Assembly (NCBI RefSeq): GCF_030403505.1
Contig: NZ_JAUEMJ010000005.1
Span: 62,001-126,000 of the forward strand
DNA from: Glycomyces tritici
GTDB taxonomy: Bacteria > Actinomycetota > Actinomycetes > Mycobacteriales > Micromonosporaceae
DNA length: 64,000 bases
Reading direction: 5' to 3'
Within the stretch, counting starts at the first letter, position 1, and each line of letters begins with the position of its first letter. The position numbers and the translations under genes were made by a program. A model generated the notes under the pieces. That model made no database searches and had not been told where the DNA came from. It saw nothing but the letters and a program-made list of their open reading frames with translations. This document shows, piece by piece, positions 1-64,000 of this stretch.

Positions 1-1187
1 TAGATCTGCACTTGGGTGCCGTTGGTGGTGGACTGGTTCGGGACGTCCAGGCACCGGTTCGATCCGGTGCCCCGGAGCTGGCCCGAGTCGCCCCCGCCCG
101 GGTTGCCGCTCCCGCAGTCGGCGGTCGGGTTGGTGTGGTTCAGCAGCCCGAGCCGGTAAGGCAGCTGCGAGTACTCCATGCCGTTGGAGTTCGGGTTTCT
201 GCCCTGGTAGAGGTAGTCGATGTTGCACGGGTCGATCTCCATGGTCTGGTTGCCGTCCACGCGGACCGCCTCGCCGTGGCTGATGTCCTGCGTCCAGGCC
301 CCTCCTGGGAAGGAGACGTTGGCGGCGCCGGCGAACGGGTTGGACTGGGTGTTGGCCAGCGGGACCCACTGGCTGAAGTTCGCGTCGAGCCGGTTGGAGG
401 TCCAGGACCGGAAGTAGCGGGCGCCGTTGGAGCCGATGCCCTCGACGACGAGCAGGTACTGGCCGGAGTCGCCGAGCTTGTAGACGTTGGTGGCCTCGAA
501 GAGGCTCTGGTTCGGGGCCTCCATGAACAGCTCGACGTCGCCGAAGCCGTTCGGGAACTCGGCCACGGTCGTCTTGGCGCGGTAGAACTTCTGCTTGTCG
601 TTGTTGAAGTACAGGTAGCAGTTCACCTCGTCGCAGGCGATCCAGTAGTCGAGGATGTACGACGAGCCGGCGTCGGCGATGCCGTGGTTGCTCATGAAGT
701 TCTTGGGCGCGGAGGCGCTCTGCGGCTGCCCGGGGTGGGACAGGGTGGAGAAGGACGGCAGGCCGGTCTGGTAGATCAGGTACCACTGGTTGTCGGGCTC
801 GAAGTAGAACACCTGCGGGGCGGCGCGGTAGCCGCCGCCGATCGGGGTCTGGGACAGGTGGTACTGCTGCGCCTGCCCGGCCTGGGACCAGTCGGTGAAC
901 CCGCCGAAGGAGGTCAGGGACCAGCCGCCGTTGGTGTCGGCGGTGGTGGCGTAGACGTAGTACTTGCCGTCCTCCTGGACCACGGACGGGTCCTTGAGCG
1001 ACACCAGGGTCCGTCCGGGTGCGGTCTGCTGGGGGGCGACGATGGCGCCGGTCGAGCTCCACTGGAAGGAGGAGGGAAGCGGGGCGGCCTGTGCCGGGGC
1101 TGCGCTCAAGGTCGCTGCGGCGAGGGCCGCGGCCAGCGTCGTCGCCAGCAGCGCGATCCACGATCGCCATCGAGTCGGATGCCTCAT
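1..1187 (-). CDS. GH62 alpha-L-arabinofuranosidase with C-terminal CBM13 (3' end beyond window)
   Basis: Secreted enzyme expected to remove arabinofuranosyl side groups from arabinoxylan. The predicted protein starts with a Sec signal peptide (RR-W near residue 7, cleavage about residue 34 after PAQA). A five-bladed GH62 domain follows, with the LKDPSVV segment (likely general base, D near residue 66), NHGIADAG, and LFEATNVYK, which resembles the family's acid-Glu motif. A Gly-rich linker leads into a ricin-type CBM13 whose first repeat ([15 protein letters not shown]) runs off the window edge. The ATG at 1187 has a GAGAGG ribosome site about 5 nt upstream. It is divergent from the GH10 xylanase and shares its CGAAA/TTTCG operators. 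The family call is by motif recognition; GH43 is the main alternative but fits less well. Confidence 0.9.
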   Translation of the reverse strand, partial: MRHPTRWRSWIALLATTLAAALAAATLSAAPAQAAPLPSSFQWSSTGAIVAPQQTAPGRTLVSLKDPSVVQEDGKYYVYATTADTNGGWSLTSFGGFTDWSQAGQAQQYHLSQTPIGGGYRAAPQVFYFEPDNQWYLIYQTGLPSFSTLSHPGQPQSASAPKNFMSNHGIADAGSSYILDYWIACDEVNCYLYFNNDKQKFYRAKTTVAEFPNGFGDVELFMEAPNQSLFEATNVYKLGDSGQYLLVVEGIGSNGARYFRSWTSNRLDANFSQWVPLANTQSNPFAGAANVSFPGGAWTQDISHGEAVRVDGNQTMEIDPCNIDYLYQGRNPNSNGMEYSQLPYRLGLLNHTNPTADCGSGNPGGGDSGQLRGTGSNRCLDVPNQSTTNGTQVQI

Positions 1188-1243
1188 TGTTGCCTCTCTG
1201 ATCAGGTCATCTGTGTGGTTATCGCTAACAACATCAGGGTCTG

Positions 1244-1315
1244 CGAAAGTTTCGGCCCGACGGCCGAAACGTGAGATGTACACACAGGATAGCCAGACGA
1301 TTCGCCGCATGTAAA
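1244..1315 (-). promoter_or_regulatory. Promoter and operators of the GH62 gene
   Basis: On the minus strand TTTACA (1310-1315) and TATCCT (1286-1291) are 18 bp apart, predicting a start near 1279 and a leader of about 90 nt. Downstream of it lie a perfect 9-bp inverted repeat, GTTTCGGCC with a 4-nt spacer (1249-1270), and an overlapping 11-bp palindrome CGAAAGTTTCG (1244-1254). Similar CGAAA/TTTCG palindromes are known from actinobacterial xylanase promoters. The position just downstream of the start suits a roadblock repressor, most likely the LacI protein at 2993-4036. Confidence 0.6.
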
Positions 1316-1397
1316 TAGATCGATGTGAATTCGCGAGGCCGGGATCGCGGCGGGCGGCGGCGGGCGGCGGGTGCTGCGGACGGGGGCACTGTCCTAC

Positions 1398-2928
<1,531 letters not shown>

Positions 2929-2941
2929 GCCATACCCACAC

Positions 2942-2985
2942 GGATCGCCGCCCGGGACACGGCAGTGCCGCCCGGGCGGCGATCC
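2942..2985. terminator. Bidirectional terminator between xylanase and lacI-type gene
   Basis: A perfect 15-bp stem (2942-2956 with 2971-2985, arm GGATCGCCGCCCGGG) closes a 14-nt loop between two convergent genes. There is no U tract, as is common in high-GC actinobacteria. Confidence 0.75.
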
Positions 2986-2992
2986 CCTGTGG

Positions 2993-4036
2993 TCAGTCCT
3001 TCGGGGCCGGTCCCGTCGAGTCGCGGACCGTGAGGCCCGTCGCCAGCTGCAGGTGGCGGGACGCGGGCCGGGAGCCCTTCGCCATCGCCAGGACGGTGTC
3101 CACGGCCATGCGGCCCATGCCCGTGAGCGGCTGGTGCACCGAGGTGAGGCCGGGCGCGGTCCACTCGGCCTGCGGGGTGTCGTCGCATCCGGTGACCGAC
3201 AGCCGGCCCGGGACCTCGACGCCCAGTTCCTTCGCCGCGGCGAGGACGCCGATCGCGATCTCGTCGTTCCCCGAGACGACGGCGGTCGGAGGCTCCTCGA
3301 GTGCCAGGAGTTCGCGGCCGTGCCTGAATCCCGCCTCGACCGTGAACGCGTCGTGGCGGATCAGCACCTGCTCGGGTTCGAGCTCGGCCGCGTCGAGGGC
3401 GGCCCGGTACCCGTGGAAGCGCTCGGCCGAGGGGGCCGAGTTCAGCGGGCCGCCGATCCAGGCGATCCTGCGGTGGCCGAAGCGGATGAGGTGGTCGGCC
3501 GCGGAGCGCGCGCCGGCCCAGTTGGTGGCGCCGATGGTGACGACGCGGGAGTCCGCCATGCCGATCGGGTCGATCATCACGACCGGCAGCCCGGCGTCGT
3601 CCGCGGCGGCGAGCACCGCGCCGGGCGAGGCGACCGCGAGTTCGATCATGCCGATGGCGCCTGACGCCTGCTGCTGGGCGATCCACTCGCGAGCGGCCTG
3701 GGCGCTCGCCCCGGCCGAGGGGTACGGCGGCAGCCTCAGGAGCAGATCGGTCGACGCCTCGGTGGCGGCGGTGAGGATCTCCTGCAGCACGGTGCCCGCG
3801 TAAGGCGAGGCGACGAAGTCGAGCACGACCACGAGCGCCGGTTTCCGCGGCCGGTCGTGCCGCAGGGTCGTCGGCTGGTAGCCGAGCTCGGCGACCACCT
3901 CCATGACATGCTCGCGCGTGCTCGCCGACACGTCGCTGCGTCTATTGAGGACTTTCGAGACGGTCGCCGGCGAGACTCCGGCCCGCAGGGCGACGTCCGC
4001 GAGGGTGATCTTCTCGGTTCGGGGCTGCCGGCTCAC
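2993..4036 (-). CDS. LacI-family transcriptional repressor of the xylan locus
   Basis: 347-residue DNA-binding sensor. The N-terminal helix-turn-helix (residues about 9-55, with ITLADVALRAGVS and TVSKVLN) is followed by a LacI hinge and a periplasmic-binding-protein-like effector domain ending in the typical TSVHQP segment. The reading frame stays open further upstream, but the GTG at 4036 is preferred: it gives the standard spacing to the HTH and has AAAGGA upstream. It is divergent from the GH39 beta-xylosidase and flanked by TCGAAA-N3-TTTCGA palindromes, which indicates autoregulation. The effector is probably a xylo- or arabino-oligosaccharide, inferred from the neighbours only. Confidence 0.9.
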   Translation of the reverse strand: MSRQPRTEKITLADVALRAGVSPATVSKVLNRRSDVSASTREHVMEVVAELGYQPTTLRHDRPRKPALVVVLDFVASPYAGTVLQEILTAATEASTDLLLRLPPYPSAGASAQAAREWIAQQQASGAIGMIELAVASPGAVLAAADDAGLPVVMIDPIGMADSRVVTIGATNWAGARSAADHLIRFGHRRIAWIGGPLNSAPSAERFHGYRAALDAAELEPEQVLIRHDAFTVEAGFRHGRELLALEEPPTAVVSGNDEIAIGVLAAAKELGVEVPGRLSVTGCDDTPQAEWTAPGLTSVHQPLTGMGRMAVDTVLAMAKGSRPASRHLQLATGLTVRDSTGPAPKD

Positions 4037-4054
4037 CGGGAATCCTTTCGATGG

Positions 4055-4069
4055 TCGAAAACATTTCGA
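4055..4069. promoter_or_regulatory. LacI operator TCGAAA-N3-TTTCGA (site 1)
   Basis: A perfect 6+3+6 palindrome lies 19 bp upstream of the GTG of the LacI gene, so it probably covers that promoter. Rightward, it is followed by TTAGCA (4073-4078), the same order (AACATT then TTAG) seen at 24270-24293 and 27807-27831. This could be the -10 of the GH39 promoter. Confidence 0.55.
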
Positions 4070-4176
4070 TCTTAGCAGTCCTGCCGGCATGCCGCACACT
4101 GCGATGAACCGCCAGCTCGGATGCGCATTGACGGGCGTCGCCGTAAAAGGTAGCGTCGTCGGCGACCGAATACTTT

Positions 4177-4191
4177 TCGAAATAGTTTCGA
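4177..4191. promoter_or_regulatory. LacI operator TCGAAA-N3-TTTCGA (site 2)
   Basis: Second perfect palindrome of the same 6+3+6 design, 107 bp (about ten helical turns) from site 1 measured start to start minus 15. It ends on the A of a possible GH39 start codon (4191). Paired sites in phase would allow repression by looping. Confidence 0.55.
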
Positions 4192-4223
4192 TGAGTGATC
4201 TGCGCTCCGAACGAAGTGGCACC

Positions 4224-5855
4224 ATGACAAGCGACCCCACACCCCCCATCTCCATCGACGGCCGGCCGTGCGACGAGACCGCCCTGCCGCACGTCTGGAG
4301 CGAGTGCGTCGGCGCCGGAAGGGCCAACGAGGGCCTCCGCGCGGACTGGCAGCGGCAGTTCGCCGAAGCCGTCGACACCCTCGGCTTCAAGTACCTCCGC
4401 TTCCACGGCGTCTTCCACGACGACATGTTCGTCTACCGCGAGAGCTACGGCGGCGGCTTCGGCCCCGACTCCCCTCTGGACGAACCGGCATACACGTTCA
4501 GCTACGTGGACAAGGTCTTCGACTTCATCCTCGAGAGCGGCGCCCGTCCCTTCGTGGAACTCGGCTTCATGCCCCGCGCGCTCGCGACCCAGACCGAGAC
4601 GCTGTTCTGGTGGCGCGCGCACTGCAGCCCGCCCAAGGACATGACCCGCTGGGTCGAACTGGTGACCCGGACCGTGGAGCACTGGATCGACCGGTACGGG
4701 ATCGACGAGGTCCGCCAGTGGCGGTTCGAGGTGTGGAACGAGCCGAACCTCGTGCCCCACTTCTGGACCGGGACGCGGACGCAGTACTTCGAGCTGTACG
4801 AGGCGACCGCGGTGGCGATCAAGGAGATCGACCCCGGCCTGCTGGTCGGCGGGCCCTCCACCAGCGTCTTCGTGCCCGACGACCGGTACAAGGGCGAGAC
4901 CCAGGACCGCTCCAAGGAGCACGCGACCGCCGCCGCGGACGACGTGGACGCGCTCGAGTGGCGCCCGGTGTGGATCGAGGAGTTCATGACCTGGTGCGAG
5001 CAGCGGCAGGTCCCGATCGACTTCATCTCGACCCACACCTACCCGACCGACTACGCGTTCGACGCGAACGGCGTGGGCGTGCCCCTCTCGCGCTACATCG
5101 ACGCCACCCGCGACGACCTCGCCCTCCTGCGCGGGCTCATCGCCGACAGCGCGTTCCCCGACGCGGAAGTCCACATCACGGAGTGGTCGACCTCCCCGTC
5201 TTCGCGCGACCGCATGCACGACACCGTGTTCGCGGCGGCCTCGATCACCCGCTCGCTCCTGCAGTGCGCGACGCTCGCCGAGTCGATCTCCTACTGGGCC
5301 TTCACCGACGTCTTCGAGGAGGGCGGCGCCGGCATCGGCCCCTTCCACGGCGGCTTCGGCCTGGTCAACGAGCACGGCATCCACAAGCCGACCTTCCACG
5401 CCTTCACCATGCTCAACCGCCTCGGCGACCGGCTGCTCCTCTCGACACCGCACGGCGTCGTGACCCGCGACGGCCGCACCTCGGCGGTGTCGGCCGTGTT
5501 CTTCAACTACCCCGAAGACATGGGGACGAGGTCGATCGGCTCGGCGAACTCCTACGAGGAGACGCGCCACCTCGCCGGGCAGGGGCCGAGCAGGAGGATC
5601 CGCCACTCGATCGCCGGGCTCGAACCGGGGACGACGTTCCTCGTCGAGGCCGTCGACTGGGACCACGGGAACCCCGCCGAGGCCTGGTTCGCGATGGGCA
5701 GTCCGGTCAACTTGTCCCGCAACGAGACCCGGCACCTGGCCGCGGTCGCCGACGCGCTCCTGCGGGACACCCTCACCGTCCCCGAGTCCGGCGTCCTCGA
5801 GCTCGACGTCGACCTCGCCCCCTGGGCCGTGATGTCCCTGCGGCAGGCGGACTGA
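4224..5855 (+). CDS. GH39 beta-xylosidase, intracellular
   Basis: Expected to release xylose from short xylo-oligosaccharides in the cytoplasm, since no signal peptide is present. The (beta/alpha)8 domain shows the GH39 acid/base motif WNEPN (E173) and the nucleophile motif ITEWS (E320). Other family landmarks are FKYLRFHG near residue 55 and STHTYP near 269. A beta-sandwich C-terminus follows, giving 543 residues, normal for the family. The ATG at 4224 is chosen; an in-frame ATG at 4191 would add 11 residues, but it abuts the operator and has no ribosome site. It is divergent from its presumed LacI repressor. It completes the arabinoxylan set: GH62 debranching, GH10 endo-cleavage, GH39 finishing. 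Confidence 0.88.
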   Translation: MTSDPTPPISIDGRPCDETALPHVWSECVGAGRANEGLRADWQRQFAEAVDTLGFKYLRFHGVFHDDMFVYRESYGGGFGPDSPLDEPAYTFSYVDKVFDFILESGARPFVELGFMPRALATQTETLFWWRAHCSPPKDMTRWVELVTRTVEHWIDRYGIDEVRQWRFEVWNEPNLVPHFWTGTRTQYFELYEATAVAIKEIDPGLLVGGPSTSVFVPDDRYKGETQDRSKEHATAAADDVDALEWRPVWIEEFMTWCEQRQVPIDFISTHTYPTDYAFDANGVGVPLSRYIDATRDDLALLRGLIADSAFPDAEVHITEWSTSPSSRDRMHDTVFAAASITRSLLQCATLAESISYWAFTDVFEEGGAGIGPFHGGFGLVNEHGIHKPTFHAFTMLNRLGDRLLLSTPHGVVTRDGRTSAVSAVFFNYPEDMGTRSIGSANSYEETRHLAGQGPSRRIRHSIAGLEPGTTFLVEAVDWDHGNPAEAWFAMGSPVNLSRNETRHLAAVADALLRDTLTVPESGVLELDVDLAPWAVMSLRQAD

Positions 5856-5938
5856 CCGCTCGGGCGGTGCGGGCGTGCGCTCGTCCGGCCTGCCGATGAG
5901 GCTGGTGCGGAGAGGACGCGGCTTCACAGCGCAGTCGC

Positions 5939-5966
5939 CGCCTCGGCCGCAGACGCGACCGAGGCG
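5939..5966 (-). terminator. Hairpin after the membrane protein gene
   Basis: An 8-bp perfect stem (CGCCTCGG, 5939-5946, with 5959-5966) and a 12-nt loop lie 6 nt past the leftward stop codon, between convergent genes. Confidence 0.5.
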
Positions 5967-5972
5967 GGTCCG

Positions 5973-7487
5973 CTAGCGCGCGTACTCCTGCGGGTCGTAG
6001 ACCGGCGCGGGCAGCGAGGCGGCGAGGGCTACCAGGTCGTCGTAGGCGTACCCGTCGACCTCGCCGTCGACCATCGTCTCGTAGGAGACCGCCCAGCCGG
6101 CCGGGTCGTACACGACCACCCAGGTCGAGACGCTGTCGCCGATGCCGAAGACGCGGGTGGCGACCAGCCGTCCGTCCACTTCGGTCTCCGTGCAGACGTC
6201 GTCCTTGTCGTCGCCCGGCCCGCCGCAGTCGAGCAGGTACGCCTCGGCGCCCGACCCCTCGGGCCGGAGCCCCGGCAGCCAGCCGCCGGGCAGGTAGTAC
6301 CGCACGGAGGCGTCCACGGGGGTGCCCGTGTCGTCGTCCATCGGCAGGGCGTAGCTGGCGAGGTAGGTGCGCTGCGCGGTGTCGCCGGAATGGAGCTGGT
6401 TCGGCTGCTGGGAGAGGAGCTCGACGCCGGGGTGGATCGTGTCGATCGCGTCGGTGGCGGCTTCGAGGCTGGCCTGCGCGTCCGCGGCGGCCGTGGTCAC
6501 CCACGCCTCGTCGTACTCCCAGCCCGGCGGGAATTCGAGCAGGTCCTCCACCGGCTGGAGTTCGCTGGTGTCGTAGTCGATCTCGGGCATCGCGAGCATC
6601 GCCGCGCGCAGCTCCTCCACGGTGAGGTCGCGGCCCTGGCCCTCGCAGTCGAGGTCCCACTCGGACCGCAGCGCCGACCCGTTGGGGTAGACGACCGCGG
6701 CCTCCAGTGCGCAGCCGTGGTCGGCGACCATGAGCGTGCGGCCGTCGCCCAGGTCCTCAGTGGTGAACTCGGGGGCGTCACCGGTCCAGGAGGCCTCGTC
6801 GCTGATGAGGTGCTGCGGGAACCCGACGTCGCCCGTGGGGCCGGGCTCGGCGGTCCACCCGCCCGGCTGCAGCGCGGTGACGGTGAAGGCGGGGCGCATG
6901 GCCTCCTCGTCGCCGTCCCTGGCGATGTAGCCGCGCAGGCGGACCTGGCCGCCGTTGCCCGTGGAGGTCCAGGGCTCGAACTGGAGCGGCAGGTTGTGGA
7001 AGCCCAGTTCGGACCGCGCCTCGTAGTAGCCGATGCCGAACTCCTCCATCAGGGATTCCACCGTCGCGTCCGAAGACGGCTCCTCGTCGAGCCGCGCCGC
7101 GTCCAGGAAGCCCCCGTCGACCGCGAGGGCGCCGAACACCTCGGTCGCGGCCTCCTGCAGTTCTGGTTGGGGCACAGCCCATTCACCGCTCTGGTCGCCG
7201 GGGTATCCGGCGTGCGCCGGATCGAACCCGAAGCCCTGGTCCGCCGCGACATCCTGCCGCTCTTCGGTTTCGGGACCGGGGCCCGGCAGCCCGGTGATCG
7301 ACAGGGCGAGCACGGCGGCGACCGCGCAGACGCCGGCCGCGGCCGCACCGGCGACGGCGGCGCGGTTCCGCCGGCGCGCTCGGCGGCCGTCCCGCATCAC
7401 CCGTTTGATGTCCAGGGGGGTGCCTGGCGGCGGGTCGTCGGGCCTCGCCTCGGCGAACACGGTTGCGACGTCGTCCTGCGGGTTCAC
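5973..7487 (-). CDS. Single-pass membrane protein paired with an ECF sigma factor
   Basis: 504-residue protein of unknown function. It has a cytoplasmic N-terminus of about 45 residues with a basic stretch (DGRRARRRNR), one transmembrane helix (about residues 46-68, Ala/Val/Leu rich) and a roughly 430-residue acidic extracytoplasmic region. That region ends in two related beta-rich segments, each with a VVYxPxG-type motif. The GTG at 7487 lies 16 nt after the sigma-factor stop, so the two are an operon. The topology and position suggest a sensor or anti-sigma role, but the N-terminus lacks the zinc-binding HxxxCxxC motif of ZAS anti-sigma factors. The function is therefore an inference from context only. 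Confidence 0.65.
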   Translation of the reverse strand: MNPQDDVATVFAEARPDDPPPGTPLDIKRVMRDGRRARRRNRAAVAGAAAAGVCAVAAVLALSITGLPGPGPETEERQDVAADQGFGFDPAHAGYPGDQSGEWAVPQPELQEAATEVFGALAVDGGFLDAARLDEEPSSDATVESLMEEFGIGYYEARSELGFHNLPLQFEPWTSTGNGGQVRLRGYIARDGDEEAMRPAFTVTALQPGGWTAEPGPTGDVGFPQHLISDEASWTGDAPEFTTEDLGDGRTLMVADHGCALEAAVVYPNGSALRSEWDLDCEGQGRDLTVEELRAAMLAMPEIDYDTSELQPVEDLLEFPPGWEYDEAWVTTAAADAQASLEAATDAIDTIHPGVELLSQQPNQLHSGDTAQRTYLASYALPMDDDTGTPVDASVRYYLPGGWLPGLRPEGSGAEAYLLDCGGPGDDKDDVCTETEVDGRLVATRVFGIGDSVSTWVVVYDPAGWAVSYETMVDGEVDGYAYDDLVALAASLPAPVYDPQEYAR

Positions 7488-7503
7488 TGGGCAACGATTC
7501 CTT

Positions 7504-8019
7504 TCATCTGGTCGGCGTGAGGGCGGCGGTCTCGGACAGCAGGCGGCGCAGCTTGGCCAGCCCCCTTGAGGACTGGCTCTTGACGGTCCCCGCGGAGCAG
7601 CCCATGGCCTCGGCGGTCTCCGCGACCGACAACTGCTCCCAGTACCGCAGGACGAGCGTGGCCCGCTCCCGCGGCGTGAGGAGGTGGAGCGATCTGGTGA
7701 TGGTGAGCCGCAGGTCGACCTCCTCCTGGGGGCGGTCGACGGCCTGCACCGGCACCGTTTCCGCGGTCCGCTCGCGGCGCACCCACGACAGGCGGCGCTG
7801 CGAGAAGAACACATTGGTCACGATGCGGCGCGTGTAGGCGGCGGCGCCGCCGGGCTCGACGCGGTGCCAGGCGGTGAACAGCTTCGTCAGCGCCTTCTGC
7901 ACGATGTCGTCGGCCTCGTGCCAGTCCCCGCACAGGTAGTACGCGTACCGCTGGAGGCCGTCGCGTTGTGCGAGCGCGAAGGCCTCGAACTCGGCCTCGT
8001 GCCGTTCCCTGTTCTTCAC
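7504..8019 (-). CDS. ECF RNA polymerase sigma factor, SigE-like family
   Basis: 171-residue extracytoplasmic-function sigma factor. Region 2 is seen in EADDIVQKALTKLFTAW (residues about 35-51). Region 4 is seen in LTPRERATLVLRYWEQLSV with an HTH (AETAEAMGCSAGTVKSQ, about 130-150). Spacing and length match the short SigE-type group common in actinomycetes. The GTG at 8019 has AAAGAGG about 5 nt upstream. It is followed at once by the membrane protein gene, its probable signal-receiving partner. Target promoters cannot be told from this window. Confidence 0.9.
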   Translation of the reverse strand: MKNRERHEAEFEAFALAQRDGLQRYAYYLCGDWHEADDIVQKALTKLFTAWHRVEPGGAAAYTRRIVTNVFFSQRRLSWVRRERTAETVPVQAVDRPQEEVDLRLTITRSLHLLTPRERATLVLRYWEQLSVAETAEAMGCSAGTVKSQSSRGLAKLRRLLSETAALTPTR

Positions 8020-8166
8020 TGGGCCTCTTTCGGATGACGGGTAGGGAGCCCGGCCCCGCCCGTTGCAGGTGGATGGAGCGAAGCCCGGCGATGTCAGTAC
8101 TCCGCCGGCGGGGGTCTCGTTGTCGATCCGCCCCGATTATTTCTCCGGACGGCCCCGGGGTCTGTC

Positions 8167-9090
8167 CTAGGCCGCCTTCGCGCCGCCGTCGAGGGCGTCC
8201 AGGCGCTCCCGGGCCTCGGCCGGGACGGCGGCGTGGTCGTCCATGTCCGCCCACGGGTCGGTCTTGCGGGCGAGGCGCCTGCCGATCGAGGCGGTGGTGT
8301 ATCCGTCCGGAGTGGAGCGTCCGAGTTCGCTCCAGTCGAGCGGGGTCGCGACCGCGGCGCCGGGGCGGGCCCGCAGCGAGTAGGGCGCGACGAAGGTCTG
8401 GCCGTAGCCGTTGCGGTTGGCGTCCAGGAAGATCCGGTCGCCGCGCTGGTTCTTGCGGAAGGCGGTGGTCAGCCGCTCCGGGTCGGCGGCGGCGAGGCGG
8501 TCGGTGATGCCGCCCGCGAGCGCGCGCACGAACCCGAAATCGGCGGAGCGGTCGAGCGGCGTGACCACGTGGTAGCCGCGCCCGCCCGTGGCCTGCAGGA
8601 ACGGTGTCAGGCCGATCTCGGTGCAGAGGTCCCTGGCGCGCCGCGCGACCGAGCGGAGCTCGGCGACCGTGACGCCCGCGGGCGGGTCGATGTCGATCAC
8701 GAGCCGGTCGGGGCGCTCGATGTCGGGGGTCGTCGCGGTCCAGATGTGGAACTCGATGGCGGTGAGGTTCGCGAGGTACAGCAGGGTCGCGGCCTCGTCG
8801 CAGACCACATAGGGGTCGGACCCCTCGGAGCGCTTGTGCGCGATCTCGACCACGTGCATCCACTCGGGCAGGCCCGCCGGGTGCTTCTGGAAGAACCCCT
8901 CGGTCCCGATCCCGTGCGGGTAGCGGCGCAGGGTCAGCGGGCGTCCGGCCAGGTGGGGGACCATCGCCTCGGCGACGGTGCCGTAGTGGAGGAGCATGTC
9001 GCCCTTGCTCACATGGTCGTCCGGGAACAGCTCCTTGTCGAGGCTGGAGACGTTGATGTCGCGGTCGGCGACGTGGAGTACCGGTGCCAT
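8167..9090 (-). CDS. LigD-type polymerase domain protein (archaeo-eukaryotic primase fold)
   Basis: Stand-alone 307-residue NHEJ polymerase expected to fill or extend ends at double-strand breaks. The metal-binding motif IDIDPP carries the two catalytic Asp; GGRGYHV follows, and TAIEFHIWTAT and FRKNQRGDRIF are also typical of LigD-POL. The N-terminal LDKELFPDD and LTLRRYPHG segments match the family. The ATG at 9090 overlaps the ligase stop by one base (TGATG), so translation is coupled. It is the third gene of a leftward PE-LIG-POL operon. In most bacteria these domains are one polypeptide; here each is a separate gene with all key motifs intact. Confidence 0.92.
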   Translation of the reverse strand: MAPVLHVADRDINVSSLDKELFPDDHVSKGDMLLHYGTVAEAMVPHLAGRPLTLRRYPHGIGTEGFFQKHPAGLPEWMHVVEIAHKRSEGSDPYVVCDEAATLLYLANLTAIEFHIWTATTPDIERPDRLVIDIDPPAGVTVAELRSVARRARDLCTEIGLTPFLQATGGRGYHVVTPLDRSADFGFVRALAGGITDRLAAADPERLTTAFRKNQRGDRIFLDANRNGYGQTFVAPYSLRARPGAAVATPLDWSELGRSTPDGYTTASIGRRLARKTDPWADMDDHAAVPAEARERLDALDGGAKAA

Positions 9091-10031
9091 CAGCGCGTCT
9101 CCCTCACTACCTCGCGGGCGGGCTTGTCGACGCGCTCGCCGCGGTAGCGGGGGTGGCGCAGCATCCCGTCGGGGGTCCACTCGCTGAACCCCACCTGCAC
9201 CACCGGCTCGGGGCGGATCCAGTGCGCGCCCTTCTCATGCACGGGGTCGGCGAACGGCTTCTCGTCCTGTGCCAAGGCGTCCATGCGCTTTCGCAGCGCG
9301 CGCAGGGTGCGCTCGTCGTACCCGGTGCCGACCTTGCCCGCGTACCGCAGCGTCCCGGGTTCGGCGTAGTAGCCGACGAGGAGCGCCCCGAACCCGGCGC
9401 GCGAGCCCTGCGGATCGGTGAAGCCGCCGACCACGAACTCCTGGTCGCGCACGCATTTGAACTTGAGCCAGTCCTTCGACCGGCCCGCGTGGTACCGCGA
9501 GTTCGCGCGCTTGGCGATGAGCCCTTCCCAGCCGCGCTCGCAGGCCTGCTTGAAGAACGCCTCGCCGTCGGTGTTGCGGTGGACCGAGTAGCGCAGCGGG
9601 TCGCGATAGTCGAAGGCCGCGCGCAGGAGGCGCTTGCGGTCGCGCAGCGGCTCCCGTCTCAGGTCCTCGCCGTCGAAGGAGAGGAGGTCGAACAGGTAGT
9701 AGTAGACCTCGACGCCGGTGGCGGCGATGCGGGCGGCGCCGGTGAGGTGGATGCGCGGCTGGAGGCGGGCGAAGCTGGTCATCCGGCCGTCGAAGGCGAC
9801 GATCTCGCCGTCGGCCGCGAACCGGGGGCCGCCGAGCGCTTCGAGGGCGTCGACGAGTTCGGGGAAGCGCTCGTCGAGGCGGTTCCCGTTGCGCGACCAG
9901 AGTTCGGGTCGGCCGCCGTCGCGGGTGGCGAGGGCGCGCATGCCGTCGAGCTTGCGCTCGTACAGCCAGTCCCCGCTGGAGAACCGGCGCTCGGTGAGGC
10001 TCGCCGTCATGAGCTCCTGGAAGCCGGTCAT
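9090..10031 (-). CDS. ATP-dependent DNA ligase (LigD ligase domain, stand-alone)
   Basis: 313-residue ligase that seals nicks after end joining. The nucleotidyltransferase motif KLDG places the AMP-accepting Lys at residue 27. Further motifs are DGEIVAFD, the LFDLLSFDGE segment, EGLIAKR and DWLKFKC. An OB-fold domain follows (VGGFTDPQG onward). The ATG at 10031 overlaps the preceding gene's stop in an ATGA (4 nt), and its own stop overlaps the polymerase start. There is no sign of decay. Separate LIG and POL proteins are known from some actinomycetes; having PE separate as well is less usual. Confidence 0.93.
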   Translation of the reverse strand: MTGFQELMTASLTERRFSSGDWLYERKLDGMRALATRDGGRPELWSRNGNRLDERFPELVDALEALGGPRFAADGEIVAFDGRMTSFARLQPRIHLTGAARIAATGVEVYYYLFDLLSFDGEDLRREPLRDRKRLLRAAFDYRDPLRYSVHRNTDGEAFFKQACERGWEGLIAKRANSRYHAGRSKDWLKFKCVRDQEFVVGGFTDPQGSRAGFGALLVGYYAEPGTLRYAGKVGTGYDERTLRALRKRMDALAQDEKPFADPVHEKGAHWIRPEPVVQVGFSEWTPDGMLRHPRYRGERVDKPAREVVRETR

Positions 10032-10600
10032 GCCAGGTCCCGGTTGGTGCGGCCGGTCAGCACGGACGCGAGCTGGGTCTTGGCGGGCTTGCGGCGGCGG
10101 TCGGCGCCCTCGTCGTCCTTCTTGATCAGGATCCAGTTCCGGCCTTCGCCCATTCGGGACAGTGCGAAGCCGCCGCGGATCTTCTCGCCCTCGAGCCAGA
10201 CGGAGACGTGGCCGTGCTCGACGGCGTCGGCCATCGCGATCGGCTTGCCGCGCTTGGCGGTGGCGTTGCGGTAGGTGCCGGCGTCCCAGACGATCATGGT
10301 GCCCGCGCCGTACTCGCCCGCGGGGATGCGGCCCTCGAACTCGGCGTAGTCGAGCGGGTGGTCCTCGGTCTGGACGGCGAGCCGCTTGTCGCGCGGGTCG
10401 AGGGAGGGGCCCTTCGGCACGGCCCAGGAGACGAGCACGTCCCCGACTTGGAGGCGGAGGTCGTAGTGGAGGCGCGAGGCCTCGTGGCGCTGGATCACGA
10501 ACCGGTCGCCGCCCCCTTCGCGGCGCCCGCCCGCGGGCTCGCCGGACTTCGCCAGGTCGCGCTTCGCCCGGTACTCGTCCAGCCGATCCCCCCGTGCCAT
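10028..10600 (-). CDS. LigD 3'-phosphoesterase domain protein (stand-alone)
   Basis: 190-residue end-processing enzyme that trims 3' phosphates or ribonucleotides before ligation. Family landmarks are FVIQRHEASRLHYDLRL (with the catalytic His/Arg cluster near residues 35-50), WAVPKGPS, EDHPLDYAEFEG, IPAGEYGAG and GNWILIKK-type sequence near the end. The ATG at 10600 is chosen because it gives the usual start shortly before the DEYRAKRD segment. The frame is open to 10657, so a longer N-terminus is possible. It is the first gene of the PE-LIG-POL operon and divergent from ku. Confidence 0.9.
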   Translation of the reverse strand: MARGDRLDEYRAKRDLAKSGEPAGGRREGGGDRFVIQRHEASRLHYDLRLQVGDVLVSWAVPKGPSLDPRDKRLAVQTEDHPLDYAEFEGRIPAGEYGAGTMIVWDAGTYRNATAKRGKPIAMADAVEHGHVSVWLEGEKIRGGFALSRMGEGRNWILIKKDDEGADRRRKPAKTQLASVLTGRTNRDLA

Positions 10601-10776
10601 GCCGGCTGAGATACCCGGCCGGCGTTCCGGCAAAACCGCCGCGTCCGTCCGACCCACGCCTGATCACCCCTCCTGAACTGCTGAAACACGACCCGGCGCG
10701 GGCCGGCTCGTGCGACGGAACGAAGAAAGATCACATATAGCGATCACATGATCACTCTAGGTGCCATGCTGTGGTC
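10601..10776. promoter_or_regulatory. Divergent promoter region of the split-ligD operon and ku
   Basis: 176 bp drive the two arms of the end-joining system. A short AT-rich patch (about 10727-10760) holds TATAGC (10736-10741) and three GATCA elements, two within CGATCACATGATCA (10741-10754). No confident -35 can be assigned. The shared control region suggests that both arms are expressed together. Confidence 0.4.
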
Positions 10777-11667
10777 ATGCCTGCGATCTGGACCGGAGTG
10801 ATCGCGTTCGGGCTGGTGAGCATCCCAGTCAGCCTGCGGTCGGCGACATCGAGCCACGACGTCTCGATGCACCAGTACCACGCGTCCGACGGCGGCCGGA
10901 TTCGCTACCAGAAGGTCTGCGAGCTGGACGACGAGGTCGTCCCGGCCGAGGACATCGTCAAAGGCGTGGACCACGAGAGCGGCGAGACCGTGCTCCTCGA
11001 CGACGACGAGCTCGAGGACCTGCCGGTGAGCTCGTCGAAGACGATCGAGGTCGTCCAGTTCGTGAGCGGCGAGCAGATCGACCCGATCCACTACGAGCGG
11101 TCCTACTACGCCGACCCGGGCAAGGCCGCGGCCAAACCGTACGTGCTCCTGCGCGAGGCGCTGCTCGACTCGGGCAAGGTCGCGATCGTCAAGGTCGCGC
11201 TGCGCCGCCGCGAGAGCCTCGCCGCGCTGCGGCCCCGCGACGACGTGCTGGTCCTCCACACCATGCTCTGGCCCGACGAGATCCGCCGCCCCGAGGTCGC
11301 CGGCCTCGAAGGCGAGGCCCGCAAGCAGGAGCTGGAGATGGCCGCGACCCTCATCGACACCATGACCGGCGACTTCGACCCCGAGGAGTACGAGGACGAG
11401 TACCAGGAGGCGCTGCGGGCCCTCGTCGACGCCAAGGCGCGCGGGCGCAAGACCCCGGCCAAGTCGAAGAAGGAGGCGCCGAAGGCGAAGGTCATCAACC
11501 TGATGGACGCGCTGCAGAAGAGCGTCGAGGCGAAGGAGGGCGGGCGCCGGCCCGCGAAGAAGGCGGCGAAGAAGACCGTCAAGAAGGCCGCGAAGAAGGC
11601 CACCGCGCGCAAGCAGACGGCCGAGCAGACCGCCAAGAAGGCCGCGCGCAAGCAGAAGAGCGCTTGA
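10777..11667 (+). CDS. ku: Ku protein (non-homologous end joining)
   Basis: Homodimeric ring that binds double-strand DNA ends and recruits LigD. The start MPAIWTGVIAFGLVSIPV is typical of bacterial Ku, and the core (to about residue 255) shows VLHTMLWPDEIR and the acidic DFDPEEYEDEY segment. The last 70 residues are very rich in Lys and Ala (repeated KKAAKK), the extended basic tail that in actinobacterial Ku aids DNA binding and threading. The ATG at 10777 is chosen over the in-frame GTG at 10771 because family members begin M-x-x-IW. It is divergent from the split ligD genes. Length is 296 residues, normal for the family. Confidence 0.96.
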   Translation: MPAIWTGVIAFGLVSIPVSLRSATSSHDVSMHQYHASDGGRIRYQKVCELDDEVVPAEDIVKGVDHESGETVLLDDDELEDLPVSSSKTIEVVQFVSGEQIDPIHYERSYYADPGKAAAKPYVLLREALLDSGKVAIVKVALRRRESLAALRPRDDVLVLHTMLWPDEIRRPEVAGLEGEARKQELEMAATLIDTMTGDFDPEEYEDEYQEALRALVDAKARGRKTPAKSKKEAPKAKVINLMDALQKSVEAKEGGRRPAKKAAKKTVKKAAKKATARKQTAEQTAKKAARKQKSA

Positions 11668-11678
11668 GCGGTGACCCC

Positions 11679-12074
11679 ATGGCACCGGCTCCCGCGACCG
11701 CAGCCCTGCAGGACCGGTACCCGCTGCCGGAGTGGGTGGTCGACTCCAAGTTCAAGCGGGAGCTGACGCAGGCGGTCGCCGACGCGATCGCCGCCGAGAC
11801 CGACCGCTGGCCCAGCCACGAGGGCCCCTCGGCGCTGCGGGAGCACGCCGAGCACGTCACCATGGCGGCCCGCACCGCCCTCGAACCCCTCCTGGCCTGG
11901 CTCCAGGACTGCGACACCGACGGCTACAGCTACCCCGGCGACATCCTCGTCTCCTACATCGCCCAACTCGCCCTCACCCGCCCCGGCGAGACCCTCGAGC
12001 CCGGCCGCTACCGCGAACTCCTGCGCGCCTACCGGCAGCACCTCGCCCTCCAGGCCCGGCGCTACGTCGCGTAA
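11679..12074 (+). CDS. Small hypothetical protein downstream of ku
   Basis: 131 residues, no recognised family. It is mostly alpha-helical by composition: LPEWVVDSKF near the start, an Ala/Glu-rich middle, and a helix-forming end with several Arg and Tyr. There is no signal peptide or membrane segment. It starts 11 nt after the ku stop with a GAGCGG site, so it is probably co-transcribed with ku. A role linked to end joining is possible, but nothing in the sequence proves it. It ends 9 nt from the convergent AraC gene with no terminator between them. Confidence 0.6.
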   Translation: MAPAPATAALQDRYPLPEWVVDSKFKRELTQAVADAIAAETDRWPSHEGPSALREHAEHVTMAARTALEPLLAWLQDCDTDGYSYPGDILVSYIAQLALTRPGETLEPGRYRELLRAYRQHLALQARRYVA

Positions 12075-12083
12075 GCACGGCCG

Positions 12084-12986
12084 TCAAGTGCCCTGGGGGC
12101 GATCGCGGTAGGCGGTCGGGGTCATGGCGTGGTGGTGGTGGAACTGGCGCGAGAAGTACATGGGGTCGTCGAAGCCGGTCTCGCGGGCGACGGCGGTGAC
12201 GGGGAGGTCGGTGCCGTCGAGCAGCTCGCGGGCCCGGGCCATCCGCAGCTGCACCTGGTACTGCAGCGGTGAGACGCCCAGGTGCTCGCGGAAGCGGGCG
12301 CTGAGGTGCGACGGGCTCAGGCCGACCATCGAGGCGAGCGCGGCCACCGAAGTGCGCTGCGGGGCGGTCGCCCGCAGATGCGCCACCGCCCGCTCCAGAG
12401 GGCTGGGCTGCGGCCCGGGGGCCCGGCGGCCGGTGGCGACCACATGGGCGAGGGCGTGCCAGGCCGCGCCGCTGCCCCGGACGAGCGCGGCGAGGGTCGG
12501 ACCGGTGTCGAGCGCGTCGATGACCTGCGAGACCAGGCTCGCCACCGGGGCCGGATCGCGGAGGTGCGTCACCGGTCCGCCCGCCGCCTCGTGCGCGGTC
12601 CGGACGAGGTCCGCGGCGTCCGCGCCCGTGAAGTGCAGCCACCACAGCGTCCACGGATCCTGTTCGGCCGCACCGTAGGCGTGCGGGCGGTCGGCGGGCA
12701 GGAGCACCACGCCGCCGCGCGAGACCGGGAACCGGGTGCCGCCGGTGCGGCACCAGCCGGACCCGCCGGTGCAGACCAGCAGGACGTGCTCGGCGGCGCC
12801 CTGCGGGCGCGAGCGGCCGTGGCGCGCGGCGTGCGGGAAGTGTCCCGCGTCCGTCACCAGCAGCTTCCCGGTGAGCGGGTGGCGCAGCGCCCGGTCGACG
12901 GCGGCGCGGGGGACCACGAGCATCCGCTGCCCCGCGAAGCCCTCGGGGATCCCCTCCTCATCAGCGGCGATCAGCGATTCGTCCAT
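12084..12986 (-). CDS. AraC-family regulator with cupin-like sensor domain
   Basis: 300-residue transcription factor. An N-terminal AraC-type sugar-binding domain (VVPRAAVDRAL, then HVLLVCTGGSGWCRTGG) is followed by two C-terminal HTH motifs: TSVAALASMVGLSPSHLSARF, and LPVTAVARETGFDDPMYFSR, which carries the AraC signature. The ATG at 12986 is chosen because TTGACA-17-TTCAAT upstream places the transcription start on or next to it, implying a leaderless mRNA; ATGs at 12992 and 12995 are alternatives. It is divergent from the DUF5107/TPR gene 55 bp away, its most likely target. The effector is probably a sugar, inferred from family and neighbours. Confidence 0.88.
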   Translation of the reverse strand: MDESLIAADEEGIPEGFAGQRMLVVPRAAVDRALRHPLTGKLLVTDAGHFPHAARHGRSRPQGAAEHVLLVCTGGSGWCRTGGTRFPVSRGGVVLLPADRPHAYGAAEQDPWTLWWLHFTGADAADLVRTAHEAAGGPVTHLRDPAPVASLVSQVIDALDTGPTLAALVRGSGAAWHALAHVVATGRRAPGPQPSPLERAVAHLRATAPQRTSVAALASMVGLSPSHLSARFREHLGVSPLQYQVQLRMARARELLDGTDLPVTAVARETGFDDPMYFSRQFHHHHAMTPTAYRDRPQGT

Positions 12987-12993
12987 GCCCATC

Positions 12994-13022
12994 ATTGAAA
13001 TGACCATCGACAGCCATGTCAA
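12994..13022 (-). promoter_or_regulatory. Near-consensus promoter for the AraC gene, apparently leaderless
   Basis: On the minus strand TTGACA (13017-13022) and TTCAAT (12994-12999) are 17 bp apart. A start 7-8 nt further on falls at 12986-12987, the A of an in-frame ATG. No ribosome-binding site is present, consistent with leaderless translation, which is common in actinobacteria. Confidence 0.6.
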
Positions 13023-13041
13023 GCCCTCATAAGGTCGAGCC

Positions 13042-16000
13042 ATGCCCATCGAAGCGTCGAGGATCGTCCTGCCCCACGCCCCGGACAAGCTCGCGGACCG
13101 GCCGGTGAAGGCCTGGCGCGAGCCGGTCGCGATCGACTCCTACGCCCCCGCCGCACCCGACCGGTACCCGGCCTACCTCGACCAGCGCGTCTACCAGGGC
13201 TCATCGGGCGCGGTCTACCCGCTGCCGTTCATCGACGCCGTCGCCCGCGAGAAGGCCCCGCGCGACTGGGACGCGATCCACCTCGAGAACGAGTACGTGC
13301 GGCTGATGATCCTCCCCGAACTCGGCGGAAGAATCCACATCGGATTCGACAAGACGCGCGGCCACGACTTCTTCTACCGCAACGACGTGATCAAACCGGC
13401 GCTCGTCGGCCTCGCCGGGCCGTGGGTCTCCGGCGGCGTCGAGTTCAACTGGCCCCAGCACCATCGGCCCGCCACCCACCTGCCCGTCGAGAGCCGCATC
13501 GAGTCCGAAGCGGACGGATCGGCGACCGTGTGGTGCTCCGACCACGACCCCTTCGCGCGCATGCAGGGCATGCACGGCATCAGGCTCCGCCCCGCGAGCG
13601 CCCTCATCGAGCTGCGCGGCCGCCTCGTGAACCGCAGCGACGAGGTCCAGACCTTCCTGTGGTGGGCCAACGCGGCCGCCAAAGCAGGGGAGGACTACCA
13701 GTCGTTCTTCCCCGCGGAAGTCCGCGTCGTCGCCGACCACGCCAAGCGCGCGACCTCCACATTCCCTGCGGCGCAAGGCGAGTACTACGGTATCGACTAC
13801 CCGGCCCGCCGCACCGCCGAGCGGCCGGACGGCGACCGCCTCGACTGGTACCGCAACATCCCGGTGCCGACCTCGTACATGTGCCTGGGCGGCGAAGACG
13901 ACTTCTTCGGCGGCTACGACCACGCCGCCGGCGCCGGCTTCGTCCACTGGGCCGACCACCGCACCGCGCCCGGCAAGAAGCAGTGGACCTGGGGCGACGC
14001 GCCCTTCGGCTGGGCCTGGGACGCCCACCTCACCGACGACAACGGGCCCTATGTGGAGCTCATGGCCGGGGTCTTCACCGACAACCAGCCCGACTTCGCG
14101 TTCCTCGCACCCGGCGAGACCAAGACCTTCTCCCAGTACTGGTACCCGATCCAGGACACCGGACCCGTCCACCAAGCGACATTGGACGCCGCCGTCCGTC
14201 TCGACATCGACGGCACCCGCGTGCGGATCGCCGCCGCGGCCACCTCCTCGCGCCCCGGCGCGAAAATCCGCCTCCGCGCCGGCGACCGAACCGTCTACGC
14301 CGCGGAAGGCGACCTCGCGCCCGGCGCCCCGCACGTCGCCGCATTCGACATCGATGGCGGGACCGGAGACCGACCCGCAGCGCTCGACCCGGCCGACTGC
14401 GAACTCGTCGTCGAGCACGGCGGCCGCACACTCGTGTCATGGCGGCCGAACCCGGAGCCCGCCGCACCGACCGCAGTCGCACCGGCGACCGAACCGCCTG
14501 CGCCCGAAGCGATCCCGTCAACCGACGAGCTGTACCTCACCGGCCTCCACCTCGACCAGTACCGGCACGCGACCCGCTCGCCCGAGCCCTACTGGCGCGA
14601 GGCCCTGCGCCGCGACCCCGGCGACGCCCGCAGCAACACCGCGCTGGCCGCGCGCCTCGCCCGCGCCGGGCGGCTCGCGGAGGCCGAGACGCACTTGCGC
14701 GCCGCGGTCGACCGCTTGACCGCGCGGAACCCGAACCCGCGCGACGGCGAGGCCCACTACCGGCTCGGCATCGTGCTCGCCCGCCAAGGCCGCGCCGCCG
14801 AAGCCCAAGCGGCCCTGGGGAAAGCCCTCTGGGACGGCGCATGGGCCGATGCCGCCGCGGTCGCCGCCGCCCGGCTCGACCTCGCCGCCGGCCGCGACGC
14901 CGAGGCCGGCCTCCGCGCGGTCGTCGCCCGCAGCCCCCGCCACACGCAGGCCCGCAACCTCCTCGCCGTCGCGGTACTGCGGCGCGGCGACCGCGCCGAC
15001 GCGGCCGAGATCGTCCAGGAGACCTTGCGCGACAACCCGCTCGACGCCTGGGCCCGCGACCTCGCCGCGGCACTTGGTGTCGAGGCGGCGCCGACGAACG
15101 ACCCGACGATCGCGCTCGACGTCGCCCTCGAATACCGCCTCATCGGTGAGGACGACCCCGCGATCGCCGCGTTCGCGACCGCTGCGGCCCTCACGCCGGC
15201 CCCCGGCCAGGTCAACGTCGCACCCCTCGCCTGGCTCCACCGCGCCGACCTCGCCCTTGAACGCGGCGACGAGGCCGCAGCCGACCTTGCGCTGCAACGG
15301 GTCCGCGAACTCGACCGCACCTGGTGCTTCCCCACCCGCACGGAGGACGACGCCCTCGCACGGCTGCGCACGCGCCGCCCGGACGACCCGGTGCTCGCCG
15401 CGCTCGCGGGCCACCGCCTGTACGCGGCGGGCCGCCACCGCGAAGCGATCGCCGCATGGGAGACCGCCGCCGAGGCGAACGACCCGGTGGTGCTGCGCAA
15501 CCTCGGCGTCGCCGCCCACAACGTCGAAGGCGACCCCGAGCGCGCCGCCCACTGGTACGCCCTCGCCCGCGAGGCCGCGCCCGACGACGCCCGGCTGCGC
15601 TACGAGGCCGACCAGCTCGACGCCCGCCGCGGCGTCGACCCCGCGCAACGCCTTGCGGCCCTTGCCGACCGCCGCGACCTCGTCGACCAGCGCGACGACC
15701 TCGCGGTCCAGTTCGCCGAACTCCTCACGGCGGCAGGCCGTCCCGGCGACGCACTCGACGTGCTCGCGGGCCGCGCCTTCCAGCCGTGGGAGGGCGGCGA
15801 AGGGCGGGTGCTCGCGGCCTGGGAGGACGCGCAGGCGGCACTCGCGCGCCAAGCCCTGGCGGGGGCGGAGGCGAAGCGCACGGCCGTCCGGATGGCAGTC
15901 GGCGGGGCCGACGCGACGAAGACGGAAACTGAGAAGGCAGACGCCGCGGCAGGAGCCGAATCGGCGGTCGCTCACGCCATGGCCGCGCTGACGCCGCCCG

Positions 16001-16518
16001 CGAACCTCGGCGAGGCCCGGCACCCGCTCGCGAACACGGCGGACCTCCACCTCCTGCTCGGCGACGCCCTGGCCGCGACCGGCGACCACGCCGGCGCCCG
16101 AAGCGCCTGGGAACGTGCCGCCTCCCAGCAGGGCGACTTCCAGACCATGCGCGTGCAGGCCCACTCCGAGCACTCCGCCGCCGCGGTCACCGCACTGCGT
16201 CGCCTCGGTGAATCCGAAGCGGCCCAGGCGCTCCGGGACGGCCTCGCCCGGTACATCGACGAGCAGGCCGGCGCGACCGCGACCATCGACTACTTCGCGA
16301 CCTCACTGCCCTCAATGCTGCTGTTCACCACCGACCTCCAAGCCGCCCATGAGGTCCGGGTACTGGTGCTGCGCGCGCAACTGGCAATGCTCGACGGCGA
16401 ACCCGACAGGGCTGCGATGCTCGCCCGGGAGGCGCTGCAGCAGGAACCGCTCAACGCCGCGGCGCGAGCCGTCGCAGCCGAAGCGCCGCGCGCTGGCCTG
16501 AGTGAAGGAACGGCATGA
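13042..16518 (+). CDS. DUF5107 domain protein with long TPR region
   Basis: 1158-residue cytoplasmic protein. The N-terminal 30-390 region matches DUF5107, a beta-rich, aldose-epimerase-like fold: ENEYVRLMILPELGGRIH, then GGVEFNWPQHHRP, WWANAA and KQWTWGDAPFGWAWD. From about residue 500 onward it is built of helical tetratricopeptide-type repeats rich in Ala, Arg and Asp. The resemblance of the first domain to carbohydrate-acting enzymes, and the flanking AraC regulator and cellulase-like gene, point to work on a sugar substrate. The reaction is not known to me. The ATG at 13042 has AAGG 8 nt upstream. No signal peptide is visible, so any substrate must be imported. Confidence 0.8.
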   Translation: MPIEASRIVLPHAPDKLADRPVKAWREPVAIDSYAPAAPDRYPAYLDQRVYQGSSGAVYPLPFIDAVAREKAPRDWDAIHLENEYVRLMILPELGGRIHIGFDKTRGHDFFYRNDVIKPALVGLAGPWVSGGVEFNWPQHHRPATHLPVESRIESEADGSATVWCSDHDPFARMQGMHGIRLRPASALIELRGRLVNRSDEVQTFLWWANAAAKAGEDYQSFFPAEVRVVADHAKRATSTFPAAQGEYYGIDYPARRTAERPDGDRLDWYRNIPVPTSYMCLGGEDDFFGGYDHAAGAGFVHWADHRTAPGKKQWTWGDAPFGWAWDAHLTDDNGPYVELMAGVFTDNQPDFAFLAPGETKTFSQYWYPIQDTGPVHQATLDAAVRLDIDGTRVRIAAAATSSRPGAKIRLRAGDRTVYAAEGDLAPGAPHVAAFDIDGGTGDRPAALDPADCELVVEHGGRTLVSWRPNPEPAAPTAVAPATEPPAPEAIPSTDELYLTGLHLDQYRHATRSPEPYWREALRRDPGDARSNTALAARLARAGRLAEAETHLRAAVDRLTARNPNPRDGEAHYRLGIVLARQGRAAEAQAALGKALWDGAWADAAAVAAARLDLAAGRDAEAGLRAVVARSPRHTQARNLLAVAVLRRGDRADAAEIVQETLRDNPLDAWARDLAAALGVEAAPTNDPTIALDVALEYRLIGEDDPAIAAFATAAALTPAPGQVNVAPLAWLHRADLALERGDEAAADLALQRVRELDRTWCFPTRTEDDALARLRTRRPDDPVLAALAGHRLYAAGRHREAIAAWETAAEANDPVVLRNLGVAAHNVEGDPERAAHWYALAREAAPDDARLRYEADQLDARRGVDPAQRLAALADRRDLVDQRDDLAVQFAELLTAAGRPGDALDVLAGRAFQPWEGGEGRVLAAWEDAQAALARQALAGAEAKRTAVRMAVGGADATKTETEKADAAAGAESAVAHAMAALTPPANLGEARHPLANTADLHLLLGDALAATGDHAGARSAWERAASQQGDFQTMRVQAHSEHSAAAVTALRRLGESEAAQALRDGLARYIDEQAGATATIDYFATSLPSMLLFTTDLQAAHEVRVLVLRAQLAMLDGEPDRAAMLAREALQQEPLNAAARAVAAEAPRAGLSEGTA

Positions 16519-16830
16519 ACGACCGAGCCGGACCCCGCGAGTCGATCGCTTCCTTTGCCGGTGGTGCTGTGCGGCGGTCCGCCTGCCGCAGGCGCACGCT
16601 CGCGCGCGAGGCCGCTGCGGTGCGTAGGGCATGCCCCTTCCCACCCGCATCCGCCTCCGACCAACCGAAAAGGACCACACTTTCACGAGGGTCCGACATT
16701 GCGGCGTTTTCGCAGTTCAGAGCCAACATGCAGCGACCGGACCAGGGGTCTTGCCTGCGTGCGAAGCCCGAACGCCGCCGCGTGAACACCGCACGCTGAC
16801 CGCACCATCCAACCGCAAGGAGCCGCAACC
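16519..16830. other. 312-bp non-coding gap
   Basis: Lies between the DUF5107/TPR gene and the cellulase-like gene on the same strand. An open frame beginning at 16515 reads only Arg-rich, low-complexity sequence and is not credible. The stretch 16675-16735 is locally less GC-rich and could hold a promoter, but I see no confident -35/-10 pair, hairpin or operator. Confidence 0.4.
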
Positions 16831-18105
16831 GTGACACCCGCTCATCTTCCCGAACGCCTCGCGATCACCCTCTGGGACTTCTCCTGGTACGTGCGCACCG
16901 GACCCGGCGAGCCGTTCGAGGACCTCGACGCCGCGCTCGCCCGCGCCGTCGACCTCGGCTACAACGCAGTGCGCATCTGCGCGATGCCGTTCCTGCTCTT
17001 CAGGTCCGGCCTCGACACGACGGCGCTGCGCCTCGAACCGCTCGGGGGCGAACCGGGCGGCTACGGCTCCCGCGTCCGCTGGTACGACGTCCGCGAGACC
17101 ACCGTGATCGACGCCGAGGCCCACCTCCTCGCCCTCTTCCGCGCCGCCGACCGCCACGGGGTGAAGGTCATCTCCTCGTCCTGGGAGTACCAGCAGAGCC
17201 CGGCCTTCGCCGACGACCCCGCCTGGTACGAAGCGCTGCACGCGATCGAGCCCGAGGACCGGCTCACCGTTCTCGCCGAGGCCCAGGCCGACCTCGTCGA
17301 CCTGCTCGCCGAACACGGCCTCGCCCATGTCCTCGCGTGCGTCGAACCGCACAACGAAGTCCAGATCGGACACCTCACGGCCGGCCTGCCCGGCGTCGAA
17401 GACGCCGTCGTCGAGCTCCAGGGCCGACTCGAAGCCGGCATCGCCGCCTTCCAGGCCCGCCACCCCGAGGTGCTCTGCGCCCCCAACTACGGGGGCGTCC
17501 CGATCGGGTCCCTGCGGGGCCTGCCCCGCAACGCGACCGCGCTCGCCTTCCACCCGTACGTCTACGGCGTGCTGGACGATCTCGTGGAGGAGTTCGGCCT
17601 CCGCCGCGACCCCGCGCGGTTCCCGCAGGAGCGCGCCGACGCCGAACTGCTCCGCCCCGGCGCCCCGCCGCTCGCCGAGTGGCGGCTGCCGCAGGCGCAC
17701 GCGTGGAAGCTCAAGGCCTCGATCATGCAGCCCGCCGAGATCTACGTCCACGACTGGTGCGACCCCGAGCGGTTCGACCGGTGGCTCTACGACCGGTATG
17801 GCGCGCACCGGGTCGCGATGGCGAACCGTCTGCGCGACTGGATCGACGCCGCGGCCGACCACGCCGCCCGCCTCGGCGTCCCGCTGCTCTTCGGCGAGGG
17901 CTGGGTCGGCTACACGCCCCGCGACGGCCGCTTCGAGGAAGGACCGGTCGGCGCCCAGATCTGCCGCGACGCCATCGCCCACTCGGTGCGGGTCGGCGCG
18001 TGGGGCTCGATCGTGTGCTCCAACGCCGCACCGCAGCATCCCATGTGGAGTGACGAGGCGCTGCAGCGCGAATGCAACGCCGCGCTGCTGGCACCGGTGA
18101 AGTGA
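16831..18105 (+). CDS. Cellulase-like (beta/alpha)8 glycoside hydrolase family protein
   Basis: 424-residue protein resembling the cellulase-like group in clan GH-A. It shows an N-terminal LWDFSWYVRTGPGEPFEDL, YNAVRICAMPF, then VISSSWEYQQSPAF. Candidate acidic catalytic residues lie in CVEPHNEVQIGHL (near residue 170, where NEP-type motifs occur) and in LLFGEGWVGYTP (near 350). No signal peptide is seen, so it should act in the cytoplasm on an imported or modified sugar. The GTG at 16831 has a perfect AAGGAG site 8 nt upstream. It follows the DUF5107/TPR gene and probably belongs to the same AraC-controlled locus. The substrate is unknown. Confidence 0.75.
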   Translation: MTPAHLPERLAITLWDFSWYVRTGPGEPFEDLDAALARAVDLGYNAVRICAMPFLLFRSGLDTTALRLEPLGGEPGGYGSRVRWYDVRETTVIDAEAHLLALFRAADRHGVKVISSSWEYQQSPAFADDPAWYEALHAIEPEDRLTVLAEAQADLVDLLAEHGLAHVLACVEPHNEVQIGHLTAGLPGVEDAVVELQGRLEAGIAAFQARHPEVLCAPNYGGVPIGSLRGLPRNATALAFHPYVYGVLDDLVEEFGLRRDPARFPQERADAELLRPGAPPLAEWRLPQAHAWKLKASIMQPAEIYVHDWCDPERFDRWLYDRYGAHRVAMANRLRDWIDAAADHAARLGVPLLFGEGWVGYTPRDGRFEEGPVGAQICRDAIAHSVRVGAWGSIVCSNAAPQHPMWSDEALQRECNAALLAPVK

Positions 18106-18318
18106 CGGCGAGGTGTCGAGGCGCGGTTCCTCGGCCTGCATGACGCCGCCAGGGCCGGTCCGCCCGTTGCGAGCCGGGTGCGGCCCTGCCCGCCGATCGG
18201 CCCCGCGCTCGTAGGTGGCGGCGCCGCGGACCTGAGGAGCCCTGCCCCACGGTCGGTACAGCGAGGCGGGGTGCGAGCCCGAGGCGGGGCCGCGCCGGAA
18301 CCAAGATCCGACCGAGGA

Positions 18319-21300
18319 TCAGGGCCGCAGACGGAACGCCTTGTGCGTGGGCCGGAAGCCCGCCGCCTCCAGCAGCGGTCCGAGCGGCGCCGACAGCGCC
18401 GGGTCGTCGTTGACGCGTTCGATCGACAGCGGACCGGTGGCGCCCCCGCGCGCCGCTTCCGCCAAGGCCTCGACGGCGGCCCGCAGGCGGGCGTCGTGGT
18501 CCCCCTCGGCCGATGCCTCTGCGGGCCAGGCGAGCAGCGTCTTGCCGCCGCGCTCGAGGTAGAGCACGAGCGCGCCGTCGACCAGGACGACGAGCGAGCC
18601 CGCCTTGCGGCCGGGCTTGTGGGCCGCGCCCGCGGGCGGTTCGGGCCATGGCAGGGCCGCACCGTACGCGCTGGCGGGATCGGCCGCGGCCAGGACCACC
18701 GCGTCGAACCCTGCCGAGCGCTCGCGGCGGGTCGCCATGGCGCGCAAGCGGTCGACGGCGCCGTCCGCGGCGAACTGCGCTGCGCCGAGGCCTTCGACCA
18801 CGTAGCCGCGTCGGGCCTTCCCCGACTCCTCGAAGACCGAGAGCACCCGGTAGACCTTCGCGAAGCCGCCCTCGATGTCCTCGGCCGCGACCGCGCCGCG
18901 GGTGACCACTCCGTGCCGGTCCAGGAGCGTCGTGGCCAGCGCGTGGGCGCGGACCGTGGCGTCGCTCGCGGGTGCGGGCAGCAGCGACCAGCGTCCGGCC
19001 ACTGTGGGCATGACGGCGATGCCGGTCCCGGCGCGCAGCTCGCGCCAGCCCGAGCCGACGCCGGGGGAGTAGCGCCCGCGCGGGGCCGAGCGCTTGGCGC
19101 GGTGGGCGGTGGCGCCGGGGGAGCTGCCCGATCCGAGGTAGGCGCGCAGTGGCGCGAGCGTGTCGTTGGTGAGGCGTCCGGCCCAGACGAGGTCCCAGAG
19201 TGCTTCGGCGAGTTGGGATTCGGAGGCCTCGGGGTGGGCGGCGCGGACCTGCTCGGCGAGCTGGCGGAAGAACAGTCCGAAGCCGCCCGCGAGGGCGTCG
19301 AGGAGTGCGTTGTGGAGCGGCCCGGCTTCGAACGGTGCCGCCTCCGGGAGGAGCAGCGGCGCGGTCTCGGCCGGGTAGAGCGCGATCCAGCCGTCCTTGC
19401 CCGAGAGGCTGCCCGCTCCGGCCCATAGGACCTCGCCGGACGCGGTGAGTTCGTCGAGGAGCACCGGGGTGTAGTCGCCGACGCGTGAGGGCAGGACCAG
19501 TTTCTCCAGTGCGGAGGCGGGGACCGGGACGCCTTGGAGCTGTTCGACGGCGCGGGCGAGGCCGTCCACGCCGCGGAGGTCGCCGCCGAGGTGCTGCCAT
19601 TCGGGCAGGAAGCCGGCGAGTGCGGCCGGTGCCACGGGTTCGAGTTCTTTGCGAAGGGCCGCAAGGGAGCGGCGGCGAAGGCGCCGCAGCACGCCGGCGT
19701 CGCACCATTCGCGGCCCTCGCCGCCGGGCCGGAACTCGCCTCCGGTGAGGCGGCCGTCGGCGGTGAGGCGCTGGAGGGCGCCGTCGGTGACGGCGACGCC
19801 GAGGCCGAAGCGGGCGGCGGCGTCGCCGGAGGTGAAGGGGCCGTGGGTGCGGGCGTAGCGGGCGAGGAGGTCGCCGAGCGGGTCGGCGACGGGTTCGAGG
19901 AAGGCGGCCGGGACGTCGGCGGGCAGTGCGGAGCCGAGGGCGTCGCGCAGGCGGCCCGCGTCTTCGATGGCGGCCCAGTGGTCCCGGCCGGCGATGCGCA
20001 CCTTGAAGGCCCGGCCGGCCGCCTCCAGTTCCGCGGCCCATTCGGGTGGGGCGCCGCGTTCGGCTAGTTCGGCTTCCTGGAGCGGGCCGAGGAGGCGCAG
20101 CAGGTCGGCGACGCTCTCGGCGTCCCTCGCGCGGCGGTCCCCGGTCAGCCACTGCAGCTCGGACTCCAACTGCGCCAATGCGTCAGGGTCGAGCAGTTCG
20201 CGCAGCTCGGCCTGGCCCAGCAGTTCGCCGAGCAGCCGGGAGTCCAGGGAGAGTGCGGCGGCGCGGCGCTCGGCCAGCGGGGTGTCGCCCTGGTACATGA
20301 ACTGCGCGGCGTATCCGAAGAGGAGCGAGCGGGCGTACGGGGAGGCCTCGGGGGTCGCGACCTCGATGAGGCGCACGCGGCGGGCCTCGATGTCGCCCAT
20401 CAGCTCGGCGAGGCCGGGCACGTCGTACACGTCCTGGAGGACTTCGCGGACCGCTTCGAGGATGATCGGGAACGACGGGTATTGCGCGGCGACCTCGAGC
20501 AGCTGCGAGGAGCGCAGTCGCTGCTGCCACAGCGGCTGCCGCTTGCCGGGCTGGCGGTGAGGCAGGAGCAGGGCGCGGGCGGCGGCCTCGCGGAAGCGGG
20601 AGGCGAACAGGGCGGAGCCGCCGGCGGCCTCGGTGACGATGCCGGTGATCTCGCCCTTGTCGAAGACGAGGTCGGCGGGGTCGAAGCCGAAGTCCTCGGT
20701 GTCGGGCAGGCGCAGGACGATCCCGTCGTCGTGGTGCATGAGCTGCGGGTCGACGCCGTGCCGTCCGCGCAGTCTCGCGCCGAGGGCGAGCGCCCAGGGG
20801 GCGTGGACCTGGGCGCCGAAGGGGGAGTGGACGACGATGCGCCAGTCGCCGAGCTCGTCGCGGAACCGCTCGACGACGATCGTGCGGTCGTCGGGCACGT
20901 GGCGGGTGGCCTCGGCCTGCTCTGCGAGGTAGGCGAGGGCGTTGCGGGCGGCGAAGTCGTCCAGGCCCGCCGCGTTGAGCCGCTTGCGGGCGCGGTCCTT
21001 CGGGAGTGCGGCGATCTCGCGGGTGAACGCGCCGAGGGCGCGGCCGAGTTCGAGGGGCCTGCCGAGGGTGTCGCCGATCCAGAACGGGAGGCGGCCGGGC
21101 ACGCCGGGCGCGGGCGAGACGACGACGCGGTCGCGGGTGACCTCCTCGATGCGCCAGGAGGAGGTGCCGAGCGAGAACACGTCGCCGACCCGCGACTCGT
21201 AGACCATCTCCTCGTCGAGTTCGCCGACCCGGCCGCCGCCGCGCTTGGGGTCGGTGCCCGCCAGGAAGACGCCGAAGAGCCCCCGGTCGGGGATGGTGCC

Positions 21301-22911
21301 GCCGGAGGTGACGGCGAGGCGCTGCGCCCCTGGGCGGGCGGTGAGGTTCCCGGTCGCGCGGTCCCAGACCAGGCGCGGGCGCAGCTCCGCGAACGCGTCC
21401 GAGGGGTACCGGCCCGCCAGCATGTCCAATGTGGCGTCGAAGGCGGACTGGGGGAGCGAGGCGAACGGGGCGGCGCGGCGCACCACCGCGAGCAGGTCCG
21501 CGGCGGCCCAGTCGTCCATCGCGCACATCGCCACGATCTGCTGGGCGAGCACGTCGAGCGGGTTCGCGGGGATCTTGAGCGCCTCGATCGCCCCCTCCCG
21601 CATGCGCTCGACGACCACCGCGGACTGCACGAGGTCGCCGCGGGTCTTGGGGAAGAACACGCCGCGCGAGACCGCCCCGACCTGGTGCCCGGCGCGGCCG
21701 ACGCGCTGCAGCCCGGACGCGACCGACGGCGGGGCCTCGACCTGGACGACGAGGTCGACCGCGCCCATGTCGATGCCGAGCTCGAGACTGGAGGTGGCCA
21801 CGACGGCGCGCAGCCGGCCGGCCTTGAGGTCCTCCTCGACCAGCTTGCGCTGCTCCTTCGAGATCGAGCCGTGGTGGGTGCGGGCCAGGATCGGCGGTGC
21901 GCCCGGGGTCGCGGAGGCGCCGCCCATCAGCTCGGCCGGGCCGTGGTCCTCCGGCAGGCGCTCGCCGGTGCGCCGCTCGTACTCGATCTCGTTGAGCCGG
22001 CCCGAGAGCCGCTCGGCCACGCGGCGGGCGTTCGTGAACACGATCGTCGACCGGTGCTGCTCGACCAGATCGGTGATGCGCTCCTCCACGTGCGGCCAGA
22101 TCGACCGGGCCGCACGGGCGGACCCGGACGGGGAGCTCGTCGCGGTCGGCGCCTCCGCCAGGTCGCCCATGTCCTCGACCGGGACGACCACCGAGAGGTC
22201 GAACACCTTCGCCGAAGGGGGCTGCACGATCGCGGTGCGCCGCTGCGGGGACACGAACCGGGCCACCTCCTCGACCGGCCGCACGGTCGCGGAGAGGCCG
22301 ATCCGGCGGGCGGGCCGGGCCAGCAGCTCGTCGAGGCGCTCGAGCGAGAGCGCCAGGTGCGCGCCGCGCTTCGTGCCCGCGACGGCGTGCACCTCGTCGA
22401 GGATGACCGTGTCGATGCCGGCCAGCGCCTCCCGCGCCTTCGAGGTGAGCATCAGGAACAGCGACTCGGGGGTCGTGATGAGGATGTCCGGCGGCCGGAC
22501 CGCGAGCGAGCGCCGCTCGGCGGGCGGCGTGTCGCCCGACCGCACGCCGACGCGGATCTCGGGTTCGGGGAGCCCGAGCCGGGCCGCTTCGGCGCGGATG
22601 CCTTCGAGCGGGACGGCGAGGTTGCGTTCGACGTCGACCCCGAGGGCCTTGAGCGGCGAGATGTAGAGGACCCGGCAGCGCAGCTTCGGGTCCTCGGGCG
22701 GCGGCGCGGAGGCGAGGGCGTCGAGCGAGGAGAGGAACGCCGCGAGGGTCTTGCCCGAGCCGGTGGGGGCTACGACCAGGACGTCCTTCTCCTCGGCGAG
22801 CGCCCGCCAGGCGCTCTCCTGCGCGGGCGTCGGCGCCTCGAACGCGCCCGTGAACCATGCGGCGGTCGCGGGCGAGAACCGGTCGAGCGCGGACGTGCGA
22901 GGTGAGGCCAT
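18319..22911 (-). CDS. lhr: Lhr-type large helicase-related protein
   Basis: 1530-residue superfamily 2 DNA helicase of the Lhr group, known in mycobacteria as a DNA-damage-linked 3'-5' translocase and RNA:DNA unwinding enzyme. Walker A is PTGSGKT (residues 49-55) and the DEVH box is at 172-175; LSATVRP and GLQRVGRAGHQVG mark motifs III and VI. Winged-helix and Lhr-specific domains follow, then a long C-terminal extension as in full-length actinobacterial Lhr. The ATG at 22911 is chosen; an in-frame ATG at 22941 would add 10 residues. It sits beside endonuclease IV and 7 kb from the end-joining genes. Confidence 0.93.
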   Translation of the reverse strand: MASPRTSALDRFSPATAAWFTGAFEAPTPAQESAWRALAEEKDVLVVAPTGSGKTLAAFLSSLDALASAPPPEDPKLRCRVLYISPLKALGVDVERNLAVPLEGIRAEAARLGLPEPEIRVGVRSGDTPPAERRSLAVRPPDILITTPESLFLMLTSKAREALAGIDTVILDEVHAVAGTKRGAHLALSLERLDELLARPARRIGLSATVRPVEEVARFVSPQRRTAIVQPPSAKVFDLSVVVPVEDMGDLAEAPTATSSPSGSARAARSIWPHVEERITDLVEQHRSTIVFTNARRVAERLSGRLNEIEYERRTGERLPEDHGPAELMGGASATPGAPPILARTHHGSISKEQRKLVEEDLKAGRLRAVVATSSLELGIDMGAVDLVVQVEAPPSVASGLQRVGRAGHQVGAVSRGVFFPKTRGDLVQSAVVVERMREGAIEALKIPANPLDVLAQQIVAMCAMDDWAAADLLAVVRRAAPFASLPQSAFDATLDMLAGRYPSDAFAELRPRLVWDRATGNLTARPGAQRLAVTSGGTIPDRGLFGVFLAGTDPKRGGGRVGELDEEMVYESRVGDVFSLGTSSWRIEEVTRDRVVVSPAPGVPGRLPFWIGDTLGRPLELGRALGAFTREIAALPKDRARKRLNAAGLDDFAARNALAYLAEQAEATRHVPDDRTIVVERFRDELGDWRIVVHSPFGAQVHAPWALALGARLRGRHGVDPQLMHHDDGIVLRLPDTEDFGFDPADLVFDKGEITGIVTEAAGGSALFASRFREAAARALLLPHRQPGKRQPLWQQRLRSSQLLEVAAQYPSFPIILEAVREVLQDVYDVPGLAELMGDIEARRVRLIEVATPEASPYARSLLFGYAAQFMYQGDTPLAERRAAALSLDSRLLGELLGQAELRELLDPDALAQLESELQWLTGDRRARDAESVADLLRLLGPLQEAELAERGAPPEWAAELEAAGRAFKVRIAGRDHWAAIEDAGRLRDALGSALPADVPAAFLEPVADPLGDLLARYARTHGPFTSGDAAARFGLGVAVTDGALQRLTADGRLTGGEFRPGGEGREWCDAGVLRRLRRRSLAALRKELEPVAPAALAGFLPEWQHLGGDLRGVDGLARAVEQLQGVPVPASALEKLVLPSRVGDYTPVLLDELTASGEVLWAGAGSLSGKDGWIALYPAETAPLLLPEAAPFEAGPLHNALLDALAGGFGLFFRQLAEQVRAAHPEASESQLAEALWDLVWAGRLTNDTLAPLRAYLGSGSSPGATAHRAKRSAPRGRYSPGVGSGWRELRAGTGIAVMPTVAGRWSLLPAPASDATVRAHALATTLLDRHGVVTRGAVAAEDIEGGFAKVYRVLSVFEESGKARRGYVVEGLGAAQFAADGAVDRLRAMATRRERSAGFDAVVLAAADPASAYGAALPWPEPPAGAAHKPGRKAGSLVVLVDGALVLYLERGGKTLLAWPAEASAEGDHDARLRAAVEALAEAARGGATGPLSIERVNDDPALSAPLGPLLEAAGFRPTHKAFRLRP

Positions 22912-22966
22912 ACCGACAATCGTGCCCTGGACCGCCGACACGGCCGGGCCGGTTCGGCGATCCGTC

Positions 22967-23000
22967 CCGCCGCCCGGGCGTTCTCACGCCCGGGCGGCGG
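22967..23000 (-). terminator. Terminator of the glutaredoxin-like gene
   Basis: A perfect 14-bp GC stem (22967-22980 with 22987-23000) and a 6-nt TTCTCA loop lie 6 nt past the leftward stop codon. It also insulates lhr from readthrough. Confidence 0.75.
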
Positions 23001-23005
23001 ATCCG

Positions 23006-23278
23006 TTACGCGTCGAGGATCGCGAGTTCGCGGAGTTTCGCCTCGACCTCGGCGTTGCTCGGCTCGACCTGGTGCGTCCCGTCCGGGTAGACCACGACCG
23101 GGATGTTCGTCCGGCCCGAGATGCGCTGCGCCTCGCCGGCGGCGGCCGGGTCGGCCTCCAGGTCGACGTAGTCGACGTCGACGGCGAGTTCGCTGAACTG
23201 GCGCTTCGTGCGGCGGCAGTCCCCGCACCACTCGGCGCCGTACACGCGGATCGCAGTGCTGCCTTCGGCGTTCGCCAT
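23006..23278 (-). CDS. Glutaredoxin-like (mycoredoxin-type) thiol oxidoreductase
   Basis: 90-residue thioredoxin-fold protein. The active site is WCGDC (C18, C21), and the TNIPVVVYPDG segment supplies the cis-Pro. Size and pattern match the short glutaredoxin/mycoredoxin group, which in mycothiol-making actinobacteria reduces mycothiol mixed disulfides. The usual dipeptide between the cysteines there is GY; here it is GD, which may shift redox potential. The ATG at 23278 has a GAAGGGG site. It is divergent from endonuclease IV, with 79 bp between the starts. Confidence 0.85.
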   Translation of the reverse strand: MANAEGSTAIRVYGAEWCGDCRRTKRQFSELAVDVDYVDLEADPAAAGEAQRISGRTNIPVVVYPDGTHQVEPSNAEVEAKLRELAILDA

Positions 23279-23357
23279 GTCGGTACCCCTTCTTTCGGCC
23301 TCCGTTACCGTAGACCTTTGCGAGCGCAGGCGGTAGCGAGTGAACGGGAGGCGCCAG

Positions 23358-24227
23358 GTGGGGGCGGTCAAGAGTGCAGTGGGCCACCCGGTGGGCGCGC
23401 ACGTGCCCGTCGCGGGCGGCCTGGTCCGGCGCGGCATCGCCAACGCGATCGAGTTCGAGGTCGAAGCGCTGCAGGTGTTCATCGGCTCACCGCGAGGTTG
23501 GGCACCGCCCCGCCTCGACCGGGCGGTGGCCGACGACTTCCGCGAGCAGTGCGCCGCGCGCGGCTGGCCCGTCTACGTCCACGCCGCCTACCTGCTGAAC
23601 CTCGCCTCGCCAGTGGCCGAGACCGTGCAGCGCTCGGTCGAGAACCTGCGCGTCGCGATGGCCTCCGCCGAGCGGATCGGCGCCGCCGGGGTCGTCGTCC
23701 ACGCCGGGTCGTCGATCGACGGCGACCGGCCCGCCGCACTGAAGCGCCTCGCGCCCGCGTTCCGCGCCGTCCTCGACGACGCCCCGTCCTCGGTCAGGCT
23801 CCTCGTCGAGCCCACCGCCGGGGGCGCCAACTCGATGGCGTCCACATTGGTGAGCGCGGGGGAGTACCTGCAGGCCGTGGGCATCGCCGAAGTCGGCCTG
23901 TGCCTGGACACCTGCCATATGCACGCCGCCGGGGAGGACTTGGCGGACCGGGACGCCTTCGAGGCGTCCCTTGCGGCGCTGAGCGCGGCCGCCGGTCCGG
24001 GCCGGGTCGGCCTGGTGCACTTCAACGACAGCAAGGACCCGCGGGACTCGCGCCGCGACCGGCACGAGGCGCTGGGCGAGGGCCTGCTCGGCGACGACGG
24101 GCTCCGGGCGGTGGCGGCGAGCCCGGCGCTGGCGGGCATCCCGCTGATCGTGGAGACCGCGACCCAGGCCCGCGACGTGGCCCATGCCAAGCGCCTCGTC
24201 CGAGAGGCCGCCTCCGGCACGTCCTGA
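23358..24227 (+). CDS. nfo: Endonuclease IV (AP endonuclease)
   Basis: Cuts DNA 5' of abasic sites in base-excision repair. The set of family motifs is complete: GAHVPVAGG at the start, HAAYLLNLA, VVHAGSS, LLVEPTAGG, CLDTCHMHAAG, HFNDSKDPRDSRRDRHEALGEG in two pieces, and IVETATQ. These supply the His, Glu and Asp ligands of the trinuclear zinc site. Length is 289 residues. The GTG at 23358 is chosen for its GGGAGG site 6 nt upstream; an in-frame GTG at 23340 lacks one. Neighbours are a redox protein and Lhr helicase, consistent with a DNA-damage neighbourhood. Confidence 0.93.
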   Translation: MGAVKSAVGHPVGAHVPVAGGLVRRGIANAIEFEVEALQVFIGSPRGWAPPRLDRAVADDFREQCAARGWPVYVHAAYLLNLASPVAETVQRSVENLRVAMASAERIGAAGVVVHAGSSIDGDRPAALKRLAPAFRAVLDDAPSSVRLLVEPTAGGANSMASTLVSAGEYLQAVGIAEVGLCLDTCHMHAAGEDLADRDAFEASLAALSAAAGPGRVGLVHFNDSKDPRDSRRDRHEALGEGLLGDDGLRAVAASPALAGIPLIVETATQARDVAHAKRLVREAASGTS

Positions 24228-24269
24228 CACGACGACCGCACCGGTCGAGAACGTGTCGACGACGGTCTA

Positions 24270-24296
24270 TGTTTTCGACAACATTTCTGTTAGGTT
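24270..24296 (+). promoter_or_regulatory. Operator and promoter of the sialidase-fold hydrolase gene
   Basis: TGTTTTCGACAACA (24270-24283) differs at one base from the perfect palindrome at 27807-27820. It is followed after 7 bp by TTAGGTT, a likely -10 (TAGGTT, 24291-24296). The same order at 27807-27834 shows that the LacI protein encoded at 26618-27691 probably controls both transcripts. Confidence 0.6.
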
Positions 24297-24367
24297 GAGC
24301 CACGAACACGGGTGCGGGCACCGGCGCAGAACCCGCCCCACCGCAGCATGCCCCTTGAGGAGTGGCG

Positions 24368-26617
24368 ATGAAGCCGAAGAGATCCATGTGGTGGAGGGCG
24401 CTGGCCGCGCTCTGCGCGGCGGCGGCGCTGGTGCTCGCACCGTCGGCCCCGGCCCAGGCCTACAACCCGACGGGCGGGGTCCTCTACGACCTCGGCGACC
24501 GGGACTGCCTGAAGGGCCTGGGGAACTGCGCGGTCTACCCCAAGTCCGCCCAACTGCCGAGCGGCCGCCTCGTCGCGGCCTTCGAGAACGCCGTCGTCGC
24601 CCCCTCCGGCAGCGCGGACGGCGAGACCCTGCCCGTCTACAAGAGCGACGACCTCGGCACCGGCTGGAGCCACCTCACCGAGGTGCCCGCCCCCGCCTAC
24701 CTCTCCGCCGACCCGGCGTACGACCGGTACATCAGCCACTGGGGCAGCCCGTACCTCTACACCCTCCCGCAGCGGGTCGGCGACCTCGCCGCCGGAACGC
24801 TGCTGCTCGCCAGCGTCGTCACCGGCGACGACCACTACTACCTCGAACGCAAAGCGGCCGACCCGAACTGGGTGCCCACCAACGACGGCGACCGCTCCGA
24901 CATGGCCCTCGCCCTGTACGCCAGCAATGACGAGGGCGCGACCTGGCGGGTCGTCAACATCATCGCCACCGGCGGCTGGCAGGGCGGCAGCGCCGGGGCC
25001 ACGGGCGTCAACGTCGCCGCCGCCAACACCTACCGTCAGGTCGACCCCGTCTGGGAGCCGTTCCTGATGGTCTACAACGGACAGCTGGTGGCGTACTACT
25101 CCGACGAGAACGACTACATCGGCGTCACCGCCGCCGGCGTCCCGATCCTCGACCCGGCCAACGCCACCGCGCCCGACTCGCACGGGCAGATCCTGGTGCA
25201 CAAGACCTGGAACGGCACCAGCGCCGCCTGGTCCAGCCCCGTGGTCGACGTGCAAGGCCTCACGCAGGGCATGGGCGGCGGCAAGACCGTGATCGGCGGC
25301 GGCCGTCCGGGCATGACCACCGTCGCGCCCACCTCGGACGGCAAGTGGCTCATCACCTACGAGTACTGGGGCGGCGGCGCGAACGTCCGCTACAAGGTCG
25401 CGAGCAGCCCGCTCGACTTCAGGACCGTGGGCGGCGAGGCGGGCGCGGCGATCGGCGGCCTCCCGGTCGCGAGCGGCTCACGCGCCCTCGCGACCGGCGG
25501 CAGCCCGGTCCTCATCGGACTCCCGGACGGCCGCATCGTCTACAACGCCTCGGGCAGCGGCAGCGTCTGGGTGAACGAGACCGGCTCGAGCACCGGCACC
25601 TGGACCGAGCACCAGACCGACATCGGCGCCGGGTACAGCCGGACCCTCCAGTACGTGGAGGGCACCGGCCGCGTCGTGATCCTGCAGGGCACGTGGGGCG
25701 GCCCGACCAGCGCCGCGGTCATCCGCTTCGGCGAAGTGGACCTCGGCGGCTCGGACGGCGCGTACCACCAGCTGGTGAACCGCCAGACCGGCCAGGTCCT
25801 GGGCACCGGCGGCAACACCACGGACGCGAACCTCGGCAACGGGGACGTCCCGGACGTGGTCCTCGAGGACGCCGGCGCGACCCCGGAGCCCGACACCCAG
25901 TACTGGCACCTCGCGACCAAGGGGGGCGACTCGGTGACCCTGCTGAACAAGTCGGGCGGCCGCGCCGCCGGCATCTGGACCGGCAGCGCCACGGCCGGCC
26001 AGCGGATCGGCCAGTGGGTCGACGACACCGCCACGGGCACCTGGAACCTCGTCGCCACCAGCGACGGCTACCACCGGTTCCAGTCCACAGCGAACCCGAG
26101 CCTCTACCTGACCGGCGGGGCCGAGGGCGCCGCGGCCACCTTGCAGCCCTTGACGGGCAACGGATCGCAGGAGTGGCGCCTCACCGCCGGCACCGCCGGT
26201 GCGGTGACCCTCGCGGCGCGCCATTCAGGCAAGTGCGCCGACGTGTTCGGCGCCTCCACTGTGAACGGCGCCGAGGCCGCCCAGTACGCCTGCAACGGCG
26301 GAGCGAACCAGTCCTGGCGGTTCCAGAGCCTCGGCAACGGCTACCACCAGGTCACGGCGGTCCACTCGGGCAAGTGCCTCGACGTGAACGCCGCCTCGAC
26401 CGCCGACGCCGCCAGAGTCGTCCAGTGGACCTGCAACGGCGGCCGCAACCAGCAGTGGGAGGTCGTCGACGCCGGAGGCGGCAACATCCGGCTCGTCGCC
26501 CGCCACAGCGGCAAGTGCCTGGACGTGCCGAGCAGTTCGACCGCCGACGGCGCCCGCCTGCAGCAGTACGCCTGCAACGGCGGTCAGAACCAGCAGTTCA
26601 CCTGGGCCGCAGCCTGA
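24368..26617 (+). CDS. Secreted sialidase-fold (BNR-type) hydrolase with C-terminal ricin domains
   Basis: 749-residue exported protein. The signal peptide has cleavage near residue 31 (PAQA). Residues about 35-440 form a six-bladed propeller-type domain with Asp-box-like turns (SDDLGTGW, SNDEGATW), as in exo-sialidases and GH93 exo-arabinanases. Two ricin-type lectin regions follow: one around 455-595 with weak repeats, and a canonical three-repeat CBM13 at about 600-749 (each repeat HSGKCxDV to NQxW). An arabinan-type substrate is suggested by the plant-polymer neighbours; true sialidase activity is less likely. The ATG at 24368 has GAGGAG 5 nt upstream. It lies under the LacI operator at 24270. 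Confidence 0.75.
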   Translation: MKPKRSMWWRALAALCAAAALVLAPSAPAQAYNPTGGVLYDLGDRDCLKGLGNCAVYPKSAQLPSGRLVAAFENAVVAPSGSADGETLPVYKSDDLGTGWSHLTEVPAPAYLSADPAYDRYISHWGSPYLYTLPQRVGDLAAGTLLLASVVTGDDHYYLERKAADPNWVPTNDGDRSDMALALYASNDEGATWRVVNIIATGGWQGGSAGATGVNVAAANTYRQVDPVWEPFLMVYNGQLVAYYSDENDYIGVTAAGVPILDPANATAPDSHGQILVHKTWNGTSAAWSSPVVDVQGLTQGMGGGKTVIGGGRPGMTTVAPTSDGKWLITYEYWGGGANVRYKVASSPLDFRTVGGEAGAAIGGLPVASGSRALATGGSPVLIGLPDGRIVYNASGSGSVWVNETGSSTGTWTEHQTDIGAGYSRTLQYVEGTGRVVILQGTWGGPTSAAVIRFGEVDLGGSDGAYHQLVNRQTGQVLGTGGNTTDANLGNGDVPDVVLEDAGATPEPDTQYWHLATKGGDSVTLLNKSGGRAAGIWTGSATAGQRIGQWVDDTATGTWNLVATSDGYHRFQSTANPSLYLTGGAEGAAATLQPLTGNGSQEWRLTAGTAGAVTLAARHSGKCADVFGASTVNGAEAAQYACNGGANQSWRFQSLGNGYHQVTAVHSGKCLDVNAASTADAARVVQWTCNGGRNQQWEVVDAGGGNIRLVARHSGKCLDVPSSSTADGARLQQYACNGGQNQQFTWAAA

Positions 26618-27691
26618 TCAGCGCCCCGGCGCCCACGTCGTCGAGGCCCGGATCACGAGTTCGGTCTGCAGCGACGGCACCCGCGGCGGCGGCGCCTGAT
26701 CGATCCGGCTGAGCAGCTCCTGCACCGCTGAACGGCCCTGCGCGGCGAAGTCCACGCGCAGGGTCGTCAGCGGCGGGGCGAAGTACGCCGCCTCGGGGAT
26801 GTCGTCCACGCCGGTGACACTGACGTCCTCGGGGATGCGCAGGCCCAGCTCGCGCAGGGCGAGCATGGCACCCAGCGCCGTCTGGTCGTTCGCGGCCACG
26901 ATCGCCGTCGCGCCCAGGCCGGCCCCGCGGCTCATCACCGCGTCGTACCCGGACTTGGCCGACCAGTCCCCGTGGATCGTCCCCGCCGACGCCAGGCCCC
27001 GGTCGCCGAGCGCGCGCTCGTACGCGCGGGCGCGGTTGCGCGCGGCGGAGTACGCGGACGGCCCGGCGATGTGGAGGAACCGCTCATGGCCGAGCCCGGC
27101 CAGGTAGGCGATCAATGACGGGAACCCGATGTCGCTCAACTCGGTGCGGTGCCCGGTGACCTCGTCGTCCTCCTCGGCGGCGATGTGCGCCGGGACCCGG
27201 AAGTCGGTGCGCTCGAAGACCTCGGTCATCGCGTCGGTGGAGGCCAGCGCGAGGATGCCGGCCACGTCCTGGCTCGCGGCGAGGCGGACGGCCTCGTCGA
27301 CCGCGTCCGCGTCGGTCATGTCGAAGGTGATGATGTCGAGGAGGTACCCCGCCTGCCGGGCCGCGGCGCTGGCGCCCTGGATGATCCGGCTGGGGCCGAC
27401 CTGCTCGATCTCATGGGTGAGGGCGGCGAGGCGGTGGGGGCGCCCGCTCTTGAGCGAGCGGGCGGTCAGGTTCGGGCGGTAGCGCAGCTCGTCCAGCGCC
27501 TTGGCCACCTTCTCCCGCGTCTGCGGCCGGATGCCCTGGTAGCCCTTGAGGAAGCGGCTCACCGTCTGGTGCGAGACGCCGGCGGCGCGGGCCACGTCGT
27601 AGATCGTGGCGGGTTTCGAGGCCGCCTCCGCGGACGCCTCGCCGGGGGTCCCCGGGGAGGGCGTCGTCTCGCCGACCGCGTCCACTGCCAT
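26618..27691 (-). CDS. LacI-family repressor of the sialidase-fold/CUT1 locus
   Basis: 357-residue regulator with an extended 27-residue N-terminus before the HTH (ATIYDVARAAGVSHQTVSRFL, split near residues 28-48). The periplasmic-binding-protein-like domain ends with the VSVTGVDD and LTTLRVD segments typical of the family. It is divergent from the ABC operon and convergent with the hydrolase gene: the two stop codons abut in TGATCA (26615-26620) with no base or terminator between. Perfect and near-perfect copies of TGTTTTCGAAAACA lie upstream of both neighbours, and one is within its own promoter region, so autoregulation is likely. Confidence 0.9.
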   Translation of the reverse strand: MAVDAVGETTPSPGTPGEASAEAASKPATIYDVARAAGVSHQTVSRFLKGYQGIRPQTREKVAKALDELRYRPNLTARSLKSGRPHRLAALTHEIEQVGPSRIIQGASAAARQAGYLLDIITFDMTDADAVDEAVRLAASQDVAGILALASTDAMTEVFERTDFRVPAHIAAEEDDEVTGHRTELSDIGFPSLIAYLAGLGHERFLHIAGPSAYSAARNRARAYERALGDRGLASAGTIHGDWSAKSGYDAVMSRGAGLGATAIVAANDQTALGAMLALRELGLRIPEDVSVTGVDDIPEAAYFAPPLTTLRVDFAAQGRSAVQELLSRIDQAPPPRVPSLQTELVIRASTTWAPGR

Positions 27692-27806
27692 CCACTACCT
27701 CCGAAGTCCGGTGCCCGTGCACCTGATTGTGCCGCGCCGGGCGCGGTGCCGCCCAGTCTGGCCCGGACGATCGAGTTTATCGAAAACATCTTGGTAAACA
27801 CGTCTT

Positions 27807-27834
27807 GTTTTCGAAAACATTCTGCGTTAGCGTA
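27807..27834 (+). promoter_or_regulatory. Perfect LacI operator and promoter of the CUT1 operon
   Basis: The 14-bp perfect palindrome TGTTTTCGAAAACA (27807-27820) is followed after 8 bp by TAGCGT (27829-27834), a likely -10. A partial copy, TCGAAAACAT, lies at 27781-27790 and could serve the divergent LacI gene. Confidence 0.65.
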
Positions 27835-27875
27835 CACACCTGCCTCACCCGAAACAGCAACGGAGCGACAACGCG

Positions 27876-28763
27876 ATGCCCCCTCACACCCTCCGACGAC
27901 GCCGCCGCGACTGGCGCGGCTGGCAGTTCACCGGACCGTTCGCCGCGGTCTTCGTATTCGTGTTCATCGCCCCGCTCGCGTACGCACTGTGGCTGAGCCT
28001 CTTCCAGAACCGGCTCGTGGGCGGCAACGCGTTCGTGGGCCTGGAGAACTACGCCACCGCGCTGACCGACCCCCAGTTCTGGGACGGCTTCCTGCGCGTC
28101 CTGCTGTTCCTGGTCGTCCAGGTGCCGGTCATGCTCGCCCTCGCGCTCATCGCGGCCCTCGCGATCGACGGCGCCCGGCTCTACGCCACCGGCCTCTTCC
28201 GGCTGGTGATCTTCCTGCCCTACGCGGTTCCGGCCGTCGTCGCGGTCCTCATGTGGGGCTTCATCTACGGCGACCACTTCGGCCTCACCGCCGACCTCAA
28301 CGAGCTCCTCGGCACCGACCTGCGGCCGTTCTCCTCCTCCTGGATGCTCGCCTCCCTCGGCAACATCGTCACCTGGGAGTACGTCGGCTACAACATGCTC
28401 ATCTTCTACTCCGCCCTGAAGACGGTCCCGTTCGAGCTGTACGAGGCCGCCGAGATCGACGGCGCCCGCGGCGTCCAGGTCCTCAAGGCGATCAAGCTGC
28501 CCGCCGTGCGCGGCGCCGTCGTCATCGCCACGATCTTCTCGATCATCGGCAGCTTCCAGCTCTTCAACGAGCCGAACGTCCTCAAGCCCTTGGCCAACAA
28601 CGTCGTCAACTCCTACTTCACGCCCAACATGTACGCCTACAACCTCAGCTTCGCGGGCCAGCAGTACAACTACTCCGCCACGATCGCGATCGTCATGGGC
28701 GTCATCACCGCCGCGATCGCCTACGCGGTCCAGTTGCGCGGCACCCGCAGGGAGGACCGCTGA
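27876..28763 (+). CDS. CUT1 sugar ABC transporter permease, MalF-type
   Basis: 295-residue membrane subunit with six predicted helices. The first is at about residues 18-42. The EAA loop (EAAEIDGARGVQVLKAIKLP) near residue 190 is where the ATPase docks. It forms the pore together with the next gene, whose start overlaps this stop by one base (TGATG). The ATG at 27876 has a GGAGC site. It is first in the operon permease-permease-binding protein, under the palindromic operator at 27807. No ATPase gene is present; a shared MsiK-type ATPase elsewhere is the norm in actinomycetes. Confidence 0.92.
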   Translation: MPPHTLRRRRRDWRGWQFTGPFAAVFVFVFIAPLAYALWLSLFQNRLVGGNAFVGLENYATALTDPQFWDGFLRVLLFLVVQVPVMLALALIAALAIDGARLYATGLFRLVIFLPYAVPAVVAVLMWGFIYGDHFGLTADLNELLGTDLRPFSSSWMLASLGNIVTWEYVGYNMLIFYSALKTVPFELYEAAEIDGARGVQVLKAIKLPAVRGAVVIATIFSIIGSFQLFNEPNVLKPLANNVVNSYFTPNMYAYNLSFAGQQYNYSATIAIVMGVITAAIAYAVQLRGTRREDR

Positions 28764-29674
28764 TGTCCCTCGCCACCCGACACCACCGCACGATCCACCA
28801 CCGGGCCCGCCGGCCGCGCCACTCGGTCGCCTCACCGCGCAAGTCCCTCGTCCTCACCCTCCTCATGGGACTGTTCCTGGCCTACGCCCTCGTGCCGCTC
28901 GCCTGGCTCTTCATCAACGCCTCGAAGACCCAGGCCGACCTCTTCAGCGGCTTCGGACTCGCCTTCGGCGACTCCTTCGCCCTGTGGGACAACATCATGC
29001 GCACCTTCACCTACGACGACGGCATCTTCCTGCGCTGGCTCGGCAACACCCTGCTGTACGTCGTCGCCGGCGCCGGCGGTGCGACGCTCCTCGCCACCCT
29101 CGCCGGGTACGGCCTCGCCAAGTACGCCTTCCCCGGCCGCAAGGCCTACTTCGCCGTCATCCTCGGCGCGATCGCCGTGCCCGGCACCGCCCTCGCCGTC
29201 CCCACGTTCCTCCTGTTCAGCGAGCTCGGACTCACCAACACCCCCTGGGCGATCATCGTCCCCTCGCTGATCAGCCCCTTCGGGCTCTACCTGATCTGGG
29301 TCTACACCCTCGAATCGGTCCCGAAGGAGCTCCTGGAGGCCGCGCGCATCGACGGCGCCGGCGAGATGCGCATCTTCTTCACCATCTCGGCGAAGCTCCT
29401 CGCCCCCGGCATCGTCACCGTCGCGCTCTTCGCGGTCGTCGCCACCTGGAACAACTACTTCCTGCCGCTCATCATGCTCAGCGACCCGAACTGGTACCCG
29501 CTCACCGTGGGGCTCAACCAGTGGAGCGAGCAGGCCTCCGGCGTCGCCGCCGAACCGATCTTCAACCTCGTCCTGACCGGATCGCTCCTCACGATCGTCC
29601 CGATCGTCGCGGTCTTCATCCTCCTGCAGCGCTTCTGGCAGTCCGGCCTCAGCGCCGGAAGCGTCAAGGGCTGA
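28763..29674 (+). CDS. CUT1 sugar ABC transporter permease, MalG-type
   Basis: 303-residue second pore subunit. A basic, His/Arg-rich N-terminal tail (residues 1-27) is followed by six predicted helices. The EAA loop reads EAARIDGAGEMRIFFTI near residue 200. The C-terminus QSGLSAGSVKG is typical of MalG-like proteins. It is translationally coupled to the preceding permease (TGATG overlap) and followed 88 nt later by the binding-protein gene. The transported sugar is unknown, probably a product of the sialidase-fold hydrolase next door. Confidence 0.92.
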   Translation: MSLATRHHRTIHHRARRPRHSVASPRKSLVLTLLMGLFLAYALVPLAWLFINASKTQADLFSGFGLAFGDSFALWDNIMRTFTYDDGIFLRWLGNTLLYVVAGAGGATLLATLAGYGLAKYAFPGRKAYFAVILGAIAVPGTALAVPTFLLFSELGLTNTPWAIIVPSLISPFGLYLIWVYTLESVPKELLEAARIDGAGEMRIFFTISAKLLAPGIVTVALFAVVATWNNYFLPLIMLSDPNWYPLTVGLNQWSEQASGVAAEPIFNLVLTGSLLTIVPIVAVFILLQRFWQSGLSAGSVKG

Positions 29675-29762
29675 CCGGACCCCTCCGGCCCCGCCCAATC
29701 CAGCCCAGCCCCGTCCCGGGAGTCTCCGCACCCCCGCACCACGAAGTGAAGGAACCCTCACC

Positions 29763-31088
29763 ATGTCGCACATCAAGCGCCGCACCGTCATCGGCACCGT
29801 CCCCGCCGCACTCGCCACCGGCGCCCTCGCCGCCTGCGGCGACGACGCCGCACCGGCCGCCGCCGGGAAGCCCGAAGACCTCGACGCCGCCCTCGAAGCG
29901 GGCGGCAAGCTCACCTACTGGACCTGGACGCCCTCCGGCGAAGCCCAGGCCGCCGCCTTCACCGCCCAGTACCCGAACGTCGAGGTCGAAGTCGTCAACG
30001 CCGGCACCGCCACCGACGAGTACACCGCCCTCCAGAACGCCGTCGCCGCCGGCTCCGGCGCACCCGACGTCGCCCAGATCGAGTACTACGCGCTGCAGCA
30101 GTTCGTGCTCTCCGACGCCCTCGTGGACCTCGCCCAGTACGGCCTCGCCGACCTCGAACCCCAGTACACCGCCTCGACCTGGGCCGCCGTCAACCTCGGC
30201 GGCGTCTACGGCCTGCCCCAGGACTCCGGACCCATGGTCCTGCTCTACAACCAGGCCGTCTTCGACCAGTTCGGCCTCACCGTCCCCGCCACCTGGGACG
30301 AGTACGTCGCCGCCGCCGAAACCCTCCACGCCGCCGACCCGAACCGCTTCCTCACCAACGACGCCGGCGACCCCGGCTTCGCCCAGCCCCTCATCTGGCA
30401 GGCCGGCGGCCGCCCCTACACCGTCGACGGCACGAACATCGGCATCGACCTCCAGGACGAGGGCACCCGCCGCTGGGCCGACCTGTGGAACCGGATGCTC
30501 CAGCCCGGACTCCTCGCCCCCATCCCCACCTGGAGCGACGACTGGTGGAAGGCACTCTCCAACGGCACCGTCGCCAGCCTCATCAGCGGCTCCTGGATGC
30601 CCGGCATCCTCGAAGGCTCGGTCCCCGAAGGCGCCGGGAACTGGCGCGTCGCCCCCGTCCCCAGCTACGACGGCACCCCCGTCACGGCCGAGAACGGCGG
30701 CAGCGCCCAGTCCGTGCTCAAGCAGTCCGCGAACCCGGCCCTCGCCGCGGCCTTCCTGCGCTGGCTCAACAGCTCCCCGGAGAGCATCGCCGTGTTCCTC
30801 GAGAACGGCGGCTTCCCCTCCACCACCGCCGAACTCGCCTCACCCGAGTTCACCGGCACCGCCCCCGACTACTTCGGCGGCCAGCGGATCAACGAGGTCT
30901 GCGTCGCCGCCTCCGAGAACGTCGCCACCGGCTTCCAGTACCTGCCGTTCCAGGTCTACGCCAACAGCGTCTTCCCCGACACCGTCGGCGCCGCCTACAC
31001 CGAGCAGGGCGACCTCAACGCCGGGCTCGAGGCCTGGCAGGAGTCGCTGCAGGAGTACGGCGAGACCCAGGGCTTCCAGGTGGACTGA
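29763..31088 (+). CDS. Sugar-binding lipoprotein of the CUT1 transporter
   Basis: 441-residue extracellular solute-binding protein (family 1), anchored by lipid at C25 in the lipobox LAAC. An Ala-rich linker follows, then the two-lobe domain starting LTYWTWTPSG. Trp- and Tyr-rich stretches (WNRMLQ, WSDDWW, GSWMPG) are likely sugar-stacking sites. The two Arg at positions 6-7 together with the lipobox suggest possible Tat-type export. The ATG at 29763 has AAGGA upstream. It is the last gene of the operon, ended by a strong hairpin at 31114-31156. Confidence 0.92.
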   Translation: MSHIKRRTVIGTVPAALATGALAACGDDAAPAAAGKPEDLDAALEAGGKLTYWTWTPSGEAQAAAFTAQYPNVEVEVVNAGTATDEYTALQNAVAAGSGAPDVAQIEYYALQQFVLSDALVDLAQYGLADLEPQYTASTWAAVNLGGVYGLPQDSGPMVLLYNQAVFDQFGLTVPATWDEYVAAAETLHAADPNRFLTNDAGDPGFAQPLIWQAGGRPYTVDGTNIGIDLQDEGTRRWADLWNRMLQPGLLAPIPTWSDDWWKALSNGTVASLISGSWMPGILEGSVPEGAGNWRVAPVPSYDGTPVTAENGGSAQSVLKQSANPALAAAFLRWLNSSPESIAVFLENGGFPSTTAELASPEFTGTAPDYFGGQRINEVCVAASENVATGFQYLPFQVYANSVFPDTVGAAYTEQGDLNAGLEAWQESLQEYGETQGFQVD

Positions 31089-31113
31089 CCCTCGCACGGG
31101 CACCTGTACGACC

Positions 31114-31156
31114 GCTGCGCGGCCGCGGCGATCCGTCTCGGCCGCGACCGCGCAGC
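31114..31156. terminator. Bidirectional terminator between transporter operon and biosynthetic cluster
   Basis: A 15-bp stem with one mismatch (31114-31128 with 31142-31156) and a 13-nt loop lies between the convergent binding-protein and MFS genes. It marks the left border of the biosynthetic cluster. Confidence 0.7.
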
Positions 31157-31179
31157 CTTCCAGCCGCACCAGTGAGGCT

Positions 31180-32388
31180 TCAGGCCGCCTCGGGCTCGCG
31201 CACGCCCCTCCACATCGCGAGGAACGCCACGAGACCCACTGCGGCGCACATGATCCACACGAACGACTGCTCGATCTGGAACAGGTAGGTGCCCACGGCC
31301 GGCCCCAGCGCGTAGCCGCCGATCTGGGCCGTGGTGATCGCCCCGATGTAGCGGCTGCGGTGCCGGTCCGTGGGGGCCGCGAGCGCCGGGTACGCCACCA
31401 CCGAGGGCGCGGAGATGATCTCGCCGAACGTCCACACCAGGACCCCCGCGAAGCACACCCAGATCCCCGCCGGAACCCCGAACAGCGCCAGGCCCGCGCC
31501 GATGAAGAGGCTGCCGAACGCGATCGTCGTCCGCATCGGCAGCCGCTGCGCGTACCGGGTCACCGGCAGCTCGAACAGGATCACGATGGCGCCGTTCAAG
31601 GTCACGATCGTCCCGTACAGCCACGCCGGATGGCCCTCGCTCAGGATCTGCAGCGGCAGCACCGCCTGGTACTGCGACTCGATGAACCCGGTCAGGAACA
31701 TCGCGACGATCACCAGCACGTACTTCGAGTCCTTGAAGACGTCCCGGTAGCTCACCGCCCGCGCTTCGTCGGGCGACTCCTCACCGTCGCGCGCGTTCGG
31801 GAGCAGGAGCAGCGCGATGAGCCCGAACGCGATGTGCGTCAACGCGTTCACCACGAACATCAGCGCGAACGAATGCGTCAGCAGCCACACCCCGAGCATC
31901 GGCCCGGCCGCCGCGCCGACGTTCAGCCCCAGCCGCGCCGCGGCCGAGACCATCACGAGCCGCTGCGGCGGCGTCAGCGCGGCCATCATCGCCGCGGCCG
32001 CGGGCCGGTACATCTGCCCGAACAGGCCCGCCGCGAACGCGAGCGCGACGAGCAGCCGGTAGTCGTCGGCGAACGCGACCCCGAGCACCGCCAGTCCGGA
32101 GAGGAGCATCGACCCGACGATGACCTGCCGGGCGCCCCACCAGGCCGTGACCGTGCCCGAGGCGAAGCTCCCGACTATCGAGCCGACGCCGAACACCGTG
32201 AGCGCGAGCCCCGCGCCGGCGGGGGAGTGGCCGAGATCGGTGAGGTAGAGCGTGAGGAAGACCGCGATGAAGGTGCCGGTGCGACTCAGCGCGATGCCGA
32301 CGAGGAGGGTGATGACCGACGGCGGCAGGTCCCGCAGGGTGGACCAGACGCCGTCGTCGGCCTCCTCGGGGGCGCGGGTCCCGCTCAT
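31180..32388 (-). CDS. MFS transporter at the end of the leftward biosynthetic operon
   Basis: 402-residue major-facilitator protein with about 12 predicted membrane helices. It shows the loop 2-3 motif as GTVTAWWGARQVIVG and a central charged loop (NARDGEESPDEARAVS) between the two six-helix halves. It resembles drug-efflux and sugar-efflux MFS proteins. The ATG at 32388 overlaps the upstream ATP-grasp stop in an ATGA, so it is translated with the biosynthetic enzymes. That supports export of the cluster product or self-resistance. The cluster has a second MFS protein at 42715. Confidence 0.88.
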   Translation of the reverse strand: MSGTRAPEEADDGVWSTLRDLPPSVITLLVGIALSRTGTFIAVFLTLYLTDLGHSPAGAGLALTVFGVGSIVGSFASGTVTAWWGARQVIVGSMLLSGLAVLGVAFADDYRLLVALAFAAGLFGQMYRPAAAAMMAALTPPQRLVMVSAAARLGLNVGAAAGPMLGVWLLTHSFALMFVVNALTHIAFGLIALLLLPNARDGEESPDEARAVSYRDVFKDSKYVLVIVAMFLTGFIESQYQAVLPLQILSEGHPAWLYGTIVTLNGAIVILFELPVTRYAQRLPMRTTIAFGSLFIGAGLALFGVPAGIWVCFAGVLVWTFGEIISAPSVVAYPALAAPTDRHRSRYIGAITTAQIGGYALGPAVGTYLFQIEQSFVWIMCAAVGLVAFLAMWRGVREPEAA

Positions 32389-33608
32389 GCGGCTCCCCGC
32401 AGCGGCGTGCACTCGAAGATCGTCTCGGCTTCGGCGCGGTCGAGGATCTCCTGGCACTCGTTCGCACTGCCGCCCATGGCGATCAGGCAGCCGTAGCGGG
32501 CGATGTACCCGTCCGGCGGCATGAGGAGCTCGTCCCCGGGGGCCGCGACCTGGACCGTCTCGAGTTCGCCGGCGCGCGCGGGCGGGAGCGCGATCTTATC
32601 GACGACCGCGCTGCAGGGCGGCACGAGGAACCGGATGGCGGCGTGGCGGTCCTGGCGGTGGGTGAGGTCGGGCCGTGCGCCGAGGGCGAGCCGGGTGCCC
32701 GCGACGCCGGAGTCGATCCCGTTGGCCAGCATGCCGAGATAGGGGATGAGGTCGCCGCCGAGCCGGCCGTTGATCTCCACCAGGACGGGGCCTGAGGGGG
32801 TCAGTTTGACCTCGGTGTGGGTGCTGCCGTGGCGCCAGCCGACCGCTTCGTGGGCGGCGGCGAGCATGCCGGTGAGTGCCGCGTCGGCCAGCAGCGGGTC
32901 GTGCGGGTCGACGGTGTGCCCCATCTCCTCGAAGTACGGTTCGGGTCCGATCTGCTTGCGCGCCAGCGCGTACGGCAGGTACTCGCCGTCGATGACGGCG
33001 GCGTCCACGCTGATCTCGGGCCCGGTGAGGTACTGCTCCAGGAGCAGCGTCCCGTCGTTGCGCATGCCCGCCTGCCGGGTCCGCCTCGCCGCCGCGACGG
33101 CCGCGGCCAGGTCCTCGGCCCGGTCCACTTTGATCACGCCTTGGCTCGCGCCGAGTGCGATGGGCTTGACCACCAGAGGGAATCCGATCGCGGCGGCCGC
33201 CTGAGCCCCGCCTTCACCCGGGGCGAGGACGTGGAAGGCCGGTTGCGGCAGCCCCGCTTCGGTGAGGGCCCGGCGGGTGGCGGACTTGTCGCGGACGGCC
33301 CGCACCGCTTCGGGGTCGGGGCCGGGCAGGCCGAGTTCGGCGGCGGCTTCGGAGGCGGCCTGGACGGCGGCCTCGTGCCAGCAGAACACGCCGAGGACGT
33401 TGTGCTCGGCGGCGACCCGCCGCACGGCGTCGCGGGCCGCTTCGGGGTCGAACACGTCGCAGACGGTGTGCCCGGCGAGGTACTTCGCCTGCCAGGTCGG
33501 CTCGGCGGGGTCGAGCGCCCACAAGGGGGGCCCGTCCGCGGCGGCGGAGGCCAGGAGGTACTCGCGGAACAGCTCGTGCCCGGTCCCCATGATCAGCAGC
33601 AGGTCCAT
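32385..33608 (-). CDS. ATP-grasp carboxylate-amine ligase (cluster ligase A)
   Basis: 407-residue enzyme of the ATP-grasp superfamily, which activates a carboxylate as acyl-phosphate and joins it to an amine. The N-terminal Rossmann-like region is followed by RDKSATRRALTEAGLPQP and the LVVKPIALGASQGV nucleotide loop near residue 150. HTEVKLTP and the Mg-binding motif LVEINGRLGGDL (Glu and Asn both present) complete the site near residue 270. It is closest in style to L-amino-acid ligases (BacD-type). In the cluster it could couple an amino acid to the aryl acid made by the rightward operon. It is separated by 19 nt from the N-oxygenase and overlaps the MFS gene. Confidence 0.85.
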   Translation of the reverse strand: MDLLLIMGTGHELFREYLLASAAADGPPLWALDPAEPTWQAKYLAGHTVCDVFDPEAARDAVRRVAAEHNVLGVFCWHEAAVQAASEAAAELGLPGPDPEAVRAVRDKSATRRALTEAGLPQPAFHVLAPGEGGAQAAAAIGFPLVVKPIALGASQGVIKVDRAEDLAAAVAAARRTRQAGMRNDGTLLLEQYLTGPEISVDAAVIDGEYLPYALARKQIGPEPYFEEMGHTVDPHDPLLADAALTGMLAAAHEAVGWRHGSTHTEVKLTPSGPVLVEINGRLGGDLIPYLGMLANGIDSGVAGTRLALGARPDLTHRQDRHAAIRFLVPPCSAVVDKIALPPARAGELETVQVAAPGDELLMPPDGYIARYGCLIAMGGSANECQEILDRAEAETIFECTPLRGAA

Positions 33609-33627
33609 CGGCGTCGCTCCATTCTGG

Positions 33628-34575
33628 TCAGGGCAGGATCAGGCCTTGCTCGGTGAACGCGTCCCGAGCGCCGGGCTGGTCGAGGACGCCCACTTCCTCG
33701 AACAGCCGCAGGGTCTTCGCCGCCGAGTGCCGGATGCCGGCCAGCACCCGCTCGCTCGAGAAGGAGTCGGCGATGACGTCCTTCACCTGCGTCTCGCTGA
33801 GCCCGGTGGACAAGAGCGCGTCCCGCGCGGGGTCGGTGGCCGGGCGCAGCGACCGGAGGACGAGCGGCGGCAGGTAGTGCGCGACCCGCTGCCGCAGCGG
33901 CGGTTCGAGCCGGCTCCACAGGTGCTTGAAGAAAGCGCTGAAGAAGGCGTGGTGGCGGCCTTCGTCGATCGCGTGCTCGCGCACGGTCTCGCGCATGATG
34001 GTCACGACGCTCTCGTCCGGCGGGATGTCGGAGAGGATCGAGGTCACGAGCGTCTCGAACACCACGACCTGGAGCAGTTCCACGAGCTTGCGGTGCTGCG
34101 GGAACTCCTCGCCCACGGCGTCGAGCCCGGCGATGAACGGCCCGAAGTCGTAGTCCAGCGCCGGGATCCCGGAGCGGTTCACGAGCTGGTGCTGGACGTC
34201 GAGGCTGTACAGCGAGTGGTACCCCTCGTCGACGACGATCTTGTACGCGTCCATGCGGGTCGTCTCGTGCAGGTGCAGTCCGCTGGAGCCGTCCGCGATC
34301 TTCTGCGAGGCGCGCACGACCACCGCGACCTCGAAATGCATCGTGAACCGCAGCCACTGGTACGCGTGCTGCGCCGTCAGGTACCGGCGCAGCACGGGGT
34401 CGTCCTGATCGAGGAGCGGGTGGTCCAGGTGCGGCACCAGGTGCTCGGGGAAGAACGCCTTGTGGATGTCGTCCTCGGCGTCGATCATCTTGCGGTGCTC
34501 GGCCCGGACGCCGGCGCGTTCGTACCAGTTGCGGAAGGCCTCGATCCGCGGCATCGGGGCGTCGCCTGTGAACAC
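33628..34575 (-). CDS. AurF-type di-iron arylamine N-oxygenase
   Basis: 315-residue member of the p-aminobenzoate N-oxygenase family (AurF, CmlI), which turns aryl amines into hydroxylamines or nitro groups. All seven iron ligands are visible: E82, E117 and H120 (EGYH), E174, H201, E205 and H208 (EGRH). The spacings 35, 3, 27, 4 and 3 equal those of AurF; only the central gap differs (57 against 60). The GTG at 34575 has GGGAG upstream and begins 2 nt after the carbamoyltransferase stop. The substrate is inferred to be the arylamine acid produced by the divergent operon. A different di-iron reaction is possible. Confidence 0.85.
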   Translation of the reverse strand: MFTGDAPMPRIEAFRNWYERAGVRAEHRKMIDAEDDIHKAFFPEHLVPHLDHPLLDQDDPVLRRYLTAQHAYQWLRFTMHFEVAVVVRASQKIADGSSGLHLHETTRMDAYKIVVDEGYHSLYSLDVQHQLVNRSGIPALDYDFGPFIAGLDAVGEEFPQHRKLVELLQVVVFETLVTSILSDIPPDESVVTIMRETVREHAIDEGRHHAFFSAFFKHLWSRLEPPLRQRVAHYLPPLVLRSLRPATDPARDALLSTGLSETQVKDVIADSFSSERVLAGIRHSAAKTLRLFEEVGVLDQPGARDAFTEQGLILP

Positions 34576-34577
34576 GG

Positions 34578-36317
34578 CTACTCCCGGGTCCGCGCGGGGT
34601 GGTCGGCGGGCAGCTCGCGCCCGGGCTTGCCCACCAGGTACCCCTCGATGTAGAGGTGGTCGATCTCGGTGCGGGCGAAGGTCCGCAGCGCGTCCTCGGG
34701 GGTCTCGACGATCGGCTCGCCGTTGTCGTTGAACGAGGTGTTGAGGACGATCGGCACACCGGTGCGCTCGGCGAAGTGCGCGATCAGCTCGTGGTACTCG
34801 GGGTCCACTGCGGCGTCGACGGTCTGGACGCGGGCGGTGCCGTCCACATGGGTGATCGCGGGCAGCCCGTCGCGGCGGTCCTCGCGGACCGAGGGGACCA
34901 GCAGCATGAACGGGCTCGAACCGCGGAAGTCGAACCAGTCCTCGACGGCCTCGGCGAGCACCGAGGGCGCGTAGGGCCGGAACGGCTCCCGGTGCTTCAC
35001 GGTGTCGTTCAGGTAGTCGCGCACGCGCGGGTGCCGCGGGTCGGCGAGGATCGACCGGTGCCCGAGCGCGCGCGGGCCCATCTCGGAGCCGCCGTTCACC
35101 CACGCCACGATGCGGTGCTCGGCCAGCAGGTCGGCCACCTCGCTGATCGGGGCCTGCCGCCACTCCAGCGTGCCTTCGTACGCCTGCAGCGCTTCGAGGA
35201 CGCGCTCCTGCGAATAGCGCTGCCCGTAGGCGGCGGTGGTCATCTGCCCGCGCCGCTCGGTCCCGCCTTCGAGGATCTGGTGCCAGCCGTACAGGGCCGC
35301 GCCGATGGCGACGCCGGAGTCGCCGGCCGGGGCCGGGATGAACACCTCCTTGAAGGGGCCCTCGGCGAGGACGCGGTGGTTGGCGACCGAGTTGAGCATG
35401 ACGCCGCCGCCGAGGCAGAGCCTGGTCTCGCCGGTGCGGCGGTGCGCCTCCCCGGCGAGGTGCAGCATGGCCTCCTCGAGCTCGTCCTGGACCTTGCGCG
35501 CCACGTCCTTGGCGAACCGGCAGTCCCAGCGCCGCTCGGTGAGCGACTCGAACTCGGCGCCGTCTGAGGCGACGATGTCCTTCCAGATCTGCTCGAGACC
35601 CGCCTGGGAGACGGTGATGTCGAAGCCGTCGAAGGTGAGCCACCGGCCCCAGTCGGGCCGGGGCTCGCCGTAGGGCGCCAGGCCCATCGTCTTGCCGGCC
35701 TCGGGGTAGCCGCCGCACTCGAAGACTCCGAAGTCGGGCGTCCCGTACCGGGTGGTGAACCCGAGCTTGGCGGTGAAGAAGTCGTAGAACAGCCCGATGC
35801 TCATGTCGCTGTAGTCGACCGGGTACGCCGTCTCGGCCACGCGGGTGAGTTCGACGCCGCTGCCGGTGAACAGGGTGTGCTTCTCGACCATGCCTTCGCC
35901 TGAGCGGCTGCCGGCCTGGTCGACGATGAGCACGGCCGCCCGCTCGAACGGCGAGGTGTAGAACGCGGTGGCGGCGTGCGCCAGGTGGTGCGAGGGGAAC
36001 GGGAAGGCCCGCACCTTGCTCTTGTCCTTGAGCGGCAGGTCGCGCAGGATGCGCGGGACCGTGCGGTCGCCGAGCGGCCGGTTGCCGACGATGAGGTCGA
36101 CCTCGTCGATGCCGATCCCGGCGGCGTCGAGGCAGTAGGCGATGGACTTGATCGGGATGAGTTTCGTGAGGCGCTCGAAGTGGCCCTGGATCAGGAACCC
36201 TTCGGAGTGCTTGATGCGGTCGAGCCGCTCCTCCTCGATCGCGGCGAGGACCTCGCCGTCCTTGACGATGGCGGCCGAGCGGTCGTGGCTGAGGTTGACG
36301 CCGAGGATGTAGGTCAT
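34578..36317 (-). CDS. NodU/TobZ-family O-carbamoyltransferase (cluster CTase 1)
   Basis: 579-residue enzyme expected to transfer a carbamoyl group from carbamoyl phosphate, via carbamoyl-adenylate, to a hydroxyl, often on a sugar. The N-terminal Kae1-like domain starts LGVNLSHDRSAA and has the iron-binding HHLAH motif and CLGGGVMLNSVA. The C-terminal YrdC-like part has GGSEMGPRALGHRSI, the KHREPFRPYAPSV stretch and LNTSFN. All family motifs are intact. It lies 2 nt before the N-oxygenase and 33 nt after CTase 2. With three glycosyltransferases in the divergent operon, a carbamoylated sugar is a sensible product. Confidence 0.92.
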   Translation of the reverse strand: MTYILGVNLSHDRSAAIVKDGEVLAAIEEERLDRIKHSEGFLIQGHFERLTKLIPIKSIAYCLDAAGIGIDEVDLIVGNRPLGDRTVPRILRDLPLKDKSKVRAFPFPSHHLAHAATAFYTSPFERAAVLIVDQAGSRSGEGMVEKHTLFTGSGVELTRVAETAYPVDYSDMSIGLFYDFFTAKLGFTTRYGTPDFGVFECGGYPEAGKTMGLAPYGEPRPDWGRWLTFDGFDITVSQAGLEQIWKDIVASDGAEFESLTERRWDCRFAKDVARKVQDELEEAMLHLAGEAHRRTGETRLCLGGGVMLNSVANHRVLAEGPFKEVFIPAPAGDSGVAIGAALYGWHQILEGGTERRGQMTTAAYGQRYSQERVLEALQAYEGTLEWRQAPISEVADLLAEHRIVAWVNGGSEMGPRALGHRSILADPRHPRVRDYLNDTVKHREPFRPYAPSVLAEAVEDWFDFRGSSPFMLLVPSVREDRRDGLPAITHVDGTARVQTVDAAVDPEYHELIAHFAERTGVPIVLNTSFNDNGEPIVETPEDALRTFARTEIDHLYIEGYLVGKPGRELPADHPARTRE

Positions 36318-36350
36318 CGGTGCGCGCTCCTTCCGGTGCTGGGGTGTGGG

Positions 36351-38060
36351 TCAGCCGCTGTTGCGGCGGTAGAGGGTGCCTTCGCTCCAGACGAGGTCGA
36401 CGCGGCCCCAGGCGAGGGCGGAGGCGACGTCGGGGAAGAACCCGCTGCCCTTGAGGTTCGCGCTGGTGTTGCACAGCACGGGGATGCCGCTGACCGCGAA
36501 GTAGGACTCGAGGAGGCGCCGCACGGCGCCGTCGCCGCGTCCGACGGTCTGGAGCCGGGCCGTCCCGTCGAGGTGGACGATCGCGGGGATGCGGGCCCGC
36601 CACTCGGGGCGGACCTCGTGGTCGAAGAGCATGTACGGGTCCGGGCTGCCGGGGGTGAAGACGCCGGGGGCGGCCTCTTCCAGGCAGATCGGCGCCACGG
36701 GCCGGTACGGTTCGCGGTCCTTGACCTCGTTGAGGCGGTCCTTCATCTTCGGCGAGGTGGCCGGGGCGATGATCGACCGGCTGCCGAGCGCGCGCGGCCC
36801 GAGTTCGGCGCGGCCGTCGAGGACCACGCACGGCTCGCCGGTGCGGTGGAGGATCCGGCCCAGCTCCTCCTCGTCCACCGCGGCGGTGCTCCAGCCTGCG
36901 GGGACTTCGGGGGTGGGCTTGAGCGCGGGGCCGAGCTTCACATGCCAGTCGACCGGTGCGGCCGGGTTCGCACGGCCCAGGGCCGCCGCGCCGATCGCCG
37001 ATCCGGAGTCGTTGGGGAACGGCGGCACCCACACGTCCGTGAACTCATCGAGCGCGCGGAGCCGGGAGTTCCACTTGATGTTCAGGGCGCAGCCGCCGAC
37101 GAAGCAGAGGTTCCAGGGGCCCTCGCCCCGCCACTCGCGCACCTTGGCCCGCAGCCCCTCGGAGAGGAGCCGTTCGAGGAACACGTGGACGCTGGCGAGC
37201 ACGTCCGCGTCGGAGGCGGCGCTGAGGCCGGCGCCGCGCACGATCCGCTTGACCTCGCGGAAGTAGTGGTGCAGGTAGTCGAGCACCGGTTCGGAGGTGG
37301 AGCCGAAGCCGCCCACCGCATGGCGGTAGCCGACCGCCAGGGGCTCGGCGCCGAGGAAGTTCTCCTCGTACTTCTCCCGCAGCACGGCGATGACGTCCTC
37401 TTTGGGCGATCCGAGCGCGATGTACGCCATGAGCTTGCCGGCCACCGAGAGGTCCTCGTTGACCGAGGCGGGGCGCTCGTCCCAGTGGAACGGTCCGAAG
37501 TGGTGCGCGGCGACGGCGTACGTGTGCCCGGTGAGCGGGAACAGCGCGCCGCCGTTCTCGACCGTCCCGTCCGGGTCGACGTGGTAGAGCCGCGGGAAGC
37601 TGCCGCCGTCCCACACCAGGACCAGCGCGCTCTCGCGCCGCTGCCCGAAGGGGCTGAGGCCGTAGGCGCTCGCCACGTGGCCGGCGACGTGGACATGGCT
37701 CGTGTAGGGCCGCGCCCTGCCCGCGATCGGCAGGGTCCCGTCGAATCCGGGCTCGAACAGGTTCGGCACGGCCTCGGTCTCGCGGTAGGGGGCGAGCTGG
37801 AGCAGGACGGGCTCGCCGTCCGACTCGAGGCTCACCTGCCCGTACTTGGCGCCGTCCCAGCCGTCGACGACCCACCGGTCGACCTGGTCGGGCCGGTAGC
37901 CGAAGTCGGCGAGGAGCTCGGTGACGACGGCGAGGTCGGCCACCTGGCCGTGCCGGGCGCCGTTGCCGAGCTTCTCCATCTCGACGCTGAAGACCAGCCG
38001 GTCGCCGTCGATGAGCGCGACGGCGCCGTCGTGCGTGAGTTTGAGGCCGCAGACGATCAT
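36351..38060 (-). CDS. NodU/TobZ-family carbamoyltransferase (cluster CTase 2)
   Basis: 569-residue paralogue of CTase 1, clearly diverged. It starts VCGLKLTHDGAVAL; the metal motif is HVAGH (HxxxH kept, second His of HHxxH lost). GGCALNIKWN, ELGPRALGSRSI, KDREPYRPVAPI and CNTSAN follow. It should therefore be active, with a different acceptor. Its ATG overlaps the ATP-grasp stop in an ATGA. Two family members side by side suggest two carbamoylated positions, or one enzyme with a changed role. Sequence alone cannot decide. Confidence 0.9.
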   Translation of the reverse strand: MIVCGLKLTHDGAVALIDGDRLVFSVEMEKLGNGARHGQVADLAVVTELLADFGYRPDQVDRWVVDGWDGAKYGQVSLESDGEPVLLQLAPYRETEAVPNLFEPGFDGTLPIAGRARPYTSHVHVAGHVASAYGLSPFGQRRESALVLVWDGGSFPRLYHVDPDGTVENGGALFPLTGHTYAVAAHHFGPFHWDERPASVNEDLSVAGKLMAYIALGSPKEDVIAVLREKYEENFLGAEPLAVGYRHAVGGFGSTSEPVLDYLHHYFREVKRIVRGAGLSAASDADVLASVHVFLERLLSEGLRAKVREWRGEGPWNLCFVGGCALNIKWNSRLRALDEFTDVWVPPFPNDSGSAIGAAALGRANPAAPVDWHVKLGPALKPTPEVPAGWSTAAVDEEELGRILHRTGEPCVVLDGRAELGPRALGSRSIIAPATSPKMKDRLNEVKDREPYRPVAPICLEEAAPGVFTPGSPDPYMLFDHEVRPEWRARIPAIVHLDGTARLQTVGRGDGAVRRLLESYFAVSGIPVLCNTSANLKGSGFFPDVASALAWGRVDLVWSEGTLYRRNSG

Positions 38061-39448
38061 GCGTCAGCCCTTCTCGATTCGTGGCCCTTGGCGAGCAGGG
38101 ATTCCAGGTTGTCGAGGACGTGGTAGGCGTCCGCGACGAGGGTGTCGGCCGAGGCGGCCCGGAGCATGAAGATGCCGCCGTAGCCGAGTGCGCCGGTGCT
38201 GAGGTCGTAGGCGGGCATGGGGGTCCCGGCCGGGATGCAGAGGCCGGGGACGGCGGTGACCGTCGTGGCCGGGTCGACGACGCCCGTCCAGTCCACGAGG
38301 GATTCGTCCCAGACGGAGTGGTCGGTCCACGGCCGCCCCGCCGAGTCGGTGGCGATGAGCGACAGCGATCCGGCCGCGCCCGTGGCGTCGGTGTCGAGGA
38401 GCATCCGCGCGGGCGGGTCGATCGGCTCGCCCAGGAGCGCGTCGGTGAGCATCCCGACGATGTCGACGCCGAAGCAGTGCTCGATCTCGGCCGCGACCAT
38501 GACGCCGCCGAGCCGCGCGGCCGACTCCAGGACCGACAACCGTCCGTCGGGGCAGAGCTTGAGCTCGGTGTGGGTCCCGCAGTAGTCGAGTTCGAGGGCG
38601 TCCACCGCGGCGCGGGCGACGCGTTCGATCTCCCGTTGGGCCGCTTCGGGAAGCGCGCACGGCGCGAGGTTGCTCAGCTCGGTGAACGGCGGGATCGTGG
38701 GAATGCGCGAGGTGATGCAGACCGGGTGGTAGACCCCGCCGGCGACCACGCCCTCGACGCTCAGGTAGTCGCCGTAGCCGCTTTCGGGGTCCCACCAGGA
38801 CTCGGTGCCGGACTGGATGACCTCCTCCACGAGGAAGTCCGCGTCGGCCCCGGCGACCTGCATCTCGGTGTAGCCGCGCTCGCGCGCCCGGATCATGGCC
38901 TCGTTCGCCTGCGCCCAAGCGGGTTCGACGTCCGCCTCGGTCTCGAGCACGATCTGGCCGATGGCCCCGGCGCCCCAGGCGTGCTTGAGCAGCATCGGGG
39001 CGTCGAGTTCGCGGAAGGCGTCGCGGAGGTCCGCGGCGGAGTCTACGGGCCGGAACCGCGGCACCGGGACTCCGGCGTCCTCCCACACCTGCCGCATCCG
39101 GCGCTTGTCGCGGGAGTTGACGGCATTGGGGCCGGCGCCGCGCAGACCGAGGCGCTCGGCCGCTTCGGCGACGGCGATGACCGCGTACTCCGAGAGCGTC
39201 AGGACCGCGTCCGCGCCGATCCGCCGGGCCTCGTCGACGATGAGGCCGACCAGGTCGTCACCAGTGCGCTCGATCTCCCAGCGGGGGGTCACCGAAGCGC
39301 AATGCGGACTCCACAGTGGTTCGGTATGAGTCGGCGGCGGCTTGAGTGCGAGTACGTGCAATTCGGCCTTGGACGCAATTTTCGGAAAGGCGTACTCGAG
39401 TGGCGCGCCGCCGCGCGAATAGACGAAGAGCACCTTTTTTCCAGGCAC
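38057..39448 (-). CDS. ATP-grasp ligase with altered metal motif (cluster ligase B)
   Basis: 463-residue ATP-grasp protein and first gene of the leftward operon. It has GLRGAGPNAVNSRDKRRM before the ATP-grasp core, then MLLKHAWGAGAIGQ and a CGTHTELKLCPDG segment near residue 320. The metal motif reads LESAARLGG: the Glu and Arg stay, but the usual Asn is Ala (ligase A has EINGRLGG). A long C-terminal domain of about 120 residues follows, as in amino-acid ligases acting on bulky substrates. The GTG at 39448 has AGGGAG 8 nt upstream, and it is divergent from the chorismate aminase. Reaction assumed to be amide formation. Confidence 0.82.
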   Translation of the reverse strand: MPGKKVLFVYSRGGAPLEYAFPKIASKAELHVLALKPPPTHTEPLWSPHCASVTPRWEIERTGDDLVGLIVDEARRIGADAVLTLSEYAVIAVAEAAERLGLRGAGPNAVNSRDKRRMRQVWEDAGVPVPRFRPVDSAADLRDAFRELDAPMLLKHAWGAGAIGQIVLETEADVEPAWAQANEAMIRARERGYTEMQVAGADADFLVEEVIQSGTESWWDPESGYGDYLSVEGVVAGGVYHPVCITSRIPTIPPFTELSNLAPCALPEAAQREIERVARAAVDALELDYCGTHTELKLCPDGRLSVLESAARLGGVMVAAEIEHCFGVDIVGMLTDALLGEPIDPPARMLLDTDATGAAGSLSLIATDSAGRPWTDHSVWDESLVDWTGVVDPATTVTAVPGLCIPAGTPMPAYDLSTGALGYGGIFMLRAASADTLVADAYHVLDNLESLLAKGHESRRADA

Positions 39449-39967
39449 AGTCGTCTCCCTACTGTGATGGCGAGAAGAACGCGGGGAAGGGGTCCGGCCC
39501 CGCATGCGAGCGGGTCGGCTATAGGGGTATCGGGTTCCAGGCGGTGACACGACGTGTCGGGCCGGTGACGATCGTATGAGACGCGGGGGCCCGTGTCAAG
39601 CACGTCCTGGAATGCGCTTCCACAGTGGTGGGAGTGCATGAGCTGGCAACACTGAGGCGTGATGGTTCCATTGTGACCAGAGGTGTCGCACCGTCGGCGG
39701 AACCCACCGTGCGATGCGTGCGGAGTGTCCCGAACGCCGGATCTATGACCACAGTCACAAACGCCGGATCACCGTGGATTTCGCCGCCGCTGAGCACCGC
39801 AATCGTCACCGTGGGGAGTCGCCGCATGTTCGAAGACTTTCGCACCAGGGGCCTCAATGGATGCAGTTCATCCCAGTCGGCCCAATGGTGTGGGAGCGTT
39901 GCGCAACGGTATTGGGCGGCCGATGCTAATCTGACCCGATCCCCCAGCCGGCGAAAGGGCCCCATTG
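39449..39967. promoter_or_regulatory. 519-bp divergent control region of the biosynthetic cluster
   Basis: This region separates the two operons and is clearly less GC-rich than its flanks. No convincing gene is present: open frames on either strand (39625-39984, 39519-39965) show no codon-bias signature and no family resemblance. A perfect 12-bp palindrome, CGTTGCGCAACG (39897-39908), lies 60 bp before the rightward start, followed by TAATCT (39927-39932), a possible -10. Leftward, TATAG (39519-39523, read on the minus strand) is a weaker -10 candidate. No regulator gene is found in the cluster, so control may come from elsewhere. Confidence 0.5.
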
Positions 39968-41497
39968 ATGAGCGCAGCTGCTGACCGACCCAAGATCGAA
40001 TTGCGGCGCTTCACCTCCAAGGCCGAAGACCCCTTCACGTCGTTCATTCGACTGCGCGCGGCCGAAGGCGAGCGGAACGTCTTCCTCTTCGAATCGCTCG
40101 CCGGCCCCGCCGCCGACAAGACCCGCGCCATGATCGGCGCGACCCCGCTGCTCGACGTCGTCGTCCGCGACGGGGTCCTCGAGTTCGACGGCCGGGAGCC
40201 CTGGCTCGACTGGGCGCTGCGGCGCATGGCCGGATTCGGCGGCGCGCGGCCCGAGGACGAGCGGTTCTTCCGCCTCCACGAGCGCACCGCCCTGTGGGAG
40301 GCCCTGCGCCACCTCGAACGCGGCCTCGACGTCCACGGCCTCGACGACCAGGGCTTCGGCTTCGGGTTCGTCGCCCTGCTCAGCTACGACGCCGTGACCT
40401 ACATCGAGACCCTGCCGCGCCTGATCGAGGCCGACGACCGGGTCCCCGACGCGGTGTTCCGGATCTACCGCTCCGTCATCGAGATCGACCTGGTCCGCGC
40501 CGAGGCCCAGCTCTACGTCGCCCACTGCCCCGAATGGAACGAGCCCGACCCGGCCGACGTGCACCGCCACATCGAAACCGCGCTGGCAGCCGAGATCGCG
40601 CAGGCGAGCGCGGTCCCCGAACCGCCCCTGAGCGACGTCGAACCGGAACTCACCATCACCCCCGAGGCCTACGGCGAACGCGTCGAGCGCTCCCTGGAGC
40701 GCATCCGCGCCGGCGACATCTACCAGGTCCAGATCGGCCACGAGGTCCGCATGCGCGGCAAACGCTCCGACCTCGACGTCTACCTGCGGATGCGGGCCAA
40801 CAACCCCTCGCCGTACATGGGCTTCGTGCCCTTCGACGACCTCACGCTCCTGAGCGCCAGCCCCGAACTCCACGTCCGCATCGAGGCCGACCACCTCACC
40901 ATGCGCCCCATCGCCGGGACGGCCCGCCGCGGCGCCACCGCCGCCGAGGACGAGGCCCGCGCCGCGCGCCTGCGCGGCGACGAGAAGGAGATCGCCGAGC
41001 ACATCATGCTCGTCGACCTGTGCCGCAACGACCTCGGCCGCGTCGCCGACCCAGGCTCCGTCGAGGTCGACGACCTCATGAACGTCGAGGCCTACTCCCA
41101 TGTGCTGCACCTGGTCTCCACGGTCACGGCCGACCTCGCCGCCGGCTTCGACGCCTACGACGTCATCCGCGCGACCTTCCCGGCCGGGACCATGACCGGC
41201 GCCCCGAAACTGCGCGCCATGGAGATCATCGAGACCACCGAGACCAGCCGCCGCGGCATGTACGCCGGCGCGTTCGGCGTCATCGGCTTCGGCGGGTTCA
41301 CCAACCTCGCCCTGAGCATCCGCACCATCGTCGCCACCGGCGACGCCTACACGGCCCGGGCCTCCGCCGGGGTCGTCGCCGACTCCTCACCCCAGGGCGA
41401 ATGGCGCGAGACCCTCGCGAAACTCGGCTCATCGATCCACGCCGTCGTCGGCCACGACGCGGCGACCGACTCCGCACCGGAGGGCGACACCCGATGA
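39968..41497 (+). CDS. Chorismate aminase, TrpE/PhzE/SgcD-type large subunit
   Basis: 509-residue chorismate-utilising enzyme and first gene of the rightward operon. Family motifs are DIYQVQIG (near 250), SPYMGF, SASPE, PIAGTARRG (PIAGT 314-318), LVDLCRNDLGRV and FPAGTMTGAPK. Ala in PIAGT, where aminodeoxychorismate synthase has a catalytic Lys (PIKGT), means ammonia goes to C2. The product is thus anthranilate or 2-amino-2-deoxyisochorismate (ADIC), not p-aminobenzoate precursor. The two cannot be told apart by motif; the flavoprotein two genes on favours ADIC. It overlaps the amidotransferase gene by 4 nt. A second, cluster-borne copy of primary metabolism is usual for secondary metabolism. 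Confidence 0.88.
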   Translation: MSAAADRPKIELRRFTSKAEDPFTSFIRLRAAEGERNVFLFESLAGPAADKTRAMIGATPLLDVVVRDGVLEFDGREPWLDWALRRMAGFGGARPEDERFFRLHERTALWEALRHLERGLDVHGLDDQGFGFGFVALLSYDAVTYIETLPRLIEADDRVPDAVFRIYRSVIEIDLVRAEAQLYVAHCPEWNEPDPADVHRHIETALAAEIAQASAVPEPPLSDVEPELTITPEAYGERVERSLERIRAGDIYQVQIGHEVRMRGKRSDLDVYLRMRANNPSPYMGFVPFDDLTLLSASPELHVRIEADHLTMRPIAGTARRGATAAEDEARAARLRGDEKEIAEHIMLVDLCRNDLGRVADPGSVEVDDLMNVEAYSHVLHLVSTVTADLAAGFDAYDVIRATFPAGTMTGAPKLRAMEIIETTETSRRGMYAGAFGVIGFGGFTNLALSIRTIVATGDAYTARASAGVVADSSPQGEWRETLAKLGSSIHAVVGHDAATDSAPEGDTR

Positions 41498-42090
41498 AGG
41501 CACTGCTCATCGACGCGTACGACAGCTTCGCGCACATCATCTACCAGTACCTGCGCGTCCTCGACATCGACACGGACGTGATCCGCTCCGGCGACATCGC
41601 GCCCGCCGGGGCCCTCGCCCACGACGCCGACTTCGTCCTCCTCGGCCCCGGACCCGGCACCCCCGAGGACTCCGGCCACGTCGAGATGGTCCGCGCCCTC
41701 GCCGGCGTCAAACCCGTCCTCGGCGTCTGCCTCGGCCACCAGGCCATCGGCGTCGCCTTCGGCGCCCAGGTGCGGCCGGCCCGCCACCTCATGCACGGCA
41801 AGACCAGCACCGTCGAGCACGACGGCCGCGGCGTCTTCACCGATGCGCCGCAACGCTTCAGCGCCACCAGGTACCACTCGCTGATCATCGTCGAGGACAC
41901 CCTCCCCGACGAGCTCGAAGTGACCGCCCGCGCCGCCGACGACGGCTACGTCATGGGCGTGCGGCACCGCGGCCACCTCATCGAAGGCGTCCAGTTCCAC
42001 CCCGAGTCGATCCTCACCGAATCCGGCATGGGTCTCTTCGCCGGGTTCGCCGCCGCCGTCCGCGCGCAGCCCGCAGAGGCCCGCGCATGA
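41494..42090 (+). CDS. Class I glutamine amidotransferase subunit (TrpG/PabA-type)
   Basis: 198-residue partner that releases ammonia from glutamine for the chorismate aminase. The catalytic triad is visible: C79 in GVCLGHQ, H169 and E171 in QFHPES. GPGPGTPEDSG near residue 51 completes the family pattern. The start ATG lies within the previous stop (ATGA), giving tight 1:1 coupling of the two subunits. In PhzE these two are fused; here they are separate. Its own stop overlaps the flavoprotein start. Confidence 0.93.
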   Translation: MKALLIDAYDSFAHIIYQYLRVLDIDTDVIRSGDIAPAGALAHDADFVLLGPGPGTPEDSGHVEMVRALAGVKPVLGVCLGHQAIGVAFGAQVRPARHLMHGKTSTVEHDGRGVFTDAPQRFSATRYHSLIIVEDTLPDELEVTARAADDGYVMGVRHRGHLIEGVQFHPESILTESGMGLFAGFAAAVRAQPAEARA

Positions 42091-42710
42091 AGATCCTGAC
42101 GATCAACGGCTCCGAGCGCTCCCGCGGCTCCACCTGGCTCGCCGTCCAGGCCATCGTGGAGCGCGCCCGCGCCCGCGGCTGCGAGACCCGCGAAGTCGAC
42201 CTCGCCGAGCAGCGCGTCGTCCGCTGCGACTGCGGCCGCTGCAACTCCCGCCCCGACCCCTGCCCCGTGGACGACGACGTGGGCGCGATCGTCGCCGCCA
42301 TGGTCGAGGCGGACGCCGTCTTCCTCGCCGCGCCCGTGCACGGCTTCGGCCTCTCCTCGCTCATGCAGACCTTCGTCGAACGCGCCGGGGTCGGGCACCT
42401 GCGCTTCGAGCGGCCCCTCACCAACACCATCGGCGCCGCCGTCGTCATCGGCCGCCGCTACGGCCACCTCGACGTGCACGCCCAGCTCCTGCACAACCTG
42501 CTGCTCAACCGCTTCATCATCGTCGGCAGCGGCTTCCCCGTGACCATCCACTCCGGAGGCGAGCAGGGCGTCCTCTCCGACACCGAGGGCATGGAGGCGC
42601 TGCACCGCACCGTCGACCGGATCATCGACATCGGCACCGCCCTCGCCGAGTCCGGGACGCGGCTGCCGCGCCCGGCCGAGGTCGAACGACGCGTCGGAAG
42701 GACGAGCTGA
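42087..42710 (+). CDS. Flavodoxin-fold reductase with four-Cys motif (Isf/SgcG-like)
   Basis: 207-residue FMN protein of the NADPH-dependent reductase superfamily: the phosphate loop is NGSERSRGST at residues 7-16. A compact cysteine cluster (C47, C49, C52, C59) matches in position the iron-sulfur motif of archaeal Isf proteins. SgcG of C-1027 biosynthesis is an Isf-type enzyme that oxidises ADIC to 3-enolpyruvoylanthranilate. Finding this family directly coupled (ATGA) to a PIAGT-type aminase pair is the main reason to propose the same step here. A simple FMN reductase supplying the N-oxygenase is the alternative. Confidence 0.75.
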   Translation: MKILTINGSERSRGSTWLAVQAIVERARARGCETREVDLAEQRVVRCDCGRCNSRPDPCPVDDDVGAIVAAMVEADAVFLAAPVHGFGLSSLMQTFVERAGVGHLRFERPLTNTIGAAVVIGRRYGHLDVHAQLLHNLLLNRFIIVGSGFPVTIHSGGEQGVLSDTEGMEALHRTVDRIIDIGTALAESGTRLPRPAEVERRVGRTS

Positions 42711-42714
42711 CCGA

Positions 42715-43950
42715 GTGACCACGACGCAGGCCCCGCAGGCCCTCCCCTGCGGCCTGGGCCTCCTCATCGGCAGCAAGTTCGCCTCCACCGTCGCCTACGC
42801 GACCTCGTGGGTCCTGCTGCCGCTCTACGTCTACCAGGCGAGCGGCTCGGCCGTGCTGACCGCGCTGGCCTCCGCGGCGAACGTGCTCCCGTTCCTCCTC
42901 TTCGGACTCTTCGCCGGGGCCGCCGTCGACCGCTCCTCGCCGGTGCGGGTCATGGCCTGGATGGAAGTGGCCAACGCCGCCGTGCTGCTGTGCGTGCCGC
43001 TCCTGGCCGCCACGATCGGCGCGGGCCCGGTCCTCCTGTGCGCCATCGGGTTCGCCTCCGCGACCGCATACGTCTGGTTCGACGTGGCCAGCGCGGCGCT
43101 CCTCCCGGCGCTCGCCGGGGCCGACGGGGTCTTCCGCGCCAACAGCTACCTGTGGATGACCACCACGGTGCTCACGGCCGTCGCCGCCCCGGTCGGCTAC
43201 TTCCTGCTCGACGCGCTCCGGCTCGGCCCCACGTTCGCCGTCCTCGCGGGCTGCTACCTGCTCTCGGCGGTGCTCATCGCCGCGATCCGGCCGCGCCCGG
43301 ACACGGCCGGCTCCGCCCGGCCCGAGCCCGGCGCGGTCTGGGCCGGCGTCAAGTACCTGGCCGCACACCCGCTGCTGCGGGCCTACACCACGGTGAACGT
43401 GGGCGTCGGGGTGAGCGCCGGGGCCGTCTACGGGATGCTGGTCGTCTTCGCCTCCCGCGCGCTCGGCCTGCCCAGCGACGACTACCGGGTGGCGTGGATC
43501 GTCGCCGCGTCAGGGGTGGGCGCGCTGGTGGGCGCGATCGCGGCCCGGCGCTTCAAGGGCGTGCCGCCGATCCCGGCGGCCCGCTGGATGACCGGCCTCG
43601 ACCTGGTCCTGCTGCTCGCGTACGCCGCCGCGCCGTCCTGGCAGCTGGCCGCCGTGCTGCTCCTGTGCTGGAACACCGTCCACACCTGCTTCCTGGTGGT
43701 GGGCATCTCGGTGCGCCAGACGGTGACGCCGCAGCGGCTCCAGGGCCGGGTGAACGCGGTGGGCCGCATGATCGTCTGGGGCTCGGTGCCGCTCGGTACG
43801 CTGCTGTGCGGCGGCCTCACCGAACTCATCGGTCCACGGTGGGCACTGGCCGCCCTGGGCGTGTTCGCGTTCGCGAGCCTCGTCGCCGCTCTGCGCGCCC
43901 CCAGCGCGCTCACCATGGACAACGCACTTCTTGAGAAAGCAGAGACATGA
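42715..43950 (+). CDS. MFS transporter of the rightward biosynthetic operon
   Basis: 411-residue major-facilitator exporter with about 12 predicted helices. The first is at residues 15-35, and the loop 2-3 motif is GAAVDRSSPVRVM. It resembles macrolide-efflux-type MFS proteins. The GTG at 42715 follows the flavoprotein stop by 4 nt, and its end overlaps the glycosyltransferase start (ATGA). Together with the MFS protein at 31180 it gives each arm of the cluster its own transporter, suggesting export of the final product plus resistance or intermediate export. Confidence 0.88.
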   Translation: MTTTQAPQALPCGLGLLIGSKFASTVAYATSWVLLPLYVYQASGSAVLTALASAANVLPFLLFGLFAGAAVDRSSPVRVMAWMEVANAAVLLCVPLLAATIGAGPVLLCAIGFASATAYVWFDVASAALLPALAGADGVFRANSYLWMTTTVLTAVAAPVGYFLLDALRLGPTFAVLAGCYLLSAVLIAAIRPRPDTAGSARPEPGAVWAGVKYLAAHPLLRAYTTVNVGVGVSAGAVYGMLVVFASRALGLPSDDYRVAWIVAASGVGALVGAIAARRFKGVPPIPAARWMTGLDLVLLLAYAAAPSWQLAAVLLLCWNTVHTCFLVVGISVRQTVTPQRLQGRVNAVGRMIVWGSVPLGTLLCGGLTELIGPRWALAALGVFAFASLVAALRAPSALTMDNALLEKAET

Positions 43951-45179
43951 CCTCATCCCGTCCACTGAGGGTGCTCTTCGTGGCCTTCAGCCGCTCCAGC
44001 CTCGGCCACGTGACGCGCATGCGCACGGCCGCCAGGCGCTTCGCCGACGCCGGGCACATCGTGGCCGTCGCCGCCCACGAGGAGGTCCGGCACCTCATCG
44101 AGCACGCCGGGCTGGCATGGATCGGCATCGACGAGATCGGGCCCGCCCCGGCCTGGCGCGGCATGAGCGATGTCGCGAGCCTGCGCGCGTTCGCCCGCAC
44201 GCGGCTCGCCAGCCCCATCTACGTGCAGGCCTCCCTGCGCGACGAGCTGCGCGCCATCGACGAGTTCGGGCCGGACGCCGTGGTCAGCGACATGCGCAAC
44301 ACCGCGTCCGTGGCGGCCTCGATGCGGGGGCTGCCGAGCTTCACCTGCCACAACCTGCGGCTGTTCAAGCACCCGATGCACGCGGTGCTCCCGGAGATCC
44401 TGGCGACCCTGGAGGCGATCGGCGTCGAGCCCGAGCACCGTGTGCCCCTTGGGGACGCGGTGCTCGTGCCGGACCTGCCGCTGCTGGACCCGCTCTCCGG
44501 CGTCCCGGCCGAGACCGCCGGGCTCATGGCCGAGCTGACCGCGGAGATCCGCCACATCGGACCGCTCGTGCCGCAGGAGCTGCTGGCGCCGCCGGTCGCT
44601 TCGATGCGCGAACCGGTCCTGAACATCACGCTCGGCGGTTCGGGCGCGGGGGACAAGGACCTGCTGCGGGTCGTGGCCGCCGCGAGCGGCCTCGGGGTGC
44701 GCCTCGCGGTCACCCTCGGCGTGGAAGGCCCCGACAGCGACGCGCTCGCCGACCAGGTGCGGGCCGCGGCGGGGGGCGCCGAGACCGAGATCGCGGCGTT
44801 CCGGCACGACGCGGTCGACCTCATGGCGCGCAGCGCCGCCGCGGTCGTCCATGGTGGACACTCCTCGATGATCGAGGGACTGCTGTGCGCGACGCCGCTG
44901 GTGTTCACGCCGCACTCCGCCGAGCAGCGCGGCAACGCCGCCCGCGTGGCCGCGCTCGGCCTCGGGACGGTCGTCGCCGACGACGACCCCGCCGACGCCG
45001 TCACCGACGCGATCCGCGCGGCGCTCGCCGCCGACCGGGGGCCGCACGACGCGTTCGCCGCCGTGCTGCGCTCCGCCGACGGCGCGGGCGCGATGCTCGA
45101 GACCGTCGAGCGCGCGGTGGCACTGTACCGCGCCCACAGCCGTGCGGGCGTGGCGAACGGGGCCGCCGGTGCGCGCTGA
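43947..45179 (+). CDS. GT-B glycosyltransferase (UGT/MGT-like)
   Basis: 410-residue two-domain transferase of the GT1/GT28 type. The N-terminal acceptor domain begins VLFVAFSRSSLGHVTR, with the Gly-His pair typical of this group. The C-terminal donor domain has LNITLGGSGAGD near residue 230 and the HGGHSSMIEGLL signature near 305, which binds the nucleotide-sugar diphosphate. It is expected to put a sugar on the cluster's aromatic or amide scaffold. Start codon overlaps the MFS stop (ATGA); its stop overlaps the next gene by 11 nt. Confidence 0.85.
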   Translation: MTSSRPLRVLFVAFSRSSLGHVTRMRTAARRFADAGHIVAVAAHEEVRHLIEHAGLAWIGIDEIGPAPAWRGMSDVASLRAFARTRLASPIYVQASLRDELRAIDEFGPDAVVSDMRNTASVAASMRGLPSFTCHNLRLFKHPMHAVLPEILATLEAIGVEPEHRVPLGDAVLVPDLPLLDPLSGVPAETAGLMAELTAEIRHIGPLVPQELLAPPVASMREPVLNITLGGSGAGDKDLLRVVAAASGLGVRLAVTLGVEGPDSDALADQVRAAAGGAETEIAAFRHDAVDLMARSAAAVVHGGHSSMIEGLLCATPLVFTPHSAEQRGNAARVAALGLGTVVADDDPADAVTDAIRAALAADRGPHDAFAAVLRSADGAGAMLETVERAVALYRAHSRAGVANGAAGAR

Positions 45180-46263
45180 CATCGCTCTCTCCACCGCGAT
45201 CATGACCCACCCGGCCCGCGAGGACCGCGCGCGCAAGCTCGCCGAATCGCTGCCGGACCTCAACCCGGCCGTCCTCGTGGACGACACCGAACCCGGCCGG
45301 GGCAACCTCGGCAACGCCCTGCGCGCCTGGGGCGCAGTGGGGGAGGACGCCACGCACCACCTGGTGCTCCAGGACGACGTCGTCCCCTGCGACGGCTTCA
45401 CCGCGCTGGTGCGCCGGGCGGTCGGCGCCCGCCCGGACGCCGCGATCAGCCTGTTCTGCGAATGGGGTTCGCGCAGTGCGACCCTCGCGCGCGTCGCGGC
45501 CCGCCGCGGCTGGGGCTGGGCCCGCGCGGTCGACATGTACACGCCCTCGCAGGGCCTCGTCATGCCGCGCGACACCGCCCTCGCCTTCGCGGCCACCGAG
45601 GACGCCGGCGGCGCCGACGACCTCGCGCTCGTCGCCTACCTGCGCGGGAACGGCGTCGAGAACCTCGTCACCGTGCCGAACCTGCTCGAGCACGACGACC
45701 GGTTGAGCCTGACCGCCAACGGGTTCCAGGGTCCGCGGCTCGCCGTCTGCACCGCGCCCGCCGGCGCCGACCCGGACTTCGGCACGCCCGCCGCCGGGAC
45801 CGGCCTCACGCGGCTCCCGTACGCCTCCTGGATGCGGGTCCACGCCGAGTGGTTCTACTGCGGCGAGTCGCCCGAGGCGTACACGTGGCTCGGGGAGTTC
45901 GGCGACACGCGCCTCCCCGAGGGCTTCCGCAAGACCGACCTGGCCGAGCGGTTCCGCGCGGACCTCGCCGAAGTCGGCGCGCCGCTGACGCAGGCGGCGA
46001 GCGAACTGACCCTCTTCGAGTACTGGACCGTCCACTTCGCACTCGGCCTCGTCCAGCCCGAACCGCTCGCAACCCCGCCCGGCCCGTTCGCCGAGGCCGC
46101 GTTCGCCACCGCGTTCCCCGGCCTGTTCCGCCGCTACCTGCCGCTGGACACCGTCGACGCCCTGCGCGGCAGCGCCGGCCGCCTCGCCGCCGCCGCGTTC
46201 GAACGCGGCGCCGCCGCCGACATCGAACGGCCGCAACCGGCCTGGTACGAGGAGACCCGATGA
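45169..46263 (+). CDS. Putative GT-A-type glycosyltransferase, unassigned family
   Basis: 364 residues; I do not recognise a named family. It looks like a GT-A nucleotide-sugar transferase: HLVLQDDVVPCDGF near residue 65 gives an Asp-Asp metal motif after a hydrophobic strand. An aromatic-rich segment (WGWARAVDMYTPSQG) and the acid-rich ATEDAGGADDLALV follow, a layout like GT25-type enzymes. The C-terminal third is helical. The GTG at 45169 is chosen because it starts just before the hydrophobic ADIALSTAIM strand; it overlaps the upstream gene by 11 nt and the P450 by 4 nt. A sugar-transfer role is inferred from the Asp motif and the two flanking transferases. Confidence 0.65.
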   Translation: MRADIALSTAIMTHPAREDRARKLAESLPDLNPAVLVDDTEPGRGNLGNALRAWGAVGEDATHHLVLQDDVVPCDGFTALVRRAVGARPDAAISLFCEWGSRSATLARVAARRGWGWARAVDMYTPSQGLVMPRDTALAFAATEDAGGADDLALVAYLRGNGVENLVTVPNLLEHDDRLSLTANGFQGPRLAVCTAPAGADPDFGTPAAGTGLTRLPYASWMRVHAEWFYCGESPEAYTWLGEFGDTRLPEGFRKTDLAERFRADLAEVGAPLTQAASELTLFEYWTVHFALGLVQPEPLATPPGPFAEAAFATAFPGLFRRYLPLDTVDALRGSAGRLAAAAFERGAAADIERPQPAWYEETR

Positions 46264-47678
46264 CCGTGCCCGGGCCCGCGCCCCACCGGTGGCTCGGGCG
46301 GCGGCGCAACGCCCACGAGTACGCCGTCGACCCGGTCGGCTACACCGCCCGCCTCCACCACGAGTACGGCCCCGTCAGCGGGCTCGTGCACGGGGACCGG
46401 CGCCAGGTCTTCGCGTTCGGGCCCGAGCACAACCGGACCGTCCTCACCCGCGGCGACACCTTCCACACCGTGCTCGAGTACGCCATCCCGCAGGGCATCC
46501 GGGACGCCAGGCGCGGCATCGGGCTGCTCAACATGAACGGCCCCGAGCACCGCCGGGCCCGCCGCGTCGCCACGCCCTCGTTCAGACCGCAGGCAGCTCT
46601 GGCGCACGGCGAGCTGATCGCCCGCCTCGCCGCCGAAGAGGTCGACTCGTGGATGCCCGGCGAGCCGTTCGACCTGACCGACCGGATGCGCCGCCTGACG
46701 CTTCGGATCGCGTGCCTGTGCTTCTTCGGCGTCGACATCGCCGCGCAGGCCGACCACATCGGACGCATGGTCCAGGACATGCTGGCGCTGCGCTACTTCG
46801 CCTCCTCCATCCGGTACTTCCCGTTCGACCTCCCCGGCACCCCGTACCGGCGGCTGCTCACCGTGATCCGCAGGCTCGACGGCGCGCTCGCCGAGATCAT
46901 CGAGACCCGCCGCGCCGGCGCCCGCCCCGAAGGCGCCGCCCCCGACCTGCTCCAGTCCCTCATGGACGCCCGCGGCGAGGACGGCGGCGCCTTCGGCGAC
47001 GACCAGCTCGTCGGGCAGCTCACGACCCTCCTCGTCGCCGGGCACGAGACCTCCTCGAACACCCTGGCCTGGACGCTCCTGCTGCTCTCGCAGCACCCGG
47101 CCGAACTCGACAGGCTCCTCGCGGCCCTTCCGGAACGGCCCGAGGGGCGGGCGGTCGCGCTCGAGTTCCCCGCGGGCCTGGACCACGTGCTCAAGGAGGT
47201 CCTGCGGCTCCTGCCGCCCGGACCCAACACCTCCCGGATCGCCGTGGAGCCCACCGAGATCGGCGGCCACGAGATCCCGGCCTGGTGCCAGGTCGTCACC
47301 AGCAAGTTCGCCACCCACCGCGACCCCGAGGTCTTCGCGGAGCCGCTCCGCTTCCACCCCGCCCGGTGGGAGACCCTGCGGCCCAGCCTGTACCAGTACC
47401 TGCCGTACGGGGCCGGCCCGCACGCCTGCATCGGCGCCGCGTTCGCCGACCTGGAGATGAAGACTGTGCTCGCCACCGTCCTCGGCCGCTACCGGCTCGA
47501 CCCGGCCCCCGGCGCCGACGTCTCGCGCCAGGTCGGACTCATGATGGCGCCCAAGGGACCCGTACCCGTGATCGCGCGCCCCCGCGCCGACCCGGCCCCG
47601 CCGCCCACCGCGGTCACGGGCGACCTGCACGACATGGTGGACCTCGACGGCGAGACCCGATGGAGGCTCGGATGGTAG
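46260..47678 (+). CDS. Cytochrome P450 monooxygenase
   Basis: 472-residue haem monooxygenase. The I-helix oxygen motif is AGHETSSN (residues 260-267), the K-helix ExxR is E313-R316 (KEVLR), and the haem ligand is C390 in YGAGPHACIG, where the usual Phe of FxxGxxxCxG is Tyr. It is longer than most actinobacterial P450s (about 400 residues) and nearer to CYP110-like or eukaryote-like class members, with an extra C-terminal tail after residue 440. It lies between two transferase genes with ATGA overlap. It could hydroxylate the aryl ring or a sugar; C-1027 also uses a P450 on its benzoxazolinate precursor. Confidence 0.9.
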   Translation: MTVPGPAPHRWLGRRRNAHEYAVDPVGYTARLHHEYGPVSGLVHGDRRQVFAFGPEHNRTVLTRGDTFHTVLEYAIPQGIRDARRGIGLLNMNGPEHRRARRVATPSFRPQAALAHGELIARLAAEEVDSWMPGEPFDLTDRMRRLTLRIACLCFFGVDIAAQADHIGRMVQDMLALRYFASSIRYFPFDLPGTPYRRLLTVIRRLDGALAEIIETRRAGARPEGAAPDLLQSLMDARGEDGGAFGDDQLVGQLTTLLVAGHETSSNTLAWTLLLLSQHPAELDRLLAALPERPEGRAVALEFPAGLDHVLKEVLRLLPPGPNTSRIAVEPTEIGGHEIPAWCQVVTSKFATHRDPEVFAEPLRFHPARWETLRPSLYQYLPYGAGPHACIGAAFADLEMKTVLATVLGRYRLDPAPGADVSRQVGLMMAPKGPVPVIARPRADPAPPPTAVTGDLHDMVDLDGETRWRLGW

Positions 47679-48682
47679 AACACCCCCAGGTCAGCCTGGT
47701 GATGGCGACCTGCGACAAGCGCGACTACCTCGCGCTCACCCTCGAATCCCTGCTGGCGCAGACCTACCGGCGGTTCGAGGTGGTCGTGTGCGACGACGGG
47801 ACCGCCGGCGGCGTCGCCGACATCGTCGACCCGCTCCGCGACCGGCTCGACCTCACCCTCGTGGTGCAGGAGAACCGGGGCCGCGCCGCCGCCCGCAACG
47901 CCGCCCTCGAACGCGCCCAAGGCGACCTCGTCGTCTTCATGGACGACGACCGCATGGCCGCCCCCGGCTTCGTCGCCGCCCACGTCGCCGCCGCCGGCGA
48001 CGACTCGCACGCCGCCATCGGCTGGAAGCGCCGCGCCCTCACCTGGTGGCGGCCCGGCGTCCTCCCCGTCGGCGAGGACGACCTCCTGCGGCTCGCCGAC
48101 CGCGTCGGCGGCGCCGAGCGGCTGCGCGAACCGATCCGCCTCCTCGAACCCGGCGACCTCGCCGCCGACCCCGAAGCGGCCCTGGCCCGCGTCGAACTGG
48201 GCGACGAGCCCGACAACTACCACGCGGTCGTCGAGGAGTACGGGACCAGCCTCGACGGCTTCCGGTTCGGATGGGCGCTGGCGACGACGGCGAACCTGGG
48301 CGTCTCGCGCGAGGCGGTCGCGAAGGCCGGCGGCTTCGACGAGTCCTTCACCGGCTGGGGCCTGGAGGACACCGACCTGAGCTACCGGCTGCACCGCCTC
48401 GGCATCCGGTTCTCGGTGCGCACCGAGGCCGTGAACCACCACCAGGTCCACCCGCTGGCCGATCCGAACCCGATGGTGGCGCAGCGGGTCATGCGCGCCC
48501 AGCTGATGCGCAACCTCGACCACTTCTGCCGGCGGCACCGCGCGCTCGACGCCTACCTGTTCCGGCGGCGCTGGGAGCACGCCATGACCCTGGCCGAGGC
48601 CGACCGGCTCCTGAAGCTGGTCGAAGGCGAGGAGGACCCGGTCCTGCGACGCGAGCTCGAATCGCTCTACGGGGACCGGTAA
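47672..48682 (+). CDS. Family 2 glycosyltransferase (GalNAc-transferase-like layout)
   Basis: 336-residue GT-A enzyme. VSLVMATCDKRDYL opens the nucleotide-binding fold; GDLVVFMDDDRM holds the metal-binding Asp cluster near residue 92; GWGLEDTDLSYRL near 230 is the acceptor and catalytic motif shared with polypeptide-GalNAc and chondroitin-type transferases. The ATG at 47672 is chosen for its GGAGG site 6 nt upstream; an in-frame ATG at 47660 lacks one. It overlaps the P450 by 7 nt and is the last gene of the rightward operon, which ends in a strong hairpin. Confidence 0.87.
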   Translation: MVEHPQVSLVMATCDKRDYLALTLESLLAQTYRRFEVVVCDDGTAGGVADIVDPLRDRLDLTLVVQENRGRAAARNAALERAQGDLVVFMDDDRMAAPGFVAAHVAAAGDDSHAAIGWKRRALTWWRPGVLPVGEDDLLRLADRVGGAERLREPIRLLEPGDLAADPEAALARVELGDEPDNYHAVVEEYGTSLDGFRFGWALATTANLGVSREAVAKAGGFDESFTGWGLEDTDLSYRLHRLGIRFSVRTEAVNHHQVHPLADPNPMVAQRVMRAQLMRNLDHFCRRHRALDAYLFRRRWEHAMTLAEADRLLKLVEGEEDPVLRRELESLYGDR

Positions 48683-48712
48683 GGCCCCGGGGGACCGCGT
48701 CCCCCGGGGCCT
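48682..48712. terminator. Bidirectional terminator at the right end of the cluster
   Basis: A perfect 13-bp stem (48682-48694 with 48700-48712) and a 5-nt loop begin on the last base of the glycosyltransferase stop codon. It lies 12 nt from the convergent EF-hand gene and marks the right border of the cluster. Confidence 0.8.
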
Positions 48713-48723
48713 GAAGCCGTACC

Positions 48724-49407
48724 TCAGAACTGGGCCGGTGCCAGTATCGGGCTGCCGACCTTGCCCAGCAGGTTGTTCGCCGGGTGGTTGCGCTCGCTGC
48801 CGAGGAAGAAGCTGAAGATCGCGCTCCGCCACTCGTCGGGCGAGATCCGGTTGTCGTGGTCGGCGTCCAGGTACTCGAACACGCGGTGGCTCTCCTGGTA
48901 GTCCACGCCGTGCCAGTTGCGCAGCAGCTGCACGAACTCGCCGGAGCCGATGAGGCCGTCGCCGTCCTCGTCGGCGATCGCGAAGTACGCGTCCGCGATC
49001 GAGGCGAGCTTCGCGGCGGCGGCGAACTGGTCGGCGATCATGTGCTCGGCCAGCGCGGCGCGCAGCTCCCGGCGGCCGACCCGGCCCTCGGCGCCGTCGG
49101 CCTTCGGGGCGATGAACTCGCTCCACAGCCGCTCGGTGGCCTCGCGCAGCTCCAGGCCCATCGGGCTGTCGACGGGGATGCCGCGCGCGCCGAGGACGCG
49201 GGCGGCGGCCTCGTTCAGGTTCGCCTCGGTGATGTAGCCGTTCCCGTCGATGTCGAGCGTGTCGAACCAGCGGTCGAACTTGTTCAGGCGGATTCTGCCG
49301 ACGTTCGCGGGCCGCTGGGACCTGACGGCGATGGCGATCGCCGCCCCGGCGGCGACCGCGGTCGCGACGGCCCCGACTGCCAGTGCCCTGGTGCGCTGCT
49401 TCTTCAT
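48724..49407 (-). CDS. Membrane-anchored EF-hand calcium-binding protein
   Basis: 227 residues. An N-terminal hydrophobic helix (about 8-28, Ala/Val rich) acts as anchor or signal. The body resembles calerythrin-type bacterial EF-hand proteins: DIDGNGYITEAN near residue 52, DEDGDGLIGSGE near 145 and DADHDNRISPDE near 180 are three canonical calcium loops with acidic residues at positions 1, 3, 5 and 12. A fourth, degenerate hand lies near 100-115. It is convergent with the biosynthetic operon and outside its terminator, so it is probably unrelated to it. The cellular role of such proteins is mostly unknown. Confidence 0.85.
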   Translation of the reverse strand: MKKQRTRALAVGAVATAVAAGAAIAIAVRSQRPANVGRIRLNKFDRWFDTLDIDGNGYITEANLNEAAARVLGARGIPVDSPMGLELREATERLWSEFIAPKADGAEGRVGRRELRAALAEHMIADQFAAAAKLASIADAYFAIADEDGDGLIGSGEFVQLLRNWHGVDYQESHRVFEYLDADHDNRISPDEWRSAIFSFFLGSERNHPANNLLGKVGSPILAPAQF

Positions 49408-49597
49408 GGATCTCCCGTTTCCTCTGGTGTTCGGTGACCGGACCCCCGGCCGGGAATGTCCGGTTCGCTATCCAGGTCGGATCGTGCCACGGCGGGCGCG
49501 GCCCGGGGACTGAAACCGCCGATCCGGCTCGCATGCCGGGACCGGTCCCGAGCGATCGGTGCTGCACTGGGGCGGTCCCGACGCCCCGAGGAGCGCC

Positions 49598-51145
49598 ATG
49601 TACCCCGAGCCCGCCCCGCAGTTCCCGCCGCAGTCCGCGGCGCCGCCGCCGCGTCCCGCGCCGCCTCGCCGCGCGACCGACCCGGTGGCCGCGGTCGCCG
49701 GGAACGCCACCATGCTCGGCCTCGGCTACATGCTCATGCGCCGCCCGGTCCTGGCCGTCCTCGCGCTCTGCGGGACCGGGTTCCTGCTGTGGTCCGCCGC
49801 CGTCCAGACCGAGAACCCGCTCTGGAGGCTCCTGCTGCCCGCCTGGGGCCTGGTGATGATCCTCCACGCCTGGTGGCTCACCCGCCGCTCGCGCCCCGAC
49901 CGGCTCGTCGACCTCACGGACTCGGCCGCCCTGCTCGGCTCCGCGAAGCCCGATCCGGGCCGGCGCTCCAAGGTCTTCGCCGTCACCGCCGCCGCGCTCG
50001 TCCTGCTCACCGCGGTCTGGTTCCGCGTCGACGCGTGGCGGATCGCCGACGACGCGGAGACCGCCCACACCGCGGGCGACTGCGAGGAGGCCACGGCCGC
50101 ACTCGACCGCTTCGACGCGGTCCACCGCGTCGCCTTCGGACCGGCCGTCCTGCGCGGCGAGGAGGAGCGGGAGGCCTGCGCACTCCTCCTGGCCGCCCTG
50201 GAGTCGTCCCGGGAGGCCCCCACCGAGGCCGCCGCCACCATGGAGACCTACCTCGGCCACCCCGGCGCGCTCTGGGACGGCGCCGGCCCCAAGCGCGCCC
50301 AGTTCATGCTCGAAGCGGCGCTCCTCGACTCCCACCCGAACCCCACCGTCCTCGAGGAGGCCTTCGCGCAGCTCTCGACCACGCTCGACGAGCACCCCGG
50401 CCAGTCCGCGGCCGTAGCATCCACAGTGGAGGGGTTCATGGCCGGCCTCGCCGAGGCCCCGCCGTGCACCGGCCACGCCGTGGACGACTGGCTCGCCGCG
50501 CAGTCATGGGAAGCGGAGGAGCTCACCGCGCCGGTCGCCGCCGCCGTGGACCAGGTGCCGCTGCGGATGCTCGACTGCGCCAAGGAGACCGCCGAGGCCG
50601 GTGGCGGCGACGGCGCCGTGCTCTTCCGCGAGTTCCTCACCGCCTACCCCGACCACGAACGGGCCGGCGAGGCCGCGGACGGCGTCCTCGCGTCAGGCAC
50701 GTACTGCGCCGACCCGGTCGCCTACCGCGGCGCCCCCGACCCCGGCGGCACCGGCCCCCACCCGATGCAGCTGGCCGGCTCCTGGGGCTCGGAAGGGCGC
50801 GGCTTCCCCGACTCCTGGCTCGCGACGACCGCCGCCGAGACCGCACTGGTCGTCTGCGCGGACGCCGAGGCCGGGGAGTTCCAGGAGGCCTGCCGGTACC
50901 GCAGGCCCTCCGGAGACACCTTCTACGCCTACTTCTTCGCGCACCGCTTCACCATCAAGGCCTACGCGCTCCAGACCGGCGAGCTCGTCGAGGAGTACGC
51001 CCGCGAGATCGGCGACCCGTGCCCGGACACCCTCGACGGCACCTACGCCACCATCTTCGTCCAGATCTCCGACACCAGCCTGTCCATGGCCTCGGAGTAC
51101 ACCGACGAGGACTTCCGCGACATGTTCGCCCCGCTCATGGATTGA
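49598..51145 (+). CDS. Hypothetical membrane protein with large C-terminal domain
   Basis: 515 residues, no recognised family. A Pro-rich cytoplasmic start (residues 3-22) precedes three predicted membrane helices (about 50-68, 76-95, 127-143). A C-terminal acidic region of about 370 residues follows, probably outside the membrane. It is helical, with repeated Ala/Glu segments reminiscent of solenoid folds, and holds eight or so Cys (for example DCEEAT, PPCTGH, TYCADP, ACRYRR) that could form disulfides. The ATG at 49598 has GAGGAG 5 nt upstream. It stands alone, divergent from the EF-hand gene. Confidence 0.7.
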   Translation: MYPEPAPQFPPQSAAPPPRPAPPRRATDPVAAVAGNATMLGLGYMLMRRPVLAVLALCGTGFLLWSAAVQTENPLWRLLLPAWGLVMILHAWWLTRRSRPDRLVDLTDSAALLGSAKPDPGRRSKVFAVTAAALVLLTAVWFRVDAWRIADDAETAHTAGDCEEATAALDRFDAVHRVAFGPAVLRGEEEREACALLLAALESSREAPTEAAATMETYLGHPGALWDGAGPKRAQFMLEAALLDSHPNPTVLEEAFAQLSTTLDEHPGQSAAVASTVEGFMAGLAEAPPCTGHAVDDWLAAQSWEAEELTAPVAAAVDQVPLRMLDCAKETAEAGGGDGAVLFREFLTAYPDHERAGEAADGVLASGTYCADPVAYRGAPDPGGTGPHPMQLAGSWGSEGRGFPDSWLATTAAETALVVCADAEAGEFQEACRYRRPSGDTFYAYFFAHRFTIKAYALQTGELVEEYAREIGDPCPDTLDGTYATIFVQISDTSLSMASEYTDEDFRDMFAPLMD

Positions 51146-51149
51146 ACCG

Positions 51150-51170
51150 GATCATCCATAGTGGATGATC
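51150..51170. terminator. Short bidirectional hairpin between convergent genes
   Basis: A perfect 9-bp stem (GATCATCCA, 51150-51158, with 51162-51170) and a 3-nt loop lie 5 nt after the membrane protein stop and 38 nt before the stop of the convergent FucU-like gene. Confidence 0.6.
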
Positions 51171-51208
51171 GAGGCCGAGGCCGACCGCGTTCCTCGCTTC
51201 CGTCGGGT

Positions 51209-51643
51209 TCAGGAGGCCTTTCGGGGCGTCACGCCGACCACGCCGACCGTGAGCAGCAGGTTCGAGTACTGGCGCTGGTCGCCCGTGGCGACGACCACGG
51301 CGGTGTCGGCGCCCTTCGCGAGGTCGTAGAACGCGAACCGCTCGACCGCCTCGAACGGCACCACGTCACCGAGCATCGTCCGGTAGCCCTCGTGGGCGGG
51401 CACGGACGGCCCGTCGGACGCCATCACGACCGCGTGCTCGACCGCCACCGCGTCCAGCAGCGTCTCGAGCACCTGGTCCCCGGTGAGCAGGTTCGCCCGG
51501 AGGTTGAGGTGGATCATCGCCGCCGCCGGATTGGCATGCGTCGAGCACGGGAAGTGCCCGTCCGCGATGAGGATCCGCGAGCCGTGGCCGGCCGCGGCCA
51601 GCGCCGCCAGGAGCGGCGGGTGGATGAGCGGGTATCTGAGCAT
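51209..51643 (-). CDS. RbsD/FucU-family sugar mutarotase
   Basis: 144-residue cytoplasmic enzyme that interconverts anomers of a free monosaccharide (L-fucose for FucU, D-ribose for RbsD). Landmarks are HPPLLAALAAAGHGSRILIADGHFP in two pieces near the start, with the catalytic His, and YSNLLLTVGVV near the end. The DVVPFEAVERFAFYDLA stretch leans towards FucU. The ATG at 51643 has AAAGG 6 nt upstream. It lies downstream of the beta-helix hydrolase operon but behind that operon's terminator. The GH141 family contains fucosidases, so a fucose link is possible but unproven. Confidence 0.85.
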   Translation of the reverse strand: MLRYPLIHPPLLAALAAAGHGSRILIADGHFPCSTHANPAAAMIHLNLRANLLTGDQVLETLLDAVAVEHAVVMASDGPSVPAHEGYRTMLGDVVPFEAVERFAFYDLAKGADTAVVVATGDQRQYSNLLLTVGVVGVTPRKAS

Positions 51644-51785
51644 GTTCGCCTTTCCGGAGCCGGTCGGGCCGAGCCGCGACCCTGACCAAGGTACATCTGA
51701 TCCATACGAGCGATCGAAGCGATCATTGCCCCGGCAATGCCGCGGGACACCGCTGATACAGCGATCGGCATTCGATCGCGACGCC

Positions 51786-51815
51786 GATGGCGCGGCCCGC
51801 GAGGGCCGCGCCATC
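51786..51815 (-). terminator. Terminator of the SBP-permease-enolase-hydrolase operon
   Basis: A perfect 13-bp stem (51786-51798 with 51803-51815) and GCGA tetraloop lie 20 nt past the stop of the beta-helix hydrolase gene. Confidence 0.75.
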
Positions 51816-51835
51816 AGTGTCCGGTCGAGCCGTGG

Positions 51836-54238
51836 TCAGCCGAGCGTCCAGCGCTGGTTCGCGCCGCCGTTGCAGGTCCACAGCACCACTTTGGAGCCGT
51901 TCGCGGTCGCCGCGCCGGAGACGTCGAGGCACAGCCCCGACCCGGCGTTGGTGATCGAGCCGTCCGCGTTGCGGTTCCACTTCTGGTTCGTGCCGCCGTG
52001 GCACGACCAGATGATGGCCGCCGTGCCGTTGGCCGTGCCGCCGCCGCTCGCGTCCAGGCACCGCCGGTTCCCGTCCGCGTACACCGTGAACTCGCCTGCG
52101 GCCGTGAAGGTCCACTGCTGGTTCGCGCCGCTCCAGCAGTCGTAGATCTGCAGCTGCGTGCCGTTGGTCGTGGACTGGTTCGGCACGTCCAGGCACCGGT
52201 TCGCGCTGGCCGAGCGCAGCGCGCCCGACCCGCCGGGGTTCCCGCCGTCGCGCGGACCGGCGGCCGCCATGATCTGCGAGGCCGCGGCCGGGGGCGAGCC
52301 GGCGTTGAACGTGGTGTTGTTCCTGACGGTGTTGCCGCGCTGGCCGTCCACGAGCCCGGTGATGCTCGAGTTCGTGGTGTAGTTCCCGGTGACGGACATG
52401 TTGCCGGTGAGGTTGCCGCTCTGGTTGTTGGCGTGCGCCCATTGCCCGTACGTGTTGCGGAAGACGTTGCCGGACAAGCTGAAGTACCGCGAGCCCTCGT
52501 CGAAGTACATGCCGAGCTGGCCGCTGTTCTCGCAGAAGTTCCCGCTGATGGCGCTGTTCGGGTGTGCCGACAGCGAGTAGATGCACCCGGCGTCGAACAG
52601 CGTCTCCACGACGTTGCGGACGTGGTTGCCGGTGACGTTCACGTACTGGGAGGTCGTGGGCGTCTGGTAGATCGGCTGGAAGTCGTAGAGCCCCCGGTTG
52701 AGGTACTCGGGGCTGCCGCCCGGATCGTTGGCGCCCCAGCCGAAGCCGACGTTGATGCCGCTGTAGGGCATGTCGGACACGTAGTTGTGGGCGATGGTGA
52801 GGCGGGTGGCGTAGGTGCCGAGGATCGCGACCTGGTCGAGGTACTCGACCGCGGTGTCGTGGATGCTGTTGTCGCTGATCATGATGTCGCTGTTGATCAT
52901 CCGGGAGTCGCCGGGGTGGTGGGCGTCGGGGCGGACCCCGCCGACCACGATGCCGCCGCCGGCGCCCGCGGTGAAGGTGTTGCCGGTGACCTCGATGTTC
53001 TTGGCGCCGAGGCCGACTCCGGTGCTGTGCGCGTTGGCGTCGTTGCCGATGCCGAGGTCGACGGAGCCGAGGTTGCGGAAGGTGTTGCCGGTGAAGGTGA
53101 TGCCGTCGGCGGCCGAGACCTGCACCGCGGCGGGCACCTGGGCCCAGCTGTTGCGCGCGGCCTCGAAGCCCTTGCAGCCGGAGCGGCACGAGGTGAACGC
53201 GTCGGCGGGCCGGTTGGGCTGGACGCCGGTGATGAACGTGCCGGTCTGCTGGTTCGCGTACCCGTTGTTCGAGCCGGCGTCGAGCCAGCTGGTGCCGGTG
53301 AAGGTGAGCCCGGCGAACTCGAGCGCGCGCACCGGCTGGTCGTAGGTCCCGCCCACTTCGACGAGCGTCTCCAGGCGCGGGAGCTCGACCTTGGCGTTCG
53401 CCATGTTCTGGCCCGACAGCGGCTTGTAGTAGAGCCGCCCGGCGGCCGTGTCGAGGTACCACTCGCCGCCCTGGTCGAGGAAGCGCTTGGAGTTGAGCAG
53501 GTAGAACTTCGGCGTGCGGAACGGGTTCTGGATCGCGTCGTACCCGTAGGTGTTGTTGTTCCACGCGGGCTGCTGCATCGTCACGGTCCGGCCGCTGATG
53601 CCCTGCACGGGCGCGAACCGGTTGGTGAAGGAGAGCAGGGCCTGGAGCTCGATGCGCTGCTTGTCGGGCAGCGACGCCAGGTAGTCGAAGTTGCCGTTGT
53701 TCAGGGTGAACCCGCTGGCGTTCAGCGTCATGTCCGAGGGCGCGATGCTGGTGCGCGCCCGCTGGGCGAGGACGCCGTCCACGTAGAGCTGCCGGGTGTC
53801 GAAGCCGGTGCCCACGTCGGCCCGGTAGATCCCGGTCGCGGCGTCGTCGAGGGTCCAGCCGGTGACCGCTTGCGCGCCGGTGACCACGGGGCTCGCGCCG
53901 TCGGCGGCCCGCCAGGTCACGGTGTGGCCGTTCCTGCCCGAGTCGCCGGCGTTGAACCGCAGCGGGCTCGAGAGCCGGTAGGTGCCGTTGAGGAGGTTGA
54001 CCGACACGTCGCCGTCACCCGCTCCGGCGGCCTGGCGGGCCCGCCTCTGGGCCTCGGTCAGGGTCTTGAGCGGTTGGCTCGAGGTGCCCGCGGCGGTGTC
54101 GCTGCCGGTGGGGGAGACGTAGAAGTCGTAGGCGGTCTGCGCTTGTGCCGGGGAAGCGCCGAGGCCCGCGAGGGCTCCGGCGACGGCGAGAAGCAGAGCC
54201 GCCGCAAGGGCGAGTCGCTTCGGGGGTGAGTGCCGCAT
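51836..54238 (-). CDS. Secreted parallel beta-helix glycoside hydrolase (GH141-like) with CBM13
   Basis: 800-residue exported enzyme. The signal peptide cleaves near residue 34 (ASPAQAQ). The mature start YDFYVSPTGSDTAAGTSSQPLKTL is the typical opening of GH141 and related beta-helix enzymes; read here as two motifs, YDFYVSPTGSD and the Leu/Thr segment. Asn-rich beta-helix rungs run to about residue 660 (ITFTGNTF, IEVTGNTF, ISGNFCEN). A three-repeat CBM13 closes the protein. GH141 members include alpha-L-fucosidase and xylanase. The ATG at 54238 has AAAGG about 9 nt upstream. It is the last gene of the leftward operon, 37 nt after the enolase-like gene. Confidence 0.8.
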   Translation of the reverse strand: MRHSPPKRLALAAALLLAVAGALAGLGASPAQAQTAYDFYVSPTGSDTAAGTSSQPLKTLTEAQRRARQAAGAGDGDVSVNLLNGTYRLSSPLRFNAGDSGRNGHTVTWRAADGASPVVTGAQAVTGWTLDDAATGIYRADVGTGFDTRQLYVDGVLAQRARTSIAPSDMTLNASGFTLNNGNFDYLASLPDKQRIELQALLSFTNRFAPVQGISGRTVTMQQPAWNNNTYGYDAIQNPFRTPKFYLLNSKRFLDQGGEWYLDTAAGRLYYKPLSGQNMANAKVELPRLETLVEVGGTYDQPVRALEFAGLTFTGTSWLDAGSNNGYANQQTGTFITGVQPNRPADAFTSCRSGCKGFEAARNSWAQVPAAVQVSAADGITFTGNTFRNLGSVDLGIGNDANAHSTGVGLGAKNIEVTGNTFTAGAGGGIVVGGVRPDAHHPGDSRMINSDIMISDNSIHDTAVEYLDQVAILGTYATRLTIAHNYVSDMPYSGINVGFGWGANDPGGSPEYLNRGLYDFQPIYQTPTTSQYVNVTGNHVRNVVETLFDAGCIYSLSAHPNSAISGNFCENSGQLGMYFDEGSRYFSLSGNVFRNTYGQWAHANNQSGNLTGNMSVTGNYTTNSSITGLVDGQRGNTVRNNTTFNAGSPPAAASQIMAAAGPRDGGNPGGSGALRSASANRCLDVPNQSTTNGTQLQIYDCWSGANQQWTFTAAGEFTVYADGNRRCLDASGGGTANGTAAIIWSCHGGTNQKWNRNADGSITNAGSGLCLDVSGAATANGSKVVLWTCNGGANQRWTLG

Positions 54239-54275
54239 GGCGTGTTGCCTTTCCATCGTTGGCGAGGCGGTGGTC

Positions 54276-55514
54276 CTAGAGGTCGGTGACGGGTACTCGC
54301 AGCTCGGCGGCTGATGCCTCGGGGTCCTCCTGCCCGCGGCGAGTAGGGGATCGGTCGGTCGTGTCGTCCTGCTGCGCGGTCGCGAGCAGGTGGAGTCCGG
54401 CGCGCTCGGGCCGGACGCCCGGACCGGCGGGATCCGCGTGGCGCGGTCTCGGGCCGAGTCCGGATACGGCTCCCTCATGGACGCGGACGCCCAGGCCGGG
54501 AGTGTCGCCGAGGACGAACGCGCCGTCCTCGATGTCGAGGTCGGCGGTGACGCCGACGGGCGGGCGCAGGTCCTGCAACTCGCTGACCAGGTGGTTCGGC
54601 ACCGCGGTGGCGGCGTGCAGCAGGCCGACGGGCACGTTCCCGATCGGGCTCACCGGCAGGTCGAACGCGTGCGCCAGCGCGGCGGTGCGCAGGAAGTGCG
54701 TGACGCCGCCGACCGCGGAGGTCTGGACGATGTCGACCCCGCCCGCTTTGAGGAGCGGCCGGAACTGCTCCAGCCCGGTGAGGTTCTCGCCGGTGGCCAC
54801 GGCGGCGCGCACGCCTCGGTGCACGGCCGCGAGGCCCTCGGCGTCCCAGCGCCGCACCGGTTCCTCGATCCACGCGAGGTCGATGGTGCGTTCGAGCTCG
54901 CCGACGTGGCGCACGGCCTGCTTGCGCGACCACATCTCGTTCGCGTCGAGCATGAGGCCCGGCCGTTCGGCGCCCGCGTCGGCCAGGACCTCCCGCACCA
55001 GGGCGAGTCGGCGCCGGTCGTCCTCGACGTCGAGGCCGCCTTTGAGCTTCGCCGCCCGCAGGCCGCGCTCGGCGTACACGCGGTAGGCCGCGGCCAGGTC
55101 CTCGTCGTCGAGGCCGATGTCGAGCCCGGACGCGTAGGCGGGCACGACCCGGTCGCGTCCGCCGAGGAAGCGCCAGAGCGGCTCCTCGGCGGCCTGGGCC
55201 TTGAGGTCCCACAGGGCCGTGTCGAGCGCGCCGATGGTGGCGAACACGGCGCCGCCGTGCCCGGCCTTGAAGGTGTGCCGCAGCATCCGGTCGTACAGCG
55301 CGGTGACGCTCCGCGGGTCCTCGCCCTCGATCGCGGCGAAGACCGTCGCGATCTCCACATGCGAGCCGATCCCGACGCCGGTGAGGCCGTCGTCGGTGTC
55401 CACCATGACGAGCGGGATGGTCGTGACGCCGTCGGCGAAGACGCCGTTGGCGTCGCCGACGGGCCGCGCCCACTCCTGGATCGTCGTCAGCGTGCGGTAA
55501 CCGGTGATCCGCAT
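54276..55514 (-). CDS. Enolase-superfamily sugar-acid dehydratase or epimerase
   Basis: 412-residue member of the mandelate racemase/muconate-lactonising group. The capping domain (residues 1-125) is followed by the barrel with AAKLKGG (Lys-x-Lys base), MLDANEMW, WIEEPVRRW and ATGENLTG, which supply the metal-binding Asp, Glu and Glu. The usual His of the seventh strand (often PHx) appears as SPIGN, so a His-Asp dyad may be absent and the Lys side may do the work. The C-terminal 45 residues are a polar extension. Lying 1 nt after the permease gene, it probably processes the imported sugar acid or its oxidised form. Confidence 0.8.
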   Translation of the reverse strand: MRITGYRTLTTIQEWARPVGDANGVFADGVTTIPLVMVDTDDGLTGVGIGSHVEIATVFAAIEGEDPRSVTALYDRMLRHTFKAGHGGAVFATIGALDTALWDLKAQAAEEPLWRFLGGRDRVVPAYASGLDIGLDDEDLAAAYRVYAERGLRAAKLKGGLDVEDDRRRLALVREVLADAGAERPGLMLDANEMWSRKQAVRHVGELERTIDLAWIEEPVRRWDAEGLAAVHRGVRAAVATGENLTGLEQFRPLLKAGGVDIVQTSAVGGVTHFLRTAALAHAFDLPVSPIGNVPVGLLHAATAVPNHLVSELQDLRPPVGVTADLDIEDGAFVLGDTPGLGVRVHEGAVSGLGPRPRHADPAGPGVRPERAGLHLLATAQQDDTTDRSPTRRGQEDPEASAAELRVPVTDL

Positions 55515-55515
55515 G

Positions 55516-56343
55516 TCATCCTTTCGTGGCGCCGGCGGTGACGCCGGCGGTGATCTGGCGCTGGAAGCAGAGGTAGAGCGCGAGCACCGGCACGGCCGCG
55601 ATGAGCACGCCCCCGGCGAACGTGGGGATGTCCGCCGAGTACTGGCCGCGCAGCGAGGTGACCCCGACCATGAGCGTGCGGTGCTCGGCCGAGGGCATCA
55701 GGAGCAGCGCGATGAGCACGTCGTTCCAGCAGAACAGGGCGTTGAGGATGCCCACCGAGAGGAGCGCGGGCCGCCCCAGCGGCAGCATGATCCGGCCGTA
55801 GACCCCGTACACGGAGTTGCCGTCGATGCGGGCGGCGTCGATGATCTCGGGCGGGATGCCGCTGTAGTAGCTGGTCATCAGGAACACCGTGAACGGCAGG
55901 AACTGCGCGGTGTAGGCCAGGATCAGCCCGGGGTAGGTGTCGATGAGACCGACCTGTCCCATGGTGCGGGCGAGCGGGACCATGATGACCTGGAACGGGA
56001 TGAACAGCGCCGAGAGGATGGCGAGGAAGAGGAGCCGCGAGCCGCGGAATCGCAACTGGCTCAAGGCGAATCCGGCCATGGACCCGAAGAGCAGGAGGAG
56101 CGCGACCGCGCCGGTGACGACCAGGAGCGAGTTGGCGAGGTAGCGGCCCATGTCGGCGCTGGCCCAGGCGGTGGCGAACGCGTCCCAGCGCAGCCCCGTG
56201 GCCGGGGCGAAGCGGTCGAGCACGTACTCGTGCCGGGTCTTCATGGCGACGTTGGCCGTGAACACCAGCGGGTAGACGGTGGCGATCGCCAAGGCGGCCA
56301 TGGGGACGGCGGCGAGCCAGCGGCCCGCGCGGAGCGGTGTCAT
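55516..56343 (-). CDS. CUT1 sugar ABC transporter permease, MalG-type (operon 2)
   Basis: 275-residue pore subunit with six predicted helices. The EAA loop reads DAARIDGNSVYGVYGRIMLP near residue 175. Its ATG overlaps the stop of the MalF-type gene by one base (TGATG), and it is followed at 1 nt by the enolase-like gene. It forms the permease with the product of 56343-57299. The transporter has no ATPase gene in the operon. Confidence 0.92.
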   Translation of the reverse strand: MTPLRAGRWLAAVPMAALAIATVYPLVFTANVAMKTRHEYVLDRFAPATGLRWDAFATAWASADMGRYLANSLLVVTGAVALLLLFGSMAGFALSQLRFRGSRLLFLAILSALFIPFQVIMVPLARTMGQVGLIDTYPGLILAYTAQFLPFTVFLMTSYYSGIPPEIIDAARIDGNSVYGVYGRIMLPLGRPALLSVGILNALFCWNDVLIALLLMPSAEHRTLMVGVTSLRGQYSADIPTFAGGVLIAAVPVLALYLCFQRQITAGVTAGATKG

Positions 56344-57299
56344 CAGTCCTCCCTCCCGGCTCGGCGCAGGACGGCGATCTGGGCCAGTCCGACGACGAGC
56401 ATTACGCCGAAGAGCACTGTGGACGCGGCCGAGGCCATGGCCGGGCGTCCCATCTGGCCCTGCTGGAACCAGATGTAGTACTCGGGCAGGTAGGTCGAGC
56501 CCTCGGGGCCGCCGCCGGTCATGACGTAGAGCAGGCCGAACATCGAGGTGAGCATGCCGATCATGGTGGTGACGACGACGAACTGGATGGTCCGCGAGAG
56601 ACCGGGGACGATCACGTGCCGCACCACGCGCGGCAGGGAGGCGCCGTCGACGCGGGCCGCGTCGATCAACGACGCGTCCAAGGTCGCGAACCCGGCGAGG
56701 AACACCACGAGCGCCATGCCGAAGGTGGCCCAGATGTGCACGCCAACGACGGCGAACATGGCGATGTCCGGGTCGCCGAGCCAGTCGACGGGTCCCAGGC
56801 CCAGGGCGCCCAGCAGCGCGTTGGCGGGGCCGTCGAAGGCGAGCAGCAGGTTGAAGATCGCGCCGATGATCACCGGGGAGAGCACCGCGGGGAAGAAGTA
56901 GACGCCCCGGTACACCCGGTGCCCGGGCACCCGCAGGTAGATGAAGGTGGCGAGGAGCCCTGGGATCAGGACGGCCACGGGAAGGAGCAGGACCAGCAGG
57001 CCCACGTTCTTCATGGACGCCAGGAACAGCGGGTCGTCGAAGAGCGCGGTGTAGTTGTCCAGTCCGACGGCCTGCCCGTTGCGGTCGCCGTCCCCGGTGA
57101 ACGAGAAGTTCACGCCGAGGGCCAGCGGGTAGAGCCGGAACACGCCGATGATGAGCGCTGCGGGCGCGATGAGCAGGTAGGGCGCGAGCCGCTCCGACCG
57201 GGACGTGCCCGCGGCGCCGCGCCCGGATCTCACGCGGCGCCGCGGTGTCGGGGTGCCGGTCCGGACGCTGGTCCGGACCGGCGAGGCGAGCTGGGGCAT
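56343..57299 (-). CDS. CUT1 sugar ABC transporter permease, MalF-type (operon 2)
   Basis: 318-residue pore subunit. An Arg-rich cytoplasmic start (residues 8-38) is followed by six predicted helices, the first at about 40-60. The EAA loop is DAARVDGASLPRVVRHVIVP near 210, and YVMTGGGPEGST near 260 is typical of MalF-like proteins. The frame stays open upstream inside the binding-protein gene, but the ATG at 57299, 2 nt after that gene's stop, is the sensible start. It is coupled to the MalG-type gene by a TGATG overlap. Confidence 0.92.
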   Translation of the reverse strand: MPQLASPVRTSVRTGTPTPRRRVRSGRGAAGTSRSERLAPYLLIAPAALIIGVFRLYPLALGVNFSFTGDGDRNGQAVGLDNYTALFDDPLFLASMKNVGLLVLLLPVAVLIPGLLATFIYLRVPGHRVYRGVYFFPAVLSPVIIGAIFNLLLAFDGPANALLGALGLGPVDWLGDPDIAMFAVVGVHIWATFGMALVVFLAGFATLDASLIDAARVDGASLPRVVRHVIVPGLSRTIQFVVVTTMIGMLTSMFGLLYVMTGGGPEGSTYLPEYYIWFQQGQMGRPAMASAASTVLFGVMLVVGLAQIAVLRRAGRED

Positions 57300-57301
57300 G
57301 C

Positions 57302-58570
57302 CTAGGCCGCCTGGTCGCTCTCGGCGAGCTGGGCGAGCGCGTCGTCCACAGTGACCGATCCGCTGAGGAGCTGCTGCGAGAGCCGCCCCATCAGTTCGAG
57401 GGTCTCGGCGGAGAGGGCCACGTGCAGTGCGGGCTTGCCCGTGGGGAGCTCGTCGACGATGGCGGCCGTGGCGGGACCGGCGCTGGAGGCGTCGATCGTG
57501 GTGTCGGCGGCGATCGCCCCGGCGTCGGCGTAGAACGCCTCGAGCGCCATGGTGGAGGAGAGCGAGCGGACCAGGTCGGCCGCCAGCTCGGGGTCCGCGG
57601 TCCACTCCGCGACGCCGTACCCGATGCCGCCGTCGTACGGCATGTTCGGCGCGGCGTCGGGATTGACCAGCGGTGCGGGCATGACGCCGACGTTCTCGGC
57701 GCCGAGGAACTCGCTGAAGTCCTTCCAGTGGCCCACATCGGACATGAGGCCGATGACGTGGGCGGCGTCCCCGGCGTCGAAGATCGCGAACTCGTCGTTG
57801 AACATCGCGGTGGAGTTCACGCCGTCGTTGTTGAGCCCGGCCTGGTCGGTCTCGGCCCACAGCTCGAAGATCCGCTTCACGCCCGGTGAGGTCCAGTCGC
57901 GGTCGCCCTCGATCCACGCGTCGTACTCGTCGGGGGTGAGCACGCCCGAGCCGAGGCCCGAGAGGAAGAACTGGATGCCGAAGCCCTCCTTGTTGCCCAT
58001 GGCGAAGCAGTCAGCGCCGGTGGCCTCCGTGAGCTGCTCGCAGTTCGCGAGGAACTCCTCCCAGGTGGCGGCGGGCGCCTCGGGGTCGAGCCCGGCTTCG
58101 GCGTACAGCGCCTTGTTGTAGTAGATCGGGTGGCCCTGCAGGGTCACGGGCGCGGCGTAGACGTGCCCGTCTGCGGAGAAGGCCTCCCAGCCGGCCAGGC
58201 GGTCCATGTCGTCGGCGAGGTACTCCTCAAGGGGCAGCAGTGCATCGGTGCGGTCGCGCAGCTGGCCGCCGCCGTTGAAGAGCATCACGTCAGGGCCTTC
58301 GCCGGACTGGATCGCGGTGCCCAGCAGGTTGTAGTACTGGTCGAACGGCTGGGCCACGAACTCGACCTCGACGTCCGGGTGCTTCCGGGCGAAGTCGGCC
58401 TTCGCCTCCTCGATGTAGGACTTGGCGGTCTCGTCGCCGGACTTCCAGTCCCAGACCACGAGGGTGCCGCTGTCGCCGCCTTCGGAGGAGTCCGGTCCGG
58501 CCGCGCTGCCGCATCCGTAGAGCGCGAGGGGCGCTACCAGGGCGGTCGACCACAGTGCTCGTCGCTTCAT
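57302..58570 (-). CDS. Sugar-binding lipoprotein (operon 2)
   Basis: 422-residue extracellular solute-binding protein, family 1. The lipobox is LYGC with lipidated C20; an acidic Ser/Gly linker precedes LVVWDWKSGDE. ATGADCFAMGNKEGF and the PYDGGIGYGVAEW stretch are likely ligand-binding loops. It is the first gene of the leftward operon of binding protein, two permeases, enolase-like enzyme and beta-helix hydrolase. It is divergent from the FCD-GntR regulator, with a shared operator-promoter region. Confidence 0.92.
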   Translation of the reverse strand: MKRRALWSTALVAPLALYGCGSAAGPDSSEGGDSGTLVVWDWKSGDETAKSYIEEAKADFARKHPDVEVEFVAQPFDQYYNLLGTAIQSGEGPDVMLFNGGGQLRDRTDALLPLEEYLADDMDRLAGWEAFSADGHVYAAPVTLQGHPIYYNKALYAEAGLDPEAPAATWEEFLANCEQLTEATGADCFAMGNKEGFGIQFFLSGLGSGVLTPDEYDAWIEGDRDWTSPGVKRIFELWAETDQAGLNNDGVNSTAMFNDEFAIFDAGDAAHVIGLMSDVGHWKDFSEFLGAENVGVMPAPLVNPDAAPNMPYDGGIGYGVAEWTADPELAADLVRSLSSTMALEAFYADAGAIAADTTIDASSAGPATAAIVDELPTGKPALHVALSAETLELMGRLSQQLLSGSVTVDDALAQLAESDQAA

Positions 58571-58626
58571 TGCAGGTCACTCTCTGTAGGGGCGCCGGAG
58601 GGGTCCGGCTCACAGGGTCGCCAGTA

Positions 58627-58674
58627 AACGTAACTTGTATGACGTCTTACGTCAATGGAGTCATGCCGTATACT
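58627..58674. promoter_or_regulatory. Overlapping divergent promoters and GntR operator
   Basis: Rightward, TATACT (58669-58674) with TTACGT 16 bp upstream serves the GntR gene. Leftward, TTGACG (58650-58655 complement) and TACGTT (58627-58632 complement) are 17 bp apart and serve the transporter operon. The imperfect palindrome GTATGACGTCTTAC (58637-58650, 12 of 14 symmetric) sits between the leftward -35 and -10 and touches the rightward -35, so one bound repressor could block both directions. Confidence 0.6.
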
Positions 58675-58709
58675 GGCGGCGATCCCGAAAGCGCCGGACG
58701 GAGGACCGA

Positions 58710-59480
58710 ATGACGGCATTGCAGCGGCCCGCCGCGCAGGAGCCCGCGCCCCCCGCCTGGTCGCGCCGGCCCGCGAACCTGGCGAAGGCCGTGACCGAGG
58801 AGCTGGTCCGCCGCGTCGTGCGCGGCGACTACCCGCCCGGGTCCGCGCTCCCCGCCGAGCACGCCCTCTGCGCCACGTTCTCCGTGAGCCGCACCGTGGT
58901 CCGCGAGGCCGTGAAGGTCCTCCAGGAGAAGGGCCTGGTGCAGATCCGCCAGGGCTCGGGCACCGCCGTGCTGCCCTCGACCTCCTGGAACCTGCTCGAC
59001 GAACTCGTGCTCGCCGCGACCATCGACGACGACGCGACCCTCGGCATCCTCGACGACCTCGTCGTCACCCGGCGCCTCCTCGAGTCCGACATGGCGAACG
59101 TGGCCGCCCGCGCCGCGGACCAGGGCGCCCTCGACCGCATGCGCGACCTCGTCGACCGCATGGACGAGCTGGTGGACGACCCGGAGTCCTACCACGAGCA
59201 CGACCGCGCCTTCCATGACACGGTCATGCGCGCCTCGGGCAACCGCATCGCGCGCGCCGTCGTGCGCTCCCTGGAGAGCCAGGTCATCAACACCTCGAGC
59301 TACATGGGACGGACCGAGCGCTCCCTCTGCGAGGCCTCGAACCGCGGCCACCGCCGCATCTGCGAGCGCATCACCGCCCGCGACCCCGAAGGCGCCGCCG
59401 AGGCGATGTACGCCCACATCACGGAGGCCTGGCTGGTCCGCCGCAGCGCGCAGGGCGACCCCGACCGCCTGGCGCGCTGA
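58710..59480 (+). CDS. GntR-family regulator, FadR/FCD subfamily
   Basis: 256-residue repressor. The N-terminal winged helix (residues about 22-95) shows YPPGSALPAEHALCATFSVSRTVVREAVKVL in the usual order, cut here at PAEHAL and VSRTVVREA. The C-terminal all-helical FCD domain has the metal and ligand residues D-x-x-FH (EHDRAFHDTV near 165) and GHRRICERI near 220. FCD regulators mostly sense sugar acids or organic acids, matching the enolase-superfamily enzyme in the divergent operon. The ATG at 58710 has GGAGG 6 nt upstream. It likely controls itself and the operon through the site at 58637. Confidence 0.92.
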   Translation: MTALQRPAAQEPAPPAWSRRPANLAKAVTEELVRRVVRGDYPPGSALPAEHALCATFSVSRTVVREAVKVLQEKGLVQIRQGSGTAVLPSTSWNLLDELVLAATIDDDATLGILDDLVVTRRLLESDMANVAARAADQGALDRMRDLVDRMDELVDDPESYHEHDRAFHDTVMRASGNRIARAVVRSLESQVINTSSYMGRTERSLCEASNRGHRRICERITARDPEGAAEAMYAHITEAWLVRRSAQGDPDRLAR

Positions 59481-59557
59481 ACCACCGCGGAGTGATCGGA
59501 TGTATCGCACTCCGCGGCAAGGACATTGGACCCTAAACTTCTGGAACCTCCCGGGTA

Positions 59558-59585
59558 TTGACCGCATAGATCCAATTTATATAGA
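59558..59585 (+). promoter_or_regulatory. Promoter of the CE1-type esterase gene
   Basis: TTGACC (59558-59563) and TATAGA (59580-59585) are 16 bp apart inside an unusually AT-rich island (about 59555-59600). The start near 59592 gives a 150-nt leader. No CGAAA/TTTCG palindrome is seen here, so the gene may be outside the LacI regulon. The remainder of 59481-59741 holds nothing else I can name. Confidence 0.6.
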
Positions 59586-59741
59586 CTATCGTCGATATTC
59601 AAGGCACTGCACGGCCTGATTCCCTGCGTCGACTGGGAGCGATTCCAGCTGGCGCTCGGCCGCACCCTCCGCAGCAGCGGACCTCTCATGCGATGCCGCC
59701 CCGCAGGTCTCAACGAGCCTGACCACAAGGAGTTCCGTCCT

Positions 59742-61055
59742 ATGTCGAGATTCAGAACCGCTCTCGCGTGCCTCGCGGCCGCGATCGTCGTGGCAACGGC
59801 CGGAGGTGCGTCGGCGCAGGCCGCCGAAGCGCCCCAGGCCGTCGGCGCCGCCGACGTCTCCGCGGCGGCCAGCACCGGCTGCGGCAAGGCCCCCACCCTC
59901 AACAGCGGCACCCACACCATCCAGAGCAGCGGCCAGAACCGCAGCTTCATCCTGAAGGTCCCCGCCAACTACGACCGCAACAAGCCGCACAAGCTGATCT
60001 TCGGCAACCACTGGTGGGGCGGCACCGCCCAGCAGGTCGCCGGAGGCGGCTCGGACGGCGCCGTCTACGCCCACTACGGGCTCGACGCGCTCTCGGGCGG
60101 CTCGGCGATCTTCGTCGCCCCGCAGGGCCTCGACAACGCCTGGGCCAACCCCAATGGCCGCGACATCACCTTCTTCGACGACATGATCCGCCGCATCGAG
60201 GCCGACCTCTGCGTCGACGAGTCGCAGCGGTTCTCCCTCGGCTTCAGCTACGGCGGGGCGATCAGCTACGCCCTCGCCTGCGCGCGGCCGGACGTGTTCC
60301 GCGCGGTCATCGCCATCGCCGTCCCGGGCCCGGTCAGCGGCTGCAGCGGCGGCACGGGTTCCGTGGCGTACTTCGGCATCCAGGGTGTCACCGACTCCAT
60401 GCCCAACGCCCGGTCGATGCGCGACCGGTTCGTGGCCAACAACGGCTGCGCGGCGATGAGCCCGCGCGAGCCCGCCTCGGGCAGCGGCACCCACATCACC
60501 TCCAACTACTCCTGCCGCGCAGGCGAGCCGGTCCGCTGGGCCGCCTTCGACGGCGGGCACCAGCAGGGCCCGGTGGACGGCTGCACGGGCTGCGAGAGCG
60601 GCGCCCGCAGCTGGGTGAAGAACGAGGTCTGGAACTTCATCAGCCAGTTCGGCACCAGCACCCCCACGGAGACCGACCAGGTGCGCAACAACGCGGCGAA
60701 CCGCTGCCTCGACGTTGCGGCCCAGTCGACCTCGAACGGCGCCCTGACGCAGCTGTGGGACTGCCACACCGGTGCGAACCAGCAGTGGACGCGGACCTCG
60801 GCCAAGCAGCTGAACGTCTACGGCAACAAGTGCCTCGACGCTGAAGGCGCGGGCACGGCCCCCGGCACCCGGGTCATCATCTGGGACTGCCACAGCGGGA
60901 CGAACCAGCAGTGGAACGTGAACGCCGACGGCACCGTCACCGGCGTCGCGTCGGGCCTGTGCCTGGCGACCGCGAACAACGGCACCGCCAACGGCACCGG
61001 CGTGGTCCTGGCGAGCTGCAACGGCTCGAACGGCCAGAAGTGGACCTTCGTCTAG
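59742..61055 (+). CDS. Secreted CE1-type esterase (feruloyl/acetyl-xylan or PHB-depolymerase-like) with CBM13
   Basis: 437-residue exported alpha/beta-hydrolase. The signal peptide cleaves near residue 27-30. The catalytic domain (about 45-310) has the nucleophile S169 in GFSYGG, the NHWWGGT oxyanion segment near 89, and a likely catalytic His in DGGHQQG near 285. Paired Cys (for example GCTGCESG) are likely disulfides. A Thr-rich linker leads to a three-repeat CBM13 (about 320-437). LpqC/FaeB-like enzymes of this layout remove feruloyl or acetyl groups from xylan, which fits the neighbours. The ATG at 59742 has AAGGAG 9 nt upstream. Confidence 0.85.
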   Translation: MSRFRTALACLAAAIVVATAGGASAQAAEAPQAVGAADVSAAASTGCGKAPTLNSGTHTIQSSGQNRSFILKVPANYDRNKPHKLIFGNHWWGGTAQQVAGGGSDGAVYAHYGLDALSGGSAIFVAPQGLDNAWANPNGRDITFFDDMIRRIEADLCVDESQRFSLGFSYGGAISYALACARPDVFRAVIAIAVPGPVSGCSGGTGSVAYFGIQGVTDSMPNARSMRDRFVANNGCAAMSPREPASGSGTHITSNYSCRAGEPVRWAAFDGGHQQGPVDGCTGCESGARSWVKNEVWNFISQFGTSTPTETDQVRNNAANRCLDVAAQSTSNGALTQLWDCHTGANQQWTRTSAKQLNVYGNKCLDAEGAGTAPGTRVIIWDCHSGTNQQWNVNADGTVTGVASGLCLATANNGTANGTGVVLASCNGSNGQKWTFV

Positions 61056-61092
61056 CACCACCGACGGCGTACTCTCAGCGCCGCGCATGAGT

Positions 61093-61122
61093 GAACGGGC
61101 CTCCCTCGCGGGAGGCCCGTTC
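61093..61122. terminator. Bidirectional terminator between esterase and GH43 genes
   Basis: A perfect 13-bp stem (GAACGGGCCTCCC, 61093-61105, with 61110-61122) and TCGC tetraloop lie between convergent genes, 37 nt and 10 nt from their stops. Confidence 0.8.
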
Positions 61123-61131
61123 TGCCGCGCC

Positions 61132-62532
61132 TTAGACGGTGAAGCGCCAGTGATCCACATTGAACAGGTATCCGCTGCCGCCGGTGAACTTCAGGTACAG
61201 GTCACGGGTGCCGGTCGCGCCGCTGACCGGGCACGAGACGTCCGCCCAGTTCTGCCACCCGCCGGTGCCCGACACGGTGCACCTGCCCACGACCGGGCCG
61301 TTCGGTCCGTCGACCCGCAGCTCGATCGTGCCGCCGCCGGTCGCCGAGGCCACCCGCGCGGTGAACTGCCGCGCTCCGGTCCCGAAGGCCGCGCCCTTGA
61401 CCTTGATCGAGTCCCCGTTCTCGATCCAGCCGACGTTCATGCCGCCCGCGCTCGAGCGCTCGGTCTCGACCCCCGTGGCCCAGGCGATCGTCTCGGCCTC
61501 CTGGCGCACATAGGGATTGAGGGTCCCCACCTGCGGCGCCCCGGCCGTGGTCATGTTGATCTGGGGAATCGTCCCGTCAGGGTTGTACGTGAACTTCTCC
61601 ACGGCCACCGACCTGGTGAAACCGCCGCCGCCCGGCAGCGCGCCGTTGTGGTAGAAGAAGTACGACGAGCCCTTGAAGTCGATGATCCCGGGGTGGTTGG
61701 TGAAGCTCGAGCCCTGCGTGGGCATCACCGTGCCCCGGTAGGTCCACGGCCCGGTCGGACCCGGCGCGGTCGAGTAGGCGATGTGCTCGGAGCAGCACTG
61801 CGCCGCGTACACGTTGTAGTACAGCGATCCTCGCTTGTAGACCCACGGCCCCTCCTCGTACAGCGTCGGCCGGTCCGTGCTCCCCGGGCGGGTGCCGAAG
61901 CCCTGGGTGGTGAGCGGGATCTTCGTGGGGGAGCCCGAGTAGGAGATCATGTCGGCGTTGAGCTTCACGTACCAGAGGTTCGGGTTGCCCCAGTACAGGT
62001 AGGCCTGGCCGTCGGTGTCGATGAAGACCGTGGGGTCGATCTCGCCGTTCTGGACCAGCGGGCGCCCGAGGGCGTCCCGGAACGGCCCGGTGGGGCTGTC
62101 CGCCACGGCCACCCCGATGGCGGGCCTGCCGGTGGCGTCGTTGATGACCGGCACGTACCAGTAGAACTTGCCGTTGCGCTCCACGGCCTGGCCGGCCCAC
62201 GCGTCCTGGCGCGCCCAGGAGAACGTGTCGAGGTTGAGCGGCGAGCCGTGGTCGGTCCAGTTGACCATGTCGTCGGAGGACCAGACCCGCCACTCCTTCA
62301 TGGTGAACCAGGTCGAGCCGTCCTCGTCGTGGCCGGTGTAGAGGTAGACGCGGCCGTTGTGGACCAGGGGCGCGGGGTCGGCGGTGTAGATGGTCTGGAC
62401 GATCGGATTGTCGGCCCGCGCGGGGGAGGGCGACGGATCGGCGGCGGTGCTCAGCAGGGCCGCGACGACCACGGCGACGACGGCCGCTGCGATCGCGGCC
62501 GGCCGGCGCCGGGTGGCATTCGGGGTCTTCAT
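61132..62532 (-). CDS. Secreted GH43 arabinofuranosidase/xylosidase with CBM6
   Basis: 466-residue exported enzyme. The signal region is residues 1-40. The five-bladed propeller (about 42-330) shows the three acidic residues of GH43: D in TADPAPLVHNG (base), D in GEIDPTVFIDTDG (pKa modulator) and E in YEEGPWVYKRG (acid). The C-terminal domain (about 335-466), opening VRQEAETIAW and closing YLFNVDHWRF, is a CBM6 of the xylan-binding type. It most likely acts on arabinoxylan side chains or xylo-oligosaccharides. The ATG at 62532 has GGAGAGG 6 nt upstream. Its promoter matches that of the GH62 gene. Confidence 0.92.
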   Translation of the reverse strand: MKTPNATRRRPAAIAAAVVAVVVAALLSTAADPSPSPARADNPIVQTIYTADPAPLVHNGRVYLYTGHDEDGSTWFTMKEWRVWSSDDMVNWTDHGSPLNLDTFSWARQDAWAGQAVERNGKFYWYVPVINDATGRPAIGVAVADSPTGPFRDALGRPLVQNGEIDPTVFIDTDGQAYLYWGNPNLWYVKLNADMISYSGSPTKIPLTTQGFGTRPGSTDRPTLYEEGPWVYKRGSLYYNVYAAQCCSEHIAYSTAPGPTGPWTYRGTVMPTQGSSFTNHPGIIDFKGSSYFFYHNGALPGGGGFTRSVAVEKFTYNPDGTIPQINMTTAGAPQVGTLNPYVRQEAETIAWATGVETERSSAGGMNVGWIENGDSIKVKGAAFGTGARQFTARVASATGGGTIELRVDGPNGPVVGRCTVSGTGGWQNWADVSCPVSGATGTRDLYLKFTGGSGYLFNVDHWRFTV

Positions 62533-62589
62533 GGGAAACCTCTCCGGCGCTCGCGCGCCACAGGTGTCACGCAGGAATCTCGGACGCCC

Positions 62590-62661
62590 TCGAAACTTTC
62601 GACTGATGTGTCGAAAACAAGGGCTACAGGTCAGGGTATCCATAGTGTCTAGATATGTAAA
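62590..62661 (-). promoter_or_regulatory. GH43 promoter with two operators
   Basis: On the minus strand TTTACA (62656-62661) and TACCCT (62633-62638) are 17 bp apart, predicting a start near 62626 and a leader of about 94 nt. Downstream are TGTTTTCGACA (62609-62619 complement), a good half of the second LacI operator, and the full palindrome TCGAAACTTTCGA (62590-62602), identical in core to the xylanase operator. The core around the -35 also matches the GH62 promoter. Confidence 0.6.
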
Positions 62662-62726
62662 TAGGTCGATATCTGACTCGAGGTTGCGTGTGCCCGCGAC
62701 CTGGGAGTCTCATCATGCGGGCGGAG

Positions 62727-62821
62727 AGATCTGATCAATGACCGCGTCAATTCAGAAGGCACCGCCCAAATCCGGACACAAGGCGAGATTGAAGATCGCT
62801 CCCATAGAAGAGATCAGATCT
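62727..62821. repeat. Distant 10-bp inverted repeat
   Basis: AGATCTGATC (62727-62736) and its exact complement (62812-62821) are 75 bp apart in the divergent region between the GH43 gene and the LplB-type permease gene; a third partial copy (GGATCTGATT) is at 62844-62853. Possible looping sites, otherwise unexplained. Confidence 0.35.
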
Positions 62822-62837
62822 TTCGGCGTTCGATGTA

Positions 62838-62879
62838 TTGACGGATCTGATTCCTCGTATCTATCGTGAACGTTCACGA
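62838..62879 (+). promoter_or_regulatory. Promoter and 16-bp palindromic operator of the LplB-type transporter
   Basis: TTGACG (62838-62843) and TATCGT (62862-62867) are 18 bp apart. The perfect 16-bp palindrome TCGTGAACGTTCACGA (62864-62879) overlaps the -10 and the start. Its central CG and symmetry are typical of LacI-family operators, but its sequence differs from the two other operator types in this window, so a third regulator is implied. Confidence 0.65.
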
Positions 62880-62962
62880 AGTCCAGGTCGCAAAGGAGCG
62901 AGCGTGCGAGTGACGAATGGAGAGCGCCCCCGGCAGGCGCGCGGAGCGAAGGCGGCGATGCG

Positions 62963-63955
62963 GTGAGCGCCGTGGTCCAAGGTGGAGTCGAAGGCGGAGT
63001 CGGCAGCGTCGCGAGCCGTGCGGGAGCGGCGCGGACCGTCCCGAAGCCGCGCCGGAAGTCGGTGAAGGACCGCGTCAAGCGCCACTGGCAGCTCTACCTG
63101 CTGCTGGTGCTCCCCGTGGCGTACTTCGTGATCTTCCAATACATCCCGATGGCCAACAACGTGATCGCGTTCAAGGACTACAACGTGGTCCAGGGCATCT
63201 GGGGCAGCCCCTGGGCAGGGCTCGACCACTTCGAGCGGTTCTTCGCCAACCCCGTTGCGTGGGACCTGATCCGCAACACGCTCATGCTGAGCCTCTACGG
63301 GTTCCTCGCGGGGTTCCCGGTCCCGATCATCCTCGCCTTGGCGCTCAACGAGGTCCGGGCCAGGTTCTTCAAGCGCACCGTCCAGATGGTCACGTACGCA
63401 CCGCACTTCATCTCGACGGTGATCGTGGTGTCGATGCTCATCCTGATCTTCTCGCCCCGGATCGGGTTCATGGCCGACTTCCTCGGGTTCTTCGGCATGG
63501 ACTCGAACCTCCTCGCCCAGCCCGACGCGTTCCGCAGCGTCTATGTCTGGAGCGACATCTGGCAGACCGCCGGGTACTCCGCGATCATCTACATGGCCGC
63601 GCTCGCGGGCATCGACCCGAGCCTGTACGAGGCCGCCCGGCTCGACGGGGCCAGCCGCCTGCGCAAGATCTGGCACGTCGACCTGCCCGGCATCGCGCCC
63701 ACCGTGGTCGTGGTGATGGTCCTGAGCGTCGGCTCGGTGATGGCGATCGGCTTCGAGAAGGCGTTCCTGCTGCAGAACCCCCTGAACCTCTCGACCTCGG
63801 AGATCATCGCGACCTACACCTACAAGATCGGCCTGCTCAACGCCGACTTCAGCCTCGCGACGGCGGTCGGGCTGTTCAACTCCGTCATCAATCTCATCCT
63901 GCTCCTGGTTGTCAACACCGTGTCCAAGCGCGTGACCGGCAACGGACTGTGGTGA
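62963..63955 (+). CDS. LplB-type polysaccharide ABC transporter permease
   Basis: 330-residue membrane subunit of the LplB/YteP group, which imports complex plant-cell-wall oligosaccharides. A basic cytoplasmic start (KPRRKSVKDRVKRHW near 28-42) is followed by six predicted helices. VIFQYIPMANNVIAFKDY is typical of LplB proteins, and the EAA loop is EAARLDGASRLRKIWHVDLP near 225. The start is a GTG at 62963 with a weak AAGGCGG site; downstream in-frame starts are possible since the first 25 residues are unconserved. It is first in an operon that continues past the window edge, under the 16-bp operator. Confidence 0.9.
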   Translation: MSAVVQGGVEGGVGSVASRAGAARTVPKPRRKSVKDRVKRHWQLYLLLVLPVAYFVIFQYIPMANNVIAFKDYNVVQGIWGSPWAGLDHFERFFANPVAWDLIRNTLMLSLYGFLAGFPVPIILALALNEVRARFFKRTVQMVTYAPHFISTVIVVSMLILIFSPRIGFMADFLGFFGMDSNLLAQPDAFRSVYVWSDIWQTAGYSAIIYMAALAGIDPSLYEAARLDGASRLRKIWHVDLPGIAPTVVVVMVLSVGSVMAIGFEKAFLLQNPLNLSTSEIIATYTYKIGLLNADFSLATAVGLFNSVINLILLLVVNTVSKRVTGNGLW

Positions 63956-63969
63956 AGGGAGCCCCTGCA

Positions 63970-64000
63970 ATGACCCTTGAGACCGCGACCGGCGCGGCCC
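63970..64000 (+). CDS. Start of a gene, probably the partner LplC-type permease (truncated)
   Basis: An ATG at 63970, 14 nt after the LplB-type stop and preceded by AGGGAG, opens a frame that reads MTLETATGAA before the window ends. In LplB operons the next gene is usually the second permease, then the binding protein. The sequence is too short to confirm this. Confidence 0.5.
   Translation, partial: MTLETATGAA

Follow-up and report, generated by a model that had tools for sequence, protein, structure and literature searches.

The locus described here, from Glycomyces tritici, raises the question of whether fourteen closely packed genes serve one natural-product pathway or two. They lie at 31180-48682 of the window, the whole stretch of 64,000 nucleotides that was analysed. 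Six ORFs are on the minus strand and eight on the plus strand, neighboring ORFs mostly abut or overlap by a few bases, and a gap of 519 bases separates the two sets (Table 1). The first-pass annotation had described two divergent, tightly packed operons, and the ORFs, their places and their families are all confirmed. Thirteen of the 14 products have a Pfam match: two MFS exporters, two ATP-grasp proteins, AurF, two carbamoyltransferases, chorismate-binding, GATase, FMN_red, GT28-like, P450 and GT2. As had also been claimed, no PKS, NRPS or RiPP core is found among the 14 genes. The probable starts of ATP-grasp ligase 2 (GTG 39448) and of the aminase (ATG 39968) were read by eye. The two bracketing structures had been called strong terminators; the hairpins are real (z -5.3 on the left and -6.0 on the right against shuffles), but neither has a T-tract and the terminator scan listed neither.

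Table 1. Features of the two-operon locus (positions in the window)
Feature	Position	Strand	Basis or remark
Hairpin, 16-base arms	31114..31156		separates sugar-ABC genes from left operon
Left operon	31180-39448	-	AurF-type oxygenase, two NodU/TobZ-type carbamoyltransferases, two ATP-grasp ligases, MFS
MFS exporter 1	31180..32388	-	PF07690
ATP-grasp ligase 1, L-amino acid ligase-like	32385..33608	-	PF13535
AurF-type di-iron N-oxygenase	33628..34554	-	PF11583, 86 bits; conserved E/H columns
Carbamoyltransferase CT1, NovN/GdmN/TobZ type	34578..36317	-	PF02543/PF16861; 253 bits to 9s2t
Carbamoyltransferase CT2, NodU-like	36351..38060	-	often contig-mate of same AurF clade
ATP-grasp ligase 2, BacD-like	38057..39448	-	probable GTG start
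Divergent intergenic region	39449..39967		
Promoter-like element TGGGAGCG-N25-TGCTA	39891..39928	+	upstream of aminase
Right operon	39968-48682	+	aminase, amidotransferase, flavoprotein, MFS, three glycosyltransferase-like proteins, P450
Chorismate aminase, candidate SgcD-type ADIC synthase	39968..41497	+	PF00425; SgcD homology; tree
Glutamine amidotransferase partner	41494..42090	+	PF00117
Four-Cys flavoprotein, candidate SgcG-type ADIC dehydrogenase	42087..42710	+	SgcG homology
MFS exporter 2	42715..43950	+	PF07690
GT28/MGT-like glycosyltransferase	43947..45179	+	Pfam GT28-like
Pfam-less protein, possible GT-A fold glycosyltransferase	45169..46263	+	model comparison
Cytochrome P450	46260..47678	+	PF00067
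GT2 glycosyltransferase	47672..48682	+	PF00535
Hairpin, 14-base perfect arms	48682..48712		closes right operon

The right operon is headed by relatives of SgcD and SgcG of C-1027, encoded on the Streptomyces globisporus plasmid SGLP1 (L126) in one row with an amidotransferase. The aminase is 45% identical to SgcD over 494 aa and the flavoprotein 49% identical to SgcG over 189 aa. Among plasmid proteins the flavoprotein matches SgcG and its kin best, and the four clustered cysteines for which it had been termed Cys-rich align with those of SgcG, the spacing from the first to the second being one residue shorter. In a tree of 17 rows, with long branches flagged and the order within the SgcD clade without resolution, five right-operon aminases group with SgcD, apart from eight host TrpE/PabB-like rows (support 97/97); one non-SgcG cluster (L004) falls inside the SgcD clade. 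Because such relatives head the operon, the route predicted is from chorismate through 2-amino-2-deoxyisochorismate (ADIC) to 3-enolpyruvoylanthranilate, the predicted unit of this operon, and not the p-aminobenzoate route. The chorismate origin and aromatic amino-acid core proposed earlier are supported. A p-aminobenzoate or nitroaryl route was rejected as the main reading, since the aminase groups with SgcD, the flavoprotein is SgcG-like, and the 14 genes include no lyase; neither aminodeoxychorismate lyase nor isochorismatase has a family match among the 14 genes. Benzoxazolinate is not claimed as the product because the AMP ligase is missing: the XsbC-like acyl-AMP ligase of the benzoxazolinate three-gene cassette has no counterpart among the 14 genes. 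C-1027 has a phenylacetate-CoA-ligase-like AMP ligase between sgcD and sgcG, which the Glycomyces right operon lacks, and in Glycomyces, unlike in C-1027, genes for an MFS exporter, a P450 and glycosyltransferase-like proteins come next.

An extra anthranilate synthase, beside a flavoprotein with some other role, would leave plain anthranilate as the core. In NCBIfam the aminase does score best as TrpE (375 bits, under the cut-off of 518), but so does SgcD itself (346 bits), and the accessible part of PMC5958127 describes ADIC and anthranilate synthases as not separable by sequence, with no signature known. The six Catellatospora genomes with the flavoprotein also have the operon without the aminase pair, with a PhzE-like protein encoded elsewhere in the genome. 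Against plain anthranilate stand the clustering of the aminase with SgcD, the kinship of the flavoprotein to SgcG and its presence in 13 of the 15 genomes with the GT28-like gene. A PhzE-like protein is moreover found in 11/11 Catellatospora, though five of these are without the flavoprotein. In the Xenorhabdus xsb/benzobactin system, according to the accessible part of PMC10098953, an SgcG homologue takes ADIC, which can be ‘borrowed’ from a phenazine enzyme; by analogy, Catellatospora might borrow ADIC from its PhzE-like enzyme. That system differs from the 14 genes here in its NRPS and XsbC-like ligase. Plain anthranilate is considered very unlikely as the core. Five of the six Catellatospora genomes contain a 45% aminase match, which was rejected as an ADIC synthase and taken as host TrpE because it adjoins a HisI-looking gene (by eye, in the two genomes read).

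The remaining right-operon genes would serve decoration and export. Three glycosyltransferase-like proteins had been noted, and two are assigned by Pfam. The third has no Pfam match; from its probable start at 45169 it is 364 aa long, the same size as its 100% match P0121, and its model (pLDDT 92) gives a weak GT-A glycosyltransferase match (best E 2e-6, TM about 0.3-0.4), so that ‘glycosyltransferase-like’ is a fair but unproven label.

The left operon is, by its homologies, a member of a wider cassette family. Its carbamoyltransferase and ATP-grasp chemistry, like the glycosyltransferase chemistry on the right, is supported as gene content by Pfam. CT1 and CT2 each have both Carbam_trans domains; CT1 matches the O-carbamoyltransferases TobZ, NovN and GdmN over nearly its whole span (236-253 bits), while the NodU-like CT2 is more distantly related to them (97-109 bits, covering roughly half of CT2). 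In other genera the cassette family is accompanied by diaminopropionate-type genes and an OTC-type carbamoyltransferase. The SbnA-AurF-OTC-ATP-grasp-CT1 cassettes (L022, L024 and L030) share AurF (46-49%), CT1 (65-68%) and ATP-grasp 2 (44-48%) with the left operon, and L022 additionally has ATP-grasp 1 and MFS1; the Glycomyces operon differs in having CT2 and no SbnA, SbnB or OTC. No described product was found for these cassettes. In agreement with the first-pass annotation, no cluster with the combination of these 14 genes was found in open-access literature searches; PMC11479980, from its accessible part a proteomics study of Streptomyces scabies, was not used as evidence.

The AurF-type protein had been proposed to N-oxidize the chorismate-derived arylamine. 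Its family and metal site stand: the alignment shows conserved E, E..H, E and H..E..H columns, which we take to be the iron ligands, a pattern shared with AurF and CmlI. Both of these enzymes act on arylamines. The likeness to AurF is at the profile level only, and the gene neighbors differ; the clade profile reaches AurF at E 5e-10 and 5hyg, presumably CmlI, at E 9e-7, but a single-sequence search gives E 0.15 (not significant) and 1.6e-4, respectively. Among the kin of the AurF-type protein, SbnA occurs at 16/79 loci, OTC at 25/79 and CT2 at 5. Because many kin thus have an OTC-type carbamoyltransferase and genes of the diaminopropionate type as neighbors, arylamine N-oxidation is without positive support.

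A single pathway, in which the chorismate-derived arylamine acid is N-oxidized by this enzyme and then coupled, glycosylated and carbamoylated, is accordingly judged unlikely, the more so as the aminase indicates anthranilate rather than p-aminobenzoate and AurF is missing from eight of the 13 right-operon genomes. It does draw on the arylamine substrates of AurF and CmlI and on a different AurF clade with tryptophan-dioxygenase-like gene neighbors (22 rows). The four Glycomyces genomes in which the left operon occurs, moreover, have no SbnA nearer than a best match of 37%, so that the amine there could be aromatic, the enolpyruvoylated anthranilate being the sole amine predicted from the two operons.

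The neighbors of AurF kin point to aliphatic amines in certain clades; in a further clade they include tryptophan-related genes. Among the 22 rows with contigs of at least 8 kb within the best 41 AurF rows, 15 were paired with a CT2 row through exactly equal contig sizes (shifted controls, 0-2). OTC and CT2 never occur together at one AurF locus, but with 1.6 expected by chance (P 0.14; 0.45 collapsed) this mutual exclusion is within chance and was discarded as a telling signal.

The distribution of the operons makes ‘one cluster’ too simple a description. The right-operon flavoprotein is present in 13/33 Glycomyces and Catellatospora genomes, and in eight of those 13 the left operon is missing, so joint inheritance is not universal. 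Left-type cassettes (L021, L022 and L030) occur in genomes of other genera whose flavoprotein match is none or only 26%, and G. paridis has both operons on different contigs. This would fit two unrelated, adjacent pathways at a site prone to insertions, each making its own product; each operon also has its own MFS exporter and hairpin. The flank agrees: in one genome (G155) the right operon comes after a small gene beside a large helicase, while in the window the sugar-ABC genes and the left operon lie between that small gene and the right operon.

Several observations speak against such mere adjacency. AurF lies beside CT1 in five genomes, and the right operon is present in 5/5. Among 22 Glycomyces genomes, the four with AurF are all among the seven with the right operon (P 0.005; P 0.05 with near-twins counted once). 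AurF at 45% identity or above is found in 6/33 genomes, of which five have the right operon (P 0.025), a co-occurrence that is weak with near-twins collapsed (P 0.12). The sixth is a Catellatospora (G029) with AurF at 45%; by coordinates this is locus L039, where no CT1 or ATP-grasp match is found. In C. coxensis an unlike, independently derived cassette adjoins the same right operon, so that two unlike cassettes adjoin it, on opposite sides. The divergent arrangement is common to the window and three further genomes (G001, G002 and G004).

A promoter-like element upstream of the aminase occurs once in the window, and in G. paridis, where the left operon is unlinked, a copy adjoins that operon. 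The spaced element has 12 matches in 4.39 M strand-bases, of which 10 precede an aminase and one is the G. paridis left-operon copy. In a first shuffle test the G. paridis match was equaled by 34/300 shuffles against its own aminase promoter, and by 2 against L005, 13 against G155, 69 against the window and 106 against G098, a mixed outcome. The spaced element is stronger evidence for this copy than the first shuffle test, but it was itself drawn from the same alignments.

For coupling we counted the AurF-CT1 genomes, the C. coxensis cassette and the G. paridis element; against it, the collapsed co-occurrence, the G029 AurF in a genome without the right operon and the separate contigs in G. 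paridis. Two unrelated pathways appear rather unlikely, though a serious contender. We lean towards two separately inherited biosynthetic modules lying back to back, the left of which probably contributes to the right-hand product or acts together with it, since the right operon has acquired two unlike cassettes. That the operons work together is plausible.

From sequence we infer the reactions, the product and the coupling as follows. As for SgcD, the aminase and amidotransferase would convert chorismate to ADIC, and the Fe-S flavoprotein, like SgcG, would oxidize ADIC to 3-enolpyruvoylanthranilate. Judging by family, the P450 and three glycosyltransferase-like proteins may decorate this unit and MFS2 may export the product. 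On the left, the AurF-type enzyme would N-oxidize an amine, likelier that of a small amino acid than an arylamine. CT2 may carbamoylate the N-oxidized product and CT1 add a second carbamoyl group, the two ATP-grasp ligases would make amide bonds, and MFS1 would serve export; the order and substrates of these left-hand steps are conjectural.

A broader proposal, which we regard as doubtful, is that AurF-type enzymes and their partner carbamoyltransferases make up a general two-enzyme unit carbamoylating a fresh hydroxylamine, by either an OTC-type enzyme or the unrelated NodU-type CT2, and that the unit has been joined to a glycosylated 3-enolpyruvoylanthranilate in both Glycomyces and C. coxensis. 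If true, the expected products would be N-hydroxyureas or O-carbamoyl hydroxylamines; a second carbamoylation would lead to quisqualate-like oxadiazolidinedione amino acids. The repeated association of AurF-type with carbamoyltransferase genes offers a hypothesis that can be tested for many orphan AurF-type genes. The locus suggests that a chorismate route known from enediynes is used without PKS or NRPS, in an operon that stands alone and includes glycosyltransferase-like genes. It also suggests that a separate N-oxidation and carbamoylation cassette has been placed beside this operon twice.

All 14 genes of the cluster were found as the first-pass annotation described them. The "strong terminators" that it placed at both ends hold up as significant hairpins, but they lack T-tracts. 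The window has a G+C content of 71%, and its closest relatives are Glycomyces; its AurF-type protein is 95–97% identical to those of G. luteolus, G. sp. YM15 and G. algeriensis. The EF-hand gene that immediately follows the right operon's hairpin also adjoins the right operon or its remnant in genomes G004, G155 and G175.

Coordinates of the two operons and of the features discussed (CT1 and CT2, NodU/TobZ-type carbamoyltransferases)
Feature	Location	Coordinates	Strand	Content
Left operon	Window	31180–39448	minus	MFS1, ATP-grasp 1, AurF-type, CT1, CT2, ATP-grasp 2
Right operon	Window	39968–48682	plus	Aminase, amidotransferase, flavoprotein, MFS2, GT28-like, Pfam-less, P450, GT2
Aminase	Window	39968–41497	plus
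Four-Cys flavoprotein	Window	42087–42710	plus
EF-hand protein	Window	48724–49407
SgcG-like flavoprotein locus	L087, Micromonospora orduensis	4429–11116
PhzE-like ADIC synthase	L118, Catellatospora	2396–4306
Solitary GT28-like gene	L125	2726–3934

The best-supported chemistry is that of the right operon, in which chorismate would be converted to 2-amino-2-deoxyisochorismate (ADIC) and then to 3-enolpyruvoylanthranilate. The aminase is 45% identical over 494 aa to SgcD, the C-1027 ADIC synthase, and the flavoprotein is 49% identical over 189 aa to the ADIC dehydrogenase SgcG, with 4 of 4 cysteines aligned. In a tree of 17 aminases, five right-operon aminases group with three SgcG-linked aminases and one from another cluster (L004), and this SgcD-side group is set apart from eight host TrpE/PabB-like sequences (support 97/97). 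Since ADIC and anthranilate synthases are inseparable by sequence, according to PMC5958127, the ADIC-synthase role of the aminase is uncertain. None of the 14 genes matched an acyl-AMP ligase, an isochorismatase or an aminodeoxychorismate lyase. Glycosylation and P450 oxidation, suggested by protein family only, would follow core formation. SgcG-like (37%) and SgcD-like (42%) genes also occur on Pseudomonas syringae/amygdali plasmids of ~73–80 kb (H45–H53, H58, H59). The flavoprotein of L087 (52%) lies near a TrpB-like enzyme, a UbiD/VdcC-like decarboxylase, ATP-grasp and MFS genes, possibly another, different ADIC-type cluster.

Among 200 genomes of the family, 15 carry the GT28-like gene (identity at least 61%), and 13 of these have the flavoprotein (7/22 Glycomyces, 6/11 Catellatospora); it is absent from the other two, G175 and G082. 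Neither P450 nor GT2 adjoins the right operon of G098, and in G172 neither was found in the 9 kb examined of its 12.5-kb contig. Three places (L125, L094 of G175 and L110 of G082) have the GT28-like gene but no other part of the right operon, and there it may serve self-protection or have a role of its own. The aminase and amidotransferase are missing from 6/6 Catellatospora right operons. A PhzE-like protein is present in 11/11 Catellatospora genomes (at least 75% identity to that of L118, which scores 534 bits to PhzE 3r74 and 65 to the next match). It occurs with or without the flavoprotein, so ADIC supply in trans is possible, on non-specific evidence. Inspection by eye of the 5.5 kb of L118 revealed no phenazine-type genes.

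The left operon is separable from the right. AurF at 45% identity or more is found in five of the 15 GT28-positive genomes (G001–G004, G012), G146 has two weaker relatives (34–35%), and nine have none. Because AurF and CT1 (at least 60%; relatives at 36–47% elsewhere) are confined to the same five genomes, the left operon is absent from 8 of the 13 right-operon genomes. In G155, a small gene beside a large helicase is followed by the aminase; in the window, the two are separated by sugar-ABC genes and the left operon. G. paridis carries its two operons on different contigs, of 126 kb (left) and 171 kb (right).

Among 79 AurF loci, at the cut-offs applied, an OTC-type carbamoyltransferase gene (OTC) occurs in 25, the diaminopropionate-type genes SbnA in 16 and SbnB in 9, ATP-grasp 2 in 8, CT1 in 7, ATP-grasp 1 in 6 and CT2 in 5. 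OTC and CT2 occur together in 0/79 (expected 1.6, P 0.14), an absence that could be chance. Locus L022 has the order SbnA-AurF-OTC-ATP-grasp2-CT1-ATP-grasp1-MFS1. The flavoprotein has no match in the genomes of L021 and L022 and a 26% match in that of L030, which also carries a 39% amidotransferase. Separate protein searches with AurF and CT2, matched by identical contig size, paired 17 of 118 typed AurF rows (among 120 matches listed) with a CT2 row. Among the top 41 rows, 15 of the 22 on contigs of at least 8 kb are paired, long contigs being no proof of adjacency; shifted controls gave 0–2. Because AurF pairs with OTC or CT2, we infer that the AurF product would be carbamoylated. Judged from protein family, the left module would perform N-oxidation, carbamoylation and amide coupling. 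SbnA above 37% was not found in the four Glycomyces genomes with the left operon, and SbnB and OTC were not found in the vicinity of that operon.

Other AurF rows lie with tryptophan-dioxygenase-like (22) or AsnB-like (11) genes, so family membership does not reveal the AurF substrate. The 22-row clade (L031, L034, L035, L038–L042, L045–L049, L052–L055 and others) has tryptophan 2,3-dioxygenase-like, SDR and aminotransferase-like genes, named by eye. The 11 rows (L061–L083) have asparagine-synthase-like and PqqD-like neighbours, by eye and plasmid annotation. In Streptomyces spiroverticillatus (L010), AurF and an OTC-type gene lie within what by eye is an apparent NRPS cluster.

Coupling of the operons was assessed by co-occurrence, with statistics that carry no tree correction. 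The 4 of 22 Glycomyces genomes that are AurF-positive form a subset of the 7 right-operon genomes (P 0.0048; near-twins counted once, 0.053). Two of the 11 Catellatospora genomes, C. coxensis and G029, have AurF at 45% identity or more. The latter lacks the right operon, and its AurF is at the tryptophan-dioxygenase-type locus L039, where no CT1 or ATP-grasp match was found. Over the 33 pooled genomes, the right operon is present in 5/6 AurF-positive genomes (P 0.025; 0.12 with near-twins counted once) and in 5/5 with AurF beside CT1 (P 0.0054; 0.037 with near-twins counted once).

In C. coxensis, a left-type cassette is flanked by GT2 on one side and, on the other, by a gene that by eye resembles an aldo-keto reductase. 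These two genes adjoin in G143 and G100 and have one gene between them in G113; no such reductase gene was seen near GT2 in G139 or G146. The C. coxensis AurF, CT1 and ATP-grasp 2 are 76–85% identical to those of L022 versus 46–68% to those of the window, and its AurF and that of the window separate in the AurF tree; by these comparisons, the cassette is thus an independent recruitment.

Upstream of the aminase is an element, TGGGAGCG-N23/25-TGNTA, with one copy in the window. With a spacing of 20–26, all loci together (4.39 M strand-bases) contain 12 matches: ten before an aminase (three of these being repeats of sites already counted), one before the orphan GT28-like gene of L125, and one beside the unlinked G. 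paridis left operon. This last copy faces away from that operon, and no aminase lies downstream of the copy. An ancestral divergent operon pair that was broken in G. paridis is the simplest explanation. Because the element was defined on these same alignments, independent support is limited to the matches at L113 and L125 and the emptiness of the background; earlier shuffle tests without spacing had a mixed outcome.

A described cluster with the same gene combination, of which the first-pass annotation knew none, was likewise not found in the literature, as covered by open-access full texts. The cluster is a new arrangement of enzyme kinds already known.
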